A stretch of 64,000 nt of DNA from Bacteroidota bacterium (GCA_021155905.1 JAJNBG010000002.1:62001-126000); one strand, 5' to 3'; counted from the stretch's first letter, positions 1 through 64,000 are shown. The notes: a model not told the origin generated them from the letters alone. Numbers and translations: made by a program.

Positions 1-1558
1 TTAATCTGTCCACAATTAACTTATCGTCAATCGACTCGAATGATGTTGGGAAAAGTTTTGTTTTTTCTTCCCTGATATCAAAGACTGACCTTTTTGTCAT
101 TTTGCCATCATGGTCAATTTTAACACAGGTCAAATATCCTCCTAATCCGCTCGAATGTTCAGCTGGAGTTTCTGTTAAAGGTAGATTCATGTTTTTGGCG
201 TTATCGAGGTAAAAAAAATAATCTTCCTCTTTATACAAATGATGATGGAAGGACATATCTGATACTCCGGAATTAATAGTATAACCAAAGCTTATCGAAT
301 TATTCCCGCCGCTTATTTGTTCCTTTGGGATTTTATTGCACCAGACTGTTTTTCCGGTTTTGTCGGTTTTTAATATTAAAATATCGTTGTAATGCTGGAT
401 ATATTTAGTTGTGACAGAAGTCCCGTTATAATAACTATACGTTACAACATAAAACTCTTCACCTATAATGGTTGTGCTACCATCAGGAGAAAATATAATT
501 TTTCTTAAGACAAGGTCGGAAGCTTCAAGAGTGCCGTCTTTCGCTTTTTTTTCCATTTTTCGTTTGGTGCGTGCATTTTCATAAGATTTTAAAGTTTCAA
601 TGGGAAATTCACAAAAGGTGGTTTTGAGATCTTTTACTACGTTCTTATCATCGTATTCTAATCGGATGATGTAGGCGCCTGTAGACCCTGAGCTGTTTTT
701 TTTGTCTGAATAATAACCTGCAATTACGATGTCGCGATTCAAATCTTCGGATAAGACCGCTGAGTTTGTATATTTATTTCCGAGGTCAATTTTAATAGCC
801 TGAAGCGTGTTGTTACTTTGATTGACCCTGATCAGCTCATAACGCATGGCGTTCTTATTTTCCTTATCAATTTCTCCATCCAATGAATTATTGATTTTTA
901 CTTCTGTCAGAATGTAAATATTTCCTCTCGAATCGATCTCATAGCCCAGGTTATTCATGTCAAACTCAGAATATGGCATTTCGATTTCTGCAGCGTATAA
1001 TTTATTCATCTGATGGTCAAATAAATTAAATCCAATAATGTCTTTATTTAATTTATCTCTTGTTTCTTTGGGTTTTATTCTATAGGTAACTAACATTTTA
1101 GTACTATCAGTGGAATAATTGAACCTGTATTTAGGGTTGGCGCTTAAACGCCCGGTTTCGATCAATTTAATTTCTTTTGTCGCGAATTTTAAGGAGTTTT
1201 TGTCAAAGGGAAGCGCAAACAAGTATTCAGTTTTGGTTTTTCTGTCCAGGGTAGAATAGAACCAATAAAAATCATTTTTTAAGCTGAAAAAACCCTGATC
1301 ATGTGGATGGCGCTCAAATTCCGGGAAAGACGCGGTGGCTGTTTTTATTAAGGTAAAGCTTTTGTCAAATAACTGGAACACCATGTTTTTTTCATCTTTT
1401 TCAAGATAAACTTCTACATATTCATTATCTCCGTATTTGAAAAACCCTTTATCCCTGTGGTCTTTTATGGTTTCAAACTTGTCACTGAAACTATAGGATA
1501 GCGTTTGTGCAAATAGTGATGTCGAAATAAATGCTAAGATCAAAAACGTTTTTTTCAT
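1..1558 (-). CDS. Exported protein of unknown function, tandem paralogue A (3' end outside window)
   Basis: The frame opens with an ATG at 1558 and stays open to the window edge, so the stop codon lies outside. It starts with a signal peptide (MKKTFLILAFISTSLFAQ) followed directly by TLSYSFSDKFET. The next gene upstream (1593-3158) starts its mature part almost identically, and the two proteins align along their whole length; the segment DIR..FES.DDKLIV near the edge matches the last 30 residues of the neighbour, so only about 15-20 codons are probably missing. The protein is rich in short beta-type segments of the kind ILILKTDKTGKTVWCNKI, as in propeller proteins, but I recognise no named domain and see no T9SS sorting domain. 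The spacing of 34 bp to the upstream paralogue suggests one transcript. Periplasmic or outer-surface location is inferred from the signal peptide only. Confidence 0.85.
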   Translation of the reverse strand, partial: MKKTFLILAFISTSLFAQTLSYSFSDKFETIKDHRDKGFFKYGDNEYVEVYLEKDEKNMVFQLFDKSFTLIKTATASFPEFERHPHDQGFFSLKNDFYWFYSTLDRKTKTEYLFALPFDKNSLKFATKEIKLIETGRLSANPKYRFNYSTDSTKMLVTYRIKPKETRDKLNKDIIGFNLFDHQMNKLYAAEIEMPYSEFDMNNLGYEIDSRGNIYILTEVKINNSLDGEIDKENKNAMRYELIRVNQSNNTLQAIKIDLGNKYTNSAVLSEDLNRDIVIAGYYSDKKNSSGSTGAYIIRLEYDDKNVVKDLKTTFCEFPIETLKSYENARTKRKMEKKAKDGTLEASDLVLRKIIFSPDGSTTIIGEEFYVVTYSYYNGTSVTTKYIQHYNDILILKTDKTGKTVWCNKIPKEQISGGNNSISFGYTINSGVSDMSFHHHLYKEEDYFFYLDNAKNMNLPLTETPAEHSSGLGGYLTCVKIDHDGKMTKRSVFDIREEKTKLFPTSFESIDDKLIVDRL

Positions 1559-1592
1559 AGGATGTTTTTTTCGTGAATCTGGTTATTCTTTT

Positions 1593-3158
1593 TTATTTTG
1601 CCTGAAGCCTTAAAATTCTCGTGTTTTTTCTATCAGACCTCACATGGTATACAATTAAATTGTCAGTCACTGATTCAAACTGTCGTGGCCTGATATCATC
1701 CTCATCTTCTTCAATATGCAACAGGCTTTTTGCGATTTTTCCACCTGCATCAATTTTCACATTTGCAAGGTAAAGCCCTTTGTTTCTTAACTTTTTATCT
1801 GGTAGCTGATCCACTAATTCCTGTTCAATAAAACTGTCTCTGAATATAAAATAATCATTATCGTTTAGTGAGTAATTATAATAAGACAGGAAGGATTTTT
1901 TGTCACCGGATTGTCCTTTGTCAATTTTAGTGCACCATACTGTTTTCCCCTGCGGATCAATTTTTAAAAGAAATATATCATCGTAGTGATAGGTGCGGCT
2001 CGTATAATTTTTACCATTCATGCTATAGGAATATTCTGTCACATATTCTTCCTCTCCTATAATAAGTGCGCTGCCATCTTTTTTGAATAGTATTTTGTTA
2101 AACTTTAAATTATTTACTTCGAGTTCTCCTTTTGCTTCTTTCTTTTCCATTTTTCGTTTTTCCCTCGCACTGGCTTCGGCCTCAATTACTTCCTTTGGAA
2201 AATCACTGTAAGATTTAAGGATGTTTTTAATTGTACCATCGGCCTCATAGGAAACTTTAAATACAAAAGCCCCATTGAATGATTTGGTCTTCTTTTGATC
2301 AGAATAAAAACCGGCAATTACTAAATTATGATTTAAATCCTCTGACAGTACAGGAGTGGAAATGTATTTGTTATCAAGGTATAATTTTGTGGATTCAAGT
2401 GTATGCGTTGTTTGATTTACTTTTAAAAGTTCAAACCGAACACCGTCTTCGTTTTCTTTATCGGTATTTACAATGCCATCAACCGCGTTATTGATCTTCA
2501 CAGAAATAAGAACAAAAATGTTTCCATGGGAATCTATTTCATAATCCAGGTTTTCCATATCATATTCCGTATATGGCATTTCAATATCGTGCGCGTATAT
2601 CAGATCCATCTTACTGTCAAACAAATTAAAACTGATTACATCTTTATTCACTTTATCTTTTCGTTCTTTTCGCCTGCATCTGAATGTGGTCATTGATTTA
2701 GTGCTGTCATTGGAATAATCATATTTATAATAGCTCTCATCATCAGTCTGATCCGTATCGATCATTTTTTTCGCGGGACCTTTAAAGCTTAAACTTGCTT
2801 TATCAAAAGGGTAAGCAAACATTTTCGAGTTTTTCGTTTTTCGGTCCCAGCTGTAATAGATCAGGTAGAATTCATTCTTTATTTTTAATATCCGTGAAAC
2901 AAATGAATTTTTACATTCTTCGGGAAGAGTAATGATGGATTGTGTTGTTACACTTTTAAAGGTGGGATCAAAAAGCTGTATCGCCAAATCCTTACCGTCT
3001 CTACTATAAAAGCTGGCATAACTGGTCTCATTGAATTTAAAGAAACTTAGCTCTTCATATTTTTTCAATGTTTCAAATTCATCACTGAAACTGTAGGATA
3101 AGGTTTGTGAAAATAGAGAATTGCTCAGCGTAATAAGACAAAGGATAAATTTTTTCAT
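1593..3158 (-). CDS. Exported protein of unknown function, tandem paralogue B
   Basis: This 521-residue protein has a signal peptide (MKKFILCLITLSNSLFSQ) and a mature part beginning TLSYSFSDEFET. It is a full-length paralogue of the gene that follows it on the same strand. Shared landmarks include a KRKMEKKEAKGELE-type basic/acidic segment near residue 335, the stretch GSALIIGEEEYVTEYSYS near 365, and DPQGKTVWCTKID near 405. Repeated hydrophobic strands separated by D/G/N-rich turns suggest a beta-propeller-like fold, but this is inference. There is no recognisable catalytic motif, lipobox, membrane helix after the signal or sorting domain. The gene heads a two-gene unit with a 34-bp spacer; no obvious TAnnTTTG box was found upstream of it. 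I do not recognise the family. Confidence 0.88.
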   Translation of the reverse strand: MKKFILCLITLSNSLFSQTLSYSFSDEFETLKKYEELSFFKFNETSYASFYSRDGKDLAIQLFDPTFKSVTTQSIITLPEECKNSFVSRILKIKNEFYLIYYSWDRKTKNSKMFAYPFDKASLSFKGPAKKMIDTDQTDDESYYKYDYSNDSTKSMTTFRCRRKERKDKVNKDVISFNLFDSKMDLIYAHDIEMPYTEYDMENLDYEIDSHGNIFVLISVKINNAVDGIVNTDKENEDGVRFELLKVNQTTHTLESTKLYLDNKYISTPVLSEDLNHNLVIAGFYSDQKKTKSFNGAFVFKVSYEADGTIKNILKSYSDFPKEVIEAEASAREKRKMEKKEAKGELEVNNLKFNKILFKKDGSALIIGEEEYVTEYSYSMNGKNYTSRTYHYDDIFLLKIDPQGKTVWCTKIDKGQSGDKKSFLSYYNYSLNDNDYFIFRDSFIEQELVDQLPDKKLRNKGLYLANVKIDAGGKIAKSLLHIEEDEDDIRPRQFESVTDNLIVYHVRSDRKNTRILRLQAK

Positions 3159-3284
3159 AGTAAAAAATGTTTAACTCAGTAGAAGTTCGCCACGAATGTA
3201 TATTTTAAAAATCAGAACTTACTTACCGTTAAATGGTTTTTTTAATACATTTAGTTAAAGAAGCATACTTAAATCAGTAAATGA

Positions 3285-3713
3285 TTAAAGAAATGTTTTT
3301 AACCATGTTTCAGCGCTTGGAATATCGGAAAAAAAGTGAGTTGGTTTCTGAGGCTTATAAATTTTAATGTAAACATTAGCTACCATTTTATGGGCTAAAG
3401 ATTCAATTATAAAAGCTTCAGCTATCGAATATCGGGCACCATCTCCTTTGGCTACATGGTCACGACAATCATGATCTACGGAGGTATATTTTCCCGGAAT
3501 TTTTAAAATAATATGAGGGACACCATTTGTTATTTCTCCAATTGCATTTACAGACTCAATCGATTCTTTTAACGTGAAATCGAAATGATCAGGATAATTA
3601 ATTTGAACAATGCCATCACTTCTTAATTTTAGATGGCTATGAGGTAACACAATTTCTTTAATGATTGTGTAGTTATTCTTTTCTTTTATTTTTTCGTTTA
3701 ATTCTTTAACCAT
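3285..3713 (-). CDS. STAS/SpoIIAA-like small protein, function unknown
   Basis: A 142-residue cytosolic protein without signal peptide or membrane helix. After a charged N-terminal segment (residues 1-25) comes a compact domain. The landmarks are LKLRSDGIVQINY, a short helix with TLKESIESVNAIGEI, the strand PHIILKIPGKYTSVD, a helix, and a C-terminal stretch ending in FFSDIPSAETWLKTFL. This order of strands and helices, and the ending with an 'entry of a residue number into a helix' motif (A..WL), resembles a Bacteroidota family of STAS/SEC14-like proteins related in fold to anti-anti-sigma factors. I recall it as DUF7793 but cannot check. No phosphorylatable serine in the usual SpoIIAA motif is evident. 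It sits just downstream of topA on the same strand with a 41-bp gap that contains a -7-like box, so it may have its own promoter. Confidence 0.72.
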   Translation of the reverse strand: MVKELNEKIKEKNNYTIIKEIVLPHSHLKLRSDGIVQINYPDHFDFTLKESIESVNAIGEITNGVPHIILKIPGKYTSVDHDCRDHVAKGDGARYSIAEAFIIESLAHKMVANVYIKIYKPQKPTHFFSDIPSAETWLKTFL

Positions 3714-3721
3714 TATGGCAA

Positions 3722-3729
3722 CGAATTTA
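3722..3729 (-). promoter_or_regulatory. Possible -7 promoter box of the STAS-like gene
   Basis: On the minus strand the sequence reads TAAATTCG, one mismatch from the Bacteroidota -7 consensus TAnnTTTG, and ends only 8 nt before the ATG at 3713. No convincing TTG at -33 was seen. A match of this quality can occur by chance in AT-rich DNA. Confidence 0.25.
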
Positions 3730-3754
3730 CATTTTTTTTAAATGGATAAAATTA

Positions 3755-6412
3755 TTATTTCTTTTTAGCTGCTGTCTTTTTCGCCGGAGCTTTCTTAGCA
3801 GCTACTTTTTTAGGAGCTGTTTTTTTACTGGCAGCTTTTTTTACTGTCGCTTTCTTTGCCGGTGCTTTTTCTCCTGCTAATTTCACCACCTTTGCTTTTT
3901 TAGGAGCGGCTTTTTTAGCGCCTTTTTTGTCAAAGGCTTTTGGCACCTGCGCCACAATCATTTGCTTAACCTGGTCTAAAGAAAGTTCCGTCAGTTCTTC
4001 AGGTGTATATTTGCCGCCACCTTCTTTTATAAGTTTTAAAACGAGTTTTCCGAATTTAATGATTGGTCCCCAACGTGCATTTTCAATGGCAATTTTTTCT
4101 TCCGGCCAGTTTTGAATATAACGGTTCGCTTCCTTTTCTAGTTTTTTCTCGATTAATTCTTCAATATCTTTCTGAGATAAATTATCAAAGTTATAAGCTC
4201 TTGGTACATTGATAAACAGGCCTTCATATTTAATGAACGGACCAAAACGGCCTTTGCCTTTAGTAACGCCTTTGCCCTTGTAATGTGCGACAGGTGCATC
4301 AGCTTCTTCCTTTTCCTTAATAATTTCAATTGCTTTCTCCATATCAACCGTCAACGGATCAATGGTTCGTGGAATTGAAATAAAAGACTCACCTAACTTG
4401 ATATAAGGACCAAAACGGCCAACGCCAACAATAACTTCCTGATCGTTGTAATTGCCTAATGTCATAGGTAATTTAAATAAATCCAATGCTTCTTCAAGTG
4501 TAATCGTTTCGATACTTTGGTTTCTTCTTAAACTGGCAAACTTCGGTTTTTCTTCAGAGCCCTCAATGGTTTCTCCGATCTGAGCCAATGGGCCAAAACG
4601 TCCAACCCTTACGCTCACCGGTTTTCCGGATACCGGATCAGTTCCAAGAATTTTTTCTCCGCTTGCACGTTCACTGTTTTCAGTAGTAGTCTCCACTGTT
4701 TTGTGAAAAGGCGTATAAAAACTTTTCAGCATCTTTTGCCAGTCTAAATGGCCTTCGGCAATCTCATCAAATTCTTCTTCCACTTTAGCAGTGAAATTAA
4801 AATCAAGGATAGTAGGAAAATATTTTAGAAGAAAATCGTTCACTACCATCCCTATATCCGTTGGAAATAATTTTGATTTTTCTGCTCCTGTATTCTCCGT
4901 TTTAATGTCTTTGACTAAATTCTGTTTAACCAGCGTTAGCTGTACATATTGTCTCGGATTTCCTTCACGGTCAGTCTTCTCAACATAGTTACGTTTTTGA
5001 ACGGTGCTGATAGTCGGAGCATATGTGGAAGGACGGCCAATTCCCAGTTCTTCCAGTTTTTTTACCAAACTTGCCTCTGTATAACGGGCAGGGTGATGTG
5101 TAAAACGTTGGGTCGCCGAAATTTCCTGGCTGTCTAATTTTTCACCAACTTTCATTGGAGGCAACATCGACGAATTATCTTCATCTGCGTTTTCATCATC
5201 GGTTCCTTCCATGTATACTTTCAGGAAACCGTCAAATTTTAATACTTCTCCCTGTGCAACAAATAGTTCGGATGCTCCACTGATGTTTACTTTCGCAGTT
5301 GTTTTCTCCAATTCAGCATCACTCATTTGTGACGCGATCGTACGTTTCCAGATCAGGTCGTATAAACGCTGTTCATTGCGTTCGCCATCAATAACAGTGC
5401 GGTTAATATATGTGGGACGAATGGCCTCGTGGGCCTCTTGTGCACCTTTACTCTTATTTTTATAGACACGGGGATGATAATATTTTGCCCCGTAATTGTC
5501 ATTAATTTCTTTATTTGCCTGATCCATAGCCGTTTCCGATAAATTCACGGAATCCGTTCTCATGTAAGTGATTTTACCTGCTTCGTATAAACGTTGAGCA
5601 ACCTGCATGGTTTGGGCAACAGAGAATCCTAATTTACGGGCAGCCTCTTGTTGCAGGGTAGAAGTTGTGAATGGTGCAGCCGGCGTACGTTTTGCGGGCC
5701 TGGTTTCTAAACTTTCAATGGTATAAGATGCCACTTTACATTTTTCTAAAAATGCCTGTGCTTCTGCTTCTGTATTGTAACGTTTATCTAATTCTGCTTT
5801 TAATATTCCCGAACCTACTTTGAATAAAGCAGATACTTTATAAGCAGATGTTGAAACGAATTTCTGGATCTCTCTTTCACGTTCTACAATTAAACGCACG
5901 GCTACAGATTGTACACGTCCGGCCGATAAACTCGGACGAACTTTACGCCATAAAATAGGAGATAATTCAAAACCAACCAGGCGGTCCAACACACGGCGGG
6001 CCTGTTGGGCGTTTACTAAATTAATATCTATTTCACGAGGATTATCAATGGCTTTTAAAATAGCCGGCTTGGTAATTTCATGAAAAACAATGCGTTTCGT
6101 ATTTTTCTTAGTTAGTCCTAATGTTTCGTACAAATGCCAGCTGATGGCTTCTCCCTCGCGATCCTCATCGGACGCCAGCCAAACCATATCGGCTCCTTTT
6201 GACAACTTTCTTAATTCGGCTATTATTTTCTCTTTATCGGGCTGAACTTCGTAGGTGGGAGTAAAATTATTCTCGATATCAACCCCAAATCCTTTCTTTA
6301 CTAAATCCCTGATATGCCCGAAGCTGGATTTTACAGTAAAATCTTTACCTAAAAACCCTTCAATGGTTTTTGCTTTCGCAGGGGACTCGACAATAACTAG
6401 ATTTTTTGCCAT
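3755..6412 (-). CDS. topA: DNA topoisomerase I (type IA)
   Basis: TopA relaxes negative supercoils by cutting and passing one DNA strand through a 5'-phosphotyrosine link. This 885-residue protein begins with the Toprim domain (MAKNLVIVESPAKAKTI; acidic SDEDREGE at 81-88 for Mg2+ binding). The type IA core follows, with RPSLSAGRVQS near 159-169 and the catalytic tyrosine Y283 in ITYMRTDSVNLS. After about residue 590 there are several repeats of the type VGRFGP.(I/L)K.GE, the C-terminal repeat domain that replaces the zinc fingers of E. coli TopA; no CxxC zinc motifs are present. The last 60-70 residues are a Lys/Ala/Pro-rich tail resembling histone H1 tails. The gene is divergent from miaB across a 312-bp spacer. 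Identity is certain; the DNA-binding role of the tail is inference. Confidence 0.98.
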   Translation of the reverse strand: MAKNLVIVESPAKAKTIEGFLGKDFTVKSSFGHIRDLVKKGFGVDIENNFTPTYEVQPDKEKIIAELRKLSKGADMVWLASDEDREGEAISWHLYETLGLTKKNTKRIVFHEITKPAILKAIDNPREIDINLVNAQQARRVLDRLVGFELSPILWRKVRPSLSAGRVQSVAVRLIVEREREIQKFVSTSAYKVSALFKVGSGILKAELDKRYNTEAEAQAFLEKCKVASYTIESLETRPAKRTPAAPFTTSTLQQEAARKLGFSVAQTMQVAQRLYEAGKITYMRTDSVNLSETAMDQANKEINDNYGAKYYHPRVYKNKSKGAQEAHEAIRPTYINRTVIDGERNEQRLYDLIWKRTIASQMSDAELEKTTAKVNISGASELFVAQGEVLKFDGFLKVYMEGTDDENADEDNSSMLPPMKVGEKLDSQEISATQRFTHHPARYTEASLVKKLEELGIGRPSTYAPTISTVQKRNYVEKTDREGNPRQYVQLTLVKQNLVKDIKTENTGAEKSKLFPTDIGMVVNDFLLKYFPTILDFNFTAKVEEEFDEIAEGHLDWQKMLKSFYTPFHKTVETTTENSERASGEKILGTDPVSGKPVSVRVGRFGPLAQIGETIEGSEEKPKFASLRRNQSIETITLEEALDLFKLPMTLGNYNDQEVIVGVGRFGPYIKLGESFISIPRTIDPLTVDMEKAIEIIKEKEEADAPVAHYKGKGVTKGKGRFGPFIKYEGLFINVPRAYNFDNLSQKDIEELIEKKLEKEANRYIQNWPEEKIAIENARWGPIIKFGKLVLKLIKEGGGKYTPEELTELSLDQVKQMIVAQVPKAFDKKGAKKAAPKKAKVVKLAGEKAPAKKATVKKAASKKTAPKKVAAKKAPAKKTAAKKK

Positions 6413-6724
6413 GTATATATATGTATATTAAAAGTTCGCTTTTAAAGCTCAAAATCTGTCCATAAAACGGTTTTTTCAACCTCGAATTTTGTGTTTCGAT
6501 TACTTTAAAAGTTTGCAAAGGAAAAAAATTTAATCCGAATAAACCTAATTTTTATTTTTTAGCTATTCAAAAAACGTGTAGAATCGTACTTATAATTTGT
6601 CATAATCATTTGATAATTAATCGTTTAGGAATTATTGAAAAAATAGTGAATTAGACTCCTAAAAAACGGTTAACGTGTCAAAATGTCATAACAAAGACTT
6701 ATCTTTGCTCTTTTTTAAAGATCC
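6413..6724. other. Divergent spacer between topA and miaB
   Basis: This 312-bp AT-rich stretch contains no open frame worth calling. It must hold the promoters of topA (minus) and miaB (plus). The only good -7 match is TATCTTTG at 6700-6707 on the plus strand. Just before the topA start there is a run of alternating TATATA (about 6413-6425 on the plus strand). No RNA gene was recognised. Confidence 0.6.
6700..6707 (+). promoter_or_regulatory. Likely -7 promoter box of miaB
   Basis: The plus strand reads TATCTTTG, an exact match to TAnnTTTG, 17 nt before the ATG at 6725. The expected -33 TTG is not clear about 19 nt upstream. The position agrees with a short leader for miaB. Confidence 0.45.
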
Positions 6725-8149
6725 ATGGAGAATAAAATTATAGACGAATCTAAACAGGGAGAAGCGTTAGTTGTTAAATCAGGTCATAAGGGAGGCAAAA
6801 AAATGTTTTTGGAGAGCTATGGCTGCCAGATGAATTTTGCCGATAGTGAAATTGTTGCTTCTATTTTAATTGATAAGGGATATACAACTACCACCGATTA
6901 TAAGGAAGCGGATCTGATTTTTGTAAATACCTGCGCAATCCGTGAAAATGCTGAATCAAGAGTTCGTCAGCGTCTTTACGATTATAAAAAAGTAAAAAAG
7001 ACCAATAAAAATTTATTAATTGGTGTTTTAGGTTGCATGGCTGAACGTTTAAAGCATCAGTTCCTGGAGCAGGAAAAACTGGTTGACATGGTAGTTGGTC
7101 CTGATGCATACCGTGATTTACCAAATTTGATTGCTGTTGCCGAAGGCGGACAGCAAGCCATTAATGTTATTTTAAGTAAAGAAGAAACGTATGCCGATAT
7201 TTCTCCGGTACGTTTAGACCATAACGGTGTGAGTGCGTTTGTGAGTATCATGCGTGGTTGCGATAACATGTGTAGTTTTTGCGTCGTGCCATTTACAAGA
7301 GGTCGCGAAAGAAGCCGTGAGCCTGAAACGATCGTCCGTGAATGTAAAGAAGCATTTGATAAAGGATACCGTGAGGTAACTTTATTAGGACAAAACGTAA
7401 ATTCTTATTTGTGGAGTGGAGGAGGGTTGAAAAAAGAAACGTTAACTGAGGAACAAAAAGCTAATTCAACAACATTTGCTGAATTGCTGGAAATGGTTGC
7501 GTTAATTCATCCTGATTTACGTGTGCGTTATTCTACTTCACATCCAAAGGATATGGGGGATGATGTATTACATATGATGGCCAAACATGAAAATATTTGT
7601 AAATATGTTCATTTGCCGGTTCAAAGCGGTAATAGTGATGTCCTTGAAAAAATGAACCGTGGATATACCCGCGAGTGGTATTTGGATCGTATTGCGGCCA
7701 TCCGCCGTATTATGCCGGATGCCGGAATTTCTGCAGATATCATTACTGGATTTTGCGGAGAAACAGAAGAGCAGCACCAGGATACTTTATCATTAATGGA
7801 AGAGGTGCAGTATGAATTTGCATATATGTTTTCTTACAGCGAGCGTCCTAAAACGTTAGCGGAACGTAAATACGAAGATGATGTTCCTGCTGAAATAAAA
7901 AGCAGACGTTTAACTGAGATCGTAGATATGCAAAGAAAACATAGCGAGATCAGAACAAAACAGGGACTTGGAAAAACATACCGTGTCCTGGTTGAAAATG
8001 TTTCAAAAAAATCAGCTGAGATGATGAGTGGACGCAATACACAAAACACAGTCGTGGTTTTTCCGAAAGGAAATTTAAAAAAAGGTGATTATGTGAATGT
8101 ACTGATTACGAGCTGCACGAGTGGGACGCTTATAGGGGAGTGCGTATAA
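6725..8149 (+). CDS. miaB: tRNA-2-methylthio-N6-dimethylallyladenosine synthase
   Basis: MiaB is a radical SAM enzyme that adds a methylthio group to i6A37 in tRNAs reading codons that start with U. The 474-residue protein shows the three-part layout of the family. The N-terminal UPF0004 domain has its three iron-sulfur ligands C34 (GCQMN), C70 (NTCAIREN) and C104 (GCMAER). The radical SAM domain carries CX3CX2C at C179, C183 and C186 ([11 protein letters not shown], then [12 protein letters not shown]). A C-terminal TRAM domain ends with a GTLIGECV-type strand. The Met start at 6725 gives a short, Lys-rich extension before the first domain, normal for Bacteroidota MiaB. In many Bacteroidota the next gene is a sigma-54 activator. 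Here a four-helix-bundle gene with flanking inverted repeats lies between the two. Confidence 0.98.
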
Positions 8150-8156
8150 AACAGGA

Positions 8157-8184
8157 TTTAAGATGAATGATTAAGGATAAAAGA
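8157..8184 (+). repeat. Left imperfect inverted repeat of the four-helix-bundle unit
   Basis: This 28-nt segment begins TTTAAGATGAATGATTAAGG and is rich in GAT and AA steps. It pairs with the complement of 8562-8588 with a few mismatches and one extra base. It ends 7 nt before the start codon at 8192. Confidence 0.5.
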
Positions 8185-8191
8185 GAGTTGT

Positions 8192-8560
8192 ATGAATCAT
8201 AATTTTAAAGAATTAAAGATTTGGCAAAAAGGAATTGACTTGGTTGATATTTCTTATGATTTTGCCTCAACGCTTCCTAAAGATGAAAAATATAATTTAG
8301 TATCTCAAATCACAAGGTGTGCTTGTTCGGTTCCGACTAATATAGCTGAAGGATGCGGCAAAAGAACTTCTAATCATTTTGCTGAATTCTTATCAACTTC
8401 TCTAGGATCATGTTTTGAACTAGAAACTCATCTGGTTATTTGTGAGAGAAGAAATTTTGGAAAAACGGAATTAAGAATAGAACTAACAGAAAAAATAAAT
8501 GAATTAAAAAATATGATTTTCAATTTTAGAGAAAAGATTTCAGGATCTGGTAAATCTTGA
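8192..8560 (+). CDS. Four-helix bundle protein (23S rRNA intervening-sequence type)
   Basis: The 122-residue protein matches the family of four-helix-bundle proteins first seen in intervening sequences of 23S rRNA genes (TIGR02436). The N-terminal motif FKELKIWQKGIDLV, the middle motif LVSQITRCACSVPTNIAEGCGK and the following EFLSTSLGSCFELETHL are diagnostic. The proteins form pentamers of helical bundles; their cellular function is not established. The gene is unusual for its position: it sits between miaB and the sigma-54 activator gene and is closely bracketed by inverted repeats, which suggests that the gene travels as a small cassette. The start ATG at 8192 is the only one that preserves the N-terminal family motif. 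Confidence 0.92.
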   Translation: MNHNFKELKIWQKGIDLVDISYDFASTLPKDEKYNLVSQITRCACSVPTNIAEGCGKRTSNHFAEFLSTSLGSCFELETHLVICERRNFGKTELRIELTEKINELKNMIFNFREKISGSGKS

Positions 8561-8561
8561 G

Positions 8562-8588
8562 TCATTCATCTTTAATCATTAATCTAAA
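8562..8588 (-). repeat. Right imperfect inverted repeat of the four-helix-bundle unit
   Basis: The complement of this 27-nt segment begins TTTAGATTAATGATTAAAGA and matches the left copy at 8157-8184 at most positions. It starts 2 nt after the four-helix-bundle stop codon and ends 3 nt before the ATG of the sigma-54 activator at 8592, so it forms the leader of that gene. Confidence 0.5.
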
Positions 8589-8591
8589 AAA

Positions 8592-9842
8592 ATGAATTTA
8601 CAAGATACAAAACAACGTTTCGGAATAATAGGAAATAATCCATTATTAGAAAGAGCCATTGATATTGCAAGACAGGTTGCTCCAACTGATTTAAATGTTT
8701 TAATCAACGGGGAGAGTGGGACAGGTAAGGAAGTATTTCCCCAGATCATTCATCAGAACAGTGCACGCAAGCACGGCCAGTATATCGCTGTGAATTGCGG
8801 AGCGATTCCGGAAGGAACGATTGACAGCGAACTGTTTGGCCACGAGAAAGGATCTTTTACCGGCGCTCATGAAGCGCGTAAAGGATATTTTGAAGTAGCG
8901 GATGGAGGTACCATTTTTTTAGATGAAGTTGGTGAATTGCCGTTAACCACTCAGGCGCGTTTATTGCGTGTACTTGAGACAGGAGAATACATCAGAGTAG
9001 GTAGCAGTAAGGTTCAAAAAACAAATGTTCGTGTTGTTGCCGCCACAAATATTAATTTCACCACAGCAATTGAAAAAGGAAAGTTCAGGGAAGATTTGTA
9101 TTACCGTTTAAACACAGTTCCCATTAATTTACCGCCATTACGGGAACGCAAGGATGATATTTATTTATTGTTCAGGAAATTTGCCAGCGATTTTGCGACT
9201 AAATATAGAATGCCGGCTGTTAAGTTATCTCCGGATGCAGAACATGCTTTGGTAAGTTATTACTGGCCGGGGAATATCCGTCAGCTAAAGAATATTACAG
9301 AGCAGATTTCTATTATTGAAAAAGAAAGGGATATCAATTTGGAAAGTTTGCTTCAATACCTTCCGAATTATCAAACCAATACCTTGCCCATATTAACGCA
9401 TAACCCTGGAAGTGGACCCGGTGCGGATATGAGTGAACGTGACTTGTTATATAAGGTCCTTTTTGATATGAAAAAAGATCTTAATGATCTAAAAAAAGTT
9501 GTACATGATATTGTCCAGGCGGGAGGCGGATCCTTAAGTAATTTGTCATCAGACGATTCACAGGGAGTCGAGAGGTTATATAATAGTGAAAGTAATTTTC
9601 CGGTTGTTACAGGTATGGGTGAACATAAAGTTCATAGTCCTATTATTGTCAAGGATACAGTGAACGGATATACGCAGCCAATTGTGGTGGAAGAATCTCT
9701 GTCACTACAGGATAAGGAAATTGACATGATTAAGAAAGCTTTAAAGAAACATAAAGGGAAACGCAAATATGCTTCTCAGGAATTGGGCATCAGTGAAAGA
9801 ACTTTGTATCGGAAAATTAATGAGTATAATATTGAAGAATGA
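8592..9842 (+). CDS. Sigma-54-dependent transcriptional activator (AAA+ / Fis-type HTH)
   Basis: This 416-residue protein is an enhancer-binding activator for RpoN holoenzyme. The AAA+ domain starts near residue 10 without any N-terminal receiver or sensor domain. It contains Walker A GESGTGKE (40-47), the sigma-54 contact loop GSFTGA (87-92, Ser instead of the usual Ala at the second position) and Walker B GGTIFLDEVGE (105-115). A sensor-type arginine segment FREDLYYRLN lies near 157-166. A glycine/serine-rich linker (about 265-345) leads to a C-terminal Fis-type helix-turn-helix (KYASQELGISERTLYRKINEY). With no regulatory domain, activity may be set by expression or by a partner protein; this is inference. 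The next gene starts 1 nt after the stop, implying co-transcription. Confidence 0.93.
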   Translation: MNLQDTKQRFGIIGNNPLLERAIDIARQVAPTDLNVLINGESGTGKEVFPQIIHQNSARKHGQYIAVNCGAIPEGTIDSELFGHEKGSFTGAHEARKGYFEVADGGTIFLDEVGELPLTTQARLLRVLETGEYIRVGSSKVQKTNVRVVAATNINFTTAIEKGKFREDLYYRLNTVPINLPPLRERKDDIYLLFRKFASDFATKYRMPAVKLSPDAEHALVSYYWPGNIRQLKNITEQISIIEKERDINLESLLQYLPNYQTNTLPILTHNPGSGPGADMSERDLLYKVLFDMKKDLNDLKKVVHDIVQAGGGSLSNLSSDDSQGVERLYNSESNFPVVTGMGEHKVHSPIIVKDTVNGYTQPIVVEESLSLQDKEIDMIKKALKKHKGKRKYASQELGISERTLYRKINEYNIEE

Positions 9843-9843
9843 T

Positions 9844-11196
9844 ATGAAAAAGAAATTCAGTTTTATTGTATTAATTTTTGCGACACTAACCATACAGGCC
9901 CAAATTATTCCGGCTTATGAAACATTTAGTTTAAAGAATGGATTGAAAGTGTATTTATTGCAGTACGGAAAGATTCCTGCTATTAATGTGAAACTGGTTT
10001 TAAATACAGGCAAGGTAAATGAAGCACCCGGTCAGCAAAACTTCAGTGACCTGGTTTCCAATTCGATTTTAATGGGAAATGTAAAATATGATATAGAAAC
10101 CCAAAATAATAAGGCCTTTGTATTAGGGACTGCATTAACAGCCAGTTCCACCAACGATAATACCATGGTAGAAATGAATATTTTAAGTAAGGACCTGGAT
10201 GCCGGAATGGATTTGATGTCGGCCGCTGTTTTAAGTCCTGTTTTCCCAAAAGATAAAATTGACCAATTGATCTCTAGGAATGTTGATTTTAATAGTCCGA
10301 CAAAAATGGATATTGGAGAATTATCGTCTGTATTCAGCAATTATTTCATGTATGGCACCTCAAATCCTATGGGCCGTTATTTTTATAAGGCACAGCTACA
10401 AAAAATAACTCCGGCTTTGATTAAAGAATTTTATGATTTTAATTTTACGCCAAAGAACGCTAATCTCATTATCTGTGGCAGTTTTGATATAGCAGCGATT
10501 AAACCTGTTATTGAAAAATATTATGGTACCTGGAAATCGACGATGGGAAATACAAACGGCGTGAGTCTTGAAAGTATCGCTATCAAAAAAAAGGAGATTG
10601 GTTTTATTAACAGAAACGGAGCTACCCAATGTGCTTTGCAATGGAATAAAATGGCACCGGCTGTAACAGACAAAGACCAGCTGGCTTTTTCTGTAGCAAA
10701 CGCCATTTTTAACGAAGTATTGTTTAAAGAGATCCGTGAAAAAGGTGGTAAAACATATAGTATTGGGAGCTCACAAAAAACAGGTAAATTTTCAAATACA
10801 CTAATGATCGGATGTTCGGTAAGAAACGAAGAGCTATTTAATACAATAGAGCTGTTTGATATGGCCCTTGCTGCTTTTTATTCAACCGCGATCAGTGAAA
10901 CAATCTTTAAAGAATCCATTTATAAAAGAATTGTGTCTGTAAAAAGAATGGAGAGTCCTGAAGAGATTTCAACCTTCTATAACCCTCTGGTATATAATTT
11001 TGAAAAAAGAAAGAACATTATCAATGAACTGAATACACTAACAGTAGATGATGTCAATAAGGTCATTAAAAAATATTTCACGCCTGATGCTTATAAATTG
11101 GTTGTAGCTGGTGATGAATCAAAAGTTACTACGCAACTAACAAAAATTAACAGTTTAAAAAGGTTTACTGCTGCTGATATCGAAAAAGATAATTAA
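9844..11196 (+). CDS. M16 (insulinase/pitrilysin) family protein, apparently non-catalytic, exported
   Basis: The start was set to ATG 9844, which gives a clean signal peptide (MKKKFSFIVLIFATLTIQAQ); the longer reading from 9769 overlaps the regulator gene and has no signal. The 450-residue protein contains the two M16 half-domains. Landmarks are TFSLKNGLKVYLLQYGKIP at the start of the first, FYDFNFTPKNANLIICG before the second, and the conserved second-domain segment LFKEIREKGGKTYSIGSS. The zinc motif HxxEH expected near residue 60 is absent: the equivalent stretch reads NFSDLVSNSILMG. It is therefore likely the non-catalytic partner type found in M16 pairs, but no active partner lies next to it. 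It follows the sigma-54 activator by 1 nt and precedes a cytochrome c lipoprotein. Confidence 0.88.
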   Translation: MKKKFSFIVLIFATLTIQAQIIPAYETFSLKNGLKVYLLQYGKIPAINVKLVLNTGKVNEAPGQQNFSDLVSNSILMGNVKYDIETQNNKAFVLGTALTASSTNDNTMVEMNILSKDLDAGMDLMSAAVLSPVFPKDKIDQLISRNVDFNSPTKMDIGELSSVFSNYFMYGTSNPMGRYFYKAQLQKITPALIKEFYDFNFTPKNANLIICGSFDIAAIKPVIEKYYGTWKSTMGNTNGVSLESIAIKKKEIGFINRNGATQCALQWNKMAPAVTDKDQLAFSVANAIFNEVLFKEIREKGGKTYSIGSSQKTGKFSNTLMIGCSVRNEELFNTIELFDMALAAFYSTAISETIFKESIYKRIVSVKRMESPEEISTFYNPLVYNFEKRKNIINELNTLTVDDVNKVIKKYFTPDAYKLVVAGDESKVTTQLTKINSLKRFTAADIEKDN

Positions 11197-11228
11197 TAAT
11201 TATTATTTTTAAAATCTAAATTATAATT

Positions 11229-11609
11229 ATGACTATTCTTAAAATCTCATCTTTTGCAGCGGTAGTTCTGATCATTGCTGCCTGTCATTCGAAAAAGAAA
11301 GCAACTACTGAATCTGCTCCCGCTCCGGTCGCTAAATCAACAACAGGTATTTTCGCCCCTGGAGAAGAAGAGTTGACTGCTATTAAAATCAAATTTCCTG
11401 ACGCTACTCTTCCTGCTTTAACCGAAGGGCACTCAATTTATACAGGTGTGTGTACCAACTGCCATGGCGCAAAAAGTATTTACAGGATTTCTGAAGATAG
11501 ATGGCCCGCTATTATTGATAATATGGCTTCACGATCAAAATTAACTGTTTCTCAAAAAGACGCTTTGACTAAATATGTATTTGCAATTAAAGGTACTCAA
11601 CCAAAGTAA
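11229..11609 (+). CDS. Small lipoprotein cytochrome c
   Basis: The protein has 126 residues with a lipoprotein signal ending in IIAAC (C19), so it is probably anchored to a membrane on the periplasmic side. A Ser/Ala/Pro-rich linker (20-45) leads to a single heme-binding motif CTNCHG (C75, C78, H79). A methionine in IDNMASRSKLT is a possible sixth ligand. The length and the single heme fit class I cytochromes c that pass electrons in respiratory chains; the partner is unknown. It lies 32 bp after the M16 gene and 10 bp before the DUF2851 gene in the same direction. Confidence 0.88.
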   Translation: MTILKISSFAAVVLIIAACHSKKKATTESAPAPVAKSTTGIFAPGEEELTAIKIKFPDATLPALTEGHSIYTGVCTNCHGAKSIYRISEDRWPAIIDNMASRSKLTVSQKDALTKYVFAIKGTQPK

Positions 11610-11619
11610 CTAAGGCGAG

Positions 11620-12900
11620 ATGAATGAAGCGCTTCTTCATACTATTTGGAAATACCGGCTTTTAGGTAAGTCTCAGTTCAGGGGTTCTAAAGAAGAAGAT
11701 ATTGAAGTTATTTCCATTGGTGAACATAATCAGGACTCAGGTCCTGATTTTTTTAATTCCAAAGTCCGGATCAATGATATAGTATTGGCAGGAAATGTTG
11801 AGATTCATATCAAAACATCCGATTGGCTGAGACACAAGCATCAACATGATAAATCCTACGATAACCTGGTGTTACATGTGGTTTATGAGCATGATAAAGA
11901 ATTGCCTCAAAACGAACAGTTCAATGTTTCTGTTTTAGAATTAAAACAATACATCAAACCCTCTTTACTGGAACAATATCACCAATTGCAGTTGTCGAAG
12001 CAGCCAATTGCCTGTGGAAAAGCAATCGCCCATATTCCGGATATAAAATGGAAATCCTGGCTGGATCGTCTAGCGGTTAGTCGTCTTGAAGAAAAAACGG
12101 CATACATTGAGCATTTATTCGAATACACACGAAATAGTTATGAAGACGCTTTGTATCTACTGCTTTTTCGGAATTTTGGATTTAAAATCAACAATGATGC
12201 ATTTGAACTCTTAGGGAAATTTTTACCCTACTCGGTTCTTAAAAAATACGCAGACCAACCGACGCAGATAGAATCTCTGTTATTTGGTGCGGCAGGTTTA
12301 CTGGATGATTTGTTTGATGACAAATATCCAAAGCAACTCCAAAATGAATTTGAGTTTTTAAAACACAAACATAAGTTACAGCAAATAAAGAGAGAGCAGT
12401 GGAAGTTTTCCAAAACACGCCCGGTTAATTTTCCAACGATTCGGATTAGTCAGTTGGCGGGACTAATTGGGAAACAATCCTCTTTGTATCACTTGATAGA
12501 TCAAAAACCGGATCTGCAAACTATCCGACATTTTTTTGAGGTTGAACCTAATTCCTATTGGATGACGCATTATAGTTTTGATGTTGAAACAGAATCAGGT
12601 TCAAAATTTCTTGGGGATAAAGCCGTCGAATCTATTATCATAAACACGATTGTTCCTTATTTGTTTTTCATGTCAAAGAACGGCAACAAAACAGATTTGA
12701 TAGAATACGGGATAAATCTGCTGTCACAGCTTCCTGCGGAAGTAAATAAGAAAACCAAAGAGTTCGTCGGCCTGGGTATAAACACTGAAAGTGCGCTTGA
12801 AAGCCAGGCTCAAATTTATCTATTGGATAATTTTTGCTCAGTGAAAAGATGTCTTAGCTGCCAGGTAGGGGAGTCTCTGCTAAAAAGTTCATCAAAATAA
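11620..12900 (+). CDS. DUF2851 family protein
   Basis: This 426-residue protein has no signal peptide. The N-terminal segment is typical of DUF2851, a Bacteroidota-centred family: LLHTIWKYRLLGK, then EEDIEVISIGEHNQDSGPDF and the strand VEIHIKTSDWLRHKHQ. The cluster E..N.DSGPDF....V.I.....GNVEIH.K.SDW resembles a nuclease-like core with acidic residues (E-D-E..K), but no activity is established. The C-terminus contains a CxxC pair, CLSCQVGESLL, also usual in the family. It starts 10 bp after the cytochrome gene. Confidence 0.9.
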   Translation: MNEALLHTIWKYRLLGKSQFRGSKEEDIEVISIGEHNQDSGPDFFNSKVRINDIVLAGNVEIHIKTSDWLRHKHQHDKSYDNLVLHVVYEHDKELPQNEQFNVSVLELKQYIKPSLLEQYHQLQLSKQPIACGKAIAHIPDIKWKSWLDRLAVSRLEEKTAYIEHLFEYTRNSYEDALYLLLFRNFGFKINNDAFELLGKFLPYSVLKKYADQPTQIESLLFGAAGLLDDLFDDKYPKQLQNEFEFLKHKHKLQQIKREQWKFSKTRPVNFPTIRISQLAGLIGKQSSLYHLIDQKPDLQTIRHFFEVEPNSYWMTHYSFDVETESGSKFLGDKAVESIIINTIVPYLFFMSKNGNKTDLIEYGINLLSQLPAEVNKKTKEFVGLGINTESALESQAQIYLLDNFCSVKRCLSCQVGESLLKSSSK

Positions 12901-12922
12901 AAAAAGGGTAGAAGTTTTTTTA

Positions 12923-12930
12923 TACTTTTG
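12923..12930 (+). promoter_or_regulatory. Possible -7 promoter box of the PspC gene
   Basis: The plus strand reads TACTTTTG, an exact match to TAnnTTTG, ending 6 nt before the ATG at 12937. No clear -33 TTG was seen. If real, the transcript would have almost no leader. Confidence 0.4.
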
Positions 12931-12936
12931 TAAGCA

Positions 12937-13170
12937 ATGATAGACAAAATTAGATATTGGTTTGAACAGAAAGCCTTCGGTGTTTGCGAATGGTGGGGAA
13001 AAAAATTAGGAATCAGGACTACTCATATCCGTATGTATTTTATTTATCTGTCTTTTTTTACGTTTGGCTCTCCCATTATTATTTATTTTATCATGGCTTT
13101 TATGTTAGAGCATAAGGAAAGCTTTAAGCCGAGTAATTACCAGCGCCGTCGCAGCGTTTGGGATCTTTAA
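12937..13170 (+). CDS. PspC domain membrane protein
   Basis: This 77-residue protein carries one PspC domain: a short amphipathic start (MIDKIRYWFEQKAFGVCEWWGKKLGI), then RTTHIRMYFIYLSFFTFGSP and a hydrophobic segment IIIYFIMAFML that should cross the inner membrane. PspC proteins take part in envelope stress sensing in enterobacteria. In Bacteroidota the short stand-alone forms are common and their role is not established. It lies 36 bp after the DUF2851 gene with its own possible promoter box, and 74 bp before the potassium channel gene. Confidence 0.9.
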   Translation: MIDKIRYWFEQKAFGVCEWWGKKLGIRTTHIRMYFIYLSFFTFGSPIIIYFIMAFMLEHKESFKPSNYQRRRSVWDL

Positions 13171-13244
13171 ATTTAATTTCGTTTTTTAGATAATAGGCAA
13201 TCGTATTTTCCTAAGCTCATTATTTTTTCTTTAATTTGCCGGAT

Positions 13245-14258
13245 ATGATAAATGTTTTAACGTCTTATTATCGTTTTTATTTGCCAGTACTGATTATGTT
13301 TTCAGTATGGGTTATTGGAACGATTGGGTATGTGATCATTGATGATTACACCTGGTTTGATGCATTTTATATGACTGTTATTACCATTGCTACGGTTGGT
13401 TACGGAGAAGTAGCACCTCTCAGTCATGCCGGCAAATTATTTACGGCGTTTCTTATTATGACAAGTTTTGGTACATTTGCTTATGCCGTTTCATCCATTA
13501 CTAAATTTGTAATTGACGGAGAGTTTAATGAATTTTTTAAAAACAGGAAATTGAACGCAACCATAGAAAAACTGTCGGACCATATCATTATTTGCGGTTA
13601 TGGCCGTAATGGTCGCCAGGCAGCACAGGTATTAAAAAAGCATAATAAGCGTTTTGTGGTGATCGAAAGTGATGCTGCACTGACCGCTACTCTCAATCAC
13701 AGGTTTAGTGAACTGGTTGTGACCGGTGACGGCACCCACGACGAAACGTTAATTAGGGCAGGTATCATGAGAGCCAAAGCTATCATTACTACTTTGCCTA
13801 CAGATGCTGACAATTTATTTATTGTTTTGACAGCTCGTAATTTAAACAAGACACTCACTATTATTTCAAGGGCAAGTGAAGATAACTCAGATACGAAACT
13901 CAAGATTGCCGGTGCCGACAATGTAATCATGCCCGATAAAGTTGGTGGTGCCCATATGGCTTCATTGGTAATGAAGCCTGATGTCATGGAGTTCATTGAC
14001 CATATTAATGCAGAAGGTGGTGATACGGTTAACCTTGAAGAAATATCATTTACAAATGTTCCTGAAAGCTTAAAGAATAGAACTTTAAAAGACCTTGAAA
14101 TCAGAAACCGTTCCGGTGCCAATATCATTGGCTATAAAACTGTAGCAGGTGAATACATTGTTAATCCAAGTGCAGATACACGCATTATTCCACAATCAAA
14201 ATTATTTGTTTTGGGTACACCCGAGCAAATTTCCGCGTTAAAACAAATTTTAAGTTAG
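13245..14258 (+). CDS. Potassium channel protein with TrkA-N (RCK) domain
   Basis: The protein is a two-helix potassium channel subunit fused to a cytosolic RCK gate. The first membrane helix is at about residues 11-31. The pore loop holds the selectivity filter TVGYGE (50-55), with Glu in place of the common Asp, and the second helix is at about 66-86. The RCK/TrkA-N domain starts with the nucleotide-binding motif IIICGYGRNGRQ (114-125; G118, G120, G123) and is followed by a TrkA-C-like end. ATG 13245 is preferred over the TTG at 13236, because the TTG lies inside a possible -7 box (TTAATTTG at 13231-13238). The size (337 residues) is normal for MthK/Kch-like channels. Confidence 0.93.
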   Translation: MINVLTSYYRFYLPVLIMFSVWVIGTIGYVIIDDYTWFDAFYMTVITIATVGYGEVAPLSHAGKLFTAFLIMTSFGTFAYAVSSITKFVIDGEFNEFFKNRKLNATIEKLSDHIIICGYGRNGRQAAQVLKKHNKRFVVIESDAALTATLNHRFSELVVTGDGTHDETLIRAGIMRAKAIITTLPTDADNLFIVLTARNLNKTLTIISRASEDNSDTKLKIAGADNVIMPDKVGGAHMASLVMKPDVMEFIDHINAEGGDTVNLEEISFTNVPESLKNRTLKDLEIRNRSGANIIGYKTVAGEYIVNPSADTRIIPQSKLFVLGTPEQISALKQILS

Positions 14259-14391
14259 TTGATTACTAACATTCAGTTAATTTACCGACAATTATTCCAT
14301 TTTTAACAATTAAAAATCGTCTTTGGACTGTTAATTGTCTTCCGTGTTCTGATTATTTTACATAATTTTAACAGTTCCTTGTGAAATTTTT

Positions 14392-14426
14392 GAACAAAGG
14401 CTTTTTAATAAAAGAAGGCTTTGTTC
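14392..14426 (+). terminator. Hairpin between potassium channel gene and fibre protein gene
   Basis: The segment forms an 8-bp stem GAACAAAG/CTTTGTTC with an inner CTTTT/AAAAG stem and is followed by TTTAATC. It may terminate the upstream transcript, 134 bp after the channel stop, or be a 5' leader structure of the fibre gene that begins 60 bp further on. The U tract is short. Confidence 0.35.
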
Positions 14427-14486
14427 TTTAATCGAATAAGTCAAGCTTTTGTTTACTCTAAAGACCATAAATTATAATAACAGAAA

Positions 14487-17400
14487 ATGAAAAAACTATT
14501 TTTTACTTTTTTAATCAGCCTTTCTTTAACATCATTCGGACAAGTCCCTCAGGAAATCAGTTACCAGGGTGTGGCCCGGAATGCGAGCGGATCCTTATTA
14601 TCCAATCAGAACATAGGTATAAAACTCGATCTGCATCAGGGCAGTGCCGGTGGTGCCGTTGTGTTTTCTGAAACACACAGTAAAACAACAAACTCTTTTG
14701 GTTTGTTTACCCTGGGAATAGGTTCAGTTAACACGGCTGCTTTTACAGCAATTAACTGGGCAAACGGGCCATACTTCATGGAAGTATCTATGGATCCGGC
14801 AGGAGGGAGTTCATACACCTCGGTGGGAACACAACAGTTCATGAGTGTGCCTTATGCTCTCTATGCGAAAACAGCCGGGAATGTCAGTCCAACGCCAACT
14901 ATTGCTATCAATGCACCAAATACGGTAACATCTGCCGGTGGAGGATATACTATCAATATTCCAGCATCAGCTACATATTCTGCCGGAACAGGTATCAACG
15001 TGAGTGGTAATACAATCTCAAATACTGCGCCTGACCAAACTGTTGTGTTAAATGCAGCGGGCGCTACTACCGTAACAGGAACTTATCCTAACTTCACGAT
15101 TAATACCCCAACTTCGCAGACTTATTCGGCCGGGAACGGGATTGACATTACGGGTGGTGTGATTAGCAACACAGCTGCAGCGGTTACTCCAACTATTGTT
15201 GGAACTGGCGCAACTACGGTAACCGGAACTTATCCTAACTTAACCATTGCAAGTCCTACAACCCAGGCTTATTCAGCGGGTAACGGAATTGATATTACCG
15301 GAGGTATTATCAGTAATACAGCAGCAGCGGTAACACCAACTATTGTTGGAACCGGTGCAACCACTGTAACGGGAACTTATCCAAACCTGACTATTAACAC
15401 GCCAACTGTAGCTCCTGACCAGGTTGTGTCCTTAACAGGTACAGGTACGGCTACTGTAACAGGTGCTTACCCAAGTTTCACAGTGAATGTGCCTTCGGGA
15501 AGTTCATTGCCTACAGGGTTTAACGGGCAGTTCTTATTCAATAACGGAACCATCTGGGATACATTGCCAAGGCCAAATTTGTTTTTTGACGGAACTAATT
15601 TTGGTGTCGGGACTACTGCGCCGCAGGCTACCTTTCATGTGGTTGGCGCAGGAAGATTTGATGCGAGCGTTTCAACTCCCCAAATTTATACAGACAATAT
15701 TAAAATTACAGGTGGTAATGCTGGTCAGGTTTTAACCAGTGATGCTATAGGGAATGGTACATGGCAGGCAATTCCTTCACCAACACTTACATATAATAAC
15801 GGTACAAATGTGTTAACATTAACTCAGGGAACAATCGTTACAACCGCAACTTTGGTCGGAACAGGGTCTAATACCGTGAGTATTGTTGGTTCGGGTTTAG
15901 CTACAGTTACCCCAACAACGGGAAGTACATTTACGGTAAGTGTTCCTAATCCTACATTAACTATAACAAGTGGTTCATTATCTATTAGTAACGGTAATTC
16001 CGTTGCTTTTCCGAGCCCGAGTTTAACCATTAATTCAAATTCATTAACGATTAATGGCCCTGGAGGTAATACAGTAGTATTGCCAACAGCATCCACTACT
16101 TCATTGACACAAGGTTCTAATATAACGGTTTCAGGTTCTGCACCAAATTACACGGTGAGTGCGCCGGCTTATTCCATCAGTTTACCCGGTGGCAACACGG
16201 TTCAGCTTACCAATGGTGTCAGTACCAGTACAGCAGCAATCAATGCAACCAGTTTGACTTTGACTGGAGCTGGCAATAATATTTTATCAGCAGGTGGAAA
16301 TACCGTTGCTTTAAATACTTATACCGCCGGGTCAGGAATTACGGTGTCAGGTACCGCACCAAACTATACTTTATCTTCTCCTAACCAGTCACTAACCATT
16401 AACAGTAACTCTCTTTCCATTACAGGTGGTAATACAATCACATTACCAACGAGCTCAACAACTACCTTGACACAAGGCGCAGGAGTGACTGTGGCAGGTT
16501 CTGCACCAAGTTATACAATTTCCTCAGCCAGCCAGTCTTTGGCAGTTTCCGGTAATTCATTATCTATTACGGGAGCTAACACAGTAACTATTCCAACATC
16601 TTCGGTAGTCGCAGGAAACACAAACATCACCATAGCAACTTCCGGTAATACTTATTCAGTGAGTGCCGTTACTCCCACATTAAATGTTGTTGGAGGAGCA
16701 TTGGCAGGTATTTACCCAAGCCAGACCTTAACGATTCCAACATCAAGTACTACTGCAATTACAGCAAGTACAGGAATTACGGTGACAGGCGCCGCACCTA
16801 ACTACACTTTATCTTCTCCAAATCAATCATTATCTGTGACCGGTAATTCATTATCAATTACAGGAGCTAATACGGTTACCATACCAACAACATCAGTAGT
16901 TGCAGGAAATGCTAATATCATTGTCAATCAGTCCGGAAATACTTTTTCTGTCAGTTCAGTAGCTTCGCCGTTATCTTTAACAGGAACAACGTTGACGTCA
17001 GGCCCGGCCACAAACTCAGTAAACCTTGCACCGTTAAGTGTCTGGTCAAGATCAGCAACTTCTGTATTCCCTTCAACCTTAACAGATAAAGTGGGAATTG
17101 GAACAAATGCACCGGCATTTAAATTGGATGTTACCGGTAATGGTCGATTCACAACAGGAATCCAATCTAATGGCCAGGTTTATATTGCTAATAGTGGTAA
17201 TTATCAGAGTTTTGCTGTTTCTGAGTTCGGTGGGTTAGGAGCAGGTATTAACTTGCAGGCTACCGGAGTAGGCGGCCGCAGCTATACAATGTATTCAGAA
17301 AATGGCAGCGGGCTTTTACAGATTTTTGATGAAACCGCCAGTGCTGTCCGCATGGTTATCAACCAATATGGAAGAGTTGGATTAGGAAGTATATCACCGA

Positions 17401-19661
17401 ATCAACGCTTAGATGTACGTGGAAATATTGGATTGGATTCATCTTTGCTTTGGCAGGGTTTAAACTCTATGCCTCAGACTTCTTCCGGTGGAAATGGGCG
17501 GATTTATTTCGACCGGACTTCTCAAAAATTCAAAGTATCTGAAAACGGTGGAGCTTATGTTGACATGATTAGCGGAGCTGGTTCATCTCCGTGGCTTCAG
17601 GGCGCAGGTATCATTACACAAAATAATCCCGGTGATATGGTTGGTATTGGGACAGTTGCCCCGAGTTCACCACTTCATGTATACGGAATATCAGATCCTC
17701 TACAGATTACGGTAGAAAATGGAGGTGGAAACTTTGCAACAGGATACCATATAAAAACAGGTTTAGGCCAGGAATGGTTTATGGGGCAGGACGGGTCTTC
17801 TTCAACAGGGTTCCGCATTACAGATAAGGATGCTTTTGCTGTGCGATTTCAGATCGACCAGGATGGTAGAACGGGAATAGGAACTACATCAGCAAGTGAA
17901 AAACTGGATGTGAACGGAAATGTAAAACTGGATTCTTCATTAATGGTGACAGGTTTAACATCAGTTCCTCCAACTTCTAATGGTGGTAACGGCCGGATTT
18001 ATTTTGATCAGGTATCCGGAAAATTTAAAGTTTCTGAAAACAGTGGACCTTATGTTGACATGATTGGTGGTGGAACATCTCCCTGGATTCAGGGGGCTGG
18101 AATGATAACACAAATGAACTTAGGTGATTTGGTCGGTATTGGAACTTCCTTACCGGAGTATAGACTGGATGTCAGAAATTCTTCTGATGTATTAATAAAT
18201 TTAAGTAGCTCTGCGAGCACACAGGGAACTCAGGCAGGTTTAAGACTTTCCATGTTTGATGGTTACGTTGGCAAGCAATATACGTTAGCTGCTGAAAAGA
18301 CTGATGCCACAGTAAATTCCGGAGCTTCTGATTTTGTTATAAAATCACATTATTCTACTGCGGGTGGTACATTAAATAACATGGTTATCAAAGGCCAGGA
18401 TCTCATTTTTAATGAAAGTAAAACCACAGGATTTGATTTTGGAAATGTTATAGTTGCTAGTGGATATTTAGGAGTGGGGACTGGCTCACCTTCGGCAAAA
18501 CTTGATGTAAATGGAAATATAAAAGCAGATTCGTCATTGATGTTATCGGGAATGGGCACAGTTCCACCAATTTCATTCGGTGGCAGTGGCCGGATCTTTT
18601 TCGACCAGATTTCCGGGAAATTTAAAGTTTCAGAAAACGGTGGTGGATATGTTGATTTGATTAGTAGTACAGGCAGTGACTGGGGCTTAAGCGGTAACGC
18701 ATTAACAGGAACTGAATTTTTAGGTTCTACAAACGCGCAGGATGTTGTATTTAAGTCAGCTGGTACGGAATTGATGCGCCTTTTATCTAACAACTCTATT
18801 ACTTTTACGGCCGGGCAATATTCTATGACGGCTTCTACTGCTGTAAACCCGGCATTAACCATCACGGGAGCCAATTTTCGTTCAACGCAGCTGAATATGA
18901 AAACCACTGCTGCTGTTACAGGCGTAGGAAATTTAGGTTCCATAAGTTTCTCAGACGGAACAAACAGTACGACACAGGCATATATTCAAGGTCAACGTGA
19001 AGCAGCAAGCGGCGGGGCATCTGATTTACCTACAGCCCTTTTATTTTTTACAACAGCGGATGGTTCAGGTACTGAAGGTGAACGAATGCGTATTAATAAT
19101 GCAGGAAAGGTGGGTATAGGAACACAAGTTCCTTCGGCAATGCTTCATGCTTTGAATGCTGCAAACACTGGTTCGTCAGGGCGTTTTGAAAATAATTCAA
19201 CGACCAACACAGCGGATGCAGTTTTTGTTCAGAATTCGGGTACCGGCGCCGGTGTTCATATTGTAGCAACGGCCACTTCAACACTAGGTTTATTGTTGGA
19301 GAACGCTCACATGAAATCGACAGCATCTGTTTCTCCTGGAACGAGTACGGTTTCTGTTTCAGGTATAAATACTATTGCTCTTACTCCAACCGGATGCACT
19401 GATGTAAAAGGAAATATATTGGCTGTTGTTACGCATTCAGGAAATATCGCTATAAATAACTCTGTTACCTATCGTGTAACATTTGCCAAACCTTATCAAA
19501 TTTCACCTACAGTAATACTAACCCCGACAACGGATTTTGGAATCATGAGTTATTATATTTCAGCAATTAGTAGTACTTCATTTAATGTAACGATTCGTTG
19601 TACTTCAAATACAGGTGAGACGCGCACGAACTTTGGTTTAAATTATTGGGTAATTGAATAA
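14487..19661 (+). CDS. Giant exported fibre-like repeat protein
   Basis: This 1724-residue protein starts with a signal peptide (MKKLFFTFLISLSLTSFGQ). The next 130 residues (VPQEISYQGVARNASG ... FMSVPYALYAKTAG) are the N-terminal domain common in Bacteroidota tail-fibre-like proteins. From about 140 to 870 it consists of S/T/N/G-rich beta repeats of the kinds GNGIDITGGxISNTA, NSLSITGxNTV and TGTYPNLTI, with at least two nearly exact 49-residue units. From about 960 to 1390 there are three units that combine LDVNGN, DSSLM, GGxGRIYFDQ.SGKFKVSENGG.YVD and GIGTxxP, typical of phage tail-fibre and trimeric adhesin shafts. The C-terminal 100 residues form a separate beta-rich domain. The self-cleaving endosialidase chaperone motif is absent, and so is a recognisable T9SS sorting domain. 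Role as a surface fibre or adhesin is inferred. Confidence 0.85.
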   Translation: MKKLFFTFLISLSLTSFGQVPQEISYQGVARNASGSLLSNQNIGIKLDLHQGSAGGAVVFSETHSKTTNSFGLFTLGIGSVNTAAFTAINWANGPYFMEVSMDPAGGSSYTSVGTQQFMSVPYALYAKTAGNVSPTPTIAINAPNTVTSAGGGYTINIPASATYSAGTGINVSGNTISNTAPDQTVVLNAAGATTVTGTYPNFTINTPTSQTYSAGNGIDITGGVISNTAAAVTPTIVGTGATTVTGTYPNLTIASPTTQAYSAGNGIDITGGIISNTAAAVTPTIVGTGATTVTGTYPNLTINTPTVAPDQVVSLTGTGTATVTGAYPSFTVNVPSGSSLPTGFNGQFLFNNGTIWDTLPRPNLFFDGTNFGVGTTAPQATFHVVGAGRFDASVSTPQIYTDNIKITGGNAGQVLTSDAIGNGTWQAIPSPTLTYNNGTNVLTLTQGTIVTTATLVGTGSNTVSIVGSGLATVTPTTGSTFTVSVPNPTLTITSGSLSISNGNSVAFPSPSLTINSNSLTINGPGGNTVVLPTASTTSLTQGSNITVSGSAPNYTVSAPAYSISLPGGNTVQLTNGVSTSTAAINATSLTLTGAGNNILSAGGNTVALNTYTAGSGITVSGTAPNYTLSSPNQSLTINSNSLSITGGNTITLPTSSTTTLTQGAGVTVAGSAPSYTISSASQSLAVSGNSLSITGANTVTIPTSSVVAGNTNITIATSGNTYSVSAVTPTLNVVGGALAGIYPSQTLTIPTSSTTAITASTGITVTGAAPNYTLSSPNQSLSVTGNSLSITGANTVTIPTTSVVAGNANIIVNQSGNTFSVSSVASPLSLTGTTLTSGPATNSVNLAPLSVWSRSATSVFPSTLTDKVGIGTNAPAFKLDVTGNGRFTTGIQSNGQVYIANSGNYQSFAVSEFGGLGAGINLQATGVGGRSYTMYSENGSGLLQIFDETASAVRMVINQYGRVGLGSISPNQRLDVRGNIGLDSSLLWQGLNSMPQTSSGGNGRIYFDRTSQKFKVSENGGAYVDMISGAGSSPWLQGAGIITQNNPGDMVGIGTVAPSSPLHVYGISDPLQITVENGGGNFATGYHIKTGLGQEWFMGQDGSSSTGFRITDKDAFAVRFQIDQDGRTGIGTTSASEKLDVNGNVKLDSSLMVTGLTSVPPTSNGGNGRIYFDQVSGKFKVSENSGPYVDMIGGGTSPWIQGAGMITQMNLGDLVGIGTSLPEYRLDVRNSSDVLINLSSSASTQGTQAGLRLSMFDGYVGKQYTLAAEKTDATVNSGASDFVIKSHYSTAGGTLNNMVIKGQDLIFNESKTTGFDFGNVIVASGYLGVGTGSPSAKLDVNGNIKADSSLMLSGMGTVPPISFGGSGRIFFDQISGKFKVSENGGGYVDLISSTGSDWGLSGNALTGTEFLGSTNAQDVVFKSAGTELMRLLSNNSITFTAGQYSMTASTAVNPALTITGANFRSTQLNMKTTAAVTGVGNLGSISFSDGTNSTTQAYIQGQREAASGGASDLPTALLFFTTADGSGTEGERMRINNAGKVGIGTQVPSAMLHALNAANTGSSGRFENNSTTNTADAVFVQNSGTGAGVHIVATATSTLGLLLENAHMKSTASVSPGTSTVSVSGINTIALTPTGCTDVKGNILAVVTHSGNIAINNSVTYRVTFAKPYQISPTVILTPTTDFGIMSYYISAISSTSFNVTIRCTSNTGETRTNFGLNYWVIE
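15121..15414 (+). repeat. 49-codon tandem repeats in the fibre gene
   Basis: Two in-frame units of 147 nt (15121-15267 and 15268-15414) encode nearly the same peptide, AGNGIDITGGxISNTAAAVT and following. Related weaker units continue on both sides. Between the two copies the DNA differs mainly at third codon positions. Confidence 0.75.
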
Positions 19662-19665
19662 TCTG

Positions 19666-20436
19666 ATGAGATACTATTTAGTTTTTATATTTGTTTTTGG
19701 GATTGTTATAAAACATTCCGGTCAAACCATTAGTCCTTCTGTGATAAATTCGGCGGGCGGTGGTGGAGCAGTTGGAACGACCGGTATTGAAACCTATTAC
19801 AATATCGGCGAGCCGATGGTCTCAACCATCAATAATAGTTTTTATGCTATCACCCAGGGTTTTTTGCAGCCGGACATTGTTGGTGAATTTGCCCTGACCC
19901 TTACACCATTGTTTCAGAATGAAAGTTGTTTGAGTAAAAAAGATGGTTTTATTTCTTTGGTGCTAAACACTGCTCCAGGTTCCGCTGCACAGGTTTTATA
20001 TATATGGAGCCCTTCCTCTGTTTGTCCTGCCCAGAATTGTACGAGTGTTGATAGTTTGTCTCCGGGAACTTATAGTATCACGGTTAAAGCTGTAAACGCT
20101 GCTAATGCAGTAATTGATTCTGTTTTCTTTAGTTATACAGTTGTTGCTAATGTAGAACCATGTCTGATTACTGTTTATAATGGTTTCACACCCGATGGCG
20201 ATGGTATCAATGATACCTGGATCATAGAAAACATTGAAAATTATCCTACCAACTCGGTTTCCATTTTTAACCGATGGGGAACCAAAGTATGGAACACATC
20301 CAATTATGATAATGGACAGAATAGATGGGATGGAAAAAACAATAATGGTGCAGAACTGACAAGTGGGACTTATTTTTATGTGATTGAAATTGAGAACGGT
20401 GTCAAGAAAGGCTGGGTCGAATTGTCGGGTAGGTAA
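19666..20436 (+). CDS. Small exported protein with type B T9SS sorting domain
   Basis: ATG 19666 is chosen over the TTG at 19654, which overlaps the previous gene; it gives a signal peptide MRYYLVFIFVFGIVIKHSGQ. The middle part (YNIGEPMVSTI, ITQGFLQPDI) is of a kind common at the start of Bacteroidota T9SS cargo. A short Ig/SprB-like segment follows (VLYIWSPSSVC..NCTSVDSLSPGTYSITV). The last 85 residues are a type B ('gliding motility-associated') C-terminal domain: VYNGFTPDGDGIND, VSIFNRWGTKVW, WDGKNNNGAEL, SGTYFYVIEIENG, KKGWVEL. The protein should be exported by the T9SS. It begins 4 nt after the fibre gene and ends 11 nt before the protease gene, so the three are probably one transcript. 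A role as partner or anchor of the fibre protein is a guess from position. Confidence 0.9.
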   Translation: MRYYLVFIFVFGIVIKHSGQTISPSVINSAGGGGAVGTTGIETYYNIGEPMVSTINNSFYAITQGFLQPDIVGEFALTLTPLFQNESCLSKKDGFISLVLNTAPGSAAQVLYIWSPSSVCPAQNCTSVDSLSPGTYSITVKAVNAANAVIDSVFFSYTVVANVEPCLITVYNGFTPDGDGINDTWIIENIENYPTNSVSIFNRWGTKVWNTSNYDNGQNRWDGKNNNGAELTSGTYFYVIEIENGVKKGWVELSGR

Positions 20437-20447
20437 AAAATTTAAAA

Positions 20448-23400
20448 ATGAAAAAGAAAATAAAGATAGTCTTATTTTTAATGTTGGGGATTTTGAGTAT
20501 AAAAGCTCAGTTACCCAACAGGGGCTGTGGTACAAAGGCACCAGGCAGTCAGTATGATTCTTTGTTTCAGCAGAAGGTTATTGATTTTTTGAATGCTAAT
20601 TCTTCTCTCAGCAGAGTACAAACGACTTATCAGATTCCTGTAATTATTCATGTCATTCATGGTGGGGAGTCAGTTGGTACTTATCCTAATATAGCACAGG
20701 GACAAATAAATTCTCAGATTTCTGTTCTTAATGATGACTATGGAGGTATAGGTTTTAATTCTGGTAATTACCCCGCCACGGCTTTCCAGACTTATGCAAC
20801 AAATACAGTAATTGCTGCTGCAAGTAAAGATGGATCAAATAGAATAGGGATTTCAAATACAGGAATAACGTTTTGTCTTGCCTTAAAAGATTCTGTTGGT
20901 AATATTTTACCTGAGCCCGGAATCGAACGTATGCATTGGAATACGATATCGGGCGCTTCCAACCCAACAACTTTTACAACCAGTTCAGGCTTTACAAATT
21001 TCATGAATACTGTGGTAAAACCGGCAACGATATGGAGTTCGAATAAATACCTGAATATATGGGTTTCTGATATCAATGCATCTGCAGGGTTATTAGGATT
21101 TACAGCGTTTCCTCCGTTATCAGGATTAAGTGGAATATCAGGCGCGGGTACAGCAACAACAGACGGTTTATGGTGCTGGGCAAAAGCATTCGGGACCCAG
21201 AATATTTTTCCATCGGGGATTTATTCCGCACCCTATAATTATGGAAGAACTGCTACGCATGAGCTCTCTCATTATTTTGGCATCAGGCATATCTGGGGTG
21301 ACGGAACCTGTTTAACGGATTATTGCAACGATACTCCTGCACAGCAGGATGCTACTTATATTTCACCTTCACCTACTTATCCCTATTTACCAAATGATTG
21401 TCCGTCAAATACTCCTCCAACCGGAACAAATGGTATCATGTTCATGAATTTTTCAGATTATACAGAAGATGCGGGTATGTACATGTTTACAGATGAACAG
21501 AAGGCAAGGATGCAAACTGCTATGGCCAACAGCCCATACAGGAATCAGTTGGGTACGCATGGAATATGTTCAGCAGGAGGCGCTACGGTTATAGCTAATT
21601 TTTCATTTACTCCATCGTCAATATATCAGGGTCAATCAATTTCGATCACTGATATGTCAACTTCAACTTCTCCACCGATTATAGCCTGGAATTATTTTTC
21701 TGCAGCTTCTACGGTTACTGCAAGTGCCCTTCAGAACCCTGCTTTTACATTTAATACCGCGGGGGTTCATACCATTTCGCTTACTATAACATCTGCTGGC
21801 ACTAATGCGTCTACGACAAAAACGCTGCAGGTCAATGTTTGTCCGAGTCCCACAGTTATCGTTAATACGATCAATACAACCTGTTCTGGTTTATGTAACG
21901 GCTCTGTGACTATGTTAGCGAATGGAGGTGGACCTTTCAGTTATAGTTGGACACCGTCAGTTTCTTCATCCTCCGTAGCTGCAAATTTATGCGCCGGAGT
22001 TTACACTTGTGTAATCACCAACAGTTGTGGTGTTTCAGTAACAAAAGTAGCTAACATTACTTCACCATCTCCTTTAAATTTATCCATTAATGTTTCGGGG
22101 GCGCCGGTTTGTTTAGGTGGTTCTGTCAATTTGGCTTCAAATGTCGGTGGTGGAACGCCTTCTTATTTATATAACTGGAGCACAGGTTCTAATTTATCGG
22201 CAGTTACCGTTACACCTGCAATAATTCCTGCTACAGTTTATAGTCTTACAGTGACTGACAACCAGGGATGTACAAAAACCCAGACTGTTTCTGTCGGTGT
22301 TAATCCTGTTCCTTCTATTACTGTTACGCCACAGAATCAAACCATTTGTCCTGGTAAACCTGCTACTCTTACTTTATCGGGTGCGCAAAATTTCACCACC
22401 AACCCGGGCGCAATAACTCTTCCTTCCTTTACAGTGAGCCCTTCATCAACAACTGTATATACTGTTACAGGTACGAGTCCGTTTGGTTGTGTAGGTTCGA
22501 AAAAGGATACCGTTAAAGTTGCTATTCTTCCTAATATATTTTCCAATGTTAGTTCTCCTACTGTTTGTCTGGGTTCAGGCATTACATTTACAAATAGCGG
22601 AGGCGCAACTTATACTCTTAATCCATCGGGCCTGACAGGTAATATAATAAACGTATCACCTTCAGTTTTAGGAACCACGATTTATACGATTTCAGGAACA
22701 GGCCCATTTGGTTGTATCAATACAAAAACGGTTGGCATCTCCGCATTTAGTGTGCCGGTGGTTTCTGTTACACCAGGTAGTACAACAATTTGTTCAGGTA
22801 AAACAGTAGTGCTTAATGCATCAGGCGCCAGTTCTTATACATGGGCGGGATCAGGAGCAGTATCAAATTCTATCAGTGTCTCTCCAACAACAGGTACAAC
22901 GTATTCAGTGATCGGAAGAAGTTCCAGTGGATGTGATAATTCAGCTTCATCATCTGTGAGCGTAGTGACACAGCCTATCGTGAGTATTAATTCACCTTCC
23001 ACCAGTGTTTGTTTTGGTTATACGATGACAGCTGTTGTTAATGGCGCAAATAGTTACCAATGGTCGACCGGTGCCACCACCAATACGATTATGATTCAGC
23101 CGTTTTCAGCAAATGTGTATAGTGTGATTGGCACTAATAATGGCTTTTGTTCTGACACCGCGTTTTTATCCATCACCGTATTGCCTTTGCCATCTGTTTC
23201 TTCCTCTGTGAGTCAAACCATGGCCTGTATTGGCCAATCAATTGTATTGAATGCAACAGGTAATTCAGTACAATATTACTGGCAGCCAGATACTTTGATA
23301 GGTGCAACTCATACGGTTCAGATCCTTGCGCCAACAACTTATACCGTTTATGGACAAGGTTCAAACGGATGCTTTTTTTATAGTACTTCTTTTGTGGATG

Positions 23401-23900
23401 TGCAGGCGGGCAACTCCGTGATCCCTGTTGCTACGCCGAGTGCTGTTTGTATTGGCGATTCGGCTATCCTTTCGGTTGTTGGTGGATCTGTTCCTTTGTG
23501 GAGCACTCATCCTGTGCCAAATACAGAAGCTGTTTCTCCTGTTGTACCTACTTCTTATACAGTAAGTGCCATGGACCTGTCCGGATGTATTTCTGATATT
23601 GTCTTTAATGTTGATATTAATTCAAATTGTGACATGATTATCTATACAGGTTTTACTCCAAATGGTGATGGTATCAATGATTTTTTAACGATCGATAATA
23701 TTGACAAGTTTCCTAACAATAAGGTGTCTATTTACAATCGCTGGGGGAACAAAATCTTTTCAACTTCCGGTTATCATAACCAGAACAATAACTGGGATGG
23801 AAAACAAAATGGTAAGCTAGTTGGATCAGGTACATACTTTTATGTTATTGAATTTGAAAATGGAATTAAAAAAGGTTGGATTGAATTAACAGGAAAATGA
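20448..23900 (+). CDS. M43-family zinc metalloprotease with PKD/Ig-like repeats and type B T9SS sorting domain
   Basis: The 1150-residue protein has a signal peptide (MKKKIKIVLFLMLGILSIKAQ) and then a propeptide-like segment with PVIIHVIHGGESVG. The pappalysin/cytophagalysin catalytic domain follows. Its zinc motif HELSHYFGIRH (H271, E272, H275, H281) fits HExxHxxGxxH of family M43. The expected Met-turn region reads MNFSDY (333-338), with Ser where relatives usually have Met. A PKD domain (about 380-465; FSFTPSSIYQGQSISITD) and several cysteine-paired Ig-like repeats of about 70 residues lead to the sorting domain (about 1061-1150; FTPNGDGIND, YNRWGN, NNWDGK, GTYFYVIEFENG). The last 310 residues closely resemble the end of the following giant adhesin. 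Likely a secreted or surface protease; the substrate is unknown. Confidence 0.94.
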   Translation: MKKKIKIVLFLMLGILSIKAQLPNRGCGTKAPGSQYDSLFQQKVIDFLNANSSLSRVQTTYQIPVIIHVIHGGESVGTYPNIAQGQINSQISVLNDDYGGIGFNSGNYPATAFQTYATNTVIAAASKDGSNRIGISNTGITFCLALKDSVGNILPEPGIERMHWNTISGASNPTTFTTSSGFTNFMNTVVKPATIWSSNKYLNIWVSDINASAGLLGFTAFPPLSGLSGISGAGTATTDGLWCWAKAFGTQNIFPSGIYSAPYNYGRTATHELSHYFGIRHIWGDGTCLTDYCNDTPAQQDATYISPSPTYPYLPNDCPSNTPPTGTNGIMFMNFSDYTEDAGMYMFTDEQKARMQTAMANSPYRNQLGTHGICSAGGATVIANFSFTPSSIYQGQSISITDMSTSTSPPIIAWNYFSAASTVTASALQNPAFTFNTAGVHTISLTITSAGTNASTTKTLQVNVCPSPTVIVNTINTTCSGLCNGSVTMLANGGGPFSYSWTPSVSSSSVAANLCAGVYTCVITNSCGVSVTKVANITSPSPLNLSINVSGAPVCLGGSVNLASNVGGGTPSYLYNWSTGSNLSAVTVTPAIIPATVYSLTVTDNQGCTKTQTVSVGVNPVPSITVTPQNQTICPGKPATLTLSGAQNFTTNPGAITLPSFTVSPSSTTVYTVTGTSPFGCVGSKKDTVKVAILPNIFSNVSSPTVCLGSGITFTNSGGATYTLNPSGLTGNIINVSPSVLGTTIYTISGTGPFGCINTKTVGISAFSVPVVSVTPGSTTICSGKTVVLNASGASSYTWAGSGAVSNSISVSPTTGTTYSVIGRSSSGCDNSASSSVSVVTQPIVSINSPSTSVCFGYTMTAVVNGANSYQWSTGATTNTIMIQPFSANVYSVIGTNNGFCSDTAFLSITVLPLPSVSSSVSQTMACIGQSIVLNATGNSVQYYWQPDTLIGATHTVQILAPTTYTVYGQGSNGCFFYSTSFVDVQAGNSVIPVATPSAVCIGDSAILSVVGGSVPLWSTHPVPNTEAVSPVVPTSYTVSAMDLSGCISDIVFNVDINSNCDMIIYTGFTPNGDGINDFLTIDNIDKFPNNKVSIYNRWGNKIFSTSGYHNQNNNWDGKQNGKLVGSGTYFYVIEFENGIKKGWIELTGK

Positions 23901-24016
23901 TGCGTTGCTGGTGGTATTTCTACTTATAAATGAAAATGACTTAGGGGCAAATTACGGCAGTAAAAAATTGAATAAAAAGAATGTTTTTTAAGTATATTAA
24001 TTTGAAAACAATATTG

Positions 24017-27000
24017 ATGAGCAAAAGTAAATGGAATAAAGTAGCATTCATATTTTTATGTTTAATGGCTTCGGTATCTTTTTTACAAAAGCTTGGTGCT
24101 CAAACGATAATACCCTTTACAACGGTTGGTACACAAACATGGGTTTGCCCTGCTGGAGTTACTACCCTTACGGTTGAATGTTGGGGAGCAGGAGGAGGCA
24201 GTGGAGGTGCAGGCAGTGTAACTAATGCTGCAGGTGGTGGAGGTGGCGGGGGGGCATATGCTTCTTCGGTTTTAGCTGTTACCCCGGGAACAACTTATTC
24301 ACTCAGTGTTGGCGCCGGTGGTGTTGGTGGAGCAAGTACAGGAGGAAACGGTGGAGCAGGTGCCGGAACCAACTTTAACGTAAGTGTTGTTGTTGCAGCA
24401 GGAGGTAATGGAGGAGTTGGGGCGACTACCACAACAGGTGGAGCTGGTGGAACCGGTGGTGTATTTGCATCCTGTGTCGGAACAGTTCGGTTTGCCGGTG
24501 GTAATGGTGCCGCAGGAGTTCCGACATCGTCCGGTGGTGGTGGTGGGAGTAGTGCCGGAAAAGTTGCAGCAGGAAATGCCGGGGCCGGAAGCGCAGGTGG
24601 TGCAGCGCCTGCAGGAGGAGTGGCCGGTATGTCTGGTAATACAACTCCTGGTGGAGCAGCAGGTATTAATGGTATTAATGATGGTGGTGGTGCGGCAGGA
24701 GCAAGAAGAGGTTCTCTCGCAACAAATTATACGGGTGGAACTGGTGGTAATGGCAAGGTTGTATTAAGTTATTTTTGTACGCCTCCCTCAATTTCTCCTT
24801 CCTTCACTAATAATATTTGTAATGGAGGGAGTATAGGGGCCATAGGTCTTTCTGTTACCGGTGGTGTTCCTTTTCCCGGTACTCCTGTCACAGATCAGCA
24901 ACAAGCAACCGGGGGATGTGGAACAACCTATTCTAATTTCTGGCAATCATTTACTCCCGGTATCAATGGATTATTTACATCAATTGATGTGAGGATTTAT
25001 ACAAATTCACCAACGGTTGGTAACTGGTTCGTGTATGGCGGTACCGGAACCGGGGGGCCAGTATTGGCATCCGGCACGTATAATTTCCCGGTGCAGGGAG
25101 GTGTTTTATGGAAAAATTTGGTTATTACCGGAACACCGCCATTAATTGCAGGTCAGCAGTATACTTTCAGGATGGACAATGTAGACTGGTCAACTTCATG
25201 TGCTACTAATTTATACCCTGGAGGTACAGATAACTTTTCAACCGACCGGGCGTTTGTGACGTATATGTCACCACATCCATATAATTATTCCTGGTCAAAT
25301 TCAGCAACAACACGTGATATTTTTAATTTGACGGCAGGATCATACAACGTTGCAGTTACTGATGCCGTTGGTTGTATGGCAAATGCGAATGTGACAATTA
25401 ATCAGCCACCAGCAATTACAGCAACCTCATCTCAAACAAATATCATTTGTAATGGTAATAACACAGGAAAAATAGATTTAACAGTTTCCGGAGGAACGCC
25501 TATTCCCCCAACTCCGGCAGTTAATCAACAGCAAATGACAGGAGGATGCGGGACAACCTATTCAGATTTCTGGCAATCTTTCACGCCTTCAGTAAATGGA
25601 TTTTTCACATCAATCGATGTGAGGATATATACCAATTCGGCAACGTCAGGTAACTGGTTTGTTTATTCAGGTACAGGAACAGGTGGTTCAGTATTAGCGT
25701 CGGGCACCTATAATTTTCCGGTTCAGGGTGGTGTTTTGTGGAAAAACGTCGCTATTACAGGAACTCCACCTTTGTTAGCAGGCCAGCAATATACATTCAG
25801 AATGAATAATGTTGACTGGTCAACTTCTTGTGCCACCAATTTATATCCCGGAGGTACGGATAATTATTCTACTGACAGGGCTTTTGCGACCTATATGGCA
25901 CCCTTCCCATATAATTATTTATGGTCAAATGGCGCTGTTACCGAAGATATCGGTAACCTTACAGCGGGAACTTATAGCGTAACAGTCACGGATGGAAATA
26001 ATTGTACAACGTCTTTAACGACAACAATAACTCAGCCAGCTGCACTTACTGCCAATGCAGCATTAACGACCAGTATCAATTGTAATGGTGGTACAGGTGT
26101 TATTACAGTATCTGCAGCAGGAGGCACGCCTGCGTATTCAGGAACAGGAACATTTACAGTTACGGCTGGAACTTATTCTTATAGTGTAACCGATGCCAAT
26201 GGTTGCGTCAAAACAACGAGCCTTACTGTTACTCAACCGGCTCCATTAACAATCAACGCTAATGCCTCATCATCAATTTGTTCCGGCGGAAGCACTACTT
26301 TATCGGCAAGCGGAGCTGCCTCTTACACCTGGAATCCGGGCGGAATAGTGGGCGCCAGTGTTGGAGTAACACCGGTTTCTACAACCATTTATACAGCAAC
26401 CGGAACAAGCTCTTTAGGTTGTGTCGCTACAAATACAACCGGTGTAACTGTTAATCCAAATCCAACGGTAACAGTTTCATCTTCTACTATTTGTATTGGT
26501 GCCACAACTACTTTAACAGCTTCCAGCGCCACTACTTACTCTTGGAGCACTGGGGCCACAACGTCCTCAATATCTGTTTCTCCAGGGTCTACAACAAATT
26601 ATACTGTTACCGGAACCAATGGTTTTGCTTGTACAGATACCAAAACAACCAGTGTAACTGTTAACATGCTGCCCTCTATAACAACTTCTGCCTCACCATC
26701 TTCTATTTGCGTGGGGGCAAACTCCAATTTAACGGCTACCGGAGCAACAACTTACACCTGGAACCCGGGAACATTAACCGGATCTGCTGTCACAGTTTCC
26801 CCGGCCTCAACCACGATATATACCGTTACAGGAACCAATAGTAATGGCTGTGTAAATACCCAAACGATTAATTTAACGGTTAATCCGTTGCCTGCTTTAA
26901 CGTTAGCCGCTTCACCGGCAACCATATGTGTCGGCGCAACTTCCACGTTAACCGGCACAGGCGCAACTTCTTACACATGGAGCCCCGGTGGCTTTTTAGG

Positions 27001-30000
27001 ATCAGTGATCATTGATGCTCCTTCTGTATCAACGCAGTATACTGTAACGGGTATGAATGGTTTTGGATGTGTAAATACACAAACCGTTAGTTTAACAGTG
27101 AATCCGTCGCCTGCTTTAACATTAGCCGCTTCACCGGCAACCATGTGTGTCGGCGCAACTTCCACATTAACCGGCACAGGCGCAACTTCTTACACATGGA
27201 GCCCCGGTGGCTTTTTAGGGTCAGTTATCATTGATGCTCCTTCTGTATCAACGCAGTATACTGTAACAGGTATGAATGGTTTTGGATGTGTGAATACGCA
27301 AACAGTTAACCTAACAGTTAATCCATTGCCAGCTTTAACAGTTGCGGCTTCACCCGCAACTATTTGCGTTAGTGCAACTGCGACTTTAACAGGAACAGGA
27401 GCTACTACTTATACCTGGAATCCGGGAAGTTTAACCGGTTCTGTGACCGTTGTGTCACCTGGATCAACTACAATTTATACAGTAACAGGAACTAATAGTA
27501 ATGGCTGTGTGAATACACAGACCGTAAACTTAACGGTTAATCCATTACCTACTTTAACAGTAGTTGCTTCACCGGCAGCTATTTGTGTTGGTGCAACATC
27601 TACCTTAACAGGAACCGGTGCAACTACTTATACATGGAACCCTGGTGGTTTAACAGGCGCAGTCGTTTCCGTTTCTCCCGCATCGACTACTATTTATACA
27701 TTGACAGGCACCAATGCTAATGGTTGTGTGAATACTAAAACAGTCAACTTAACAGTGAATTCATTACCTACTTTAACATTAACCGCTTCACCGGCAACAA
27801 TGTGTATCGGCGCCACTTCAACATTAACCGGAACAGGTGCCACTTCTTATACCTGGAATCCGGGAGGTTTTTTAGGATCTGTTATAATTGATGCTCCTTC
27901 TTCATCAACGCAGTATACCGTAACCGGCATTAATGGTTTTGGTTGTGTAAATACGAAAACAGTTAACTTAACAGTGAATCCATTACCTACTTTGACTTTA
28001 ACTGCTTCACCAACCGCTATCTGTGTGGGCTCAACAGCTACATTAACAGGAACGGGCGCTACTACTTATACGTGGAATCCTGGAGTTTTAACAGGTTCAG
28101 TAACCGTTGTATCACCTGGTTCAAGTACAATTTATACCGTAACAGGCACAAATAACAATGGCTGTGTGAATACTCAAACAGTGAACCTAACCGTTAATTC
28201 ATTGCCAACGTTAACGGTTGCCGCTTCACCAACCGCCATTTGTGTTGGTGCAACGTCCACCTTAACAGGAACGGGTGCAACTACCTATACCTGGAACCCT
28301 GGTGCTTTAACAGGATCTGTAACTATTGTGTCGCCTGGTTCTACTACTATTTATACTGTTACAGGCACCAATGTTAATGGTTGTGTGAATACGCAAACAG
28401 TGAACTTAACAGTGAATCCATTACCAACCTTAACAGTAGCGGCTTCACCGGCTACTATTTGCGTTGGCGCTACAGCTACTTTAACCAGTTCTGGTGCTAC
28501 AATTTATACATGGAACCCCGGAGCTTTAACCGGATCTGCAACCGTAGTGTCGCCTGGTTCAACTACTATTTATACTGTAACCGGCACGAATGCTAATAAC
28601 TGTGTTAACACCAAAACTTTAAATTTAATAGTTAACTCATTGCCAGTTATAACAGTTGCCGCTTCACCAAGCGCTATCTGTGTTGGCTCGACAGCAACCT
28701 TAACAGGAACCGGCGCTACAACTTATACCTGGAATCCTGGTGCTTTAACAGGAGCGGGCGTTTCTGTTTCTCCTTCCTCTACTACTATTTATACAGTAAC
28801 AGGAACCAATGCTAATGCTTGTGTGAATACTCAAACAATAAACTTAATTGTTAATTCGCTACCAGTGTTAACTGCTGCATCTTCACCAACCGCTATCTGC
28901 GTTGGCTCAACGGCTACCATAACAGGAACAGGGGCAACAACTTATACATGGAACCCTGGTGCTTTAACAGGATCTGTAACGGTTGTTTCTCCTGCATCAA
29001 CTACTATTTATACACTAACAGGTGCAAATGGATCAGGATGTGTTCAAACAGAGACACTCAGTTTAGCAGTTAATGCTTTACCGGTTGTTACAGCGGCGGT
29101 TACTTCGTCAGCTATCTGTGTGGGTGAAACAGCAACGCTGACTGCGGGAGGAGCTATTACTTATTTATGGGATAGCGGCGCTTCCACATCAGTCATTACT
29201 GTAACGCCAACAGTATTAACTGTTTATACTGTAACAGGTACTGACGCAAATAATTGTGTGAATTCAGAAACAGTTAGTTTAATTGTGAATGCCTTGCCTG
29301 TTGTCACAGCAATGTCTTCCCCAACTGCTATGTGTGCGGGAGCGACAGCCACCTTAACAGGAGCAGGGGCTACAAGCTATACATGGGAACCAGGTTCTTT
29401 AACAGGCACCAGTGTATTTGTAAATCCTGTTTCAACAACGGATTATACAATAACAGGAATTGATGGAAACAGTTGTATGAATACACAAACTATTAGTTTA
29501 ACGGTTAATTCATTACCTATAGTAACAGCTGCATCATCATCCAGTGCCATTTGTGCCGGATTTACAGCAACTTTAACTGCTGGTGGCGCGAACAGTTATT
29601 TATGGGATACAGGAGGTTCTACGGCTGTGATCGCAGTGAGTCCGACATCATCTGCTATTTATACTGTAACAGGTACAGATGGAAATGGTTGTGTAAATAC
29701 GGATACAGTTAGCTTAACAGTTAATACATTACCGGTAGTAACAGCAGGGGCTTCTCCTACAGCTATCTGCGCAGGAGAAACTACCACTTTAACTGCAACT
29801 GGTGCTTCCTCTTATTTATGGGATACTGGTGCTATCGGAAATATCATTTCGGTTTCGCCTGGCTCCAGCATTATTTATACTGTGACAGGTACAGATGTAA
29901 ATAGTTGTGTGAATTCAGAAACCGTTAGCGTAACGGTTAATGCTTTGCCTGTTATTACAGCCATGTCTTCCCCAACAGTAATCTGTGCAGGAGCAACTGC

Positions 30001-32398
30001 GACTATCACAGGTTCAGGCGCTACTTCTTATACATGGAATCCGGGTGGTATAACAGGACCAGTAATCAGTGTTAGCCCGATATCGTCAACTATTTATACA
30101 GTAACAGGTACAAACGGATCAGGATGTGTTCAAACAGAAACCATCAGTTTAGCGGTTAATGCTTTGCCCGCAGTTACAGCAAATTCTACTGCTTCTGTGA
30201 TTTGCAACGGACAACCTGTTACTCTGAACGGATCAGGTGCTCTCAGCTATGCATGGGATAATGGAGTAGTGGATGGTGTAGCCTTTATACCAGGTGCATC
30301 AGGATCTTATGTTGTTATCGGTACGGATGTTAATGGATGTGTTGCCGGAGATACTGTTTTTATAATTGTGAATTCGCTTCCTGTAGTCACTGCCGGGTCT
30401 ACATCAACAGCTGTTTGTAGTGGCGACTTTGCATCCTTAACAGGAGCAGGCGCACTGACCTATACCTGGAATCCGGGAGCATTAACAGGTACTACTGTAT
30501 CCGTTAACCCGTCGTCCAATACTGTTTATACTCTTAGTGGAACAGATGGAGCAGGTTGTGTGAATACAGAAACTATAAGTTTAACTGTAAATCCATTACC
30601 TGTTGTTACTGCTACAGCATCACCGGTAAGTATATGTGCAGGACAAATATCTACTCTAACAGCTGGAGGGGCTGTTTCCTATACCTGGAACCCCGGTGCT
30701 TTAACAGGTGCTGCCATTGCTGTTTCACCTTCATCTACCATTGTGTATACAGTAACAGGCGCGGATGGTTCTGGTTGTGCAAACACAGGAAGCGTTAGTT
30801 TATCGGTTAGTATGAATCCAACAGTAACGGTGGTATCATCGCCTTCAGTTATCTGTGAAGGACAAACTGCGACCTTAACGGCAAGTGGTGCTATTACTTA
30901 TTCATGGAGCACAGGAGCCAATACATTTTCTACATCTGTTTCACCGACATCCACATCGGTTTATACTGTAACCGGAACTAATGGTACATGTACACAGACT
31001 GAAACGATTAGTCTGACAGTTAATGTAAATCCAACAGTTACTATTGCCGCATCGCCTTCTGCTATCTGTGTTGGGCAAACATCAACTTTAACGGCAGGCG
31101 GTGCCAACACTTATGTGTGGAGTACCAGTGCAGCAACATCTGCCATAACTGTTTCACCTGCATCAACAACGATGTATACAGTTACAGGAACAAATAGTAA
31201 TAATTGCACGCATACTGAAACAGTTAGTTTAACGGTTAATGCACTTCCTACGATATCGGTTTCACCTTCGGGCACTACTACATGCCAGGGTCAGCCACAG
31301 CTTTTACAGGCTTCCGGCGCAACGTCCTATACATGGTCAGGTGCTGGCTCGACAACAAATTTCATTACGGTTACACCAACAGTTGCAACAGTATATACGG
31401 TAACTGGTATGGATGCAAACAGCTGTGTGAATACAGCGACTGCTGTTGTAAATACAGTAAGCCAGCCGGTCGTAAGTATTAATTCACCTTCTACTAATGT
31501 TTGTATGGGTTACACGATGACAGTTGTTGCCAGTGGCGCTTCTAATTATGTGTGGTCTAACGGAGCAATTACCAGTTCCATTACTGTTCAGCCTTTCTCT
31601 AACATAACGTATAGTGTGATCGGTTCAAATAATGGAGCATGTCCTGATACAGCCTTTTTGCCGTTAAATGTATTACCGTTGCCTTCTGTTTCTGCTTCAG
31701 CTAATAATACATTGATATGTGCCGGAACCACCGTTAGCTTAACTGCAGTTGGTACTGCGGCTAATTTTATGTGGGAGCCAGGCGGTTTATTTGGTGCCAA
31801 TCAGATTGTGCAAATGAATTCACCAACGACATTTACGGTGGTAGGCTTTGGTTCAAACGGTTGTGCTTTTTTTAGCACTACTTTTGTAGATGTGCCATCA
31901 CCTTCGGTAATTACTACAGCAGTTACACCAACGGCGATCTGTGCGGGAGATTCTGCTATATTATCTGTGAGCGGCGCTACTGTTTCTTTATGGAATGGTA
32001 ATGCAATTCCTAATACAAGCGTAGTAATGCCATTCAGTAATACAACATATACTTTTAGTGCTGTAGATGTAAACGGCTGTTCATCCGATATTTCCTTTAC
32101 CGTGCTCATGAGATCAGATTGTGATGAAGTAGTAGTGTATAACGGTTTTACACCTAACGGAGATGGTATCAATGATGTGTGGCTGATAGATAATATTGAA
32201 AAGTTTCCGAACAATAAGGTATTCATTTACAACCGATGGGGCAATGCAATATTCCACACAACAAATTATAATAACGCGGATAATAGCTGGGACGGTAAAT
32301 TGAATGGACAAGCCATTGATGCCGGAACTTATTTTTATATTATAGTTGATGAATCAGAAAAATTAATAAAAAAAGGTTGGTTAGAAATTACAAATTAG
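24017..32398 (+). CDS. Giant Ig-repeat adhesin with SprB repeats and type B T9SS sorting domain
   Basis: From ATG 24017 the protein has about 2793 residues and a signal peptide MSKSKWNKVAFIFLCLMASV and on; an in-frame ATG at 23981 would add 12 residues. Layout: a glycine-rich head (24100-24770, starting VGTQTWVCPAGVTTLTVECW). Then two tandem 210-residue units (24811-26070) in which each SprB-type repeat (ICNG..G.I...V.GG ... Y.WSN.....I..LTAG.Y.V.VTD..GC) is interrupted by a domain of about 130 residues. A further short SprB-like repeat follows, then about 27 Ig-like modules of 71-73 residues, each with two Cys and one Trp. The last 90 residues are a type B sorting domain (FTPNGDGINDVW, YNRWGNAIF, GTYFYIIVDESE). 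The size and build resemble SprB, the mobile gliding adhesin. The next gene, 6 bp on, encodes a PorP/SprF protein, the pairing known for SprB/SprF. An adhesion role is inferred. Confidence 0.92.
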   Translation: MSKSKWNKVAFIFLCLMASVSFLQKLGAQTIIPFTTVGTQTWVCPAGVTTLTVECWGAGGGSGGAGSVTNAAGGGGGGGAYASSVLAVTPGTTYSLSVGAGGVGGASTGGNGGAGAGTNFNVSVVVAAGGNGGVGATTTTGGAGGTGGVFASCVGTVRFAGGNGAAGVPTSSGGGGGSSAGKVAAGNAGAGSAGGAAPAGGVAGMSGNTTPGGAAGINGINDGGGAAGARRGSLATNYTGGTGGNGKVVLSYFCTPPSISPSFTNNICNGGSIGAIGLSVTGGVPFPGTPVTDQQQATGGCGTTYSNFWQSFTPGINGLFTSIDVRIYTNSPTVGNWFVYGGTGTGGPVLASGTYNFPVQGGVLWKNLVITGTPPLIAGQQYTFRMDNVDWSTSCATNLYPGGTDNFSTDRAFVTYMSPHPYNYSWSNSATTRDIFNLTAGSYNVAVTDAVGCMANANVTINQPPAITATSSQTNIICNGNNTGKIDLTVSGGTPIPPTPAVNQQQMTGGCGTTYSDFWQSFTPSVNGFFTSIDVRIYTNSATSGNWFVYSGTGTGGSVLASGTYNFPVQGGVLWKNVAITGTPPLLAGQQYTFRMNNVDWSTSCATNLYPGGTDNYSTDRAFATYMAPFPYNYLWSNGAVTEDIGNLTAGTYSVTVTDGNNCTTSLTTTITQPAALTANAALTTSINCNGGTGVITVSAAGGTPAYSGTGTFTVTAGTYSYSVTDANGCVKTTSLTVTQPAPLTINANASSSICSGGSTTLSASGAASYTWNPGGIVGASVGVTPVSTTIYTATGTSSLGCVATNTTGVTVNPNPTVTVSSSTICIGATTTLTASSATTYSWSTGATTSSISVSPGSTTNYTVTGTNGFACTDTKTTSVTVNMLPSITTSASPSSICVGANSNLTATGATTYTWNPGTLTGSAVTVSPASTTIYTVTGTNSNGCVNTQTINLTVNPLPALTLAASPATICVGATSTLTGTGATSYTWSPGGFLGSVIIDAPSVSTQYTVTGMNGFGCVNTQTVSLTVNPSPALTLAASPATMCVGATSTLTGTGATSYTWSPGGFLGSVIIDAPSVSTQYTVTGMNGFGCVNTQTVNLTVNPLPALTVAASPATICVSATATLTGTGATTYTWNPGSLTGSVTVVSPGSTTIYTVTGTNSNGCVNTQTVNLTVNPLPTLTVVASPAAICVGATSTLTGTGATTYTWNPGGLTGAVVSVSPASTTIYTLTGTNANGCVNTKTVNLTVNSLPTLTLTASPATMCIGATSTLTGTGATSYTWNPGGFLGSVIIDAPSSSTQYTVTGINGFGCVNTKTVNLTVNPLPTLTLTASPTAICVGSTATLTGTGATTYTWNPGVLTGSVTVVSPGSSTIYTVTGTNNNGCVNTQTVNLTVNSLPTLTVAASPTAICVGATSTLTGTGATTYTWNPGALTGSVTIVSPGSTTIYTVTGTNVNGCVNTQTVNLTVNPLPTLTVAASPATICVGATATLTSSGATIYTWNPGALTGSATVVSPGSTTIYTVTGTNANNCVNTKTLNLIVNSLPVITVAASPSAICVGSTATLTGTGATTYTWNPGALTGAGVSVSPSSTTIYTVTGTNANACVNTQTINLIVNSLPVLTAASSPTAICVGSTATITGTGATTYTWNPGALTGSVTVVSPASTTIYTLTGANGSGCVQTETLSLAVNALPVVTAAVTSSAICVGETATLTAGGAITYLWDSGASTSVITVTPTVLTVYTVTGTDANNCVNSETVSLIVNALPVVTAMSSPTAMCAGATATLTGAGATSYTWEPGSLTGTSVFVNPVSTTDYTITGIDGNSCMNTQTISLTVNSLPIVTAASSSSAICAGFTATLTAGGANSYLWDTGGSTAVIAVSPTSSAIYTVTGTDGNGCVNTDTVSLTVNTLPVVTAGASPTAICAGETTTLTATGASSYLWDTGAIGNIISVSPGSSIIYTVTGTDVNSCVNSETVSVTVNALPVITAMSSPTVICAGATATITGSGATSYTWNPGGITGPVISVSPISSTIYTVTGTNGSGCVQTETISLAVNALPAVTANSTASVICNGQPVTLNGSGALSYAWDNGVVDGVAFIPGASGSYVVIGTDVNGCVAGDTVFIIVNSLPVVTAGSTSTAVCSGDFASLTGAGALTYTWNPGALTGTTVSVNPSSNTVYTLSGTDGAGCVNTETISLTVNPLPVVTATASPVSICAGQISTLTAGGAVSYTWNPGALTGAAIAVSPSSTIVYTVTGADGSGCANTGSVSLSVSMNPTVTVVSSPSVICEGQTATLTASGAITYSWSTGANTFSTSVSPTSTSVYTVTGTNGTCTQTETISLTVNVNPTVTIAASPSAICVGQTSTLTAGGANTYVWSTSAATSAITVSPASTTMYTVTGTNSNNCTHTETVSLTVNALPTISVSPSGTTTCQGQPQLLQASGATSYTWSGAGSTTNFITVTPTVATVYTVTGMDANSCVNTATAVVNTVSQPVVSINSPSTNVCMGYTMTVVASGASNYVWSNGAITSSITVQPFSNITYSVIGSNNGACPDTAFLPLNVLPLPSVSASANNTLICAGTTVSLTAVGTAANFMWEPGGLFGANQIVQMNSPTTFTVVGFGSNGCAFFSTTFVDVPSPSVITTAVTPTAICAGDSAILSVSGATVSLWNGNAIPNTSVVMPFSNTTYTFSAVDVNGCSSDISFTVLMRSDCDEVVVYNGFTPNGDGINDVWLIDNIEKFPNNKVFIYNRWGNAIFHTTNYNNADNSWDGKLNGQAIDAGTYFYIIVDESEKLIKKGWLEITN
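24811..26070 (+). repeat. Two 630-nt units: SprB repeat with inserted domain
   Basis: The motif CGTTYSxFWQSFTP recurs exactly 630 nt apart (Trp codons at 24941 and 25571), and both units have the same order throughout. Each unit starts as a SprB repeat, is broken by an insert running from about TDQQQATGGCGTTYS to NFSTDRAFVTYM, and then resumes with YNYSWSN and LTAGSYNVAVTD. Confidence 0.8.
26242..32120 (+). repeat. Array of about 27 Ig-like modules, basic period 219 nt
   Basis: Consecutive in-frame modules of 71-73 codons share the pattern ICVGATSTLTGTGATTYTWN, YTVTGTN..GCVNT and LTVNPLP. The period between the two most alike neighbours (for example 26911 and 27130) is exactly 219 nt. The first half (about 26680-29090) is the most uniform; the last three modules are divergent and resemble those of the protease gene. 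Confidence 0.85.
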
Positions 32399-32404
32399 AA
32401 CAAG

Positions 32405-33352
32405 ATGAGAAAGATATTTTTAATACTTAGCTGTACGATCGCATTGCCGGTTTTGTCACAACAGGATCCGCAATACAGTCAGTACCAATTTAACCAAATG
32501 GTTATTAATCCTGCTTATGCAGGAACAAAAGATGCGTTAAGTGCAGTAGTTGATGTCAGGAGACAATGGAGTGGTTTCGACGGCGCCCCATCCACACAAT
32601 CATTCAGCTTTCACGGGCCTTTAAAAAAGAAAAGAATAGGTTTGGGAATCAGCGCATATAATGATGCAATCGGTCCGAAACGGGTGACCGCAGCTTATGG
32701 TAATATTTCTTATATCCTGCCTGTATCGAGTACAATGAAATTGTCCTTTGGAATCAGAGCGGGCGTGGTGAATTATGTATTTGATTTTAATAAAATGAAT
32801 TACAAAGATGCCGGTGAAACGAATGCTGTTTCAAGTATCGCCGCTAACCGGTTAAAACCGGATTTTGACGCGGGGCTTTATTTGAAATCCAATTCATTTT
32901 ATGCAGGGATTAGCGCCACCCATTTAAACGCGGCTTATATTTACCAGGATAAAATTGCTTATACCAGCGTTTCAGGTAGCCAGGTGGAGTATGACCTGAC
33001 CTATAAGTTGAATACCCATATTTTTGGGATCATCAGTAAAGGTTTTGCCATGAATGATAACCTGGTAATCAATCCTGCCATCATTTACAAAGGAACAAAG
33101 GCTGTTAACAATGTGGATGCCAATTTGAATTTTTTAATTAAGCAACGTTTGTGGCTGGGAGTATTCTACAGGTCTGAGGCTACTGTAGGTGCACTGCTGC
33201 AGGTGTATGTGACTAATTCCTTTAAAGTTGGTTACGCGTTTGATACTGGTATCAGTAGAGTGCAAAAGCGTTTAGGAAATGGACACGAAATTATGATCGG
33301 TTTTGATTTTAATACATTTAAGTCTAAAACTTTATCGCCGCGTTATTTATAA
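32405..33352 (+). CDS. PorP/SprF family type IX secretion membrane protein
   Basis: This 315-residue protein has a signal peptide (MRKIFLILSCTIALPVLSQ). The family signature follows at once: DPQYSQYQFNQMVINPAYAG, then VVDVRRQWSGFDGAPSTQSF, then beta strands suited to an outer-membrane barrel and a C-terminal strand ending LSPRYL. In Flavobacterium johnsoniae SprF is needed for surface delivery of SprB, and cargo with type B sorting domains is generally linked to such PorP/SprF partners. The gene follows the giant adhesin by 6 bp, so it most likely serves that adhesin, and perhaps the protease and the small type B protein upstream. Whether it is also the core T9SS PorP cannot be told, since no gldKLMN genes lie here. 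Confidence 0.93.
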   Translation: MRKIFLILSCTIALPVLSQQDPQYSQYQFNQMVINPAYAGTKDALSAVVDVRRQWSGFDGAPSTQSFSFHGPLKKKRIGLGISAYNDAIGPKRVTAAYGNISYILPVSSTMKLSFGIRAGVVNYVFDFNKMNYKDAGETNAVSSIAANRLKPDFDAGLYLKSNSFYAGISATHLNAAYIYQDKIAYTSVSGSQVEYDLTYKLNTHIFGIISKGFAMNDNLVINPAIIYKGTKAVNNVDANLNFLIKQRLWLGVFYRSEATVGALLQVYVTNSFKVGYAFDTGISRVQKRLGNGHEIMIGFDFNTFKSKTLSPRYL

Positions 33353-33371
33353 AATTATTGACCCACTACTT

Positions 33372-36038
33372 ATGAGAAAAAACAATTTCTTTATTACCTC
33401 TTTGCTTTTAGTATCTCTTGGCTGCTTTGGTCAGATGAAAAAAGCAGAAAAGCATTTTACGAATTTTAATTATGCGAAAGCGATTCCGGTTTATGAAAAA
33501 GTCGCGAAGGGAAATTCCGCTGATCGTCAAAAAGCCATGATTAAATTGGCCGACTGTCACAGGATCTTAAATAACTATGCTGAAGCGGAGAGTTATTATG
33601 CTAAAGCGATAGGAATTGGCAAAGTGCCTTCGGAAGTTAATTATAATTATGGTAATGTACTGAAGTCCAATAATAAATACACGGAAGCTTTAACACAGTA
33701 TTCTTTATTTTTAGCGGAGAATCAGAATAGTGCAACTACCAAAAACGCCATTAAATCCTGCCAGGAAATTAAATTCTGGGAATCAAAACCAAAGGAATAT
33801 GAGGTTAAAAACATGGAGGCTATCAATACCAAACGTTCGGAATTCAGTCCATTTGTATTGAACAATCAATTGATCTTTGTGGGAGAAAAAGTAGCGGACA
33901 TTGTTGACTTCGAAAAATCAGCTACTAATAATCAGCCTTTCCTGGATATTTTTTCTGCTGAGATTAAAAACAATGAATTAAAAAAAGAAAAATTATTATC
34001 CAAAAAAATCAACTCAAGCTACCACGATGGACCGATTACTTTTTCAGCGGATGGAAAAACAGCGGCCTATACCCGCGTTAACTACATTGTAAACAAGAAA
34101 GATAAAAATTTCATCAACCGCGCGAAGATCTATTTCAGTGAGGTGAAAGGCAAATCTTTTTCCAAGCCAAAATCATTTGTTCATAACAGTGATGATTATT
34201 CCTGTGCGCATCCTACTTTAAGTGCAGACGGAAATACCTTATATTTTTCTTCTGATATGCCCGGCACGCTGGGTGGACAGGATATCTGGATGTGCAGGAA
34301 GAATGGGGAAAACTGGGATAAACCGGTAAACCTTGGGTTTGATATTAATACATCCGGTGACGAAGTTTTTCCATCGGTTAAAAAGGATGGTACCTTGTTT
34401 TTTTCCTCCAATGGTTTACCGGGTTTTGGAGACCTGGATATTTTTTCCGCAAAACAAGTTGACGGGAAATGGTTGCTGAACCGCAATGAGGGCTTATACC
34501 TGAACAGCAAGGCAGATGACTTTGGAATCACTTTTTTAAATGATTCTATCGGGTATTTTTCTTCCAATCGTGAAGGTGGAAAAGGAGAAGACGATATTTA
34601 CTACTATAAATTCACCAATAAGAATATTTCTGTAGACGGAATTGTTCTATTGACTGAGAATGTGAACGATCCTGCAAAAAACGTGAAAGTGTATTTATTG
34701 GATGGCGACAGTAAGGCTCTTGATTCTACATTAACAAATGAAATAGGTTATTTTGTCTTCAGGGATCTGGATGCAGATAAAACTTACATGGCGGAGATTG
34801 AAGGAACAGAAGCGAACCTGAAAAATAAATCAAGATATTACCTGGCCGATAAAGATTCGAAGATTACGAGGATTACTCACAATGGCGGATCCGGGCAAAA
34901 ATTTGTTTTTAAAAATCTGCCTGTTGATCCGAATGGAATGCCTGATTTGTATAATGATGATGACTTAAGTTTGGCAGGTAATTTATTATATGGAGAAAAT
35001 CCTAGTAAACCAATTGCTAACAAAAAAGTGATCATCAAAAATGAATATGGAGATATTGTAGAGGAAACTACAACGAATGAGTTTGGAGCATTTGCATTCA
35101 GGAACCTGCCATTGGATCAAAACTATTCCATCACCGTAGTAGATGATGATATGCCGGTAAATGCTAAAATTATTATGACGAGCAAAAGCGGAAAAGAGGT
35201 TAAGGTTGCGCGTTCCGATTCAAAAGGTAATTTTAAGTTCTCATTGTTAGCTGTGGATAAATCGGCAATTTCTGATCTGAATGTAGATGATAAAGACCTG
35301 ATCATGAATCTGAACGGCTATTTGTATGATCAGGATAAAAAAGCAATCAGCAACGCCAGGGTTACTATTTTTAATAAGAATGAAGTGATTGAAAATATTA
35401 TTACAGACAGTAAAGGAAAGTTCACTTTCAAAAATCTGGGAACTGATCAGAATTATTTATTCAGCATTGATGATTCGGATCCGCGCATGAAGAGTGTGAC
35501 GAAAGTATATGTGGCCGATGCAAAAGGGAGAATCTACCGTGAAATAAATCGTGATGCTAAAGTTGGTTTTCAATTTAGCCTGATCGAAGTAGATAAAACG
35601 GCGATGGGTGAGTATTCTGTTGAAGATCCTTGGCTGGAAGTATTGAGTATGAAAAACAAGGAAATGCAGAAGGCTATTACGATTATTGAAAGCCTATATT
35701 ATGCATATGGTGATTATGAAATTGACGCGGCCGGTCAGAATATTCTTGACAAAGTAATCACGGTTCTGAATTCTAATAAAAATTTGAATATGGAAATTAG
35801 CTCTCATACGGATTCGAGAAGCTCGTCTGAATTTAATATGTCTTTATCTCAAAAAAGAGCGAGGGCTGCGGTAGATTATATTATTTCTAAAGGAGTAAGT
35901 AGATCGAGACTAAAAGCGGTTGGTTATGGAGAGACAAGGCTGTTAAATAAGTGCAAAAACGATGCAGACTGCACGGAAGAGGAGCATGCTAAGAACAGAA
36001 GAACTGAATTTAAGATTGTTGAAGTTGGAAAACTTTAA
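33372..36038 (+). CDS. PorE-like TPR/propeller/carboxypeptidase-regulatory/OmpA protein
   Basis: ATG 33372 gives a signal peptide (MRKNNFFITSLLLVSLGCFGQ); the frame upstream of it overlaps the PorP/SprF gene. Of 888 residues, the first 130 form TPR repeats (HFTNFNYAKAIPVYEKVAKG, AESYYAKAIGIG). A WD40/PD40-type propeller spans about 150-420 (SADGNTLYFSSDMPGTLGGQ, KKDGTLFFSSNGLPGFGDLD). Several carboxypeptidase-regulatory or CNA-B-like repeats follow (GYFVFRDLDADKTYMAEIEG and relatives). The end is an OmpA peptidoglycan-binding domain (EISSHTDSRSSSEFNMSLSQ, RLKAVGYGETRLLNKC). This order equals that of PorE of Porphyromonas gingivalis, which tethers the T9SS to peptidoglycan. It starts 19 bp after the PorP/SprF stop. 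Together they look like a dedicated outer-membrane export and anchoring pair. Confidence 0.92.
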   Translation: MRKNNFFITSLLLVSLGCFGQMKKAEKHFTNFNYAKAIPVYEKVAKGNSADRQKAMIKLADCHRILNNYAEAESYYAKAIGIGKVPSEVNYNYGNVLKSNNKYTEALTQYSLFLAENQNSATTKNAIKSCQEIKFWESKPKEYEVKNMEAINTKRSEFSPFVLNNQLIFVGEKVADIVDFEKSATNNQPFLDIFSAEIKNNELKKEKLLSKKINSSYHDGPITFSADGKTAAYTRVNYIVNKKDKNFINRAKIYFSEVKGKSFSKPKSFVHNSDDYSCAHPTLSADGNTLYFSSDMPGTLGGQDIWMCRKNGENWDKPVNLGFDINTSGDEVFPSVKKDGTLFFSSNGLPGFGDLDIFSAKQVDGKWLLNRNEGLYLNSKADDFGITFLNDSIGYFSSNREGGKGEDDIYYYKFTNKNISVDGIVLLTENVNDPAKNVKVYLLDGDSKALDSTLTNEIGYFVFRDLDADKTYMAEIEGTEANLKNKSRYYLADKDSKITRITHNGGSGQKFVFKNLPVDPNGMPDLYNDDDLSLAGNLLYGENPSKPIANKKVIIKNEYGDIVEETTTNEFGAFAFRNLPLDQNYSITVVDDDMPVNAKIIMTSKSGKEVKVARSDSKGNFKFSLLAVDKSAISDLNVDDKDLIMNLNGYLYDQDKKAISNARVTIFNKNEVIENIITDSKGKFTFKNLGTDQNYLFSIDDSDPRMKSVTKVYVADAKGRIYREINRDAKVGFQFSLIEVDKTAMGEYSVEDPWLEVLSMKNKEMQKAITIIESLYYAYGDYEIDAAGQNILDKVITVLNSNKNLNMEISSHTDSRSSSEFNMSLSQKRARAAVDYIISKGVSRSRLKAVGYGETRLLNKCKNDADCTEEEHAKNRRTEFKIVEVGKL

Positions 36039-36065
36039 ATTTTTAGACTAATATTTATTAATTTT

Positions 36066-36091
36066 AAAACATAGACTTTTGTCTATGTTTT
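36066..36091. terminator. Perfect hairpin terminator after the OmpA gene
   Basis: AAAACATAGAC and its exact complement GTCTATGTTTT form an 11-bp stem around a TTTT loop, 27 bp after the OmpA stop codon. The A and T ends would work in both directions. It also shows that the longest reading of the next gene (TTG at 36079) starts inside the hairpin and is wrong. Confidence 0.7.
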
Positions 36092-36111
36092 ATTGTTTTA
36101 ATTATCATCAC

Positions 36112-39100
36112 ATGAAAAAAATTTACTTTTTAATTATTGCTTTATTTTCTCTTCAGGGTTTTTCTCAAAAAGATTATTCCCGGTATTATAATTCCTGGCG
36201 GTTGGGTTTGAACCTGGGCGGTGCATGGCAAACGGCAGATTATAGAAGCTGCTGGGGAATGGCCGGTGGTTTTACGCTGGAGAAAGGACTGCATGAAAAC
36301 AGCACTAACTTTTTTTCCTTTGCTATCAGGGGGCGTTATCTTGCTGCAAATACTTATGGGATGGATTTCAACAGGAATTACGATGTGAAAAGTAATGACG
36401 CCTACAATGGAAAATACGATCCTGTGGTAAATTTTGTGGACAGTGTTCCTTTAAACAGGCAATATGTTTTTGATAATTATAAAACGACGCTGGGTGAAGG
36501 ATCTCTGGAACTACAATTATCATTTAATCGTTTGCGCGAACGCACGCATGTGATACTGAACTTATGGGGTGGAGTAGGAGTGACAAGCTACCGGACGAAA
36601 TCGGATTTACTGGATGGCGATAAAAAAATGCACGACTTCAGCCTGGTTGATTCCACAGGGAATAAAACCAAAGCGTTGAATTCTTATAATGGCCTGATCG
36701 ATAAAAATTATGAATCGTATGCGTATGGTAGCCGGAACGGCAATCTTGTCACTTTTTCACCTTCAGCCGGTATTGGTTTAGGGTATCAGGTCTCTCCGGG
36801 CTTTTCTGTTTTGTGGGAATACAAACTCACCCTGCCACAGGGAACAAATGCGGATTTACTCGATGGTAAATTGAGCATGAATAATGACGGAATAGGAGGG
36901 AATAATGATTATTACCATTACACAGGATTGAACCTGTTGTTTACGTTAAGAGGAAAGAAAAAAACAAAAACCACGGTACCAAAAGACGAAACGGTTTATA
37001 CCAATACAACCGTGCCAACGAATACAACCACTGTTCCAACAACTTCCATTGCACCAACCAATAGTGTAGTTATCACTCCGCAACCGACTACCACGGTTAC
37101 ATCATTGCCTCCAAAAGAACAAAGACCTGCTGTTACATTTATCACTCCGTCTTCAAACGGTATTGTTGTCGCCAATCAGCAGTATAAAATTTCCGCGCAG
37201 GTATTGAATGTATCTGCTTCCAATAAGATTCAATTTAAATTTAATGGAACAGTGCATACTGATTTTATGTATAATGCCCAGACACATATATTGGAATATA
37301 ATGCCGTCCTGAGTAAAGGGACCAACTCGGTGCAGATCACTGCATCCAATACGGCCGGATCTGATACAAAACAAACCACCGTTGTTTTTGAGAAGCCTAA
37401 TGTAGTGACAGGTAATCCACCTCTGGTGTCCTATATCAGCCCCGGTCAACCGGGGACAACCGTATCCGTAAAAACATATACGGTCAGGGCTCAGGTATTA
37501 AATGTGTCAGAGAAAAAGAATATTTCGGTGTATGTTAATGGTATGTCAGCGCCATTTGTTTTTAATGCGGTTAATAAACAAATTGCTCTCACCGTCGAAC
37601 TAATTGAAGGATCAAATAACATCAGTATTACGGCAAACAATACGTCCGGGGAAGATACGAAGATCAGTACTATTAATTTTAGCGAGAATAAACCTAATGG
37701 TATTCCTCCGGTAGTTAATCTGATTAACCCTGCAACTGACATAAACACGACGAATAATTTAATGTATAATTTTAAATTGTCGGTGTTGAATGTTGCTTCC
37801 AAAAATGACATCATCATGATGCTGAATGGAAACCAGGTGAGTAGCTTCACATATGATCCGGCTTCGAAGTTTGTGGACCTTTCCATTAATCTGGTAGCCG
37901 GTGATAATACACTAATCGTAAAAGGAAACAATGCATTTGGAACAGACTCAAAAACGATTCGAGTAAATTATCAGTCGCCGGAAAAAGCAAAAACTCCACC
38001 CGTGCTGACGGTCACTACTCCATCGAGTTCCCCCGCAACTTCTTCAGTATCAAATTATATTTTCAGGGCCAAGGTGACTAATGTGAGTGCAAAATCTCAG
38101 GTAACGGTAAAATTTAACGGAAATAATGTTCCTAATTATGTATTTACGTTTCCGAATATTATCTGTCCGGTGACACTAATCCAGGGAAATAATATTTTTG
38201 AAGTAACAGCCACTAATAACGATGGTGTGGATACGAAAAATGCAATCGTTAACTTCAAGCAGAAAGACATACCTGTGCTTCCTATAATAAACTTAATCAA
38301 TCCTTCTGCAATACTAAACAACGTGACTGTTTCTTCGTATACATTCAAATTAGGGGTTTTAAATGTTAGTTCCAGGTCGGATATCGAAGTAGTTTTTAAC
38401 GGTAGCATTCAATCTAATTTCACTTACGATCCCGCATCAAAAGAATTGGTTTTCCAAACCAATCTGGCTAAGGGTAACAATAGCTTATTGGTGAAAGGAA
38501 CGAATCCGTCGGGTTCAGATTCAAAGCAAATTACTGTCATTTACACTGCGCCGGTTGAAATGAAAGCTCCGCCTTTTGTAACCATAAGTCATCCTTCATC
38601 AGACGGAACGACTACCACAAACCCTAGCCATACATTTAAAGCTACTGTATCGCACATTGAAAACACAACCGGAATTACTGTGAAGTTTAACGGAAACATT
38701 ATTACTAGTTACACTTACGATGGTTTTAATCTGACTTATCCTGCAGTGTTGGTACAAGGGAGTAACAAGTTTGAAATTAAGGCGGTTAATAATGATGGAG
38801 CAGATATTAAGAGCAGGATAGTAAATTACCGCGTCATTACGACTCCGGTTCCTCCTACAGTTAATTTAATAACACCTGCATCCGTTGAAAATGTTACGGA
38901 AAATGCCGTATATAATTTCAAATTATCGATACTCAAGGTAAATTCAAAAGCAGATATTGAAGTATTATTTAATGGCATTTCACAGTCAAATTTCACCTAT
39001 GATACAACAAGCAAAGAAGTGAACTTCCAGTCTAATTTAGTTGTAGGAGAAAATACGCTTCTTGTAAAAGGAACAAATCAACACGGATCAGACTTTAAAC

Positions 39101-39963
39101 AAATAAAAGTCACATATACACCGCATACGGAGCTTAAGAATCCACCATCGATTACTTTTGTTAATCCCGCTAATGGTAGTGGCGTTTCTCAGTCTGCAAA
39201 TTTTGTATATCAGGCATCCATTACCCAGATTCCAAACGTAAATGGTTTGACAGTGAAATACAATGGAGTGGTTGTTTCTAATTTTACTTATGATGGCGCG
39301 ACTTTGACCTATTCGGCAGGTTTACTTCCTGGAAACAACAGCCTGCAAATTGCAATTCATAACAACGATGGAAGCGAAGAGAAAACCGCTGTTGTGAATT
39401 ATAAGCCTATTGAGGTAGTGAAACCTCCGGTGATTGTTATTTTACAGCCCGTGAATACACCAACGGTTACAATTCCGGCTTTTACATTTCAGTTTAAAGT
39501 GATGAATGCAATAAAAAAACAAATTGAAGTGACGTTCAATGGAACGCCAGTCACTTCCTATAATTTTGTTTCAACGGTCGGAAGTTTTTCAACTAATTTG
39601 GCTCCAGGAACAAACACCTTAACGGTAAAGGCTACAACCTCGGGCGGAACGCAGGCTAAGACAGCACAAATTATATATGTGCCGCAGGACTCAGCAATAC
39701 ATGACGATGGTGGAAGAAAAATGATCATTTGTCATTTTCCTCCAGGAAATACCCAGAATCCACAAACACTTACAATACCAATTACAGCGTGGCCTGCGCA
39801 TCTGGCACATGGCGATACTGAAGGGAGCTGTCCTTCAAAAAATGACAGCATAAAGGTTCAGCAAAAACCCATTAAAAATTTAGATGGTGAAGGCCAGCCA
39901 GAAAAGGAAGGAACTGGCACACCAGCAGAAAAACCTATTATTACTCCAAGAAAGCCTCGCTAA
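36112..39963 (+). CDS. Outer-membrane barrel protein with nine Ig-like modules and a CHxPPGN motif
   Basis: ATG 36112 yields a signal peptide (MKKIYFLIIALFSLQGFSQ); 1283 residues. Residues 20-285 look like an outer-membrane barrel (alternating strands, GLGYQVSPGFSVLWEYKLTL). A Thr/Pro-rich linker (about 290-345) comes next. Nine Ig-like modules of about 95 residues follow, each with NVS.K..I.V.FNG, FTYD and G.N...V...N..GSD.K; modules 3/5/7 and 4/6/8 resemble each other, so the unit of duplication is a pair (573 nt). Near the C-terminus is MIICHFPPGNTQNPQTLTIP, then WPAHLAHGDTEGSC. This motif recurs in many secreted bacterial proteins and has, to my knowledge, no settled function; its Cys and His residues suggest metal binding. 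There is no T9SS sorting domain. A barrel with outward-facing Ig arms is inferred. Confidence 0.85.
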   Translation: MKKIYFLIIALFSLQGFSQKDYSRYYNSWRLGLNLGGAWQTADYRSCWGMAGGFTLEKGLHENSTNFFSFAIRGRYLAANTYGMDFNRNYDVKSNDAYNGKYDPVVNFVDSVPLNRQYVFDNYKTTLGEGSLELQLSFNRLRERTHVILNLWGGVGVTSYRTKSDLLDGDKKMHDFSLVDSTGNKTKALNSYNGLIDKNYESYAYGSRNGNLVTFSPSAGIGLGYQVSPGFSVLWEYKLTLPQGTNADLLDGKLSMNNDGIGGNNDYYHYTGLNLLFTLRGKKKTKTTVPKDETVYTNTTVPTNTTTVPTTSIAPTNSVVITPQPTTTVTSLPPKEQRPAVTFITPSSNGIVVANQQYKISAQVLNVSASNKIQFKFNGTVHTDFMYNAQTHILEYNAVLSKGTNSVQITASNTAGSDTKQTTVVFEKPNVVTGNPPLVSYISPGQPGTTVSVKTYTVRAQVLNVSEKKNISVYVNGMSAPFVFNAVNKQIALTVELIEGSNNISITANNTSGEDTKISTINFSENKPNGIPPVVNLINPATDINTTNNLMYNFKLSVLNVASKNDIIMMLNGNQVSSFTYDPASKFVDLSINLVAGDNTLIVKGNNAFGTDSKTIRVNYQSPEKAKTPPVLTVTTPSSSPATSSVSNYIFRAKVTNVSAKSQVTVKFNGNNVPNYVFTFPNIICPVTLIQGNNIFEVTATNNDGVDTKNAIVNFKQKDIPVLPIINLINPSAILNNVTVSSYTFKLGVLNVSSRSDIEVVFNGSIQSNFTYDPASKELVFQTNLAKGNNSLLVKGTNPSGSDSKQITVIYTAPVEMKAPPFVTISHPSSDGTTTTNPSHTFKATVSHIENTTGITVKFNGNIITSYTYDGFNLTYPAVLVQGSNKFEIKAVNNDGADIKSRIVNYRVITTPVPPTVNLITPASVENVTENAVYNFKLSILKVNSKADIEVLFNGISQSNFTYDTTSKEVNFQSNLVVGENTLLVKGTNQHGSDFKQIKVTYTPHTELKNPPSITFVNPANGSGVSQSANFVYQASITQIPNVNGLTVKYNGVVVSNFTYDGATLTYSAGLLPGNNSLQIAIHNNDGSEEKTAVVNYKPIEVVKPPVIVILQPVNTPTVTIPAFTFQFKVMNAIKKQIEVTFNGTPVTSYNFVSTVGSFSTNLAPGTNTLTVKATTSGGTQAKTAQIIYVPQDSAIHDDGGRKMIICHFPPGNTQNPQTLTIPITAWPAHLAHGDTEGSCPSKNDSIKVQQKPIKNLDGEGQPEKEGTGTPAEKPIITPRKPR
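37711..39429 (+). repeat. Three 573-nt two-module super-repeats
   Basis: The codons beginning (V)NLI.PA of modules 3, 5 and 7 lie at 37711, 38284 and 38857, exactly 573 nt (191 codons) apart. Module 9 begins at 39430, the next expected position. Odd modules share FKLSVLNV, SKxDIEVxFNG and LLVKGTN; even modules share VTVKFNG, LTYP, NxFEIxAxNNDG and IVNY. Confidence 0.8.
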
Positions 39964-39964
39964 T

Positions 39965-41137
39965 ATGAACTATACCTCATTTGATGATCACACATGGCAG
40001 AATTTATTGCCGCTTACTTTTACAAAACCAGTGTCCGAAATACGTATCGGTATTTTAACCATCACAGAGAAATGGGAAAAATGTCTGGATACTAAAATGT
40101 CTTTTCAAACGCAGGAGTATCTGAACAAAAAATATTCCCCGTCTGCAAATGGAGATACTATTTTTATTAATGGTAGCGTTTGCCCTGATTCTGGTTTAAT
40201 CGAGCAGGTTAAAAATTTGAGTAAAGGAACCGGTATTAAGCAGGGCGAAAAACTGATCGCATTCAGAACCGATAACGTTTTAAATATCACAGAAGCGAAA
40301 GCGGCATCCAAAGAAAGTGACATTACGATATTGGATATTAAAAATGCATGGGATATTTTTTCTAAAAATGGTGAAGCTATTAAACGCGATTTTGAGCTGC
40401 TCACTAAAAACAGAACATCGCTGCCTTTATCCAACAGCAATACAGTGATAGGTGATGCAAAAGATATTTTCCTTGAAGACGGAGCTGTGGTGGAAGCGGC
40501 TATTTTAAACACGAAATCAGGTCCGATATATATTGGTAAGGACGCAGAGATCATGGAAGGTTCTGTTGTGCGCGGACCATTTGCCTTATGTGAGCACTCC
40601 GCATTAAAATTGAGTACGAAAGTGTACGGGCCTACTACCATTGGTCCTCATAGTAAAGTTGGTGGCGAGGTAAACAACTCTGTGATTTTTGGATACAGTA
40701 ACAAAGCACACGACGGTTTTTTAGGAAACAGTGTGATTGGTGAGTGGTGTAATTTAGGCGCTGACACAAACAACTCCAATTTGAAGAATAATTACGGCAA
40801 TGTAAAACTGTTCAGTTATGTCCAGGATAAAATGATCGATACCGGATTACAATTCTGCGGGCTGATCATGGGAGATCATAGTAAATGCGGGATCAATACG
40901 ATGTTTAATACAGGAACTGTGGTAGGTGTAGGCGCTAATATTTTTGGTGGTGGATTTCCTCCCACCCATATTCCCGGTTTCAGCTGGGGTGGGGCAGAAG
41001 GAATGGAAGAATACAAATTTGAGAAGATGGTGGAAACTGCTAACCGGGTGTATGCGCGGAGAAGCTTATCAATGAGCTCAGATGAAAAACAAATTCTGGA
41101 AACGATTTTTAAAGGAGCAAAAAAATACAGGAATTAA
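39965..41137 (+). CDS. Putative Bacteroidota-type GlmU / sugar nucleotidyltransferase with left-handed beta-helix
   Basis: ATG 39965, 1 nt after the preceding stop codon, gives a 390-residue protein with the family start MNYTSFDDHTWQNLLPLTFTKPVSEIRIG. The N-terminal half is the alternative nucleotidyltransferase-like domain of the Bacteroidota 'GlmU family' (TIGR03991): the segment LPLTFTKPVSEIRIGI with TITEKWEK replaces the usual GTRM signature. The C-terminal half is a left-handed beta-helix of hexapeptides (PIYIGKDAEIMEGSVVRGPF, GPTTIGPHSKVGG, VIGEWCNLGADTNNSN). It is thought to supply UDP-GlcNAc for the cell wall and LPS, but the assignment is by family only. It converges with a WcaF-like gene with only 3 bp between the stops. 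Confidence 0.85.
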   Translation: MNYTSFDDHTWQNLLPLTFTKPVSEIRIGILTITEKWEKCLDTKMSFQTQEYLNKKYSPSANGDTIFINGSVCPDSGLIEQVKNLSKGTGIKQGEKLIAFRTDNVLNITEAKAASKESDITILDIKNAWDIFSKNGEAIKRDFELLTKNRTSLPLSNSNTVIGDAKDIFLEDGAVVEAAILNTKSGPIYIGKDAEIMEGSVVRGPFALCEHSALKLSTKVYGPTTIGPHSKVGGEVNNSVIFGYSNKAHDGFLGNSVIGEWCNLGADTNNSNLKNNYGNVKLFSYVQDKMIDTGLQFCGLIMGDHSKCGINTMFNTGTVVGVGANIFGGGFPPTHIPGFSWGGAEGMEEYKFEKMVETANRVYARRSLSMSSDEKQILETIFKGAKKYRN

Positions 41138-41140
41138 ATT

Positions 41141-41701
41141 TTATCCTTTGATTACCCTGTCTTTAATTTTCACGGCAGGATTTCCCTGGTAGATACTCCA
41201 CGGTTCGAGGCGGTTGGTTGCCACACTGTTCACCGTGAGAACTGCATGACTGCCTACTTTAACTCCGGGGCAAACCACGCATTGCGCACCAATCCAGGCG
41301 CCTTCTTCGATGGTGATGTTTCCAACGATTAAATCAAAAGTTACTTTTTTGTAGTGATGGTTCCCGCATAACAGCATTGCACCCTGTGACACACAGGTAT
41401 TGTCATGTAATACCACTAAACCTAAATTATCGATCCATACGCGCTCACCGATCCATACATGGTTACCGATTCTTAAGCGCCACGGATATTTAATATTCAC
41501 GTACGGTTTGATCACAACTCCTTTCCCAATCTTCGCGCCGAATAAACGCAGCAAAAAACGTTTGAAGGACATAATCGGAAAAGAGGAATTAAAGAAGACA
41601 GCATTCACGATATACCATGAGATACGTTTCACAGAACTGCCACCTTTTTTGTACCAGTCGTTATTAAACTTTGAAAGATCTGTTTTTAACATGTTCTCCA
41701 T
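41141..41701 (-). CDS. WcaF-like O-acetyltransferase (hexapeptide family)
   Basis: The 186-residue protein starts MENMLKTDLSKFNNDWYKKG, typical of putative colanic-acid acetyltransferases, followed by a short hydrophobic helix (SWYIVNAVFFNSSFP). Hexapeptide beta-helix repeats follow (GKGVVIKPYVNIKYPWRLRIG, VWIGERVWIDNLG, AWIGAQCVVCPGVKVG). A catalytic-type histidine lies in CGNHHYKK. Such enzymes acetylate sugars of surface polysaccharides. ATG 41701 overlaps the stop of the upstream gene as TAATG, a sign of translational coupling; the longer reading from 41725 begins with TTG inside that gene. ATG 41692 is also possible. Confidence 0.88.
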   Translation of the reverse strand: MENMLKTDLSKFNNDWYKKGGSSVKRISWYIVNAVFFNSSFPIMSFKRFLLRLFGAKIGKGVVIKPYVNIKYPWRLRIGNHVWIGERVWIDNLGLVVLHDNTCVSQGAMLLCGNHHYKKVTFDLIVGNITIEEGAWIGAQCVVCPGVKVGSHAVLTVNSVATNRLEPWSIYQGNPAVKIKDRVIKG

Positions 41702-42102
41702 TAGTTGATCGTATCGCACTGACAATTTTCTGTGCTGCTGAGCAGCTTAATATCATTGACAAAAGTGATGGTATCTTTATCCTCCGCAATAAATTCATAA
41801 CGCGCATCTTTAACTTCTTTGGCCTGAAGGTAATAGATGCCATAGGGTTTTTTGTGAACGTCACTCAGGTCGTAATTTACCTGAAAGTTTCTCATGTTTA
41901 CTTTAAAGCCTTTGTCAATCATTACCAGGCATTTTAATTTGCACGCCGCTTTATTTCCAAGCATTAAATACTGGTGCTGCAGTTCGAGCATTTTTAATTC
42001 ATTGGGACTCGTGCAACCCGTTTTATTGATGATGAAAAATAAAATGATACAACCCGGGATAAAACCGATGAGAAAAAGACGAAAGCGGTGCCAGAAAGAC
42101 AT
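41701..42102 (-). CDS. Small membrane-anchored protein, possibly DUF4258-like
   Basis: The protein has 133 residues, with an N-terminal membrane anchor (MSFWHRFRLFLIGFIPGCII and on) and a soluble part of about 100 residues rich in Cys and charged residues (C52 and C56 in the segment AACKLKC, CQC near the end). The start motif SFWHRFRLF.IGF.PGC and the length resemble Bacteroidota proteins annotated with DUF4258, but I am not certain. It is translationally coupled to the WcaF-like gene through TAATG. The gene lies 51 bp after the alanine dehydrogenase gene on the same strand. Confidence 0.7.
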   Translation of the reverse strand: MSFWHRFRLFLIGFIPGCIILFFIINKTGCTSPNELKMLELQHQYLMLGNKAACKLKCLVMIDKGFKVNMRNFQVNYDLSDVHKKPYGIYYLQAKEVKDARYEFIAEDKDTITFVNDIKLLSSTENCQCDTIN

Positions 42103-42153
42103 ACAGGAATTATAAGTTATAAGTTATGAGAAAAATGTTTTTCATGACGAAGA

Positions 42154-43371
42154 TTACATTGCAGCCATGAGTAAATTGATATCCTTATGAGGCAGGTTAA
42201 ATGTTTCTCCAAGATATTGATTCGTCAGGATACCGTTATAGATATACACCCCGGTTCTAACCCCGGCGTCTTTTCTCACCAAACTGTCAAAGCCTCCTTC
42301 ATCACCCATGTTCATAAGGATCTGCTGGAAAATATTACTGAAAGCATAAGAAGCAGTCCGCGCTACACGTGACGGAATGTTAGGGACGCAGTAATGTATG
42401 ACACCATGTTTGCGAAAGACAGGTTTTGTATGATTGGTCACAGCGGACGTTTCAAATACACCACCCTGGTCGATACTCACATCAATGATCACAGAACCAG
42501 TTTTCATTTCGGCAACCATTTCATCGGAAACAATACAAGGAGTTCTTCCTTTGGAAGCCCTGAGGGCACCAATTGCTACATCAGCAGAGCGTAAATGTTT
42601 TTCTAAAACTTTCGGAACAATTACTGAAGTGAAAATCCTTGTGCCCAGCTGGCTCTGTAAACGTCGTAAACGCGAAGTGGAATTATCAAATACTTTCACG
42701 GTAGCTCCCAATCCTAGCGCGGCACGGGCTGCAAATTCACCAACGGTTCCGGCACCGATAATCACCACTTCTGTCGGAGAGATACCACTGATACCTCCCA
42801 ACAAAGATCCTACACCGTTATTGGCATTACTAAGCAATTCGGCGGCTACCAAAATAGAAGCACCTCCGGCAATTTCACCCATGGCACGAATCACCGGAAA
42901 GATCCCTGCATCATCCGTAATCAGATCAAATGCAACACAATTTAATTTTTTAGCGACTAATTTTTTTAAAAAATCTTCAGGTTGAACGGTAAGCTGTAAA
43001 GCTGAAAACAACGTTTGTTTGGTTTTCATACTTTCAATTTCCTCAAGGGTAGGCGGGGCAATTTTTAAAATGATATCCGCTTTATATACTTCTTCAGCCG
43101 AATAAACGATCTCAGCACCGGCTTCACTGTAATCAGTGTCCTCAAAATGCGCATTGGTACCGGCACCGGCTTCCACCACTATTTTATGGCCGTTATTTAC
43201 AAGTAAGGCAACAGCGTCGGGCACAAGAGGTACACGATTTTCCTGAAAAGCCATCTCTTTCGGAATACCAATGTAAAGCTTACCTTTCTTACGGGCCACT
43301 TCAAGCATTTCTTCCTGAGGAGCATAACCGCCCTTCGTTAAAGAAAACAACACGTCTTTACTCATTACCAT
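42154..43371 (-). CDS. ald: Alanine dehydrogenase
   Basis: This 405-residue NAD-dependent enzyme interconverts alanine and pyruvate plus ammonia. The N-terminal domain holds IGIPKEMAFQENRVPLVPDA with the pyruvate-binding Arg and Lys region. The middle has the conserved ALQLTVQPEDF region. The Rossmann domain begins EVVIIGAGTVGEFAARAALG (about 210-229) and is followed by VKVFDNS. VSIDQGGVFETS is the usual segment near the active-site Asp and loop. It has no membrane segments, which argues against the related transhydrogenase alpha subunit. ATG 43371 and ATG 43365 (MSKDVLF) are both possible starts. Confidence 0.92.
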   Translation of the reverse strand: MVMSKDVLFSLTKGGYAPQEEMLEVARKKGKLYIGIPKEMAFQENRVPLVPDAVALLVNNGHKIVVEAGAGTNAHFEDTDYSEAGAEIVYSAEEVYKADIILKIAPPTLEEIESMKTKQTLFSALQLTVQPEDFLKKLVAKKLNCVAFDLITDDAGIFPVIRAMGEIAGGASILVAAELLSNANNGVGSLLGGISGISPTEVVIIGAGTVGEFAARAALGLGATVKVFDNSTSRLRRLQSQLGTRIFTSVIVPKVLEKHLRSADVAIGALRASKGRTPCIVSDEMVAEMKTGSVIIDVSIDQGGVFETSAVTNHTKPVFRKHGVIHYCVPNIPSRVARTASYAFSNIFQQILMNMGDEGGFDSLVRKDAGVRTGVYIYNGILTNQYLGETFNLPHKDINLLMAAM

Positions 43372-43392
43372 AATCGAATTGATTTTTTAAAA

Positions 43393-44106
43393 TTAATAAT
43401 CACTACCATGATACCTTGGGGCATTACAATCGTCTATAGATTTTCTCGGACGGTAAATGATTCCGATTCTTAGCTCCCACATTCTTTGCCAGAATACAAC
43501 ACCTTGTGTTACCATTTTAATGGCGTCCGGGTTGTAATGTAATTCTGTGAAAAAATGAAATTTACTGTATGATGCAAATTCGTATCCCAGGCCAACGTCA
43601 GGGGTTAAATTAATCTTTGGCGCTGCACCAGCAATTGTTGGGTAAGCTGTGATCGCTCTTGCCATGTTGTATTCAAGCCTTGCACCAAGCATTAGATAAG
43701 GCGTTCCGCGATATCCTTCATTACCAAAAATTTTAGCGAAGTTGTTCCACTGAATATTTGTGAATGTATTGGGAGAGGCAGGACCTCGTTCCCCGCTACC
43801 CGGAATTAGTACAGGGCGCTCAATTCCTCCTTTAGTAGCATACTCCAATTCTGTTTGCCAGCGTATATGGTCATATTTTAAAAACTCACCAAGGATCCCG
43901 ACGCTAAAACTGATGAATTCACCGGAACGGTGTGAAGGCGCAGGGAATGCGTGTGCATAAGTTTCGTTGTTAACAGGGTTCAGGTTCCTGTAACGGTGAC
44001 TCGAAGTGGTCGGCCCGACAAAAATACCTACACCCCTGAAAAACTGTGCATCCAGCTGAAGAGTCAGATGAAGTATAGCGAAGCAAATGATGATCTTTTT
44101 TATCAT
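43393..44106 (-). CDS. Outer-membrane beta-barrel protein, function unknown
   Basis: ATG 44106 gives a signal peptide (MIKKIIICFAILHLTLQLDAQ) and 237 residues; the longer reading from 44211 overlaps fabD. The mature part alternates amphipathic strands and turns (GVGIFVGPTTSSHRYR, PDVGLGYEFASYSKFHFFTE, ELRIGIIYRPRKS), as in small outer-membrane barrels of Bacteroidota. No named family is recognised. It begins 4 bp after the fabD stop and is followed by alanine dehydrogenase 21 bp later, so the three genes may share a transcript. Confidence 0.8.
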   Translation of the reverse strand: MIKKIIICFAILHLTLQLDAQFFRGVGIFVGPTTSSHRYRNLNPVNNETYAHAFPAPSHRSGEFISFSVGILGEFLKYDHIRWQTELEYATKGGIERPVLIPGSGERGPASPNTFTNIQWNNFAKIFGNEGYRGTPYLMLGARLEYNMARAITAYPTIAGAAPKINLTPDVGLGYEFASYSKFHFFTELHYNPDAIKMVTQGVVFWQRMWELRIGIIYRPRKSIDDCNAPRYHGSDY

Positions 44107-44110
44107 AATA

Positions 44111-44998
44111 TTAAGCACTAATGGTTTCCATGGATTGATTGACCTTTTTAATAAGGCCCTGTAATACTTTACCCGGTCCAACTTCGGTAAAATGTGTGGC
44201 ACCGTCTTCAATCATTTGGGCAACAGTTTGTGTCCATTTAACCGGAGCAGTTAACTGAAGAATTAAATTTTTCTTGATATCTTCAGGATTTGAAACAGCA
44301 AAAGCAGTCACATTCTGGTACACAGGACAAATTGGTGGATTAAAAGAGGTGGCATTAATAGCAGATTCCAGTTCTACACGGGCAGGTTCCATTAACGGAG
44401 AGTGAAACGCTCCGCCCACAGGCAACACTAAAGCACGTTTGGCACCGGCTGCTTTCATTTTTTCGCAGGCAATATTGATCCCTTCAATGGAGCCGGAGAT
44501 CACTAACTGACCCGGACAATTATAATTGGCAGCAACCACTACATGGCCGCTGTTAGTAATTTCTTTGCAAATGTTTTCGATCACATCATCGGCCAGGTTC
44601 AATACGGCAGCCATGGTAGAAGGATTAATTTCGCAGGCCTTTTGCATGGCCATGGCACGCTTGTATACTAAGGTTAAGGCGCTTTCGAAACTTAAGGTTT
44701 TATTAGCAACCAAAGCAGAAAATTCTCCTAAGGAGTGACCGGCTACCATGTCCGGAACAATGGAAGAATCCATCGTGGCGGCTAAAATAACAGAATGTAA
44801 AAAGATGGCCGGTTGTGTGACTTTGGTTTGTTTCAGTTCTTCGTCGGTGCCTGAAAACATAGTATCGGTAATGTTAAATCCAAGGATCTCATTTGCCTGG
44901 TGGAACATTTTTTTTGCTAAATCGGAGTTGTCGTATAGGTCTTTTCCCATTCCGGAAAACTGGGAACCCTGTCCCGGAAATACAAATGCTTTTTTCAT
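44111..44998 (-). CDS. fabD: Malonyl CoA-acyl carrier protein transacylase
   Basis: FabD transfers malonyl groups from CoA to acyl carrier protein, the committed step in supplying fatty acid synthesis. The 295-residue protein starts with AFVFPGQGSQFSGMGKDLYD and has the nucleophile in GHSLGEFSAL (S89). The conserved segment with the substrate-binding arginine follows (YKRAMAMQKA). The catalytic histidine lies in GGAFHSPLMEPA, and the family ending TEVGPGKVLQGLIKKVN is present. It has the usual length for a stand-alone enzyme rather than a polyketide synthase module. Confidence 0.97.
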   Translation of the reverse strand: MKKAFVFPGQGSQFSGMGKDLYDNSDLAKKMFHQANEILGFNITDTMFSGTDEELKQTKVTQPAIFLHSVILAATMDSSIVPDMVAGHSLGEFSALVANKTLSFESALTLVYKRAMAMQKACEINPSTMAAVLNLADDVIENICKEITNSGHVVVAANYNCPGQLVISGSIEGINIACEKMKAAGAKRALVLPVGGAFHSPLMEPARVELESAINATSFNPPICPVYQNVTAFAVSNPEDIKKNLILQLTAPVKWTQTVAQMIEDGATHFTEVGPGKVLQGLIKKVNQSMETISA

Positions 44999-45225
44999 AG
45001 TGGTTAAAATAAGTTTTGCTTGTTTGTACAGACTATAAAGTTAACAGAAATTTGATTAAAAACAAGAGAGGGTTCCTAATTAAAAGCTAACGTTTGGGTG
45101 TTAATTGCAAGGGCTGATTTATATAATTCCAGCATTTAGTGGACTTTATCTAAGATTTCCGGTAAGGTATGTGGAAGAAATAGAGAGGCAATGAATTAAA
45201 CTCTACCCGGAAATTTTTTACCAAA

Positions 45226-45260
45226 AAAAAGCAGCTGGTGGATGACAACAGCTGCTTTTT
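45226..45260 (-). terminator. Terminator of the DUF1579 lipoprotein gene
   Basis: AAAAAGCAGCTG and its exact complement CAGCTGCTTTTT form a 12-bp stem with an 11-nt loop, 18 bp after the stop of the minus-strand gene at 45279. On the minus strand the stem runs into a T-rich tract of at least eight residues, as expected for an intrinsic terminator. Confidence 0.8.
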
Positions 45261-45278
45261 ATCTAACTTAAATTTTCT

Positions 45279-45941
45279 TTATTTTTTCGTAAGCTTGATT
45301 TCCATATTCTTGAATTCTTTGCCTTTCTCGGTACAATACATCTCCATCACCTGGTTTTTGTCATCTATGGTTTTGACTACCTGGCGCATTTCTATCTCCT
45401 TACCTGTTGCAGGATCTGTCATTTTGCCTTTCATGGTAATGGTTTTTGTTGCTTCATCATAAGGTCCTTCCATGTACATTACGCCCGTACCCATATTATC
45501 GATCCAGGTATTGATAAATACTTTTTTTGCATTGTCATAGGCCATGATTCCATGCCCTTCAAAATCCATTCCCATCATTTTACCTTTGTAAATTGATTCC
45601 TGGTAGCGTCCACCAAGTATCATTTTATTTTCTGCCGTGACTTCACTGGCTGGAGTTGGGGGAGCATCGGCTTTCATCCAGGAAACCAGTTCTCCTTTCC
45701 ATTTTCCGTTCTGCTCTGTCATCACCTGGTGCATACTGCCCGGAGTCATATATTGTTCCCAGGCCTTTGCCATGGCTGTACTGTCCATATCCGGTTCATC
45801 GGTAATAGGTTCATGTTCGGGTGCTGTTGTAGCAACTGTATCAGAGTGGGTTGTTTCGGTTTCGTGTTTTTTGTCTGCATTGTTGCAGCTGATTAAAGCA
45901 CATAGTGATAATGCAATAAGTGTAAGATTAAGTTTTTTCAT
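45279..45941 (-). CDS. DUF1579 family lipoprotein
   Basis: The protein has 220 residues and a lipoprotein signal MKKLNLTLIALSLCALISC (C19). A Thr/Glu/His-rich linker (20-60) comes before the DUF1579 domain: a helix (AKAWEQYMTPGSMHQVM), then lipocalin-like strands (GKWKGELVSWM, MILGGRYQESIYKGKMMGMD, VFINTWIDNMGTGVMYMEG, GKEIEMRQVV). DUF1579 proteins are small barrels of unknown ligand. A possible -7 box (TACTTTCG) lies at 45959-45966 on the minus strand. It ends at a strong hairpin terminator and appears to be transcribed alone. Confidence 0.9.
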   Translation of the reverse strand: MKKLNLTLIALSLCALISCNNADKKHETETTHSDTVATTAPEHEPITDEPDMDSTAMAKAWEQYMTPGSMHQVMTEQNGKWKGELVSWMKADAPPTPASEVTAENKMILGGRYQESIYKGKMMGMDFEGHGIMAYDNAKKVFINTWIDNMGTGVMYMEGPYDEATKTITMKGKMTDPATGKEIEMRQVVKTIDDKNQVMEMYCTEKGKEFKNMEIKLTKK

Positions 45942-46067
45942 TTTTTAATTTTTTTGTGCGAAAGTAAAAAATAATAATCTCACGGATGTTATATATATCG
46001 TGTAACATCTGCCTTCGATAATATCCGGCTTTGAAAAGTATTTAAGAAAACACATCGGGAATAAAAA

Positions 46068-46334
46068 TTAATTAATTTTCCATCTGTCCAATCGTTTCAT
46101 TCCCCTGGTAAATAGCCAGGAGAAAAACCTGGAATGTCCTCCTTCCATCATCTTTTGTTTGCAATACTCCTGAAAGTCATTCACATTTTCACCCTTGTAA
46201 ATAAATTCGCCTTTTTCGAAGCAATAGGAACAATACTTTTTGCTGATGCTTCCATCGGCTTGTGTACCACCACCTTTTTCATCACGTTTCAATGGCATTC
46301 CACAGGACTGGCAATTTTTGTATGTTGTAGTCAT
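46068..46334 (-). CDS. Zinc-ribbon domain protein
   Basis: The protein has 88 residues. The N-terminal zinc ribbon is built from CQSCGMPL (CxxC) and KYCSYCFEKGEF (CxxC), with the conserved ADGSISKKYCSYC segment seen in the 'putative zinc ribbon' family. The rest is a short helical part (NDFQEYCKQKMMEGG ... FFSWLFTRGMKRLDRWKIN). It has no signal peptide. Its function is unknown; small proteins of this kind often occur next to methyltransferase or DUF1579-like genes, but I cannot assign a partner. Confidence 0.85.
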   Translation of the reverse strand: MTTTYKNCQSCGMPLKRDEKGGGTQADGSISKKYCSYCFEKGEFIYKGENVNDFQEYCKQKMMEGGHSRFFSWLFTRGMKRLDRWKIN

Positions 46335-46466
46335 TATTATTTATAATTGTATTAGTTGCTATAAAGATAACTTTTTGAAGGCTTTGGCAAAGAAAAAACT
46401 TAGACTATGTCTCTAGAGGATATTGATGCAGCGGAGCAGACACAGTATTTATTTAACGTGGTATAA

Positions 46467-47432
46467 TCACTCTGCAATTTTCAAAATAACGTTTCCCGTT
46501 TTTTGCCCTGATTCCACATAGGTATAAGCTTCTACAATTTGGTTCATGGAATAGCTTCGATCGATCACCGGTTTGTAAATTCCTTTTTCTACCAGCTCTT
46601 TAAGAAAGATCACATCTTCTTTAGAAATGGTAGGAATAGGAAACAACACTTTTTTACCACCCAGTAACGGGGTGATGAGTGCCAGGGGAATATTCACACC
46701 GTTCTTTCCCAGTTCGGTGGAAATGTAAATTCCTTTTTCAGTCATTAACGGCCTGCATTGTTTAAAAGAACTTTTACCTACAGCATCAAACACAAAATGA
46801 AATTTGGCAGCTGTTTTTGTAAAATCCTGCGTTTGGTAATCAATTACGATATCTGCACCGAGCCCTTTAACCAATGCGACATTTTTGGTATTGCAAACTG
46901 CGGTGACCCTCGCTCCGAAATGTTTTAAGAGCTGAACAGCGGCAGAGCCAATGGCACCGGTAGCACCATAAACCAGCACATGTTGGTCTCTTTGTGTTTT
47001 TGCTGCTTTGATATTATTAAGGGCATAATGAGCTCCTTCGGTAAGGGCAGCAGCTTCCTTCAAATCCAGGTTATGTGGCAGGGTTGTAATAGCATCATGT
47101 TCTGCCATACACAAGTATTCCGCGTGCCCACCAAATGTTTTGTCATTGTAGCCAAACACGTTGTCTCCGGTTTTTAAGGTTGCAACATTCTTGCCTGTTT
47201 CTTCAATGATGCCTGCAAACTCGCAACCAAGTACATTCAATTTAGGACGCAGCAAACCGCTCCAGAACCTTGAAACAAAATACTCGGCGCTCCTGAAACC
47301 GGAGTCGGTGCGATTAACAGTAGAGGCGTAGACTTTCACCAACACTTCATTGTCTTTTGGAACAGGTTTTGGAACCTCAGTTAAACCGGCAACTTCGGGT
47401 GGTCCGTATCGTTTGTAAACTATTGCTTTCAT
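46467..47432 (-). CDS. NAD(P)-dependent medium-chain alcohol dehydrogenase / quinone oxidoreductase-like
   Basis: This 321-residue protein is a medium-chain dehydrogenase/reductase. It begins MKAIVYKRYGPPEVAGLTEV and has the GroES-like domain with STVNRTDSGFR and GCEFAGIIEETGKNV. The Rossmann domain holds VLVYGATGAIGSAAVQLLKHFGA, a nucleotide-binding motif of type (A/G)xxGxxG. The zinc ligands of true alcohol dehydrogenases are missing, so it belongs with the zinc-free quinone oxidoreductase or enone reductase branch. The natural substrate is unknown. It follows the methyltransferase gene by 10 bp on the same strand. Confidence 0.88.
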   Translation of the reverse strand: MKAIVYKRYGPPEVAGLTEVPKPVPKDNEVLVKVYASTVNRTDSGFRSAEYFVSRFWSGLLRPKLNVLGCEFAGIIEETGKNVATLKTGDNVFGYNDKTFGGHAEYLCMAEHDAITTLPHNLDLKEAAALTEGAHYALNNIKAAKTQRDQHVLVYGATGAIGSAAVQLLKHFGARVTAVCNTKNVALVKGLGADIVIDYQTQDFTKTAAKFHFVFDAVGKSSFKQCRPLMTEKGIYISTELGKNGVNIPLALITPLLGGKKVLFPIPTISKEDVIFLKELVEKGIYKPVIDRSYSMNQIVEAYTYVESGQKTGNVILKIAE

Positions 47433-47442
47433 ATTTTAATTT

Positions 47443-48198
47443 TTATGATTGAGTTACTCGTCCCACTTTTACAATTAAACGCCAGGTCAGTTTCTTTTTA
47501 GATGAGCTATCCGGCCATAGACTCATTAACTCTTTTTTTAATTGCTCAGTAGGGTTAAATTGCCGGTCAGTTATAAAACGTTGGGTGGCCGACCAGGTAT
47601 TTAAATAACCAATCAATTCATCGAGGTCCATTTCTTTTTCGCTATAAAATTCAGGTGAGCTGATGATTTGAAAAGGAAAGGGAATAGTGGTATATTCTTT
47701 TTCTACCAGGCGATTTTCAGGTTGCCAGTATGCATCTACGGTATAATCGTGGAAACGCCGGATGATGGGATCTATTTCCGGTGAAATGGAAGGGAGACTC
47801 ATGGTCCAGGCAGCGATGACCCCGTTGTTTTTTAAAACACGTTTGGCTTCTTCGTAAAAGATGTCAAAGTCAAACCAGTGAAGGGCGTTGGCAATTGTAA
47901 TCAAATCAACCGAGTTTGGTAGGAGGGAAGTTTGTTCAGCTTTTTCTACCAGGTAGGTGATGTTTTTGTCTGGCAGGCAATTCTTGATTTGTTGTTCGCT
48001 TGGGTCGGTAGCAATGACTTTTTTGTAGAAAGCTGTTAGCCCTATTGCCGCCTGCCCGTTACCCGTTCCGCAGTCCAAAGCTAATTCATGTTCTACTGTA
48101 AGAGATGATAAGAAGGAATAAACGGCTGTTGGATACAGTGGCCGGTATTTTATATAAATGTCTGCCTGTTTTGAAAAGTTGTCTTTGAAGCTGCTCAT
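47443..48198 (-). CDS. Class I SAM-dependent methyltransferase
   Basis: The 251-residue protein has the Methyltransf_11-type Rossmann core: motif I ALDCGTGNGQAAIGL (about 40-54), an acidic residue at the end of strand 2 (VIATDPSEQQI), then the segment VDLITIANALHWFDFD and LKNNGVIAAWTMS. The start FKDNFSKQADIYIKYRPLYP is typical of Bacteroidota proteins related to Tam and Crg1. The substrate is unknown. A -7-like box TACCTTTA lies at 48206-48213 on the minus strand, 7 nt before the ATG. It forms a pair with the downstream oxidoreductase gene (10-bp gap). Confidence 0.9.
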   Translation of the reverse strand: MSSFKDNFSKQADIYIKYRPLYPTAVYSFLSSLTVEHELALDCGTGNGQAAIGLTAFYKKVIATDPSEQQIKNCLPDKNITYLVEKAEQTSLLPNSVDLITIANALHWFDFDIFYEEAKRVLKNNGVIAAWTMSLPSISPEIDPIIRRFHDYTVDAYWQPENRLVEKEYTTIPFPFQIISSPEFYSEKEMDLDELIGYLNTWSATQRFITDRQFNPTEQLKKELMSLWPDSSSKKKLTWRLIVKVGRVTQS

Positions 48199-48252
48199 GG
48201 ATATTTAAAGGTAAAAAAATATCAATAACTTTTATCAGCAAACTGCATGCAC

Positions 48253-48279
48253 AAAAAAGCCCGGTAAAATCCCGGGCTT
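48253..48279 (-). terminator. Terminator of the first AHSA1 gene
   Basis: On the minus strand AAGCCCGG pairs with CCGGGCTT around a 7-nt loop and is followed by a run of T residues (TTTTTT). It lies 21 bp after the stop of the gene at 48301. A related hairpin follows the duplicate gene at 52342. Confidence 0.75.
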
Positions 48280-48300
48280 CAATTAGTAATGGTTTTAGGT

Positions 48301-48789
48301 TCATTTAAATTCCTTTTCTAATTTATCGAACATGGATTGCCATCCCTTGATACAATCTTCTGCCTGATCAACCGGTATGCCTTCGTGCACCAAATGCATA
48401 TGTGTTTTACTATTTAACTCCTCAAACTTTACCGTCACTAATAGATCTTTTGACCAATCACCGGGCATACCGTAATATGAAGCCGGCACGACGTTACCTT
48501 TGCTATCGGCAAAGTTATCGGTGCACACGATTTTTTTGTTAGGAATAATTTCTTTGTAAGTGCCGGTTGACCATACTTCTTTTCCATCCGGACCTTTCAT
48601 TGAATTGAAATAACGTCCGCCTGTTTTAAAATCGATGTTGCAGGCAGGGCAGGTAAACCCTTCCGGACCCCACCACTTTTTGCAGCTTTCCGGGTCAGAC
48701 CAGGCTTTCCATACGGTAGCGACTGGAAGATCAAACGTTCTTAGAATAGAAATAGTTTTTTGTTTTTCGGAGGTTGGTTGTTCTATCAT
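48301..48789 (-). CDS. SRPBCC / AHSA1-domain protein, copy 1
   Basis: ATG 48789 is chosen because the protein then begins MIEQPTSEKQKTISILRTFD, matching the start of its duplicate at 52830. The 162-residue protein is a single AHSA1 (START-like) domain: VWKAWSDPESCKKWWGPEGF, GGRYFNSMKGPDGKEVWSTG, then the hydrophobic cavity strands and a C-terminal helix (CIKGWQSMFDKLEKEF). Two Cys residues in FTCPACN are shared with the copy. Such proteins bind small hydrophobic ligands; the ligand is unknown. The gene is divergent from an alpha/beta hydrolase gene, and the same divergent pair occurs again 4 kb away. Confidence 0.93.
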   Translation of the reverse strand: MIEQPTSEKQKTISILRTFDLPVATVWKAWSDPESCKKWWGPEGFTCPACNIDFKTGGRYFNSMKGPDGKEVWSTGTYKEIIPNKKIVCTDNFADSKGNVVPASYYGMPGDWSKDLLVTVKFEELNSKTHMHLVHEGIPVDQAEDCIKGWQSMFDKLEKEFK

Positions 48790-48816
48790 TTTTTTTATTT
48801 TTAATGGTTTTGTTAC

Positions 48817-48824
48817 CAAATGTA
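48817..48824 (-). promoter_or_regulatory. Likely -7 promoter box of AHSA1 copy 1
   Basis: On the minus strand the sequence reads TACATTTG, an exact match to TAnnTTTG, 27 nt before the ATG at 48789. The corresponding place upstream of copy 2 has no equally good match. Confidence 0.45.
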
Positions 48825-48991
48825 TTTATTAATAAAATCCATCGATTTTAAGATCACATAAGAGCCGATTTTAAATCGCCGGAACCTGCTTTAAAAGGCC
48901 TGAATTAACTGGATGAAACAAGGGAACTGAGAACTGTGATTCTTATAATTTTCACGCTGAAATAAGTAACGTATTGCGCACATTCTGAAAT

Positions 48992-48999
48992 TAACTTTG
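48992..48999 (+). promoter_or_regulatory. Likely -7 promoter box of hydrolase copy 1
   Basis: TAACTTTG matches TAnnTTTG exactly and lies 38 nt before the ATG at 49038. The octamer TAAGTAAC at 48963-48970, 21 nt upstream of the box, recurs at nearly the same distance before hydrolase copy 2. The octamer TAAATACC just before the start codon is also shared. Confidence 0.55.
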
Positions 49000-49037
49000 A
49001 GTAGCATTAAATAGTACTAACAAAAAAATTAAATACC

Positions 49038-49901
49038 ATGGACACAACTACTAAAGGATATAATTTAACACTGAACGTGAATGGGATCAGATTGTGTTAT
49101 GATGATGTGGGCGAAGGATCGGTTCCTGTTATTTTTCTTCACGGCTTTCCATTTGATAAAAATATGTGGCATTCCCAGGTTGAATTCTTAAAGTCAACGC
49201 ATCGTGTCATTGCATACGATACCAGGGGATTTGGCAAATCACGGGATCATGGAACCACATTAAGTATCGATCAGTTCAGTGAGGACCTGATTCGTTTTAT
49301 GGATCTTTTGAGCATTGATAAAGCGGTTGTTTGCGGATTGTCGATGGGTGGCTACGTTGCGATGAACGCGCACAAGCGTGCACCCGGACGTTTCGAGGCT
49401 CTGATTTTAAGTGACACACAATGTGTGGCCGACACTGCCGAAGGAAAGAAAAAACGTTATCAGAGCATTGACGAGATTAACGCGGAAGGTATCAAAAATT
49501 TTGCCGAAGGGTTTATTCAACGCGCGTTTTGTAACGATTCTCTCACGAACAAAAAACAAGTGGTGGATCAATTGAAAGAGGTGATTTATTCAACCTCACC
49601 CCGTATGATCACGCAAGGGCTGAAAGCACTTGCTGAACGAAGGGAAACCTGTTCTACGTTGTGCAACGTTAGCATCCCTACCTTAATTATCTGCGGTAAA
49701 GAGGATGAATTGACACCGGTTATTCAATCCGAATACATGAAACAGAATATTGATAGATCGATGCTTTGCGTGATTGAAAATGCGGGCCATGTTTCCAACC
49801 TGGAGCAACCCGAAGAATTCAATAAACAGTTAAGTGATTTTTTAGGAATGTTAAGCAATCAGGTGGAGGATTTGGCGGAAAAACAGGAGAGCGCTGAATA
49901 A
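49038..49901 (+). CDS. Alpha/beta hydrolase, copy 1
   Basis: This 287-residue protein is a soluble alpha/beta-hydrolase fold enzyme. It has the oxyanion-hole motif FLHGFPFDKNMW (33-44), the nucleophile elbow GLSMGGY (S102), a likely acid in CGKEDELTP, and the catalytic histidine in ENAGHVSNLEQPEEF. The pattern resembles 3-oxoadipate enol-lactonase and related esterases, but the substrate cannot be read from sequence. A glutamate-rich tail (residues 270-287) is unlike the tail of copy 2. It is divergent from AHSA1 copy 1 and ends just before a bidirectional terminator. Confidence 0.93.
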   Translation: MDTTTKGYNLTLNVNGIRLCYDDVGEGSVPVIFLHGFPFDKNMWHSQVEFLKSTHRVIAYDTRGFGKSRDHGTTLSIDQFSEDLIRFMDLLSIDKAVVCGLSMGGYVAMNAHKRAPGRFEALILSDTQCVADTAEGKKKRYQSIDEINAEGIKNFAEGFIQRAFCNDSLTNKKQVVDQLKEVIYSTSPRMITQGLKALAERRETCSTLCNVSIPTLIICGKEDELTPVIQSEYMKQNIDRSMLCVIENAGHVSNLEQPEEFNKQLSDFLGMLSNQVEDLAEKQESAE

Positions 49902-49930
49902 TTAAAAAGAACTGTACATTGATATAAATT

Positions 49931-49958
49931 AAAAGCCCCGGTTTCTACCGGGGCTTTT
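49931..49958. terminator. Bidirectional terminator between hydrolase copy 1 and the type A T9SS gene
   Basis: AAAAGCCCCGGT and ACCGGGGCTTTT form a perfect 12-bp stem around TTCT. A-runs and T-runs flank both sides, and the hairpin sits between convergent genes ending at 49901 and 49963. Confidence 0.88.
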
Positions 49959-49962
49959 TGTT

Positions 49963-51225
49963 TTATTCTTTGACAAATAAGATGGACTGCGATTTGTCTC
50001 TTTGTTTTAAGAGATAGAGTCCGTTGCTTAAAAAAGAAACATCAATGTCATGTGATATACTTTGTTCGGTTGAAAAAGCATATACTTCTTTACCGGTGAT
50101 ATCCATAATCACAAAGTCAGTAGGTTTATCCGGGAAGTTATTTTTGATGGTCAGTAACCCGGTAGAAGGATTAGGATATAGACCAAAAGAGAGTTCGTTG
50201 TTCTTCAGATCCTCCACCGAAGTGGCAGCCTGGTTGGTAATGATCGAATTGCCCAATACATATAATTTCCCAAAGTATTCAGCCATGCCCATATACCATG
50301 TAAAATACTCATTGGCATTTCCTGAAAAATCCAGGGCCCATGTTTGTCCACCGTTAATAGTCTTAAAAATCTCGCTATGGCCAGAAGCATTCGATATAAT
50401 ATAACCTGTACTGATATCCGCAAAATGCATATCCTGCGGGGCAGTAATAGCGGCCGGAAGATCATAACTGATCCAGTTCTGACCGCCATTGGTCGTTTTA
50501 TATATTTTAGATTCTATATTATCTGTGGCGTTATACTGGTACAATAATACATAGCCGTTACTGCTGCTTAAAAACTGACGATCCATAAAGGAAGCATCGG
50601 CTGTGCTGTCAGTTAACAATAAGGTCCAGGAGGCACCTCCATCTGTACTTTTATAGAAAAGGTTTTCTTGATTGGACGATGTCGAATCCTTATAAAGTAT
50701 CAGGTTATTGGTTACCTGATTATATTGCACTGTATTTGTATTGCCTGTTTTTGTGAAGCTGTTGCCACCATTCACGGTATGAATAATACTATCGGTAGCG
50801 GGACTCAGCCATTGCGAGGTCACATGAAAATACCAATCGTTTTGTGCGGCCATGTGAAATGAGATATCACTACCATCATAAGGCCCTAATATACTGCTCC
50901 AGCTTTGTCCGCCATTAGTGGTTCTGTAAATGCTTACCGGGTAAGCAAAGCTTATGGCTTCTGTGACATAGATAAGACCTGTGTCGGGAGATATAAAGCG
51001 GATATCATTGATCTGCGTATATGGATTAAAACTATTTGGAAGATCATTCCAGGTTGTTCCACCGTCGGTTGATTTAAAGATGGTATCGTTCTTTAAGGCA
51101 TAACCAGTCTGAGCATTAAAAAAATAGATCTTCTCTGCCCGAAAAGGAGAATTAATAATCCTGGTCCATTGTGCCGAAATCATATCGGCACATAAAATAA
51201 ATGCAATGAGTAATGTTGTTTTCAT
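49963..51225 (-). CDS. Secreted BNR/YCF48-like repeat protein with type A T9SS sorting domain
   Basis: The 420-residue protein has a signal peptide (MKTTLLIAFILCADMISAQ). At least five Asp-box-like repeats of a beta-propeller follow (STDGGTTWNDL, TTNGGQSWSS, STDGGASWTLL, TTNGGQNWISY, TINGGQTWAL), a sialidase/VPS10-like or YCF48-like architecture. The last 75 residues are a type A sorting domain (SFGLYPNPSTGLLTIKNN, VIMDITGKEVYAF, LSNGLYLLK). It is expected to pass the T9SS and be released or attached to A-LPS; no enzymatic residues are evident. It has an exact -7 match (TACCTTTG) upstream and shares the terminator at 49931-49958. Confidence 0.93.
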   Translation of the reverse strand: MKTTLLIAFILCADMISAQWTRIINSPFRAEKIYFFNAQTGYALKNDTIFKSTDGGTTWNDLPNSFNPYTQINDIRFISPDTGLIYVTEAISFAYPVSIYRTTNGGQSWSSILGPYDGSDISFHMAAQNDWYFHVTSQWLSPATDSIIHTVNGGNSFTKTGNTNTVQYNQVTNNLILYKDSTSSNQENLFYKSTDGGASWTLLLTDSTADASFMDRQFLSSSNGYVLLYQYNATDNIESKIYKTTNGGQNWISYDLPAAITAPQDMHFADISTGYIISNASGHSEIFKTINGGQTWALDFSGNANEYFTWYMGMAEYFGKLYVLGNSIITNQAATSVEDLKNNELSFGLYPNPSTGLLTIKNNFPDKPTDFVIMDITGKEVYAFSTEQSISHDIDVSFLSNGLYLLKQRDKSQSILFVKE

Positions 51226-51247
51226 ATTTTCTGGTTTAAATGATAGT

Positions 51248-51255
51248 CAAAGGTA
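51248..51255 (-). promoter_or_regulatory. Likely -7 promoter box of the type A T9SS gene
   Basis: On the minus strand the sequence reads TACCTTTG, an exact TAnnTTTG match, 22 nt before the ATG at 51225. A -33 TTG at the expected spacing was not found. Confidence 0.45.
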
Positions 51256-51294
51256 GATCAATCATCATTTCAGGCGTTAGGACAAAATGGGGAA

Positions 51295-52068
51295 TCACTG
51301 GTACTTTTTACGGATTTTAGTACGGAAATCACCCGGAGGTGTGCCTGCCAGCTTTTTGAAAAAACGGGTAAAGTAGGAAGAGTCTTCAAAAGACAAGGTC
51401 GCTGCGATCTCGCTGATGCTTTTATCGGAATGGAACAGCAGGCGTTTGGCTTCCAGTATCAAGCGGTCATGAATCAGCTGCCCCGCAGAAGTACCTGTAT
51501 TTTCCCGTATCACATCATTGAGGTGACTGGGCGTTACACACAACATATCTGCATATGCAGATACTTTATGGCTCTGCATAAAATTTTTTTCAACGGCCAC
51601 TTTAAAACGCTGTAACATTTCGGTGGCAGGGTTTCCCGGTAGCGCTTCACTTTGTGAAAGAAACAAGCGTTTGGATTGGATCAGCAAAACCTGCAGATAA
51701 GTATAGAGCAGTTCCAGCTTATCGGGATTGGAAAAATTAAATTCAGTTTGTATTAGCTGTACCTGGTTTAAGAACAAGGCCAGACTATTCTCAGGAATAT
51801 TGATAGCCGGTTTTAAATTATTCTTATTGAGGAACAGAAGATCATACAAGGCATCAATGTTCCGGTTTCCCAAATGGTAAAATTCCCTGGAAAATAAGAT
51901 AACATAACCTTTGGAATGAGCACCCCGGTTCAGCAAATGAATTTGTCCGGGAGAGATAAAATGAATGCTGTTGTTTTCAATGGGGAATGTTTCAAAATCT
52001 ATTTCATGGGTACCACCACCTTTTAAAAACAAAAATAATTCATAGTAATCGTGGCGATGATGGCTCAC
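51295..52068 (-). CDS. AraC-family transcriptional regulator (start uncertain)
   Basis: The protein has an N-terminal cupin domain (HHRHDYYELFLFLKGGGTHE, FHFISPGQIHLL-like) for ligand sensing. The C-terminal AraC double helix-turn-helix contains SHKVSAYADMLCVTPSHLND, then SISEIAATLSFEDSSYFTRF and FKKLAGTPPGDFR. The only standard start codon is GTG 52068, which gives 257 residues. Yet the frame stays open to a stop at 52195-52197, and the upstream translation (IHIPTHELSDKKEIDVPFDF, then QELKEKGDYDT) looks like protein. It joins smoothly to the cupin, so the true N-terminus may start at a non-standard codon (CTG 52185 or ATT 52173), or the start codon has been lost. The gene lies between the two copies of the AHSA1/hydrolase pair, which it may regulate; this is inference. 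Confidence 0.85.
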   Translation of the reverse strand: MSHHRHDYYELFLFLKGGGTHEIDFETFPIENNSIHFISPGQIHLLNRGAHSKGYVILFSREFYHLGNRNIDALYDLLFLNKNNLKPAINIPENSLALFLNQVQLIQTEFNFSNPDKLELLYTYLQVLLIQSKRLFLSQSEALPGNPATEMLQRFKVAVEKNFMQSHKVSAYADMLCVTPSHLNDVIRENTGTSAGQLIHDRLILEAKRLLFHSDKSISEIAATLSFEDSSYFTRFFKKLAGTPPGDFRTKIRKKYQ

Positions 52069-52270
52069 TGTATCGTAATCTCCTTTTTCTTTGAGCTCCT
52101 GGAAATCAAAAGGAACATCAATTTCCTTTTTGTCAGAAAGCTCATGCGTTGGAATATGTATTTTCTTTTTAATGGTTAAATGCAGTTTGCTATTCTAAAG
52201 ATAAAAAAATGTTGTGACTTCTAAATAATAATTGATAGAATCATTTGACTTTAGTTATGCATTAGAAGCA

Positions 52271-52300
52271 CAAAAGCCCGGAATTTATTCCAGGCTTTTG
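52271..52300 (-). terminator. Terminator of the second AHSA1 gene
   Basis: CAAAAGCC and GGCTTTTG enclose a second stem GGAAT/ATTCC with a TT loop and one C/A mismatch. The hairpin lies 41 bp after the stop of the minus-strand gene at 52342. Its sequence resembles the hairpin after AHSA1 copy 1, suggesting that it was part of the duplicated unit. Confidence 0.7.
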
Positions 52301-52341
52301 TCTGTCTCTGAATTGTTACTAATGGTCAATGCATACTTTTA

Positions 52342-52830
52342 TTATTTAAATGTCTTCTCCAGTTTGTCAAACATAGATTCCCATCCCTTTATACAATCAT
52401 TTGCCTGGTCTGCCGGTAAGCCTTCATGTTTTAAATGCATGGTGGTTTTGCCATTGTTTTCTTCGAATTCTATGATCACTAACAATTCGTTTGGCCATTT
52501 GCCCGGCATGTCATAATAAGAAGCATTTACAACGTTTCCCTGACTATCGGCAAAACTATCAGTACATACTATTTTTTCATTGGGTATAATTTCCAAATAG
52601 GTTCCTGTTGACCAGACTTCTTTTCCATCAGGCCCTTTCATCGAATTTAAATAACGGCCGCCCACTTTAAAATCAATGTTGCAGCTCGGGCATTCAAAGC
52701 CTTCCGGTGCCCACCATTTTTGGCAGCTTTCTTGTTCCGACCAGGCTTTCCATACAGTACTTAAAGGAAGATTGAATGAACGGTGAATGGAAATAGTTTG
52801 TTGTTTTTCGGAGGTTGGGTTTTCAATCAT
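52342..52830 (-). CDS. SRPBCC / AHSA1-domain protein, copy 2
   Basis: ATG 52830 gives 162 codons starting MIENPTSEKQQTISIHRSFN, aligned without gaps with copy 1 at 48301. By eye about three quarters of the positions are identical; the stretch GRYxNSMKGPDGKEVWSTGT and the C-terminal CIKGWxSMFDKLEK are nearly unchanged, and the Cys pair in FECPSCN is kept. Differences cluster on strands that would line the ligand cavity (for example VTVKFEELNSKTHMH in copy 1 versus VIIEFEENNGKTTMH), so the two may bind different ligands; this is inference. Divergent from hydrolase copy 2. Confidence 0.93.
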   Translation of the reverse strand: MIENPTSEKQQTISIHRSFNLPLSTVWKAWSEQESCQKWWAPEGFECPSCNIDFKVGGRYLNSMKGPDGKEVWSTGTYLEIIPNEKIVCTDSFADSQGNVVNASYYDMPGKWPNELLVIIEFEENNGKTTMHLKHEGLPADQANDCIKGWESMFDKLEKTFK

Positions 52831-52953
52831 GATTTTAGTTTTAATGGTTTGATGACCGAAAAAATAAAAATACAGGATCACATGCTTGTTACAAAAGTGT
52901 GAATTTTATAACTCTCCTTTCGAATTAAGTAACAACTCCGTTAAATCAAAAAA

Positions 52954-52961
52954 TAACTTTG
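52954..52961 (+). promoter_or_regulatory. Likely -7 promoter box of hydrolase copy 2
   Basis: TAACTTTG, identical to the box of copy 1, lies 33 nt before the ATG at 52995. The octamer TAAGTAAC occurs at 52926-52933, 20 nt upstream of the box (21 nt in copy 1), while the sequence between is not conserved. Confidence 0.55.
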
Positions 52962-52994
52962 TCTTGTTAATACAAATAGCTAAAAATAAATACC

Positions 52995-53864
52995 ATGAAA
53001 ACGGAACCAAAAGGATACAATTCAATGATTACGCTTAATAATTTTAACTTATCATACGATGATGTTGGAGAAGGAACCATTCCGGTTATCTTCCTTCATG
53101 GTTTTCCTTTTGACAAAAATACCTGGTATTCTCAACTTGAGTTTTTAAAATCTTCTTATCGTGTTATTGCTTGTGATATCAGGGGATTTGGAAAATCAAA
53201 AGACGAAAGATCACCGCTAAGTATTGATTTGTTTGCTGAGGACCTGATCTGGTTTATGGACAAGATGCACATCGATAAAGCGATTGTTTGTGGATTGTCA
53301 ATGGGTGGCTTCATCGCACTTCATGCACAAAAAAGATTTCCGGATCGCTTTGAGGCATTGATCTTATGTGATACCCAATGTATTGCTGACACGACTGAAG
53401 TAAAAGAGAAACGTTATAAAGCGATAGATGAAATCGCAGCAGATGGAGTTGATAATTTTAACGAAGCATTTATTAAACGTGTTTTTCACAAAGATTCATT
53501 CACCAACAAAAAGGAAGTGGTGGAACAATTAAGAAATACGGTATTTTCCAACCCTCCCTATATTATCAGCCAGGGATTGGTAGCACTTGCCGAACGTTCA
53601 GAAACCTGCTCCACCCTGAATGAGATAATCATTCCAACTTTAATTATCTGTGGTAAGGATGATGAAGTAACACCGCTTGCCCAATCCGAATATATGCATC
53701 AACAGATCAAAGGCTCAGTACTTCGCGTGATTGATCGTGCGGGACACGTATCTAATTTGGAACAACCCGATGAATTCAATAAACATTTAGCTGATTTTTT
53801 ATCGACTTTAGGTGGTAAAGATTCTGAGGAATTAAATTTAAGCATAAGAGCGTTAAATGATTAA
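52995..53864 (+). CDS. Alpha/beta hydrolase, copy 2
   Basis: The 289-residue paralogue of the hydrolase at 49038 keeps all active-site motifs: FLHGFPFDKNTW, GLSMGGF around the nucleophile serine, CGKDDEVTP with the acid, and DRAGHVSNLEQPDEF with the histidine. It begins MKTEPKGYNSMITLNNFNLS, where copy 1 has MDTTTKGYNLTLNVNGIRLC. The C-terminal 15 residues differ completely from copy 1. It pairs divergently with AHSA1 copy 2. It converges on the lipid kinase gene, with a weak A/T hairpin around 53882-53900 between them. Confidence 0.93.
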   Translation: MKTEPKGYNSMITLNNFNLSYDDVGEGTIPVIFLHGFPFDKNTWYSQLEFLKSSYRVIACDIRGFGKSKDERSPLSIDLFAEDLIWFMDKMHIDKAIVCGLSMGGFIALHAQKRFPDRFEALILCDTQCIADTTEVKEKRYKAIDEIAADGVDNFNEAFIKRVFHKDSFTNKKEVVEQLRNTVFSNPPYIISQGLVALAERSETCSTLNEIIIPTLIICGKDDEVTPLAQSEYMHQQIKGSVLRVIDRAGHVSNLEQPDEFNKHLADFLSTLGGKDSEELNLSIRALND

Positions 53865-53910
53865 GATGATCAGCTAATTCTATTTTTTACTGAAAAAAAT
53901 TACTATTGGA

Positions 53911-54780
53911 TCAACAAACAATCTTCAAGGCCAATGGCATAATAGTAACTGAAATATTTTTTGAAACTATCATTGGCTCACCGTCATAATGCACCGGGAG
54001 TTCGCCATGAAAACTAATATCGATTTGTTTTCCCTTTTCAGATTGCAGGAGGTTTGAGGTATGGATCTTTTTAGAAAACAATTTGATGCCCATCAACGGA
54101 ATGGAAAAATAGGAAAATGGTTTTAAGATGCTGATGTTGAGAACGCCATCGCTTAATTCTGCCAGTGGTGCAATATAAACATCATTACCCCATTGCCCGG
54201 CATTAGCGATGGTAATTAAAAAAGCTTTGGTTTCGATCACCTGATCATCGATAGCGATTTTATATGTCTGCGGCGTGTAGCTGAAAAATTCTTTAAGCGT
54301 TGTAGTGAAATAGGTCATGAAGCCCCTTTTAGAACTGGAAGCAAATTCATGGGCAATGTGCGCATCGAAGCCTATACCTGCTGTGCAAAAAAATGCTTTG
54401 CCGTTGATCAGGGCCCCGTCAATTTGGTTAGTGGTTCCCCGTTCAATGACTTTCAATGCTTTTAAAGGATCCAGAGGAATGCGGTTACTCCTGGCCAAAC
54501 CGTTACCGGAACCAAGAGGGAAAATACCCAGGGCCATATTACTTTGTGCAATCACGGATGCTACCTGATTTACGGTGCCATCACCTCCACAGGCGACCAC
54601 GGTATCATAATTGCCTGCAAGCAGAGATTGTCTTACGGATTCAAAATCATCTTTGTCTTTCCATAGGATCAGGTCATAGGGTATTTCTTTCGAAAAATTC
54701 TGTGTGATAAATTCACTGATGTCCATTTTCTTTTTGACACCTGCCTTGGGGTTGATCACAAATGCGATTTTTGGAGCCAT
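53911..54780 (-). CDS. Diacylglycerol kinase family lipid kinase (YegS/BmrU type)
   Basis: This 289-residue protein belongs to the DagK catalytic family. The N-terminus reads KIAFVINPKAGVKKK, the nucleotide-binding motif is CGGDGTVNQVA (64-74; GGDGT 65-69), and PLGSGNGLARSNRIP is the second signature. A beta-sandwich follows with IDGALINGKAFFCTAGIGFDA. The C-terminal strand segment HYDGEPM is the usual ending. It should phosphorylate a lipid alcohol such as diacylglycerol or a sphingoid base, the latter being plausible in Bacteroidota. It is last in the TolC-HlyD-TsaB operon, 1 nt after tsaB. Confidence 0.94.
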   Translation of the reverse strand: MAPKIAFVINPKAGVKKKMDISEFITQNFSKEIPYDLILWKDKDDFESVRQSLLAGNYDTVVACGGDGTVNQVASVIAQSNMALGIFPLGSGNGLARSNRIPLDPLKALKVIERGTTNQIDGALINGKAFFCTAGIGFDAHIAHEFASSSKRGFMTYFTTTLKEFFSYTPQTYKIAIDDQVIETKAFLITIANAGQWGNDVYIAPLAELSDGVLNISILKPFSYFSIPLMGIKLFSKKIHTSNLLQSEKGKQIDISFHGELPVHYDGEPMIVSKNISVTIMPLALKIVC

Positions 54781-54781
54781 G

Positions 54782-55462
54782 TTATTTTTTAGCAGTGTGA
54801 AAGAAAAATTCCTTTAAATAATTCGGCTCCGAATAAGCTACATCGGCAAAGTCCTTCACGTTGTATTTTTCAAGAGCCATTTGAATCATGCCCGTGGCGG
54901 ACGCAGTTATACCTTCGATAAAATGTGCCTGCGGTAATTGCTGTAAAATTTCTTTGGCTTTTGGCATGCCGTCTCCGAAAAAATAAAGCGGTTTGTTCAG
55001 CTCAAATGCTTTAATACTTTCTTCATTCAACACCAAAGCCTGCACCGGTAATACTTCGTTGAGCTTTTGGTCGTAGGCAGCGCAATACACTTCCATTCTT
55101 CGCGCATCCATAAACGGAATAAACACGGCATCTGTGTTGTGTTGCTGAATAGCATTCATGGTCAATGCCTTTAAAGTATCTACTGTAATCAACGGAATAT
55201 TCAGGGCGAAGGCCAGTCCTTTGGCAGCCGAAAAACCAATACGTAAACCTGTATAGGAACCAGGCCCTGAGCTGACGGAAACTGCATTCAGATCATCTGC
55301 TTTTAAATTGCTTTCGCGGAGCACCTGTTCAATAAAAACGTGCAGGTTTTCGGCATGGGTGTAACCGTTGTTTAATTCTTTGAGGGAAAGCAGCTCTGCA
55401 TCTTTGGAAATGGCAACAGAGCAAACGGTGGACGTGCTTTCTATATGTAAGAGGTAAGCCAC
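54782..55462 (-). CDS. tsaB: tRNA threonylcarbamoyladenosine biosynthesis protein TsaB
   Basis: TsaB is the inactive paralogue that dimerises with TsaD for making t6A37 in tRNAs that read ANN codons. The 226-residue protein starts LLHIESTSTVCSVAISKDAE. It has the family's NGYTHAENLHVFIEQVL and the strongly conserved SVSSGPGSYTGLRIGFSAAK (88-107 approx.), then the shortened C-terminal half with PFMDARRMEVYCA and a final YSEPNYLKEF. The metal-binding histidines of TsaD are absent, as expected. The gene lies between the HlyD adaptor gene (6-bp gap) and the lipid kinase gene (1-bp gap). Confidence 0.97.
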   Translation of the reverse strand: MAYLLHIESTSTVCSVAISKDAELLSLKELNNGYTHAENLHVFIEQVLRESNLKADDLNAVSVSSGPGSYTGLRIGFSAAKGLAFALNIPLITVDTLKALTMNAIQQHNTDAVFIPFMDARRMEVYCAAYDQKLNEVLPVQALVLNEESIKAFELNKPLYFFGDGMPKAKEILQQLPQAHFIEGITASATGMIQMALEKYNVKDFADVAYSEPNYLKEFFFHTAKK

Positions 55463-55468
55463 GGGTTG

Positions 55469-56827
55469 TTATTTTTTATCAGAAAATAACTCGTCCTTAT
55501 CCACTACTTTTATTTTCTTTCCGTCTTTTAATATTTTGGAGACCGCGCCATAAGGGCCCGAAATGACTTCGTCGCCCACATTAATCCCGCTTTTAATCTC
55601 TATGAAATCATTGTCCTGGATACCGGTAGTTACGTACACCATTTTGGCCACACCATCCCGGTTTACGAAGACGCATTCTTTAATTTCTTCTTTTTTATTA
55701 CTGTTCATTTTTTCTTCTTTCTCATCTTTCACAACCACATCACCGCCTTCTTCATCTTCCTCATCAAATCTTTCTTTGGTTTTGGTGGTGTCAGAGCTGC
55801 GGGTGGTTACAGCCGGAATTGGAACCGTGATTCTATTGGCGGCACGCATGGTTTGAATATCCACGCTCGCGCTCATGCCAGGCCTGAATGGCGCTGGATT
55901 TTCTTCGGTTACCAGGTCAAGGTAAGATTCCCGGATCATCCGGATCTTCACCACAAAATTAGTTACCTGGTCGATGGAGATGCCAGTAGTGTTTGCAGAG
56001 TTTGCTACTTCGGTTACGATGCCCCTGAATTTTTTTCCGATGTAGGCGTCTACTTCAATGATGGCCGTGTCATTTTTATGAATGCGGATAATGTCATTTT
56101 CGTTGACTTCCACACTGGCTTCCATTTCATTTAAATTAGCCAGACGAAGAATTTCAGTTCCTTGTAATCCCTGAACACCCACCACACGTTCTCCTTTTTC
56201 CACATTTAATTTGGAAACCGTACCATCAACCGGCGCATAGATATAGGTTTTATCCAGATTGGTATTGGCTTCTTTTAAAGAGGCTTCTACACTTTTGACG
56301 TTGTAATCAGAGGCGTTGATACTTTCGGTAATACCAACCACATTGGCTTTTGCTGCTTCGAAGGCAGCTTTGGCACCATCAAATTCCTGTTGAGAAATCA
56401 CATTCTGATCAAATAATTTTTTACTGCGGGCATAAGACGCCTCAGCATTGGCGAGGTTTGCCTGTGCCTGAGCCAATTGTGCCACGGCTGTTTTTAAATT
56501 GGCTTTAGAACTGTTTACGGTAGCGTTTACCCTTTCTAAATTACTTTCATAAATGTCCGGTTTGATACGGCATAGCAGCTGTCCTTTTTTGACATCGTCA
56601 CCTTCCTTTACCAGCATTTCCACAATTTCTCCGGATACATCCGAGGTGATTTTTAATTCTGCTTCCGGCTGAATTTTCCCGTTGGCAGAAACTGATTCGA
56701 TGATATTGCGTTTCGCTGCTTTTTCAGTAGTGACCTTTGTTGGCTCAGCACCTTTAAAAAATTTGAAAATGATTACTATCATTAAAACAGCAATACAAAT
56801 TCCGATGATCCAGTATAGTTTTTTCAT
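55469..56827 (-). CDS. Efflux periplasmic adaptor (HlyD/MacA-like membrane fusion protein)
   Basis: The 452-residue protein has one N-terminal membrane anchor (MKKLYWIIGICIAVLMIVII). A split lipoyl domain follows (ISANGKIQPEAELKITSDVSG-like; EMLVKEGDDVKKGQLLCRIKP; its return half near YIYAPVDGTVSKLNVEKGERV). Between the halves lies a coiled-coil hairpin (about 100-190). A beta-barrel domain (EMEASVEVNENDIIRIHKND) and a membrane-proximal domain complete the fold. An unusually acidic and lysine-rich stretch (about 350-385, with ERFDEEDEEGGDVVVKDEKE) is inserted before the last domain. The adaptor follows a TolC gene by 9 bp, but no inner-membrane pump gene (MacB or RND) is in the operon. It probably works with a pump encoded elsewhere. 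Confidence 0.93.
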   Translation of the reverse strand: MKKLYWIIGICIAVLMIVIIFKFFKGAEPTKVTTEKAAKRNIIESVSANGKIQPEAELKITSDVSGEIVEMLVKEGDDVKKGQLLCRIKPDIYESNLERVNATVNSSKANLKTAVAQLAQAQANLANAEASYARSKKLFDQNVISQQEFDGAKAAFEAAKANVVGITESINASDYNVKSVEASLKEANTNLDKTYIYAPVDGTVSKLNVEKGERVVGVQGLQGTEILRLANLNEMEASVEVNENDIIRIHKNDTAIIEVDAYIGKKFRGIVTEVANSANTTGISIDQVTNFVVKIRMIRESYLDLVTEENPAPFRPGMSASVDIQTMRAANRITVPIPAVTTRSSDTTKTKERFDEEDEEGGDVVVKDEKEEKMNSNKKEEIKECVFVNRDGVAKMVYVTTGIQDNDFIEIKSGINVGDEVISGPYGAVSKILKDGKKIKVVDKDELFSDKK

Positions 56828-56836
56828 AATAGGTTC

Positions 56837-58276
56837 TTAAAACTTCAATTCTTTCCCTTGATAATAATCCAATACTTTTAATTTGAACACGTAATCGTAT
56901 TTCGCCTGCACCATATTACCCAATGCATTTTGAGAACGCACCTTTGCGTTATTGTAATCAAAGGTGCTGATAGCACCAACGTTTAACTTTTGCTCGGCAT
57001 AAAAGAAGGATTGCTCGGATGCTTCAACCGCCGACTTGCTCGCATTATATTTGTTAAGTGCAGCTCTTGCATTAGCATAAGCCTGGGCAATGGTTTTGTA
57101 TAAATTTTGTTGTAAAAGGTCCTGTGAGTATTTGGCATTCAAGGCACTCAGTTTGGCGTTCTTCACTCCGGTTACCGTTTGCAAACCATTAAAAATTGGA
57201 ATGGATAAAGTAAAGCCAACACTCTTGTTGACATTATCCTTGAACTGATCGGCAAAAGGTTTTTTGGAAGTAATAATTTCTGTTTTGGGCTGGTAAACAG
57301 GATAAATCAGAGTTGGGTTATTTGGATCGTCCGCTATATAGTAGGGTGTTTGCTCAGAACCAATAAAATTTACGGCATCGATGTTTTTATCCAGTTCCGA
57401 CGTTCCTGTTCCTAAACTTCCGGTAGCGGAAAGGGTAGGGCTTACTCTTCCTTTGGCAACGTCTAAACTTTTTTCAGCAGCCATGACATTGTACTCGGCA
57501 CTCCTCACAGAATGTTGATTTTTTAGCGCTGATTCGTAAACCGTTTGAACAGATAAGGAAGCTAACTCATTATTTAAAATATCCACATTGGGTCTTGTAA
57601 TCGCAAAATTACTCACACTGTCCAGGTTCAATAATTGTTTCAGGCTCAGTAAAGCGATCTGGTAATTATTGTCGGAACTGATAACATTTACATCTTCATT
57701 GGCCAGCTGTGCTTTCAAATCATACACGGCGCTTTTCGCAAGTGTTCCGGCATCAGCCAGTTTTTGGGTACGATCCAATTGCTCTTCGGTAATTTTATAT
57801 TGTGCTCTGGCAATCTGCAGAATCTCGTCACTGAAGATCACATTGATGTAGGCAGTGGCCACATTGAGGGCAAGGTCGTTGCGTTGCTGCAGGTAATTTT
57901 CGGCACTGGACAAATACTGGTACTGATTGGCTTTGATGTTATTGTACTGAGCCAGGCCCGACCAGAGAATGACATTGGAAGACACATAAAAGTTTTGTGA
58001 TAATACCTGTGAGTTGGCAAAGGTATTGGTGTAACGGTCAATTGTTCTACCAAAGTTATAAGTATGCTGGGCACCCGCATTCACCGTTGGTAAAATAGCG
58101 GCCTTGCTTTGCGTGGCATTGTTCTGATTAATTTTAGCCGCAATCTCGGCTTGTTTTATGGAAATATTATTTTTCTGGGCATAGTCTACACATTGCTGCA
58201 GGTCCCAGGTGCCCGTTTGAGAAGAGGCAATATTAAGTACACCAACAAAAAGGAATATGGTTAGAATGGTCTTCAT
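56837..58276 (-). CDS. TolC family outer-membrane channel
   Basis: This 479-residue protein has a signal peptide (MKTILTIFLFVGVLNIASSQ) and two outer-membrane efflux (OEP) repeats. Each is made of long helices with TolC-type signatures (LQQCVDYAQKNNISIKQAEI; LNLDSVSNFAI; the second half from ALKNQHSVRSAEYNVMAAEK with KGRVSPTLSATGSLGTG). It should form the trimeric exit duct of a type I or tripartite efflux system with the adaptor gene 9 bp downstream. It is first in the four-gene minus-strand operon and is preceded by the long hairpin-rich stretch 58277-59088, where its promoter must lie. Confidence 0.94.
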   Translation of the reverse strand: MKTILTIFLFVGVLNIASSQTGTWDLQQCVDYAQKNNISIKQAEIAAKINQNNATQSKAAILPTVNAGAQHTYNFGRTIDRYTNTFANSQVLSQNFYVSSNVILWSGLAQYNNIKANQYQYLSSAENYLQQRNDLALNVATAYINVIFSDEILQIARAQYKITEEQLDRTQKLADAGTLAKSAVYDLKAQLANEDVNVISSDNNYQIALLSLKQLLNLDSVSNFAITRPNVDILNNELASLSVQTVYESALKNQHSVRSAEYNVMAAEKSLDVAKGRVSPTLSATGSLGTGTSELDKNIDAVNFIGSEQTPYYIADDPNNPTLIYPVYQPKTEIITSKKPFADQFKDNVNKSVGFTLSIPIFNGLQTVTGVKNAKLSALNAKYSQDLLQQNLYKTIAQAYANARAALNKYNASKSAVEASEQSFFYAEQKLNVGAISTFDYNNAKVRSQNALGNMVQAKYDYVFKLKVLDYYQGKELKF

Positions 58277-59088
58277 AGTTTTTAAAAATCAGGGTAAATT
58301 TAGTTAAAAAAGACCTTATAAACACGCTTCTACAAAAACGGAAAATAACGTGTTTGAAAGGTAAGGGTTACTTTACGATCCCGATAACTATCGGGAGTAT
58401 CCAAAAGCATTTCTTCTGTTCTTTTTGCTTGAAGCTGGAACTAACTTTTTGTTTTAGAACTTACTTTCTTTGCATGGCAGGCAAAGAAAGTAAAATTGAC
58501 TTATTCAATTTTTTTTACGATACTTTTGCAGCCAAAAGTATCCAAAAGCTTATGATTTCGTGATAGGCAATTCCTTCGGACCACTGATAAAAGCAACCCG
58601 CTTGCGCGTGCCGACGCTACGTTGCTTTTACAGCTATTGCTTCACAAAATCATAGTCCCGCACCTGATGTTCATCCTGCTCTCGTGAGATATAGATGTGT
58701 TTTAAAATTCCGATTGGATGTTGTACTTTAGAGTCACGAGTATTGAAAACCAAAATAAAACATCAACTGAAATAGCGCAGGGACGTGAACGAACGGTGCG
58801 AACTACAATTTTTTAGGGAGTTTTTGCGCTGTGCGCCCCTAAAAAGATTGGAGTTGGTGTTCGTTCTTGATTTTTTGTTTCTTTTTCATCAAGGAAAAAG
58901 AAAAAGGGAAATGCGCTTTTGGATACTTTTGCAAAAGTATCGATCGTTTGTATGCGATCTCATAAATACAAAGAGCGCGCTGACATCGTTTTGTCCCGAA
59001 AGTTATCTGGATGTTTTTTTTGCTTACTTTTTTCGTCAGGGAAAAAAGTAAAGAAAAAAACCTTAAATTTCTCCTTTGAAAATACTTC
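58277..59088. other. Long non-coding stretch packed with perfect inverted repeats
   Basis: No gene is called in these 812 bp. At least seven perfect inverted repeats are present, listed under the repeat entry. Short frames on both strands exist (for example 58785-59051 plus and 58839-59090 minus) but are mostly made of translated hairpins (many F, L, K residues) and are not believable genes. The region must also hold the promoters of the TolC operon (minus) and of the nuclease gene (plus). Confidence 0.7.
58379..59051. repeat. Cluster of seven perfect inverted repeats, possible dispersed repeat element
   Basis: Perfect stems: TCCCGATA/TATCGGGA (58379-58396); TTACTTTCTTTGC/GCAAAGAAAGTAA (58461-58493); GATACTTTTG/CAAAAGTATC (58519-58542); TAAAAGCAAC/GTTGCTTTTA (58588-58630); TTTCTTTTT/AAAAAGAAA (58878-58903); GATACTTTT/AAAAGTATC (58922-58941); TTACTTTTTTC/GAAAAAAGTAA (59024-59051). 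Several stems are variants of one another, GATACTTTTG occurring twice. From memory, stems like CCCGATAxxTATCGGG and TTACTTTCTTTG recur in intergenic DNA of Bacteroidota, so this may be one copy of a genome-wide repeat; I cannot verify it here. Confidence 0.65.
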
Positions 59089-61947
59089 ATGACCCCTTTC
59101 CTTCAGTACATTGCCCAATACATCTTTCAACATCATGAGCATGATACGGAACATCTGTGCATTGTATTGCCGAATAAAAGGGGAGCACTTTATTTAAAAC
59201 AACATCTGGCCAAAACATTTCAAAAAACCATCTGGTTGCCAACCATCATCAGTGCCGAGGAACTGGTGGCTGAATTATCCGGTTTGCAGCAAGCCGATAG
59301 CATTGATTTAATTTGTGATTTGTATACGGTATATACCGGGGTTTTAAAAGATAAAGCAGAACCATTTGATGCCTTTGCTAAATGGGGAACGCTCATGCTT
59401 CAGGATTTTAATGAAGCGGACCGTTACCTGGTGGATACCAATGCCTTGTACCAGAATTTAAAAGAGATCCGTGAAATAGAGAACTGGAGTTTGAGCGCGG
59501 AAAACCTGACGCCCACGCAACAGGATTATGTGAATTTCATGCACCAGATGGGAACCATATACCATGAGTTTACCAAAGTGTTACTGGAAAAAAAACAAGC
59601 CTACCAGGGCTTCATGTACCGCAAGGCGGTGGAGCGTTACCAGGGATCGGAATACATTAACCGGTTTTCCAAATTATTGATCTGTGGATTTAATGCGTTG
59701 AATAAAGCAGAGACCATTATTTTTTCGGAGCTGGTGAAAGAAAAAAAGGCTGCCATTATTTATGATGCGGATACCTATTATGTGAAGCACGAAAGTTATG
59801 AGGCCGGTTTATTTTTAAGAAAGAATTTTAAAAATACCTGGCTGGATACAAAGGATCATATCGGGGATTATTTTAAGGAGATACCAAAGCATATTGATAT
59901 CGTGGCGGTTCCCAAGCAAATGGGCCAGGCGCAGGTAGTCTCGCATCAGCTGAACGAGTGGATCAAACAGGGCAGGTCCCTGAACAAAACGGCTGTGGTA
60001 TTGGCAGATGAAAGTTTATTGTTCCCCATCCTGAATCACTTGCCAAAGGAAGTGCAGCATGTGAATATCACGATGGAATATCCATTGCGCTTATCGCCGA
60101 TTTATGATTTGATGGATAACCTGATCAGCCTTCATCAGTCGACGCAGAAGGCGGGAGGGAGCAGCAGTTTTTATTTTGCGGATGTCTTTAAGATCCTGCA
60201 GAATTCCCTGTTTAAAAAATACTACCGTTCGTTTGAACCAAGGGTTCCTTTACAAAGTATCATTCAGCGGATCATTGATAAGAACTATGTATGGATCAAT
60301 ACCAAAGTTCTCTCCGAATTATTCGAGGACCATTATCCCTACATCGAACATTTGTTTTCAGCCTGGACCAATTCTGCGCAGGGTATCGAGGCCATGTCGC
60401 GGATCATTACGGTTTTTAATACGTCTGAAAAAGAAGAACTGCAGTTGTCTTCTACCGAAAAAGAATACCTGCATGTGTTTACCAAATACTTCAACCGCTT
60501 GCAGTCGCTGGTTACAACTCATGATTACCTCAATTCCCTGCTGACTTTAAAAAGTTTGTACAAGCAAATCATTGGCGCCGCTTCGGTACCTTTTATTGGT
60601 GAGCCTTTGCAGGGCTTACAGATCATGGGTGTGTTGGAAACCCGGACGCTTGATTTTGAAAACATTATTTTGCTGGGTGTGAACGAAGGCGTGTTACCTT
60701 CCGGTAAATCTGCCAATTCGTTTATTCCCAATGACCTGAAGCGATACCATGATATGCCTTTGTACGGTGACAAGGATGCGATTTACGCGTACCACTTTTA
60801 CCGATTGCTGCAAAGGGCTTCCAATGTATTGATTACTTATAATACGGAGCACAGCGTGTTAGGTTCCGGTGAAAAGAGCCGTTTCATTACCCAGTTGCAG
60901 TTTGAATTGCAACGTTATAATCCGGCGCATACCATCACCGAACAAATGCTGAGCGGAGATGCATTGCCGGCGAGTTCCAGGAACGTGATCGCGATTTCAA
61001 AAACCGATCTGAATTTAGCGCCTATTCTGTATAAGCTGAGTACCGATTCTCAATATGCGGGTTTAAGTCCTTCGGCTTTGATCACTTATAAGGACTGCGC
61101 CCTGCGTTTCTTTTTCAGGTACGGGGTTGGCATCAAGGAAACGGAAGATGTGGAAGAAAGTGCCGAGGCCAATACACAAGGATCGATTCTGCATGAATCC
61201 CTGGAGATGCTTTTCCAGCCTTTTATCGGCAGGGTACTCACGGAAGAAGATTTGAAGGGCTGTCTCACGAAAACCGAAGAGAGCGTAAACCTGATCTTTC
61301 AGAATTATTTCAGCCAGCGAGAGAGCCAGTTTGGTAAAAACTTTTTACAGCGAAAGGTACTGTATGAATACGTCAATAAATTATTACGGAATGATCTGAA
61401 GCTGATCCAGCAATCCAAAAGGACCAATGAGCTGCTGAGCTTAATTGACCTGGAACGGACCTTGTCGGCCACGGTTACTATTTCTATCAAAGGTATAGAG
61501 ACTGTCATTTACTTAAAAGGCTCTGCTGATCGCATTGATAAATTAGGGAATAAGATCCGCATCATCGATTATAAATCCTCGGTGAAGACTGATGATAAAT
61601 TTAAGTTCACCAATTTCGAAGATTTGTTTACCGATACCCAGTACAATAAAATGCTGCAGCTGTTTATGTATGCCTGGTTGGTGGTAAAGAACAATTTGGC
61701 CAAGCCGGAGGAACTGCAGCCCTGCATCATTCCTTTTAAAAAGTTTGAGGAGCATCCCAAGTTTATCATGGAAGATAAAAAGGGCGGGGCCATTTTAGAG
61801 TTCACTAACGAACTCCTGCAGGAATTTGAAGATCACCTGAAACAAAAGATCTCGGAGATCCTTTCTCCTTCTAACTCCTTTATCCAGACAGAGGACGAAG
61901 ATCAGTGTGAATACTGCGCCTATGCCGGTATTTGTAATGTTCGCTAA
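59089..61947 (+). CDS. AddB-like PD-(D/E)XK nuclease with Fe-S cluster
   Basis: The 952-residue protein resembles AddB, the nuclease subunit of AddAB double-strand break repair enzymes. The N-terminal half is helicase-like but without a Walker A lysine motif (CIVLPNKRGALYLKQHL in its place), as expected for an inactive AddB motor. ILLGVNEGVLPSG near 525 and THxE-like SGEKSRFITQLQFEL near 600 are family landmarks. The C-terminal RecB-type nuclease has GSILHESLEMLF, then KGSADRIDK and IRIIDYKSS (D...D-x-K). Four Cys for a 4Fe-4S cluster are present: C670 (YKDCALRF) and CEYCAYAGIC at the end (C940, C943, C949). An AddA partner is not in the window. It is divergent from the TolC operon. Confidence 0.92.
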   Translation: MTPFLQYIAQYIFQHHEHDTEHLCIVLPNKRGALYLKQHLAKTFQKTIWLPTIISAEELVAELSGLQQADSIDLICDLYTVYTGVLKDKAEPFDAFAKWGTLMLQDFNEADRYLVDTNALYQNLKEIREIENWSLSAENLTPTQQDYVNFMHQMGTIYHEFTKVLLEKKQAYQGFMYRKAVERYQGSEYINRFSKLLICGFNALNKAETIIFSELVKEKKAAIIYDADTYYVKHESYEAGLFLRKNFKNTWLDTKDHIGDYFKEIPKHIDIVAVPKQMGQAQVVSHQLNEWIKQGRSLNKTAVVLADESLLFPILNHLPKEVQHVNITMEYPLRLSPIYDLMDNLISLHQSTQKAGGSSSFYFADVFKILQNSLFKKYYRSFEPRVPLQSIIQRIIDKNYVWINTKVLSELFEDHYPYIEHLFSAWTNSAQGIEAMSRIITVFNTSEKEELQLSSTEKEYLHVFTKYFNRLQSLVTTHDYLNSLLTLKSLYKQIIGAASVPFIGEPLQGLQIMGVLETRTLDFENIILLGVNEGVLPSGKSANSFIPNDLKRYHDMPLYGDKDAIYAYHFYRLLQRASNVLITYNTEHSVLGSGEKSRFITQLQFELQRYNPAHTITEQMLSGDALPASSRNVIAISKTDLNLAPILYKLSTDSQYAGLSPSALITYKDCALRFFFRYGVGIKETEDVEESAEANTQGSILHESLEMLFQPFIGRVLTEEDLKGCLTKTEESVNLIFQNYFSQRESQFGKNFLQRKVLYEYVNKLLRNDLKLIQQSKRTNELLSLIDLERTLSATVTISIKGIETVIYLKGSADRIDKLGNKIRIIDYKSSVKTDDKFKFTNFEDLFTDTQYNKMLQLFMYAWLVVKNNLAKPEELQPCIIPFKKFEEHPKFIMEDKKGGAILEFTNELLQEFEDHLKQKISEILSPSNSFIQTEDEDQCEYCAYAGICNVR

Positions 61948-62043
61948 GGTGTCATTAGTTTCTATTGCGTTAACATCTTTCTGTTTATAAAATCGGGCGA
62001 AAGAACCCAAAGCTCCGCCGGGGTACCGTAATTTTATTTAACA

Positions 62044-63030
62044 ATGAAGACAACACAACACCCTGCTTTGGCAATCAAAAAAATGGCACTGACCATCATT
62101 TTAATCTGTTCCTATGGATTCAGTTTTTCACAGGATATTACCGTGGATTTTGAAGGAAGGGTAACGCATGAAAATAACAGTCTATCGGAAGTGATTGTGC
62201 AGGTATTACAAAACGGGAAATTAATGACCACGTTTAAAACCAATAACACGGGCAGCTATAATATTTACCTGCCCCTGGGGAATGATTACCTGATTTCGAT
62301 TTCTAAAAACGATTACGTGCAAAAATATTTCAGTGTGAGTACCAAGGGTATTCCACCGGAACTGGCCGGGATTAAATTTCCCGCCATCAAAGCGGATGTG
62401 GATCTTTTAAAATATTATGAGGGCGTTGATTATTCCATGTTCAATGAGCCTATCACCAAGTTTTATTACAATAAGCGAAAAGATAATTTTGATTATGATA
62501 AGGAACATCTAAAAGCAAAGATGCAGGCCATGAAGCTGGTGAAGGAAGCCGAAAAGAAAGCGATTCAACTGGCCCTTCAGAAAAATGAAGCCAAACAGAA
62601 AGAGCTGAACAAAGCGGTGGCCACTTCGGTTGCTAAAGCTGAAGGTGAAAAACTGGCGGCCGAGAAAAAGGACCTGGATGAGAAACTGGTAAAGGAAAGC
62701 CTGATGCTTAAATTAATTGAGGAAGAAAAGAACTCCATATTTAATAAGGACAAAGAAGAAGTGCAGCTGAATATTATGGCAGCGGATAACACGGCCACCA
62801 AACAAATCATCGATAAAAAAATAAATGCCCTGGTGGCCAAATACAAACAGGGTGTTACCGAAGAAAGAGTGGAGGGAGACGGCATCATCATTATTAAGCG
62901 GGTACTGGTGCGCGACCAGGAAGCCTGGGTGTATGAAAAGAAAATCTTTAACTGGGGCGGGATATCCTATTTCAGGGATAAGCAACGCATTACGGCCAGT
63001 ACCTTTAATATGGAAACGGCCACGAATTAG
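62044..63030 (+). CDS. Exported protein with carboxypeptidase-regulatory domain and coiled coil
   Basis: The 328-residue protein has a late signal sequence (KKMALTIILICSYGFSFSQ; the cleavage site is near residue 30, and a start at the Met 14 is possible). The domain of residues 33-115 is carboxypeptidase-regulatory-like (DFEGRVTHENNSLSEVIVQV, TNNTGSYNIYLPLGNDYLIS). A strongly charged coiled coil follows (about 155-260; VKEAEKKAIQLALQKNEAKQ) and then a short C-terminal domain (IIIIKRVLVRDQEAWVYEKK, FNWGGISYFRD). This layout recurs in Bacteroidota but has no established function. It has no OmpA or sorting domain. Confidence 0.85.
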   Translation: MKTTQHPALAIKKMALTIILICSYGFSFSQDITVDFEGRVTHENNSLSEVIVQVLQNGKLMTTFKTNNTGSYNIYLPLGNDYLISISKNDYVQKYFSVSTKGIPPELAGIKFPAIKADVDLLKYYEGVDYSMFNEPITKFYYNKRKDNFDYDKEHLKAKMQAMKLVKEAEKKAIQLALQKNEAKQKELNKAVATSVAKAEGEKLAAEKKDLDEKLVKESLMLKLIEEEKNSIFNKDKEEVQLNIMAADNTATKQIIDKKINALVAKYKQGVTEERVEGDGIIIIKRVLVRDQEAWVYEKKIFNWGGISYFRDKQRITASTFNMETATN

Positions 63031-63096
63031 TATTTGACGATCTCGTTAAAAAGAAATTTTACTATATTTATTTTTCAATTTGATAGTTAAACCCTT

Positions 63097-63537
63097 ATGA
63101 CCGACCAACCTGTTATAAATGTACTCTATGTTGATGATGAACAGCATAACCTGGATGCCTTCAAAGCCGCTTTCCGTAGAAATTTTAATGTCTATACCGC
63201 ACCCTCTGCTAAAGACGCTGAAGTTATCCTGAGTAAGGAAGACATCCATATCCTGATCACGGATCAGCGGATGCCTGTTACTACCGGTACGGAGTTATTA
63301 TCCGAAGCCGTTAAGAAATATCCTGACCAGATCCGGATCATCTTAACCGGTTACAGTGATATTAAGTGTTTAATTGATGCGATCAACAAGGGCCATGTGT
63401 ATCAATACCTGGAGAAGCCCTGGGATGAAACTACGTTAAAAGAAGTGATTCAAGATGGTTATAAAGCCTTTGAGCTCCGGAGAAAAGAAAAAATACTGCT
63501 GGCCAAAATGGAGCAGCTGATTAGTCAAAGAGTTTAA
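63097..63537 (+). CDS. Stand-alone response regulator receiver protein
   Basis: The 146-residue protein is a single receiver domain: acidic pair D13-D14 (VLYVDDEQHN), phosphoacceptor D56 (LITDQRMP), conserved T84 (ILTGYSD) and K107 (YLEKPWD). The C-terminal 35 residues are a helix (LKEVIQDGYKAFELRRKEKI and on). The sequence type (TDQRMP, TGYSD, EKPWD) matches receivers of RpfG and adenylate-cyclase-linked regulators rather than DNA-binding regulators, but no output domain is attached. A partner kinase is not nearby. Convergent with an XRE gene. Confidence 0.94.
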   Translation: MTDQPVINVLYVDDEQHNLDAFKAAFRRNFNVYTAPSAKDAEVILSKEDIHILITDQRMPVTTGTELLSEAVKKYPDQIRIILTGYSDIKCLIDAINKGHVYQYLEKPWDETTLKEVIQDGYKAFELRRKEKILLAKMEQLISQRV

Positions 63538-63549
63538 AGTTGGCAATTT

Positions 63550-63960
63550 TTATATCAGCACATATATAGGCGGCGCTTCTTCAGCAGGAACTTCCTGGTA
63601 AGGAATATAATGATTGATTTTTTGCTCCAGTTTTACATTGTTGAGTTCACTTTTTAGCAGCTCTAATTCATAATGTTCCAGAAGCTTTTGAAAAGATGCT
63701 TCCTTTTCTGTCTTTTTAGAGCTTAATACGCTATCTAAAAGATTGTCTTCCAGGATAATAAAATCATGATAAGTAATATCGAAAATCAGGCAGATTTCCT
63801 TGATCGTCTTTTCGGAAAAATTGGTTTTTCCTTTCTCTAAATTACTGTAAGCCTGCTGGCTAATGTTTAAGCGGCTTGCAATCACACCTTGTTTAGCATC
63901 GATTGTTTGACGCAGACGCTTTAATTTTTTTCCGTAAAGGGAATTAATAAAATCAGGCAT
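63550..63960 (-). CDS. XRE-family helix-turn-helix regulator
   Basis: The 136-residue protein has a HTH_3 domain at residues 8-62 (LYGKKLKRLRQTIDAKQGVI; ASRLNISQQAYSNLEKGKTN; FSEKTIKEICLIFDI). A helical C-terminal part with a coiled-coil segment follows (KTEKEASFQKLLEHYELELL and on), which probably dimerises, and the tail is Pro/Glu-rich (YQEVPAEEAPPIY). Short regulators of this kind are frequent in Bacteroidota; the target is unknown. The start ATG 63960 lies 40 nt from the window end, so the promoter is only partly visible. The gene converges with the receiver gene (12-bp gap). Confidence 0.9.
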   Translation of the reverse strand: MPDFINSLYGKKLKRLRQTIDAKQGVIASRLNISQQAYSNLEKGKTNFSEKTIKEICLIFDITYHDFIILEDNLLDSVLSSKKTEKEASFQKLLEHYELELLKSELNNVKLEQKINHYIPYQEVPAEEAPPIYVLI

Positions 63961-64000
63961 AATCTTTTACAATAATCTAAGATAAAAACTATTTTTTTTC

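Follow-up and report, generated by a model that had tools for sequence, protein, structure and literature searches.

The locus occupies positions 14487-39963 of the window (the whole 64,000-nt stretch of Bacteroidota DNA that was analysed) and comprises about 25 kb with seven genes, all on the + strand, in the order fibre protein, small type B protein, M43 protease, giant adhesin, PorP/SprF, PorE-like protein and, after a terminator, a barrel protein with Ig-like repeats. It is flanked on the 5′ side by a TrkA-type channel gene (13236-14258) and on the 3′ side by a sugar nucleotidyltransferase gene (about 39965-41137). The seven open reading frames lie approximately where the initial annotation had placed them, and its description of gaps of 4-80 bp, a terminator and a barrel/Ig protein holds, except that starts need trimming, most likely to ATG 19666 for the small type B protein, ATG 33372 for the PorE-like protein and ATG 36112 for the barrel protein, giving operon gaps of 4, 11, 80, 6 and 19 bp. 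The first gene (14487-19661) encodes a fibre protein of 1724 aa with a signal peptide, a MAT-like N-domain (FibN, 14541-14891), a long repetitive shaft and a swapped C-terminal tip. Three genes follow whose products end in a type B signal (CHU_C/TIGR04131; Pfam E 2e-28 to 5e-25, above the Pfam cut-off): a 260-aa protein (19654-20436; CHU_C E=2e-28), an M43 metalloprotease of 1150 aa with an Ig-like region and the zinc motif HELSHYFGIRH (20448-23900), and an adhesin of 2805 aa built from about 25 units of 73 aa (23981-32398), which appear at the DNA level as a 219-nt repeat (26750-29022). PorP/SprF, the presumed shuttle and anchor (315 aa, 32405-33352), matches PF11751 at 232 bits and TIGR03519 at 239 bits. 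The PorE-like protein (33372-36038, 888 aa from ATG 33372; open reading frame 33303-36038) combines TPR, a PD40 propeller, CarboxypepD-like repeats and an OmpA peptidoglycan-binding domain, and matches the PorE model (E 4e-109) and CHU_0125 (E 2e-134), both under the curated, equivalog-level cut-offs. Between the operon and the last gene lies an intrinsic-terminator-like hairpin (36065-36092; a 12-pair stem, then a T-rich tract), which as a sequence element is evidently real. The product of the last gene (36112-39963) is predicted to begin as an outer-membrane barrel, after which come Ig-like repeats, variable in number, and at the C-terminus a CHFPPGN...HGD motif. This gene is accessory, missing from several sister loci, and if the barrel has an even number of strands, as is usual, its Ig region would be periplasmic, not outside.

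The fibre itself carries no T9SS sorting signal detectable in Pfam (E<=0.001) or in NCBIfam even at E<=10. Its N-domain, recovered by our A3 and A6 profiles, matches NCBIfam NF053851 (Bdello_MAT_N) at 30.3 bits (E=7.6e-7), which does not reach the curated cut-off of 60 bits. The same model retrieves 35 of the 36 FibN genes found in 20 genomes and none in 14 control genomes, every score being under the cut-off and the best among all proteins scanned being 46 bits. By profile comparison, FibN is a distant relative of the N-domain of the Bdellovibrio mosaic adhesive trimer (MAT). That domain is described as invariant, without structural homologue in the PDB, and as likely to bind a surface element yet to be found (PMC10769870). 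The AF2 model of FibN is a confident beta fold (pLDDT 87); a Foldseek search with it returned nothing from the PDB at E<=0.001 and only weak phage-protein matches from BFVD, from which no conclusion is drawn, and sequence comparison of FibN and the small type B protein with solved structures yielded no relative beyond chance. The modular habit of the two groups is also alike: both have a signal peptide, a single conserved N-domain, a long shaft and exchangeable tips, S74 as well as non-S74 in Bdellovibrio (PMC10769870), and in Bacteroidota an S74 tip in 5 of 7 relatives scanned, with non-S74 tips occurring too, that of the locus fibre among them. Among the fibres of four genomes of the genus, tips are 15-35% identical and N-domains 78-85%, and clustering separates the fibre tips into 9 groups but places every N-domain in a single one. 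By analogy with MATs, the Bacteroidota fibre would form a trimer. The Bacteroidota fibres are distant from MATs and differ in being paired with a T9SS protein.

This T9SS protein is the 260-aa product of the second gene, which we propose as a fibre adaptor. Its orthologues are 41-68% identical, and the family is conserved outside the type B sorting domain (20167-20421) too. The most conserved part is the short "TQGF" segment (SmN, 19723-19881; A4 profile). In the model of the 256-aa chain from the ATG start, the type B domain (about 90 pLDDT) and a further beta domain are confident, but residues 46-72, the invariant TQGF part, fall below pLDDT 50 when the protein is folded alone, although the segment is short (52 positions) and low pLDDT can also mean too few sequences. 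In structural comparison, the adaptor model matches many Ig-like arrays and PorU, at TM-scores too low to be informative. The TQGF segment is joined in some proteins to a type A signal and in others to a type B signal (type A being TIGR04183, with 9 of the 10 small proteins tested above cut-off). The middle beta domain is missing from most type A adaptors, which consist of little beyond the TQGF segment and the signal. All adaptors thus have in common a T9SS anchor and a short segment, which is what one would expect of a docking peptide. The segment was never found in one frame with a fibre N-domain, every SmN match lying in an open frame of 163-418 aa. The source genome itself holds a second FibN gene (contig C35), directly 5′ of which lies a gene for a 157-aa protein with a TQGF-like segment and a type A signal.

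The association of the two genes was examined with the A3 profile for the fibre N-domain and the A4 profile for the TQGF segment, each searched separately in 20 genomes. Of 23 SmN genes, 19 lie no more than 6 kb from a same-strand FibN gene, where chance would give about 0.6% each, and one further gene, close to the end of its contig, adjoins the remnant of a fibre gene, bringing the count to 20 of 23; some A4 seeds came from fibre loci, the genome searches themselves ignoring position. Seen from the fibre side, 33 of the 36 fibres have a complete context (three are cut by contig ends), and 27 of these share their gene run with a small T9SS protein, whose signal is type B in 11 cases and type A in 16; most of the small proteins are immediate neighbours of the fibre. 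Both gene orders occur, usually the small type A protein first, or the fibre and then the small type B protein. Six fibres lack an adjoining adaptor (L199, L200, L243, L246 and two in L245), and adaptors without a fibre were seen at L183, L195 and G006:C32; in L243 (G021:C65) the order is PorP, PorE, fibre. A second sample of 60 genomes across the phylum yielded 17 strong fibres in ten genomes, 15 of them paired, several of the 15 partners being recognised by sorting domain and size with a TQGF score weak or absent. The two unpaired cases are L259, where a longer type B protein has no detected TQGF segment, and L256, where the fibre stands alone. In this sample 4 of 5 new TQGF genes lie beside a fibre, and a distant member (L267) keeps the pair. 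The gene comparison shows that the fibre is almost always encoded beside one small secreted T9SS protein. A limited literature search revealed no earlier report of the pairing, which proves little.

On this evidence the adaptor probably binds the fibre. That the TQGF segment, joined to either main T9SS sorting domain, recognises the MAT-type N-domain of proteins lacking a sorting domain of their own, and so allows signal-less proteins to be exported and/or anchored by the T9SS, seems to us about an even chance. The most serious alternative is an ordinary multi-cargo type B/PorP/PorE operon in which the cargos act independently and the fibre is merely co-regulated, taking another route as a periplasmic or independently exported protein. 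Operons of type B, PorP and PorE genes have been described (PMC9143113, PMC12618676) and abound in the genomes compared. Such a reading leaves unexplained that the fibre is paired with one small family, in both gene orders and with both signal types, and that conservation of this family extends beyond its sorting domain. Bdellovibrio displays MAT fibres and is not known to possess a T9SS, which speaks for independence; all told, we regard independent cargos as unlikely, though well short of implausible.

Comparison of sister genomes separates constant from variable genes. The order DUF2851, Trk channel, fibre, small type B protein, PorP, PorE, barrel protein and NTP transferase is kept with small losses, and the arrangement, syntenic in several genomes of the genus, is evidently not due to chance. 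The protease was found only in G000 (the source genome), G007 and G019, and a giant adhesin in G000, G007 and G003; G004, G014, G024, G017 and G008 have neither. The fibre gene is duplicated in G014, G018, G024 and G008. Judged by their distribution, the fibre, the 260-aa type B protein, PorP and PorE make up the conserved core. Protease and adhesin, rejected as core components, are variable passengers, and the combination of protease, fibre and adhesin, which the initial annotation had singled out as the unusual feature, is not supported as the hallmark of the locus; the gene order itself is not unique to it, related loci occurring elsewhere. The same distribution bears on the idea of a device for attack or predation, in which fibre tip and adhesin would catch cells for the M43 protease to digest. 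Such a device would accord with the protease encoded in the operon and with the prey recognition by MAT fibres in Bdellovibrio (PMC10769870). The protease is absent from most sister loci, however, nothing in the operon looked like a toxin or a lytic partner, and related fibre pairs are widespread across Bacteroidota. We know of no predatory habit of Bacteroidota as a group, and consider this function quite improbable.

The remaining core genes, PorP and PorE, belong to a module that is already known and present in many copies. The source genome (4.06 Mb, 67 contigs) contains 20 PorP/SprF matches, 48 CHU_C domains above cut-off, and the T9SS translocon SprA (2414 bits). Within the stretches fetched from it, a type B gene lies directly 5′ of PorP in 14 of 19 cases, and a PorE-like gene adjoins 6 of 19, one of the six on the upstream side; one of the six was detected with a wider PorE profile. 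In named public genomes PorE is downstream of PorP in 76 of 80 related loci, found with a PorP alignment and hence chosen by similarity to the PorP of the locus, and most have a type B gene upstream. F. johnsoniae has five type B operons with a PorE homologue, for example Fjoh_3952/3951/3950 (PMC12618676), which resemble the locus in the order cargo, PorP, PorE, in the cognate shuttle and in the proposed static cell-wall anchoring; our locus differs in having three cargos per shuttle, the constant one being the 260-aa protein after a fibre without sorting domain. In P. gingivalis a PG1035-PorP-PorE complex has been isolated and supported by cross-linking (PMC9143113), with a type B protein bound to PorP and PorP contacting PorE; that species has a single type B protein and a single PorP, whereas the source genome has several modules and this locus adds a fibre and extra cargos. 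In a separate stretch of the source genome (L181, G000:C20), three type B proteins lie within 15 kb, two of them with 95% identical sorting domains, and with no PorP in the stretch fetched their shuttle is likely distant.

Several features of the locus point to a static anchor: C-terminal type B signals, PorP 6 bp downstream of the last of them, an adjoining PorE homologue, and SprA in the genome. The three type B signals share 60-67% identity among themselves and no more than 52% with the remaining type B signals of the genome, where the mean over all pairs is 36%, so the dedication of one PorP-PorE pair to several type B cargos, as initially annotated, is borne out; the sharing of one shuttle by similar signals is known (PMC12618676). 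Across loci, cargo and adaptor signals are 56% identical within and 49% between loci, a difference too small to demonstrate cognate pairing outside the PorP clade. The only cysteine of PorP is residue 10, in the signal peptide, and its C-tail, ending LSPRYL (33332-33349), has none. In gliding SprF, by contrast, the tail must carry a Cys-X-Cys that forms a bond with GldK (PMC12635249), and cargos linked to PorE are regarded as static (PMC9143113, PMC12618676); the absence of a tail cysteine agrees better with a static anchor on PorE than with gliding. PorE adjoins 30 of the 33 PorPs ending [ST]PR[YFH] and 11 of 47 other PorPs (Fisher p = 1e-9, too strong a value, orthologues being counted apart). 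The PorE-adjoining PorPs (that of the locus, L202-L241, L069-L148) mostly end [ST]PR[YF][FL] with no cysteine, unlike the others, and the [ST]PR[YF] tail, lying at the site of the Cys-X-Cys of SprF, is a possible candidate for PorE docking. In another genome, PorP_SprF, TSP_3 and OmpA domains even occur on single polypeptides (L258:6533-8254 and L259:6143-7945), downstream of a fibre gene and a type B gene. Taken together, the shared similar signals, the cysteine-free PorP, the PorE-linked tail and the PorP-OmpA fusions make anchoring through PorP-PorE very likely. The cysteine-tail class is a different one: L054 (G000:C15:1-12000) has such a PorP directly 5′ of GldJ, members with a downstream gene of 513-547 aa are also found at L206, L212, L215, L220 and L223 in other genomes, and in L059:3795-5311 (G000:C21) a 185-aa type B protein precedes one directly, with 236- and 653-aa genes adjoining. 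As in SprB-SprF (PMC12635249), a large repeat adhesin is here encoded with a PorP/SprF shuttle, but without the Cys-X-Cys tail, with PorE adjoining and with the adhesin dispensable. A SprB-like machine in which PorP moves the giant adhesin on a gliding track, an option in the initial annotation, could draw on this adhesin and on a GldJ in the genome (460 bits, just above cut-off), but was rejected as highly improbable, given a mature PorP unable to form the disulfide to GldK (PMC12635249), a PorE neighbour that marks static cargos in F. johnsoniae (PMC12618676), sister loci that lack the adhesin, and a different, cysteine-tail PorP next to GldJ.

We prefer to read the operon as encoding a static adhesion complex of the cell surface, in which the adaptor would hold the base of the fibre through PorP-PorE in the type B form, and we consider this overall model reasonably probable. 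The 260-aa protein would be exported through SprA by the T9SS and stay bound via its type B domain to the neighbouring PorP, which PorE would tie to peptidoglycan; T9SS export, binding of type B proteins to PorP, PorP-PorE contact and PorE-peptidoglycan binding are each known for relatives. The N-terminal TQGF segment, disordered in the lone model, would fold onto the N-domain at the base of the trimeric fibre, so that a fibre without sorting domain would be kept in place, and perhaps brought to the outside as well, its variable tip facing outward, presumably for adhesion. Protease and giant adhesin would be optional extra cargos of the same PorP, and in loci where TQGF is fused to a type A signal, the fibre would be displayed by the PorV route. 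As to the way across the outer membrane, the fibre may be pulled through SprA together with the adaptor, or exported independently and then captured outside. The presumed absence of a T9SS from Bdellovibrio favours independent export and capture, or a different partner there; if MAT-type fibres can be displayed by other means in that organism, the adaptor would not be universal and fibre export need not use SprA.

In sum, the module is ordinary, and it is the conserved fibre-adaptor pair that is informative, the very point absent from the initial annotation. The analysis demonstrates the distant homology of FibN to MAT N-domains, which is new, together with the conserved pairing of fibre and small protein, the swap of signal type, the swapping of tips and the natural PorP-OmpA fusions. 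The small T9SS protein appears to be a good candidate for the anchor that holds MAT-type fibres on the cell. The partner of the invariant N-domain was left open in the description of MATs (PMC10769870), and the Bacteroidota gene pair offers a named, testable candidate. If the proposal is true, no surface partner of a MAT-type N-domain will have been identified before the adaptor, and the T9SS would gain an additional means of displaying proteins that lack a sorting signal; the occurrence of fibres with a signal protein of either type, A or B, would then be accounted for.
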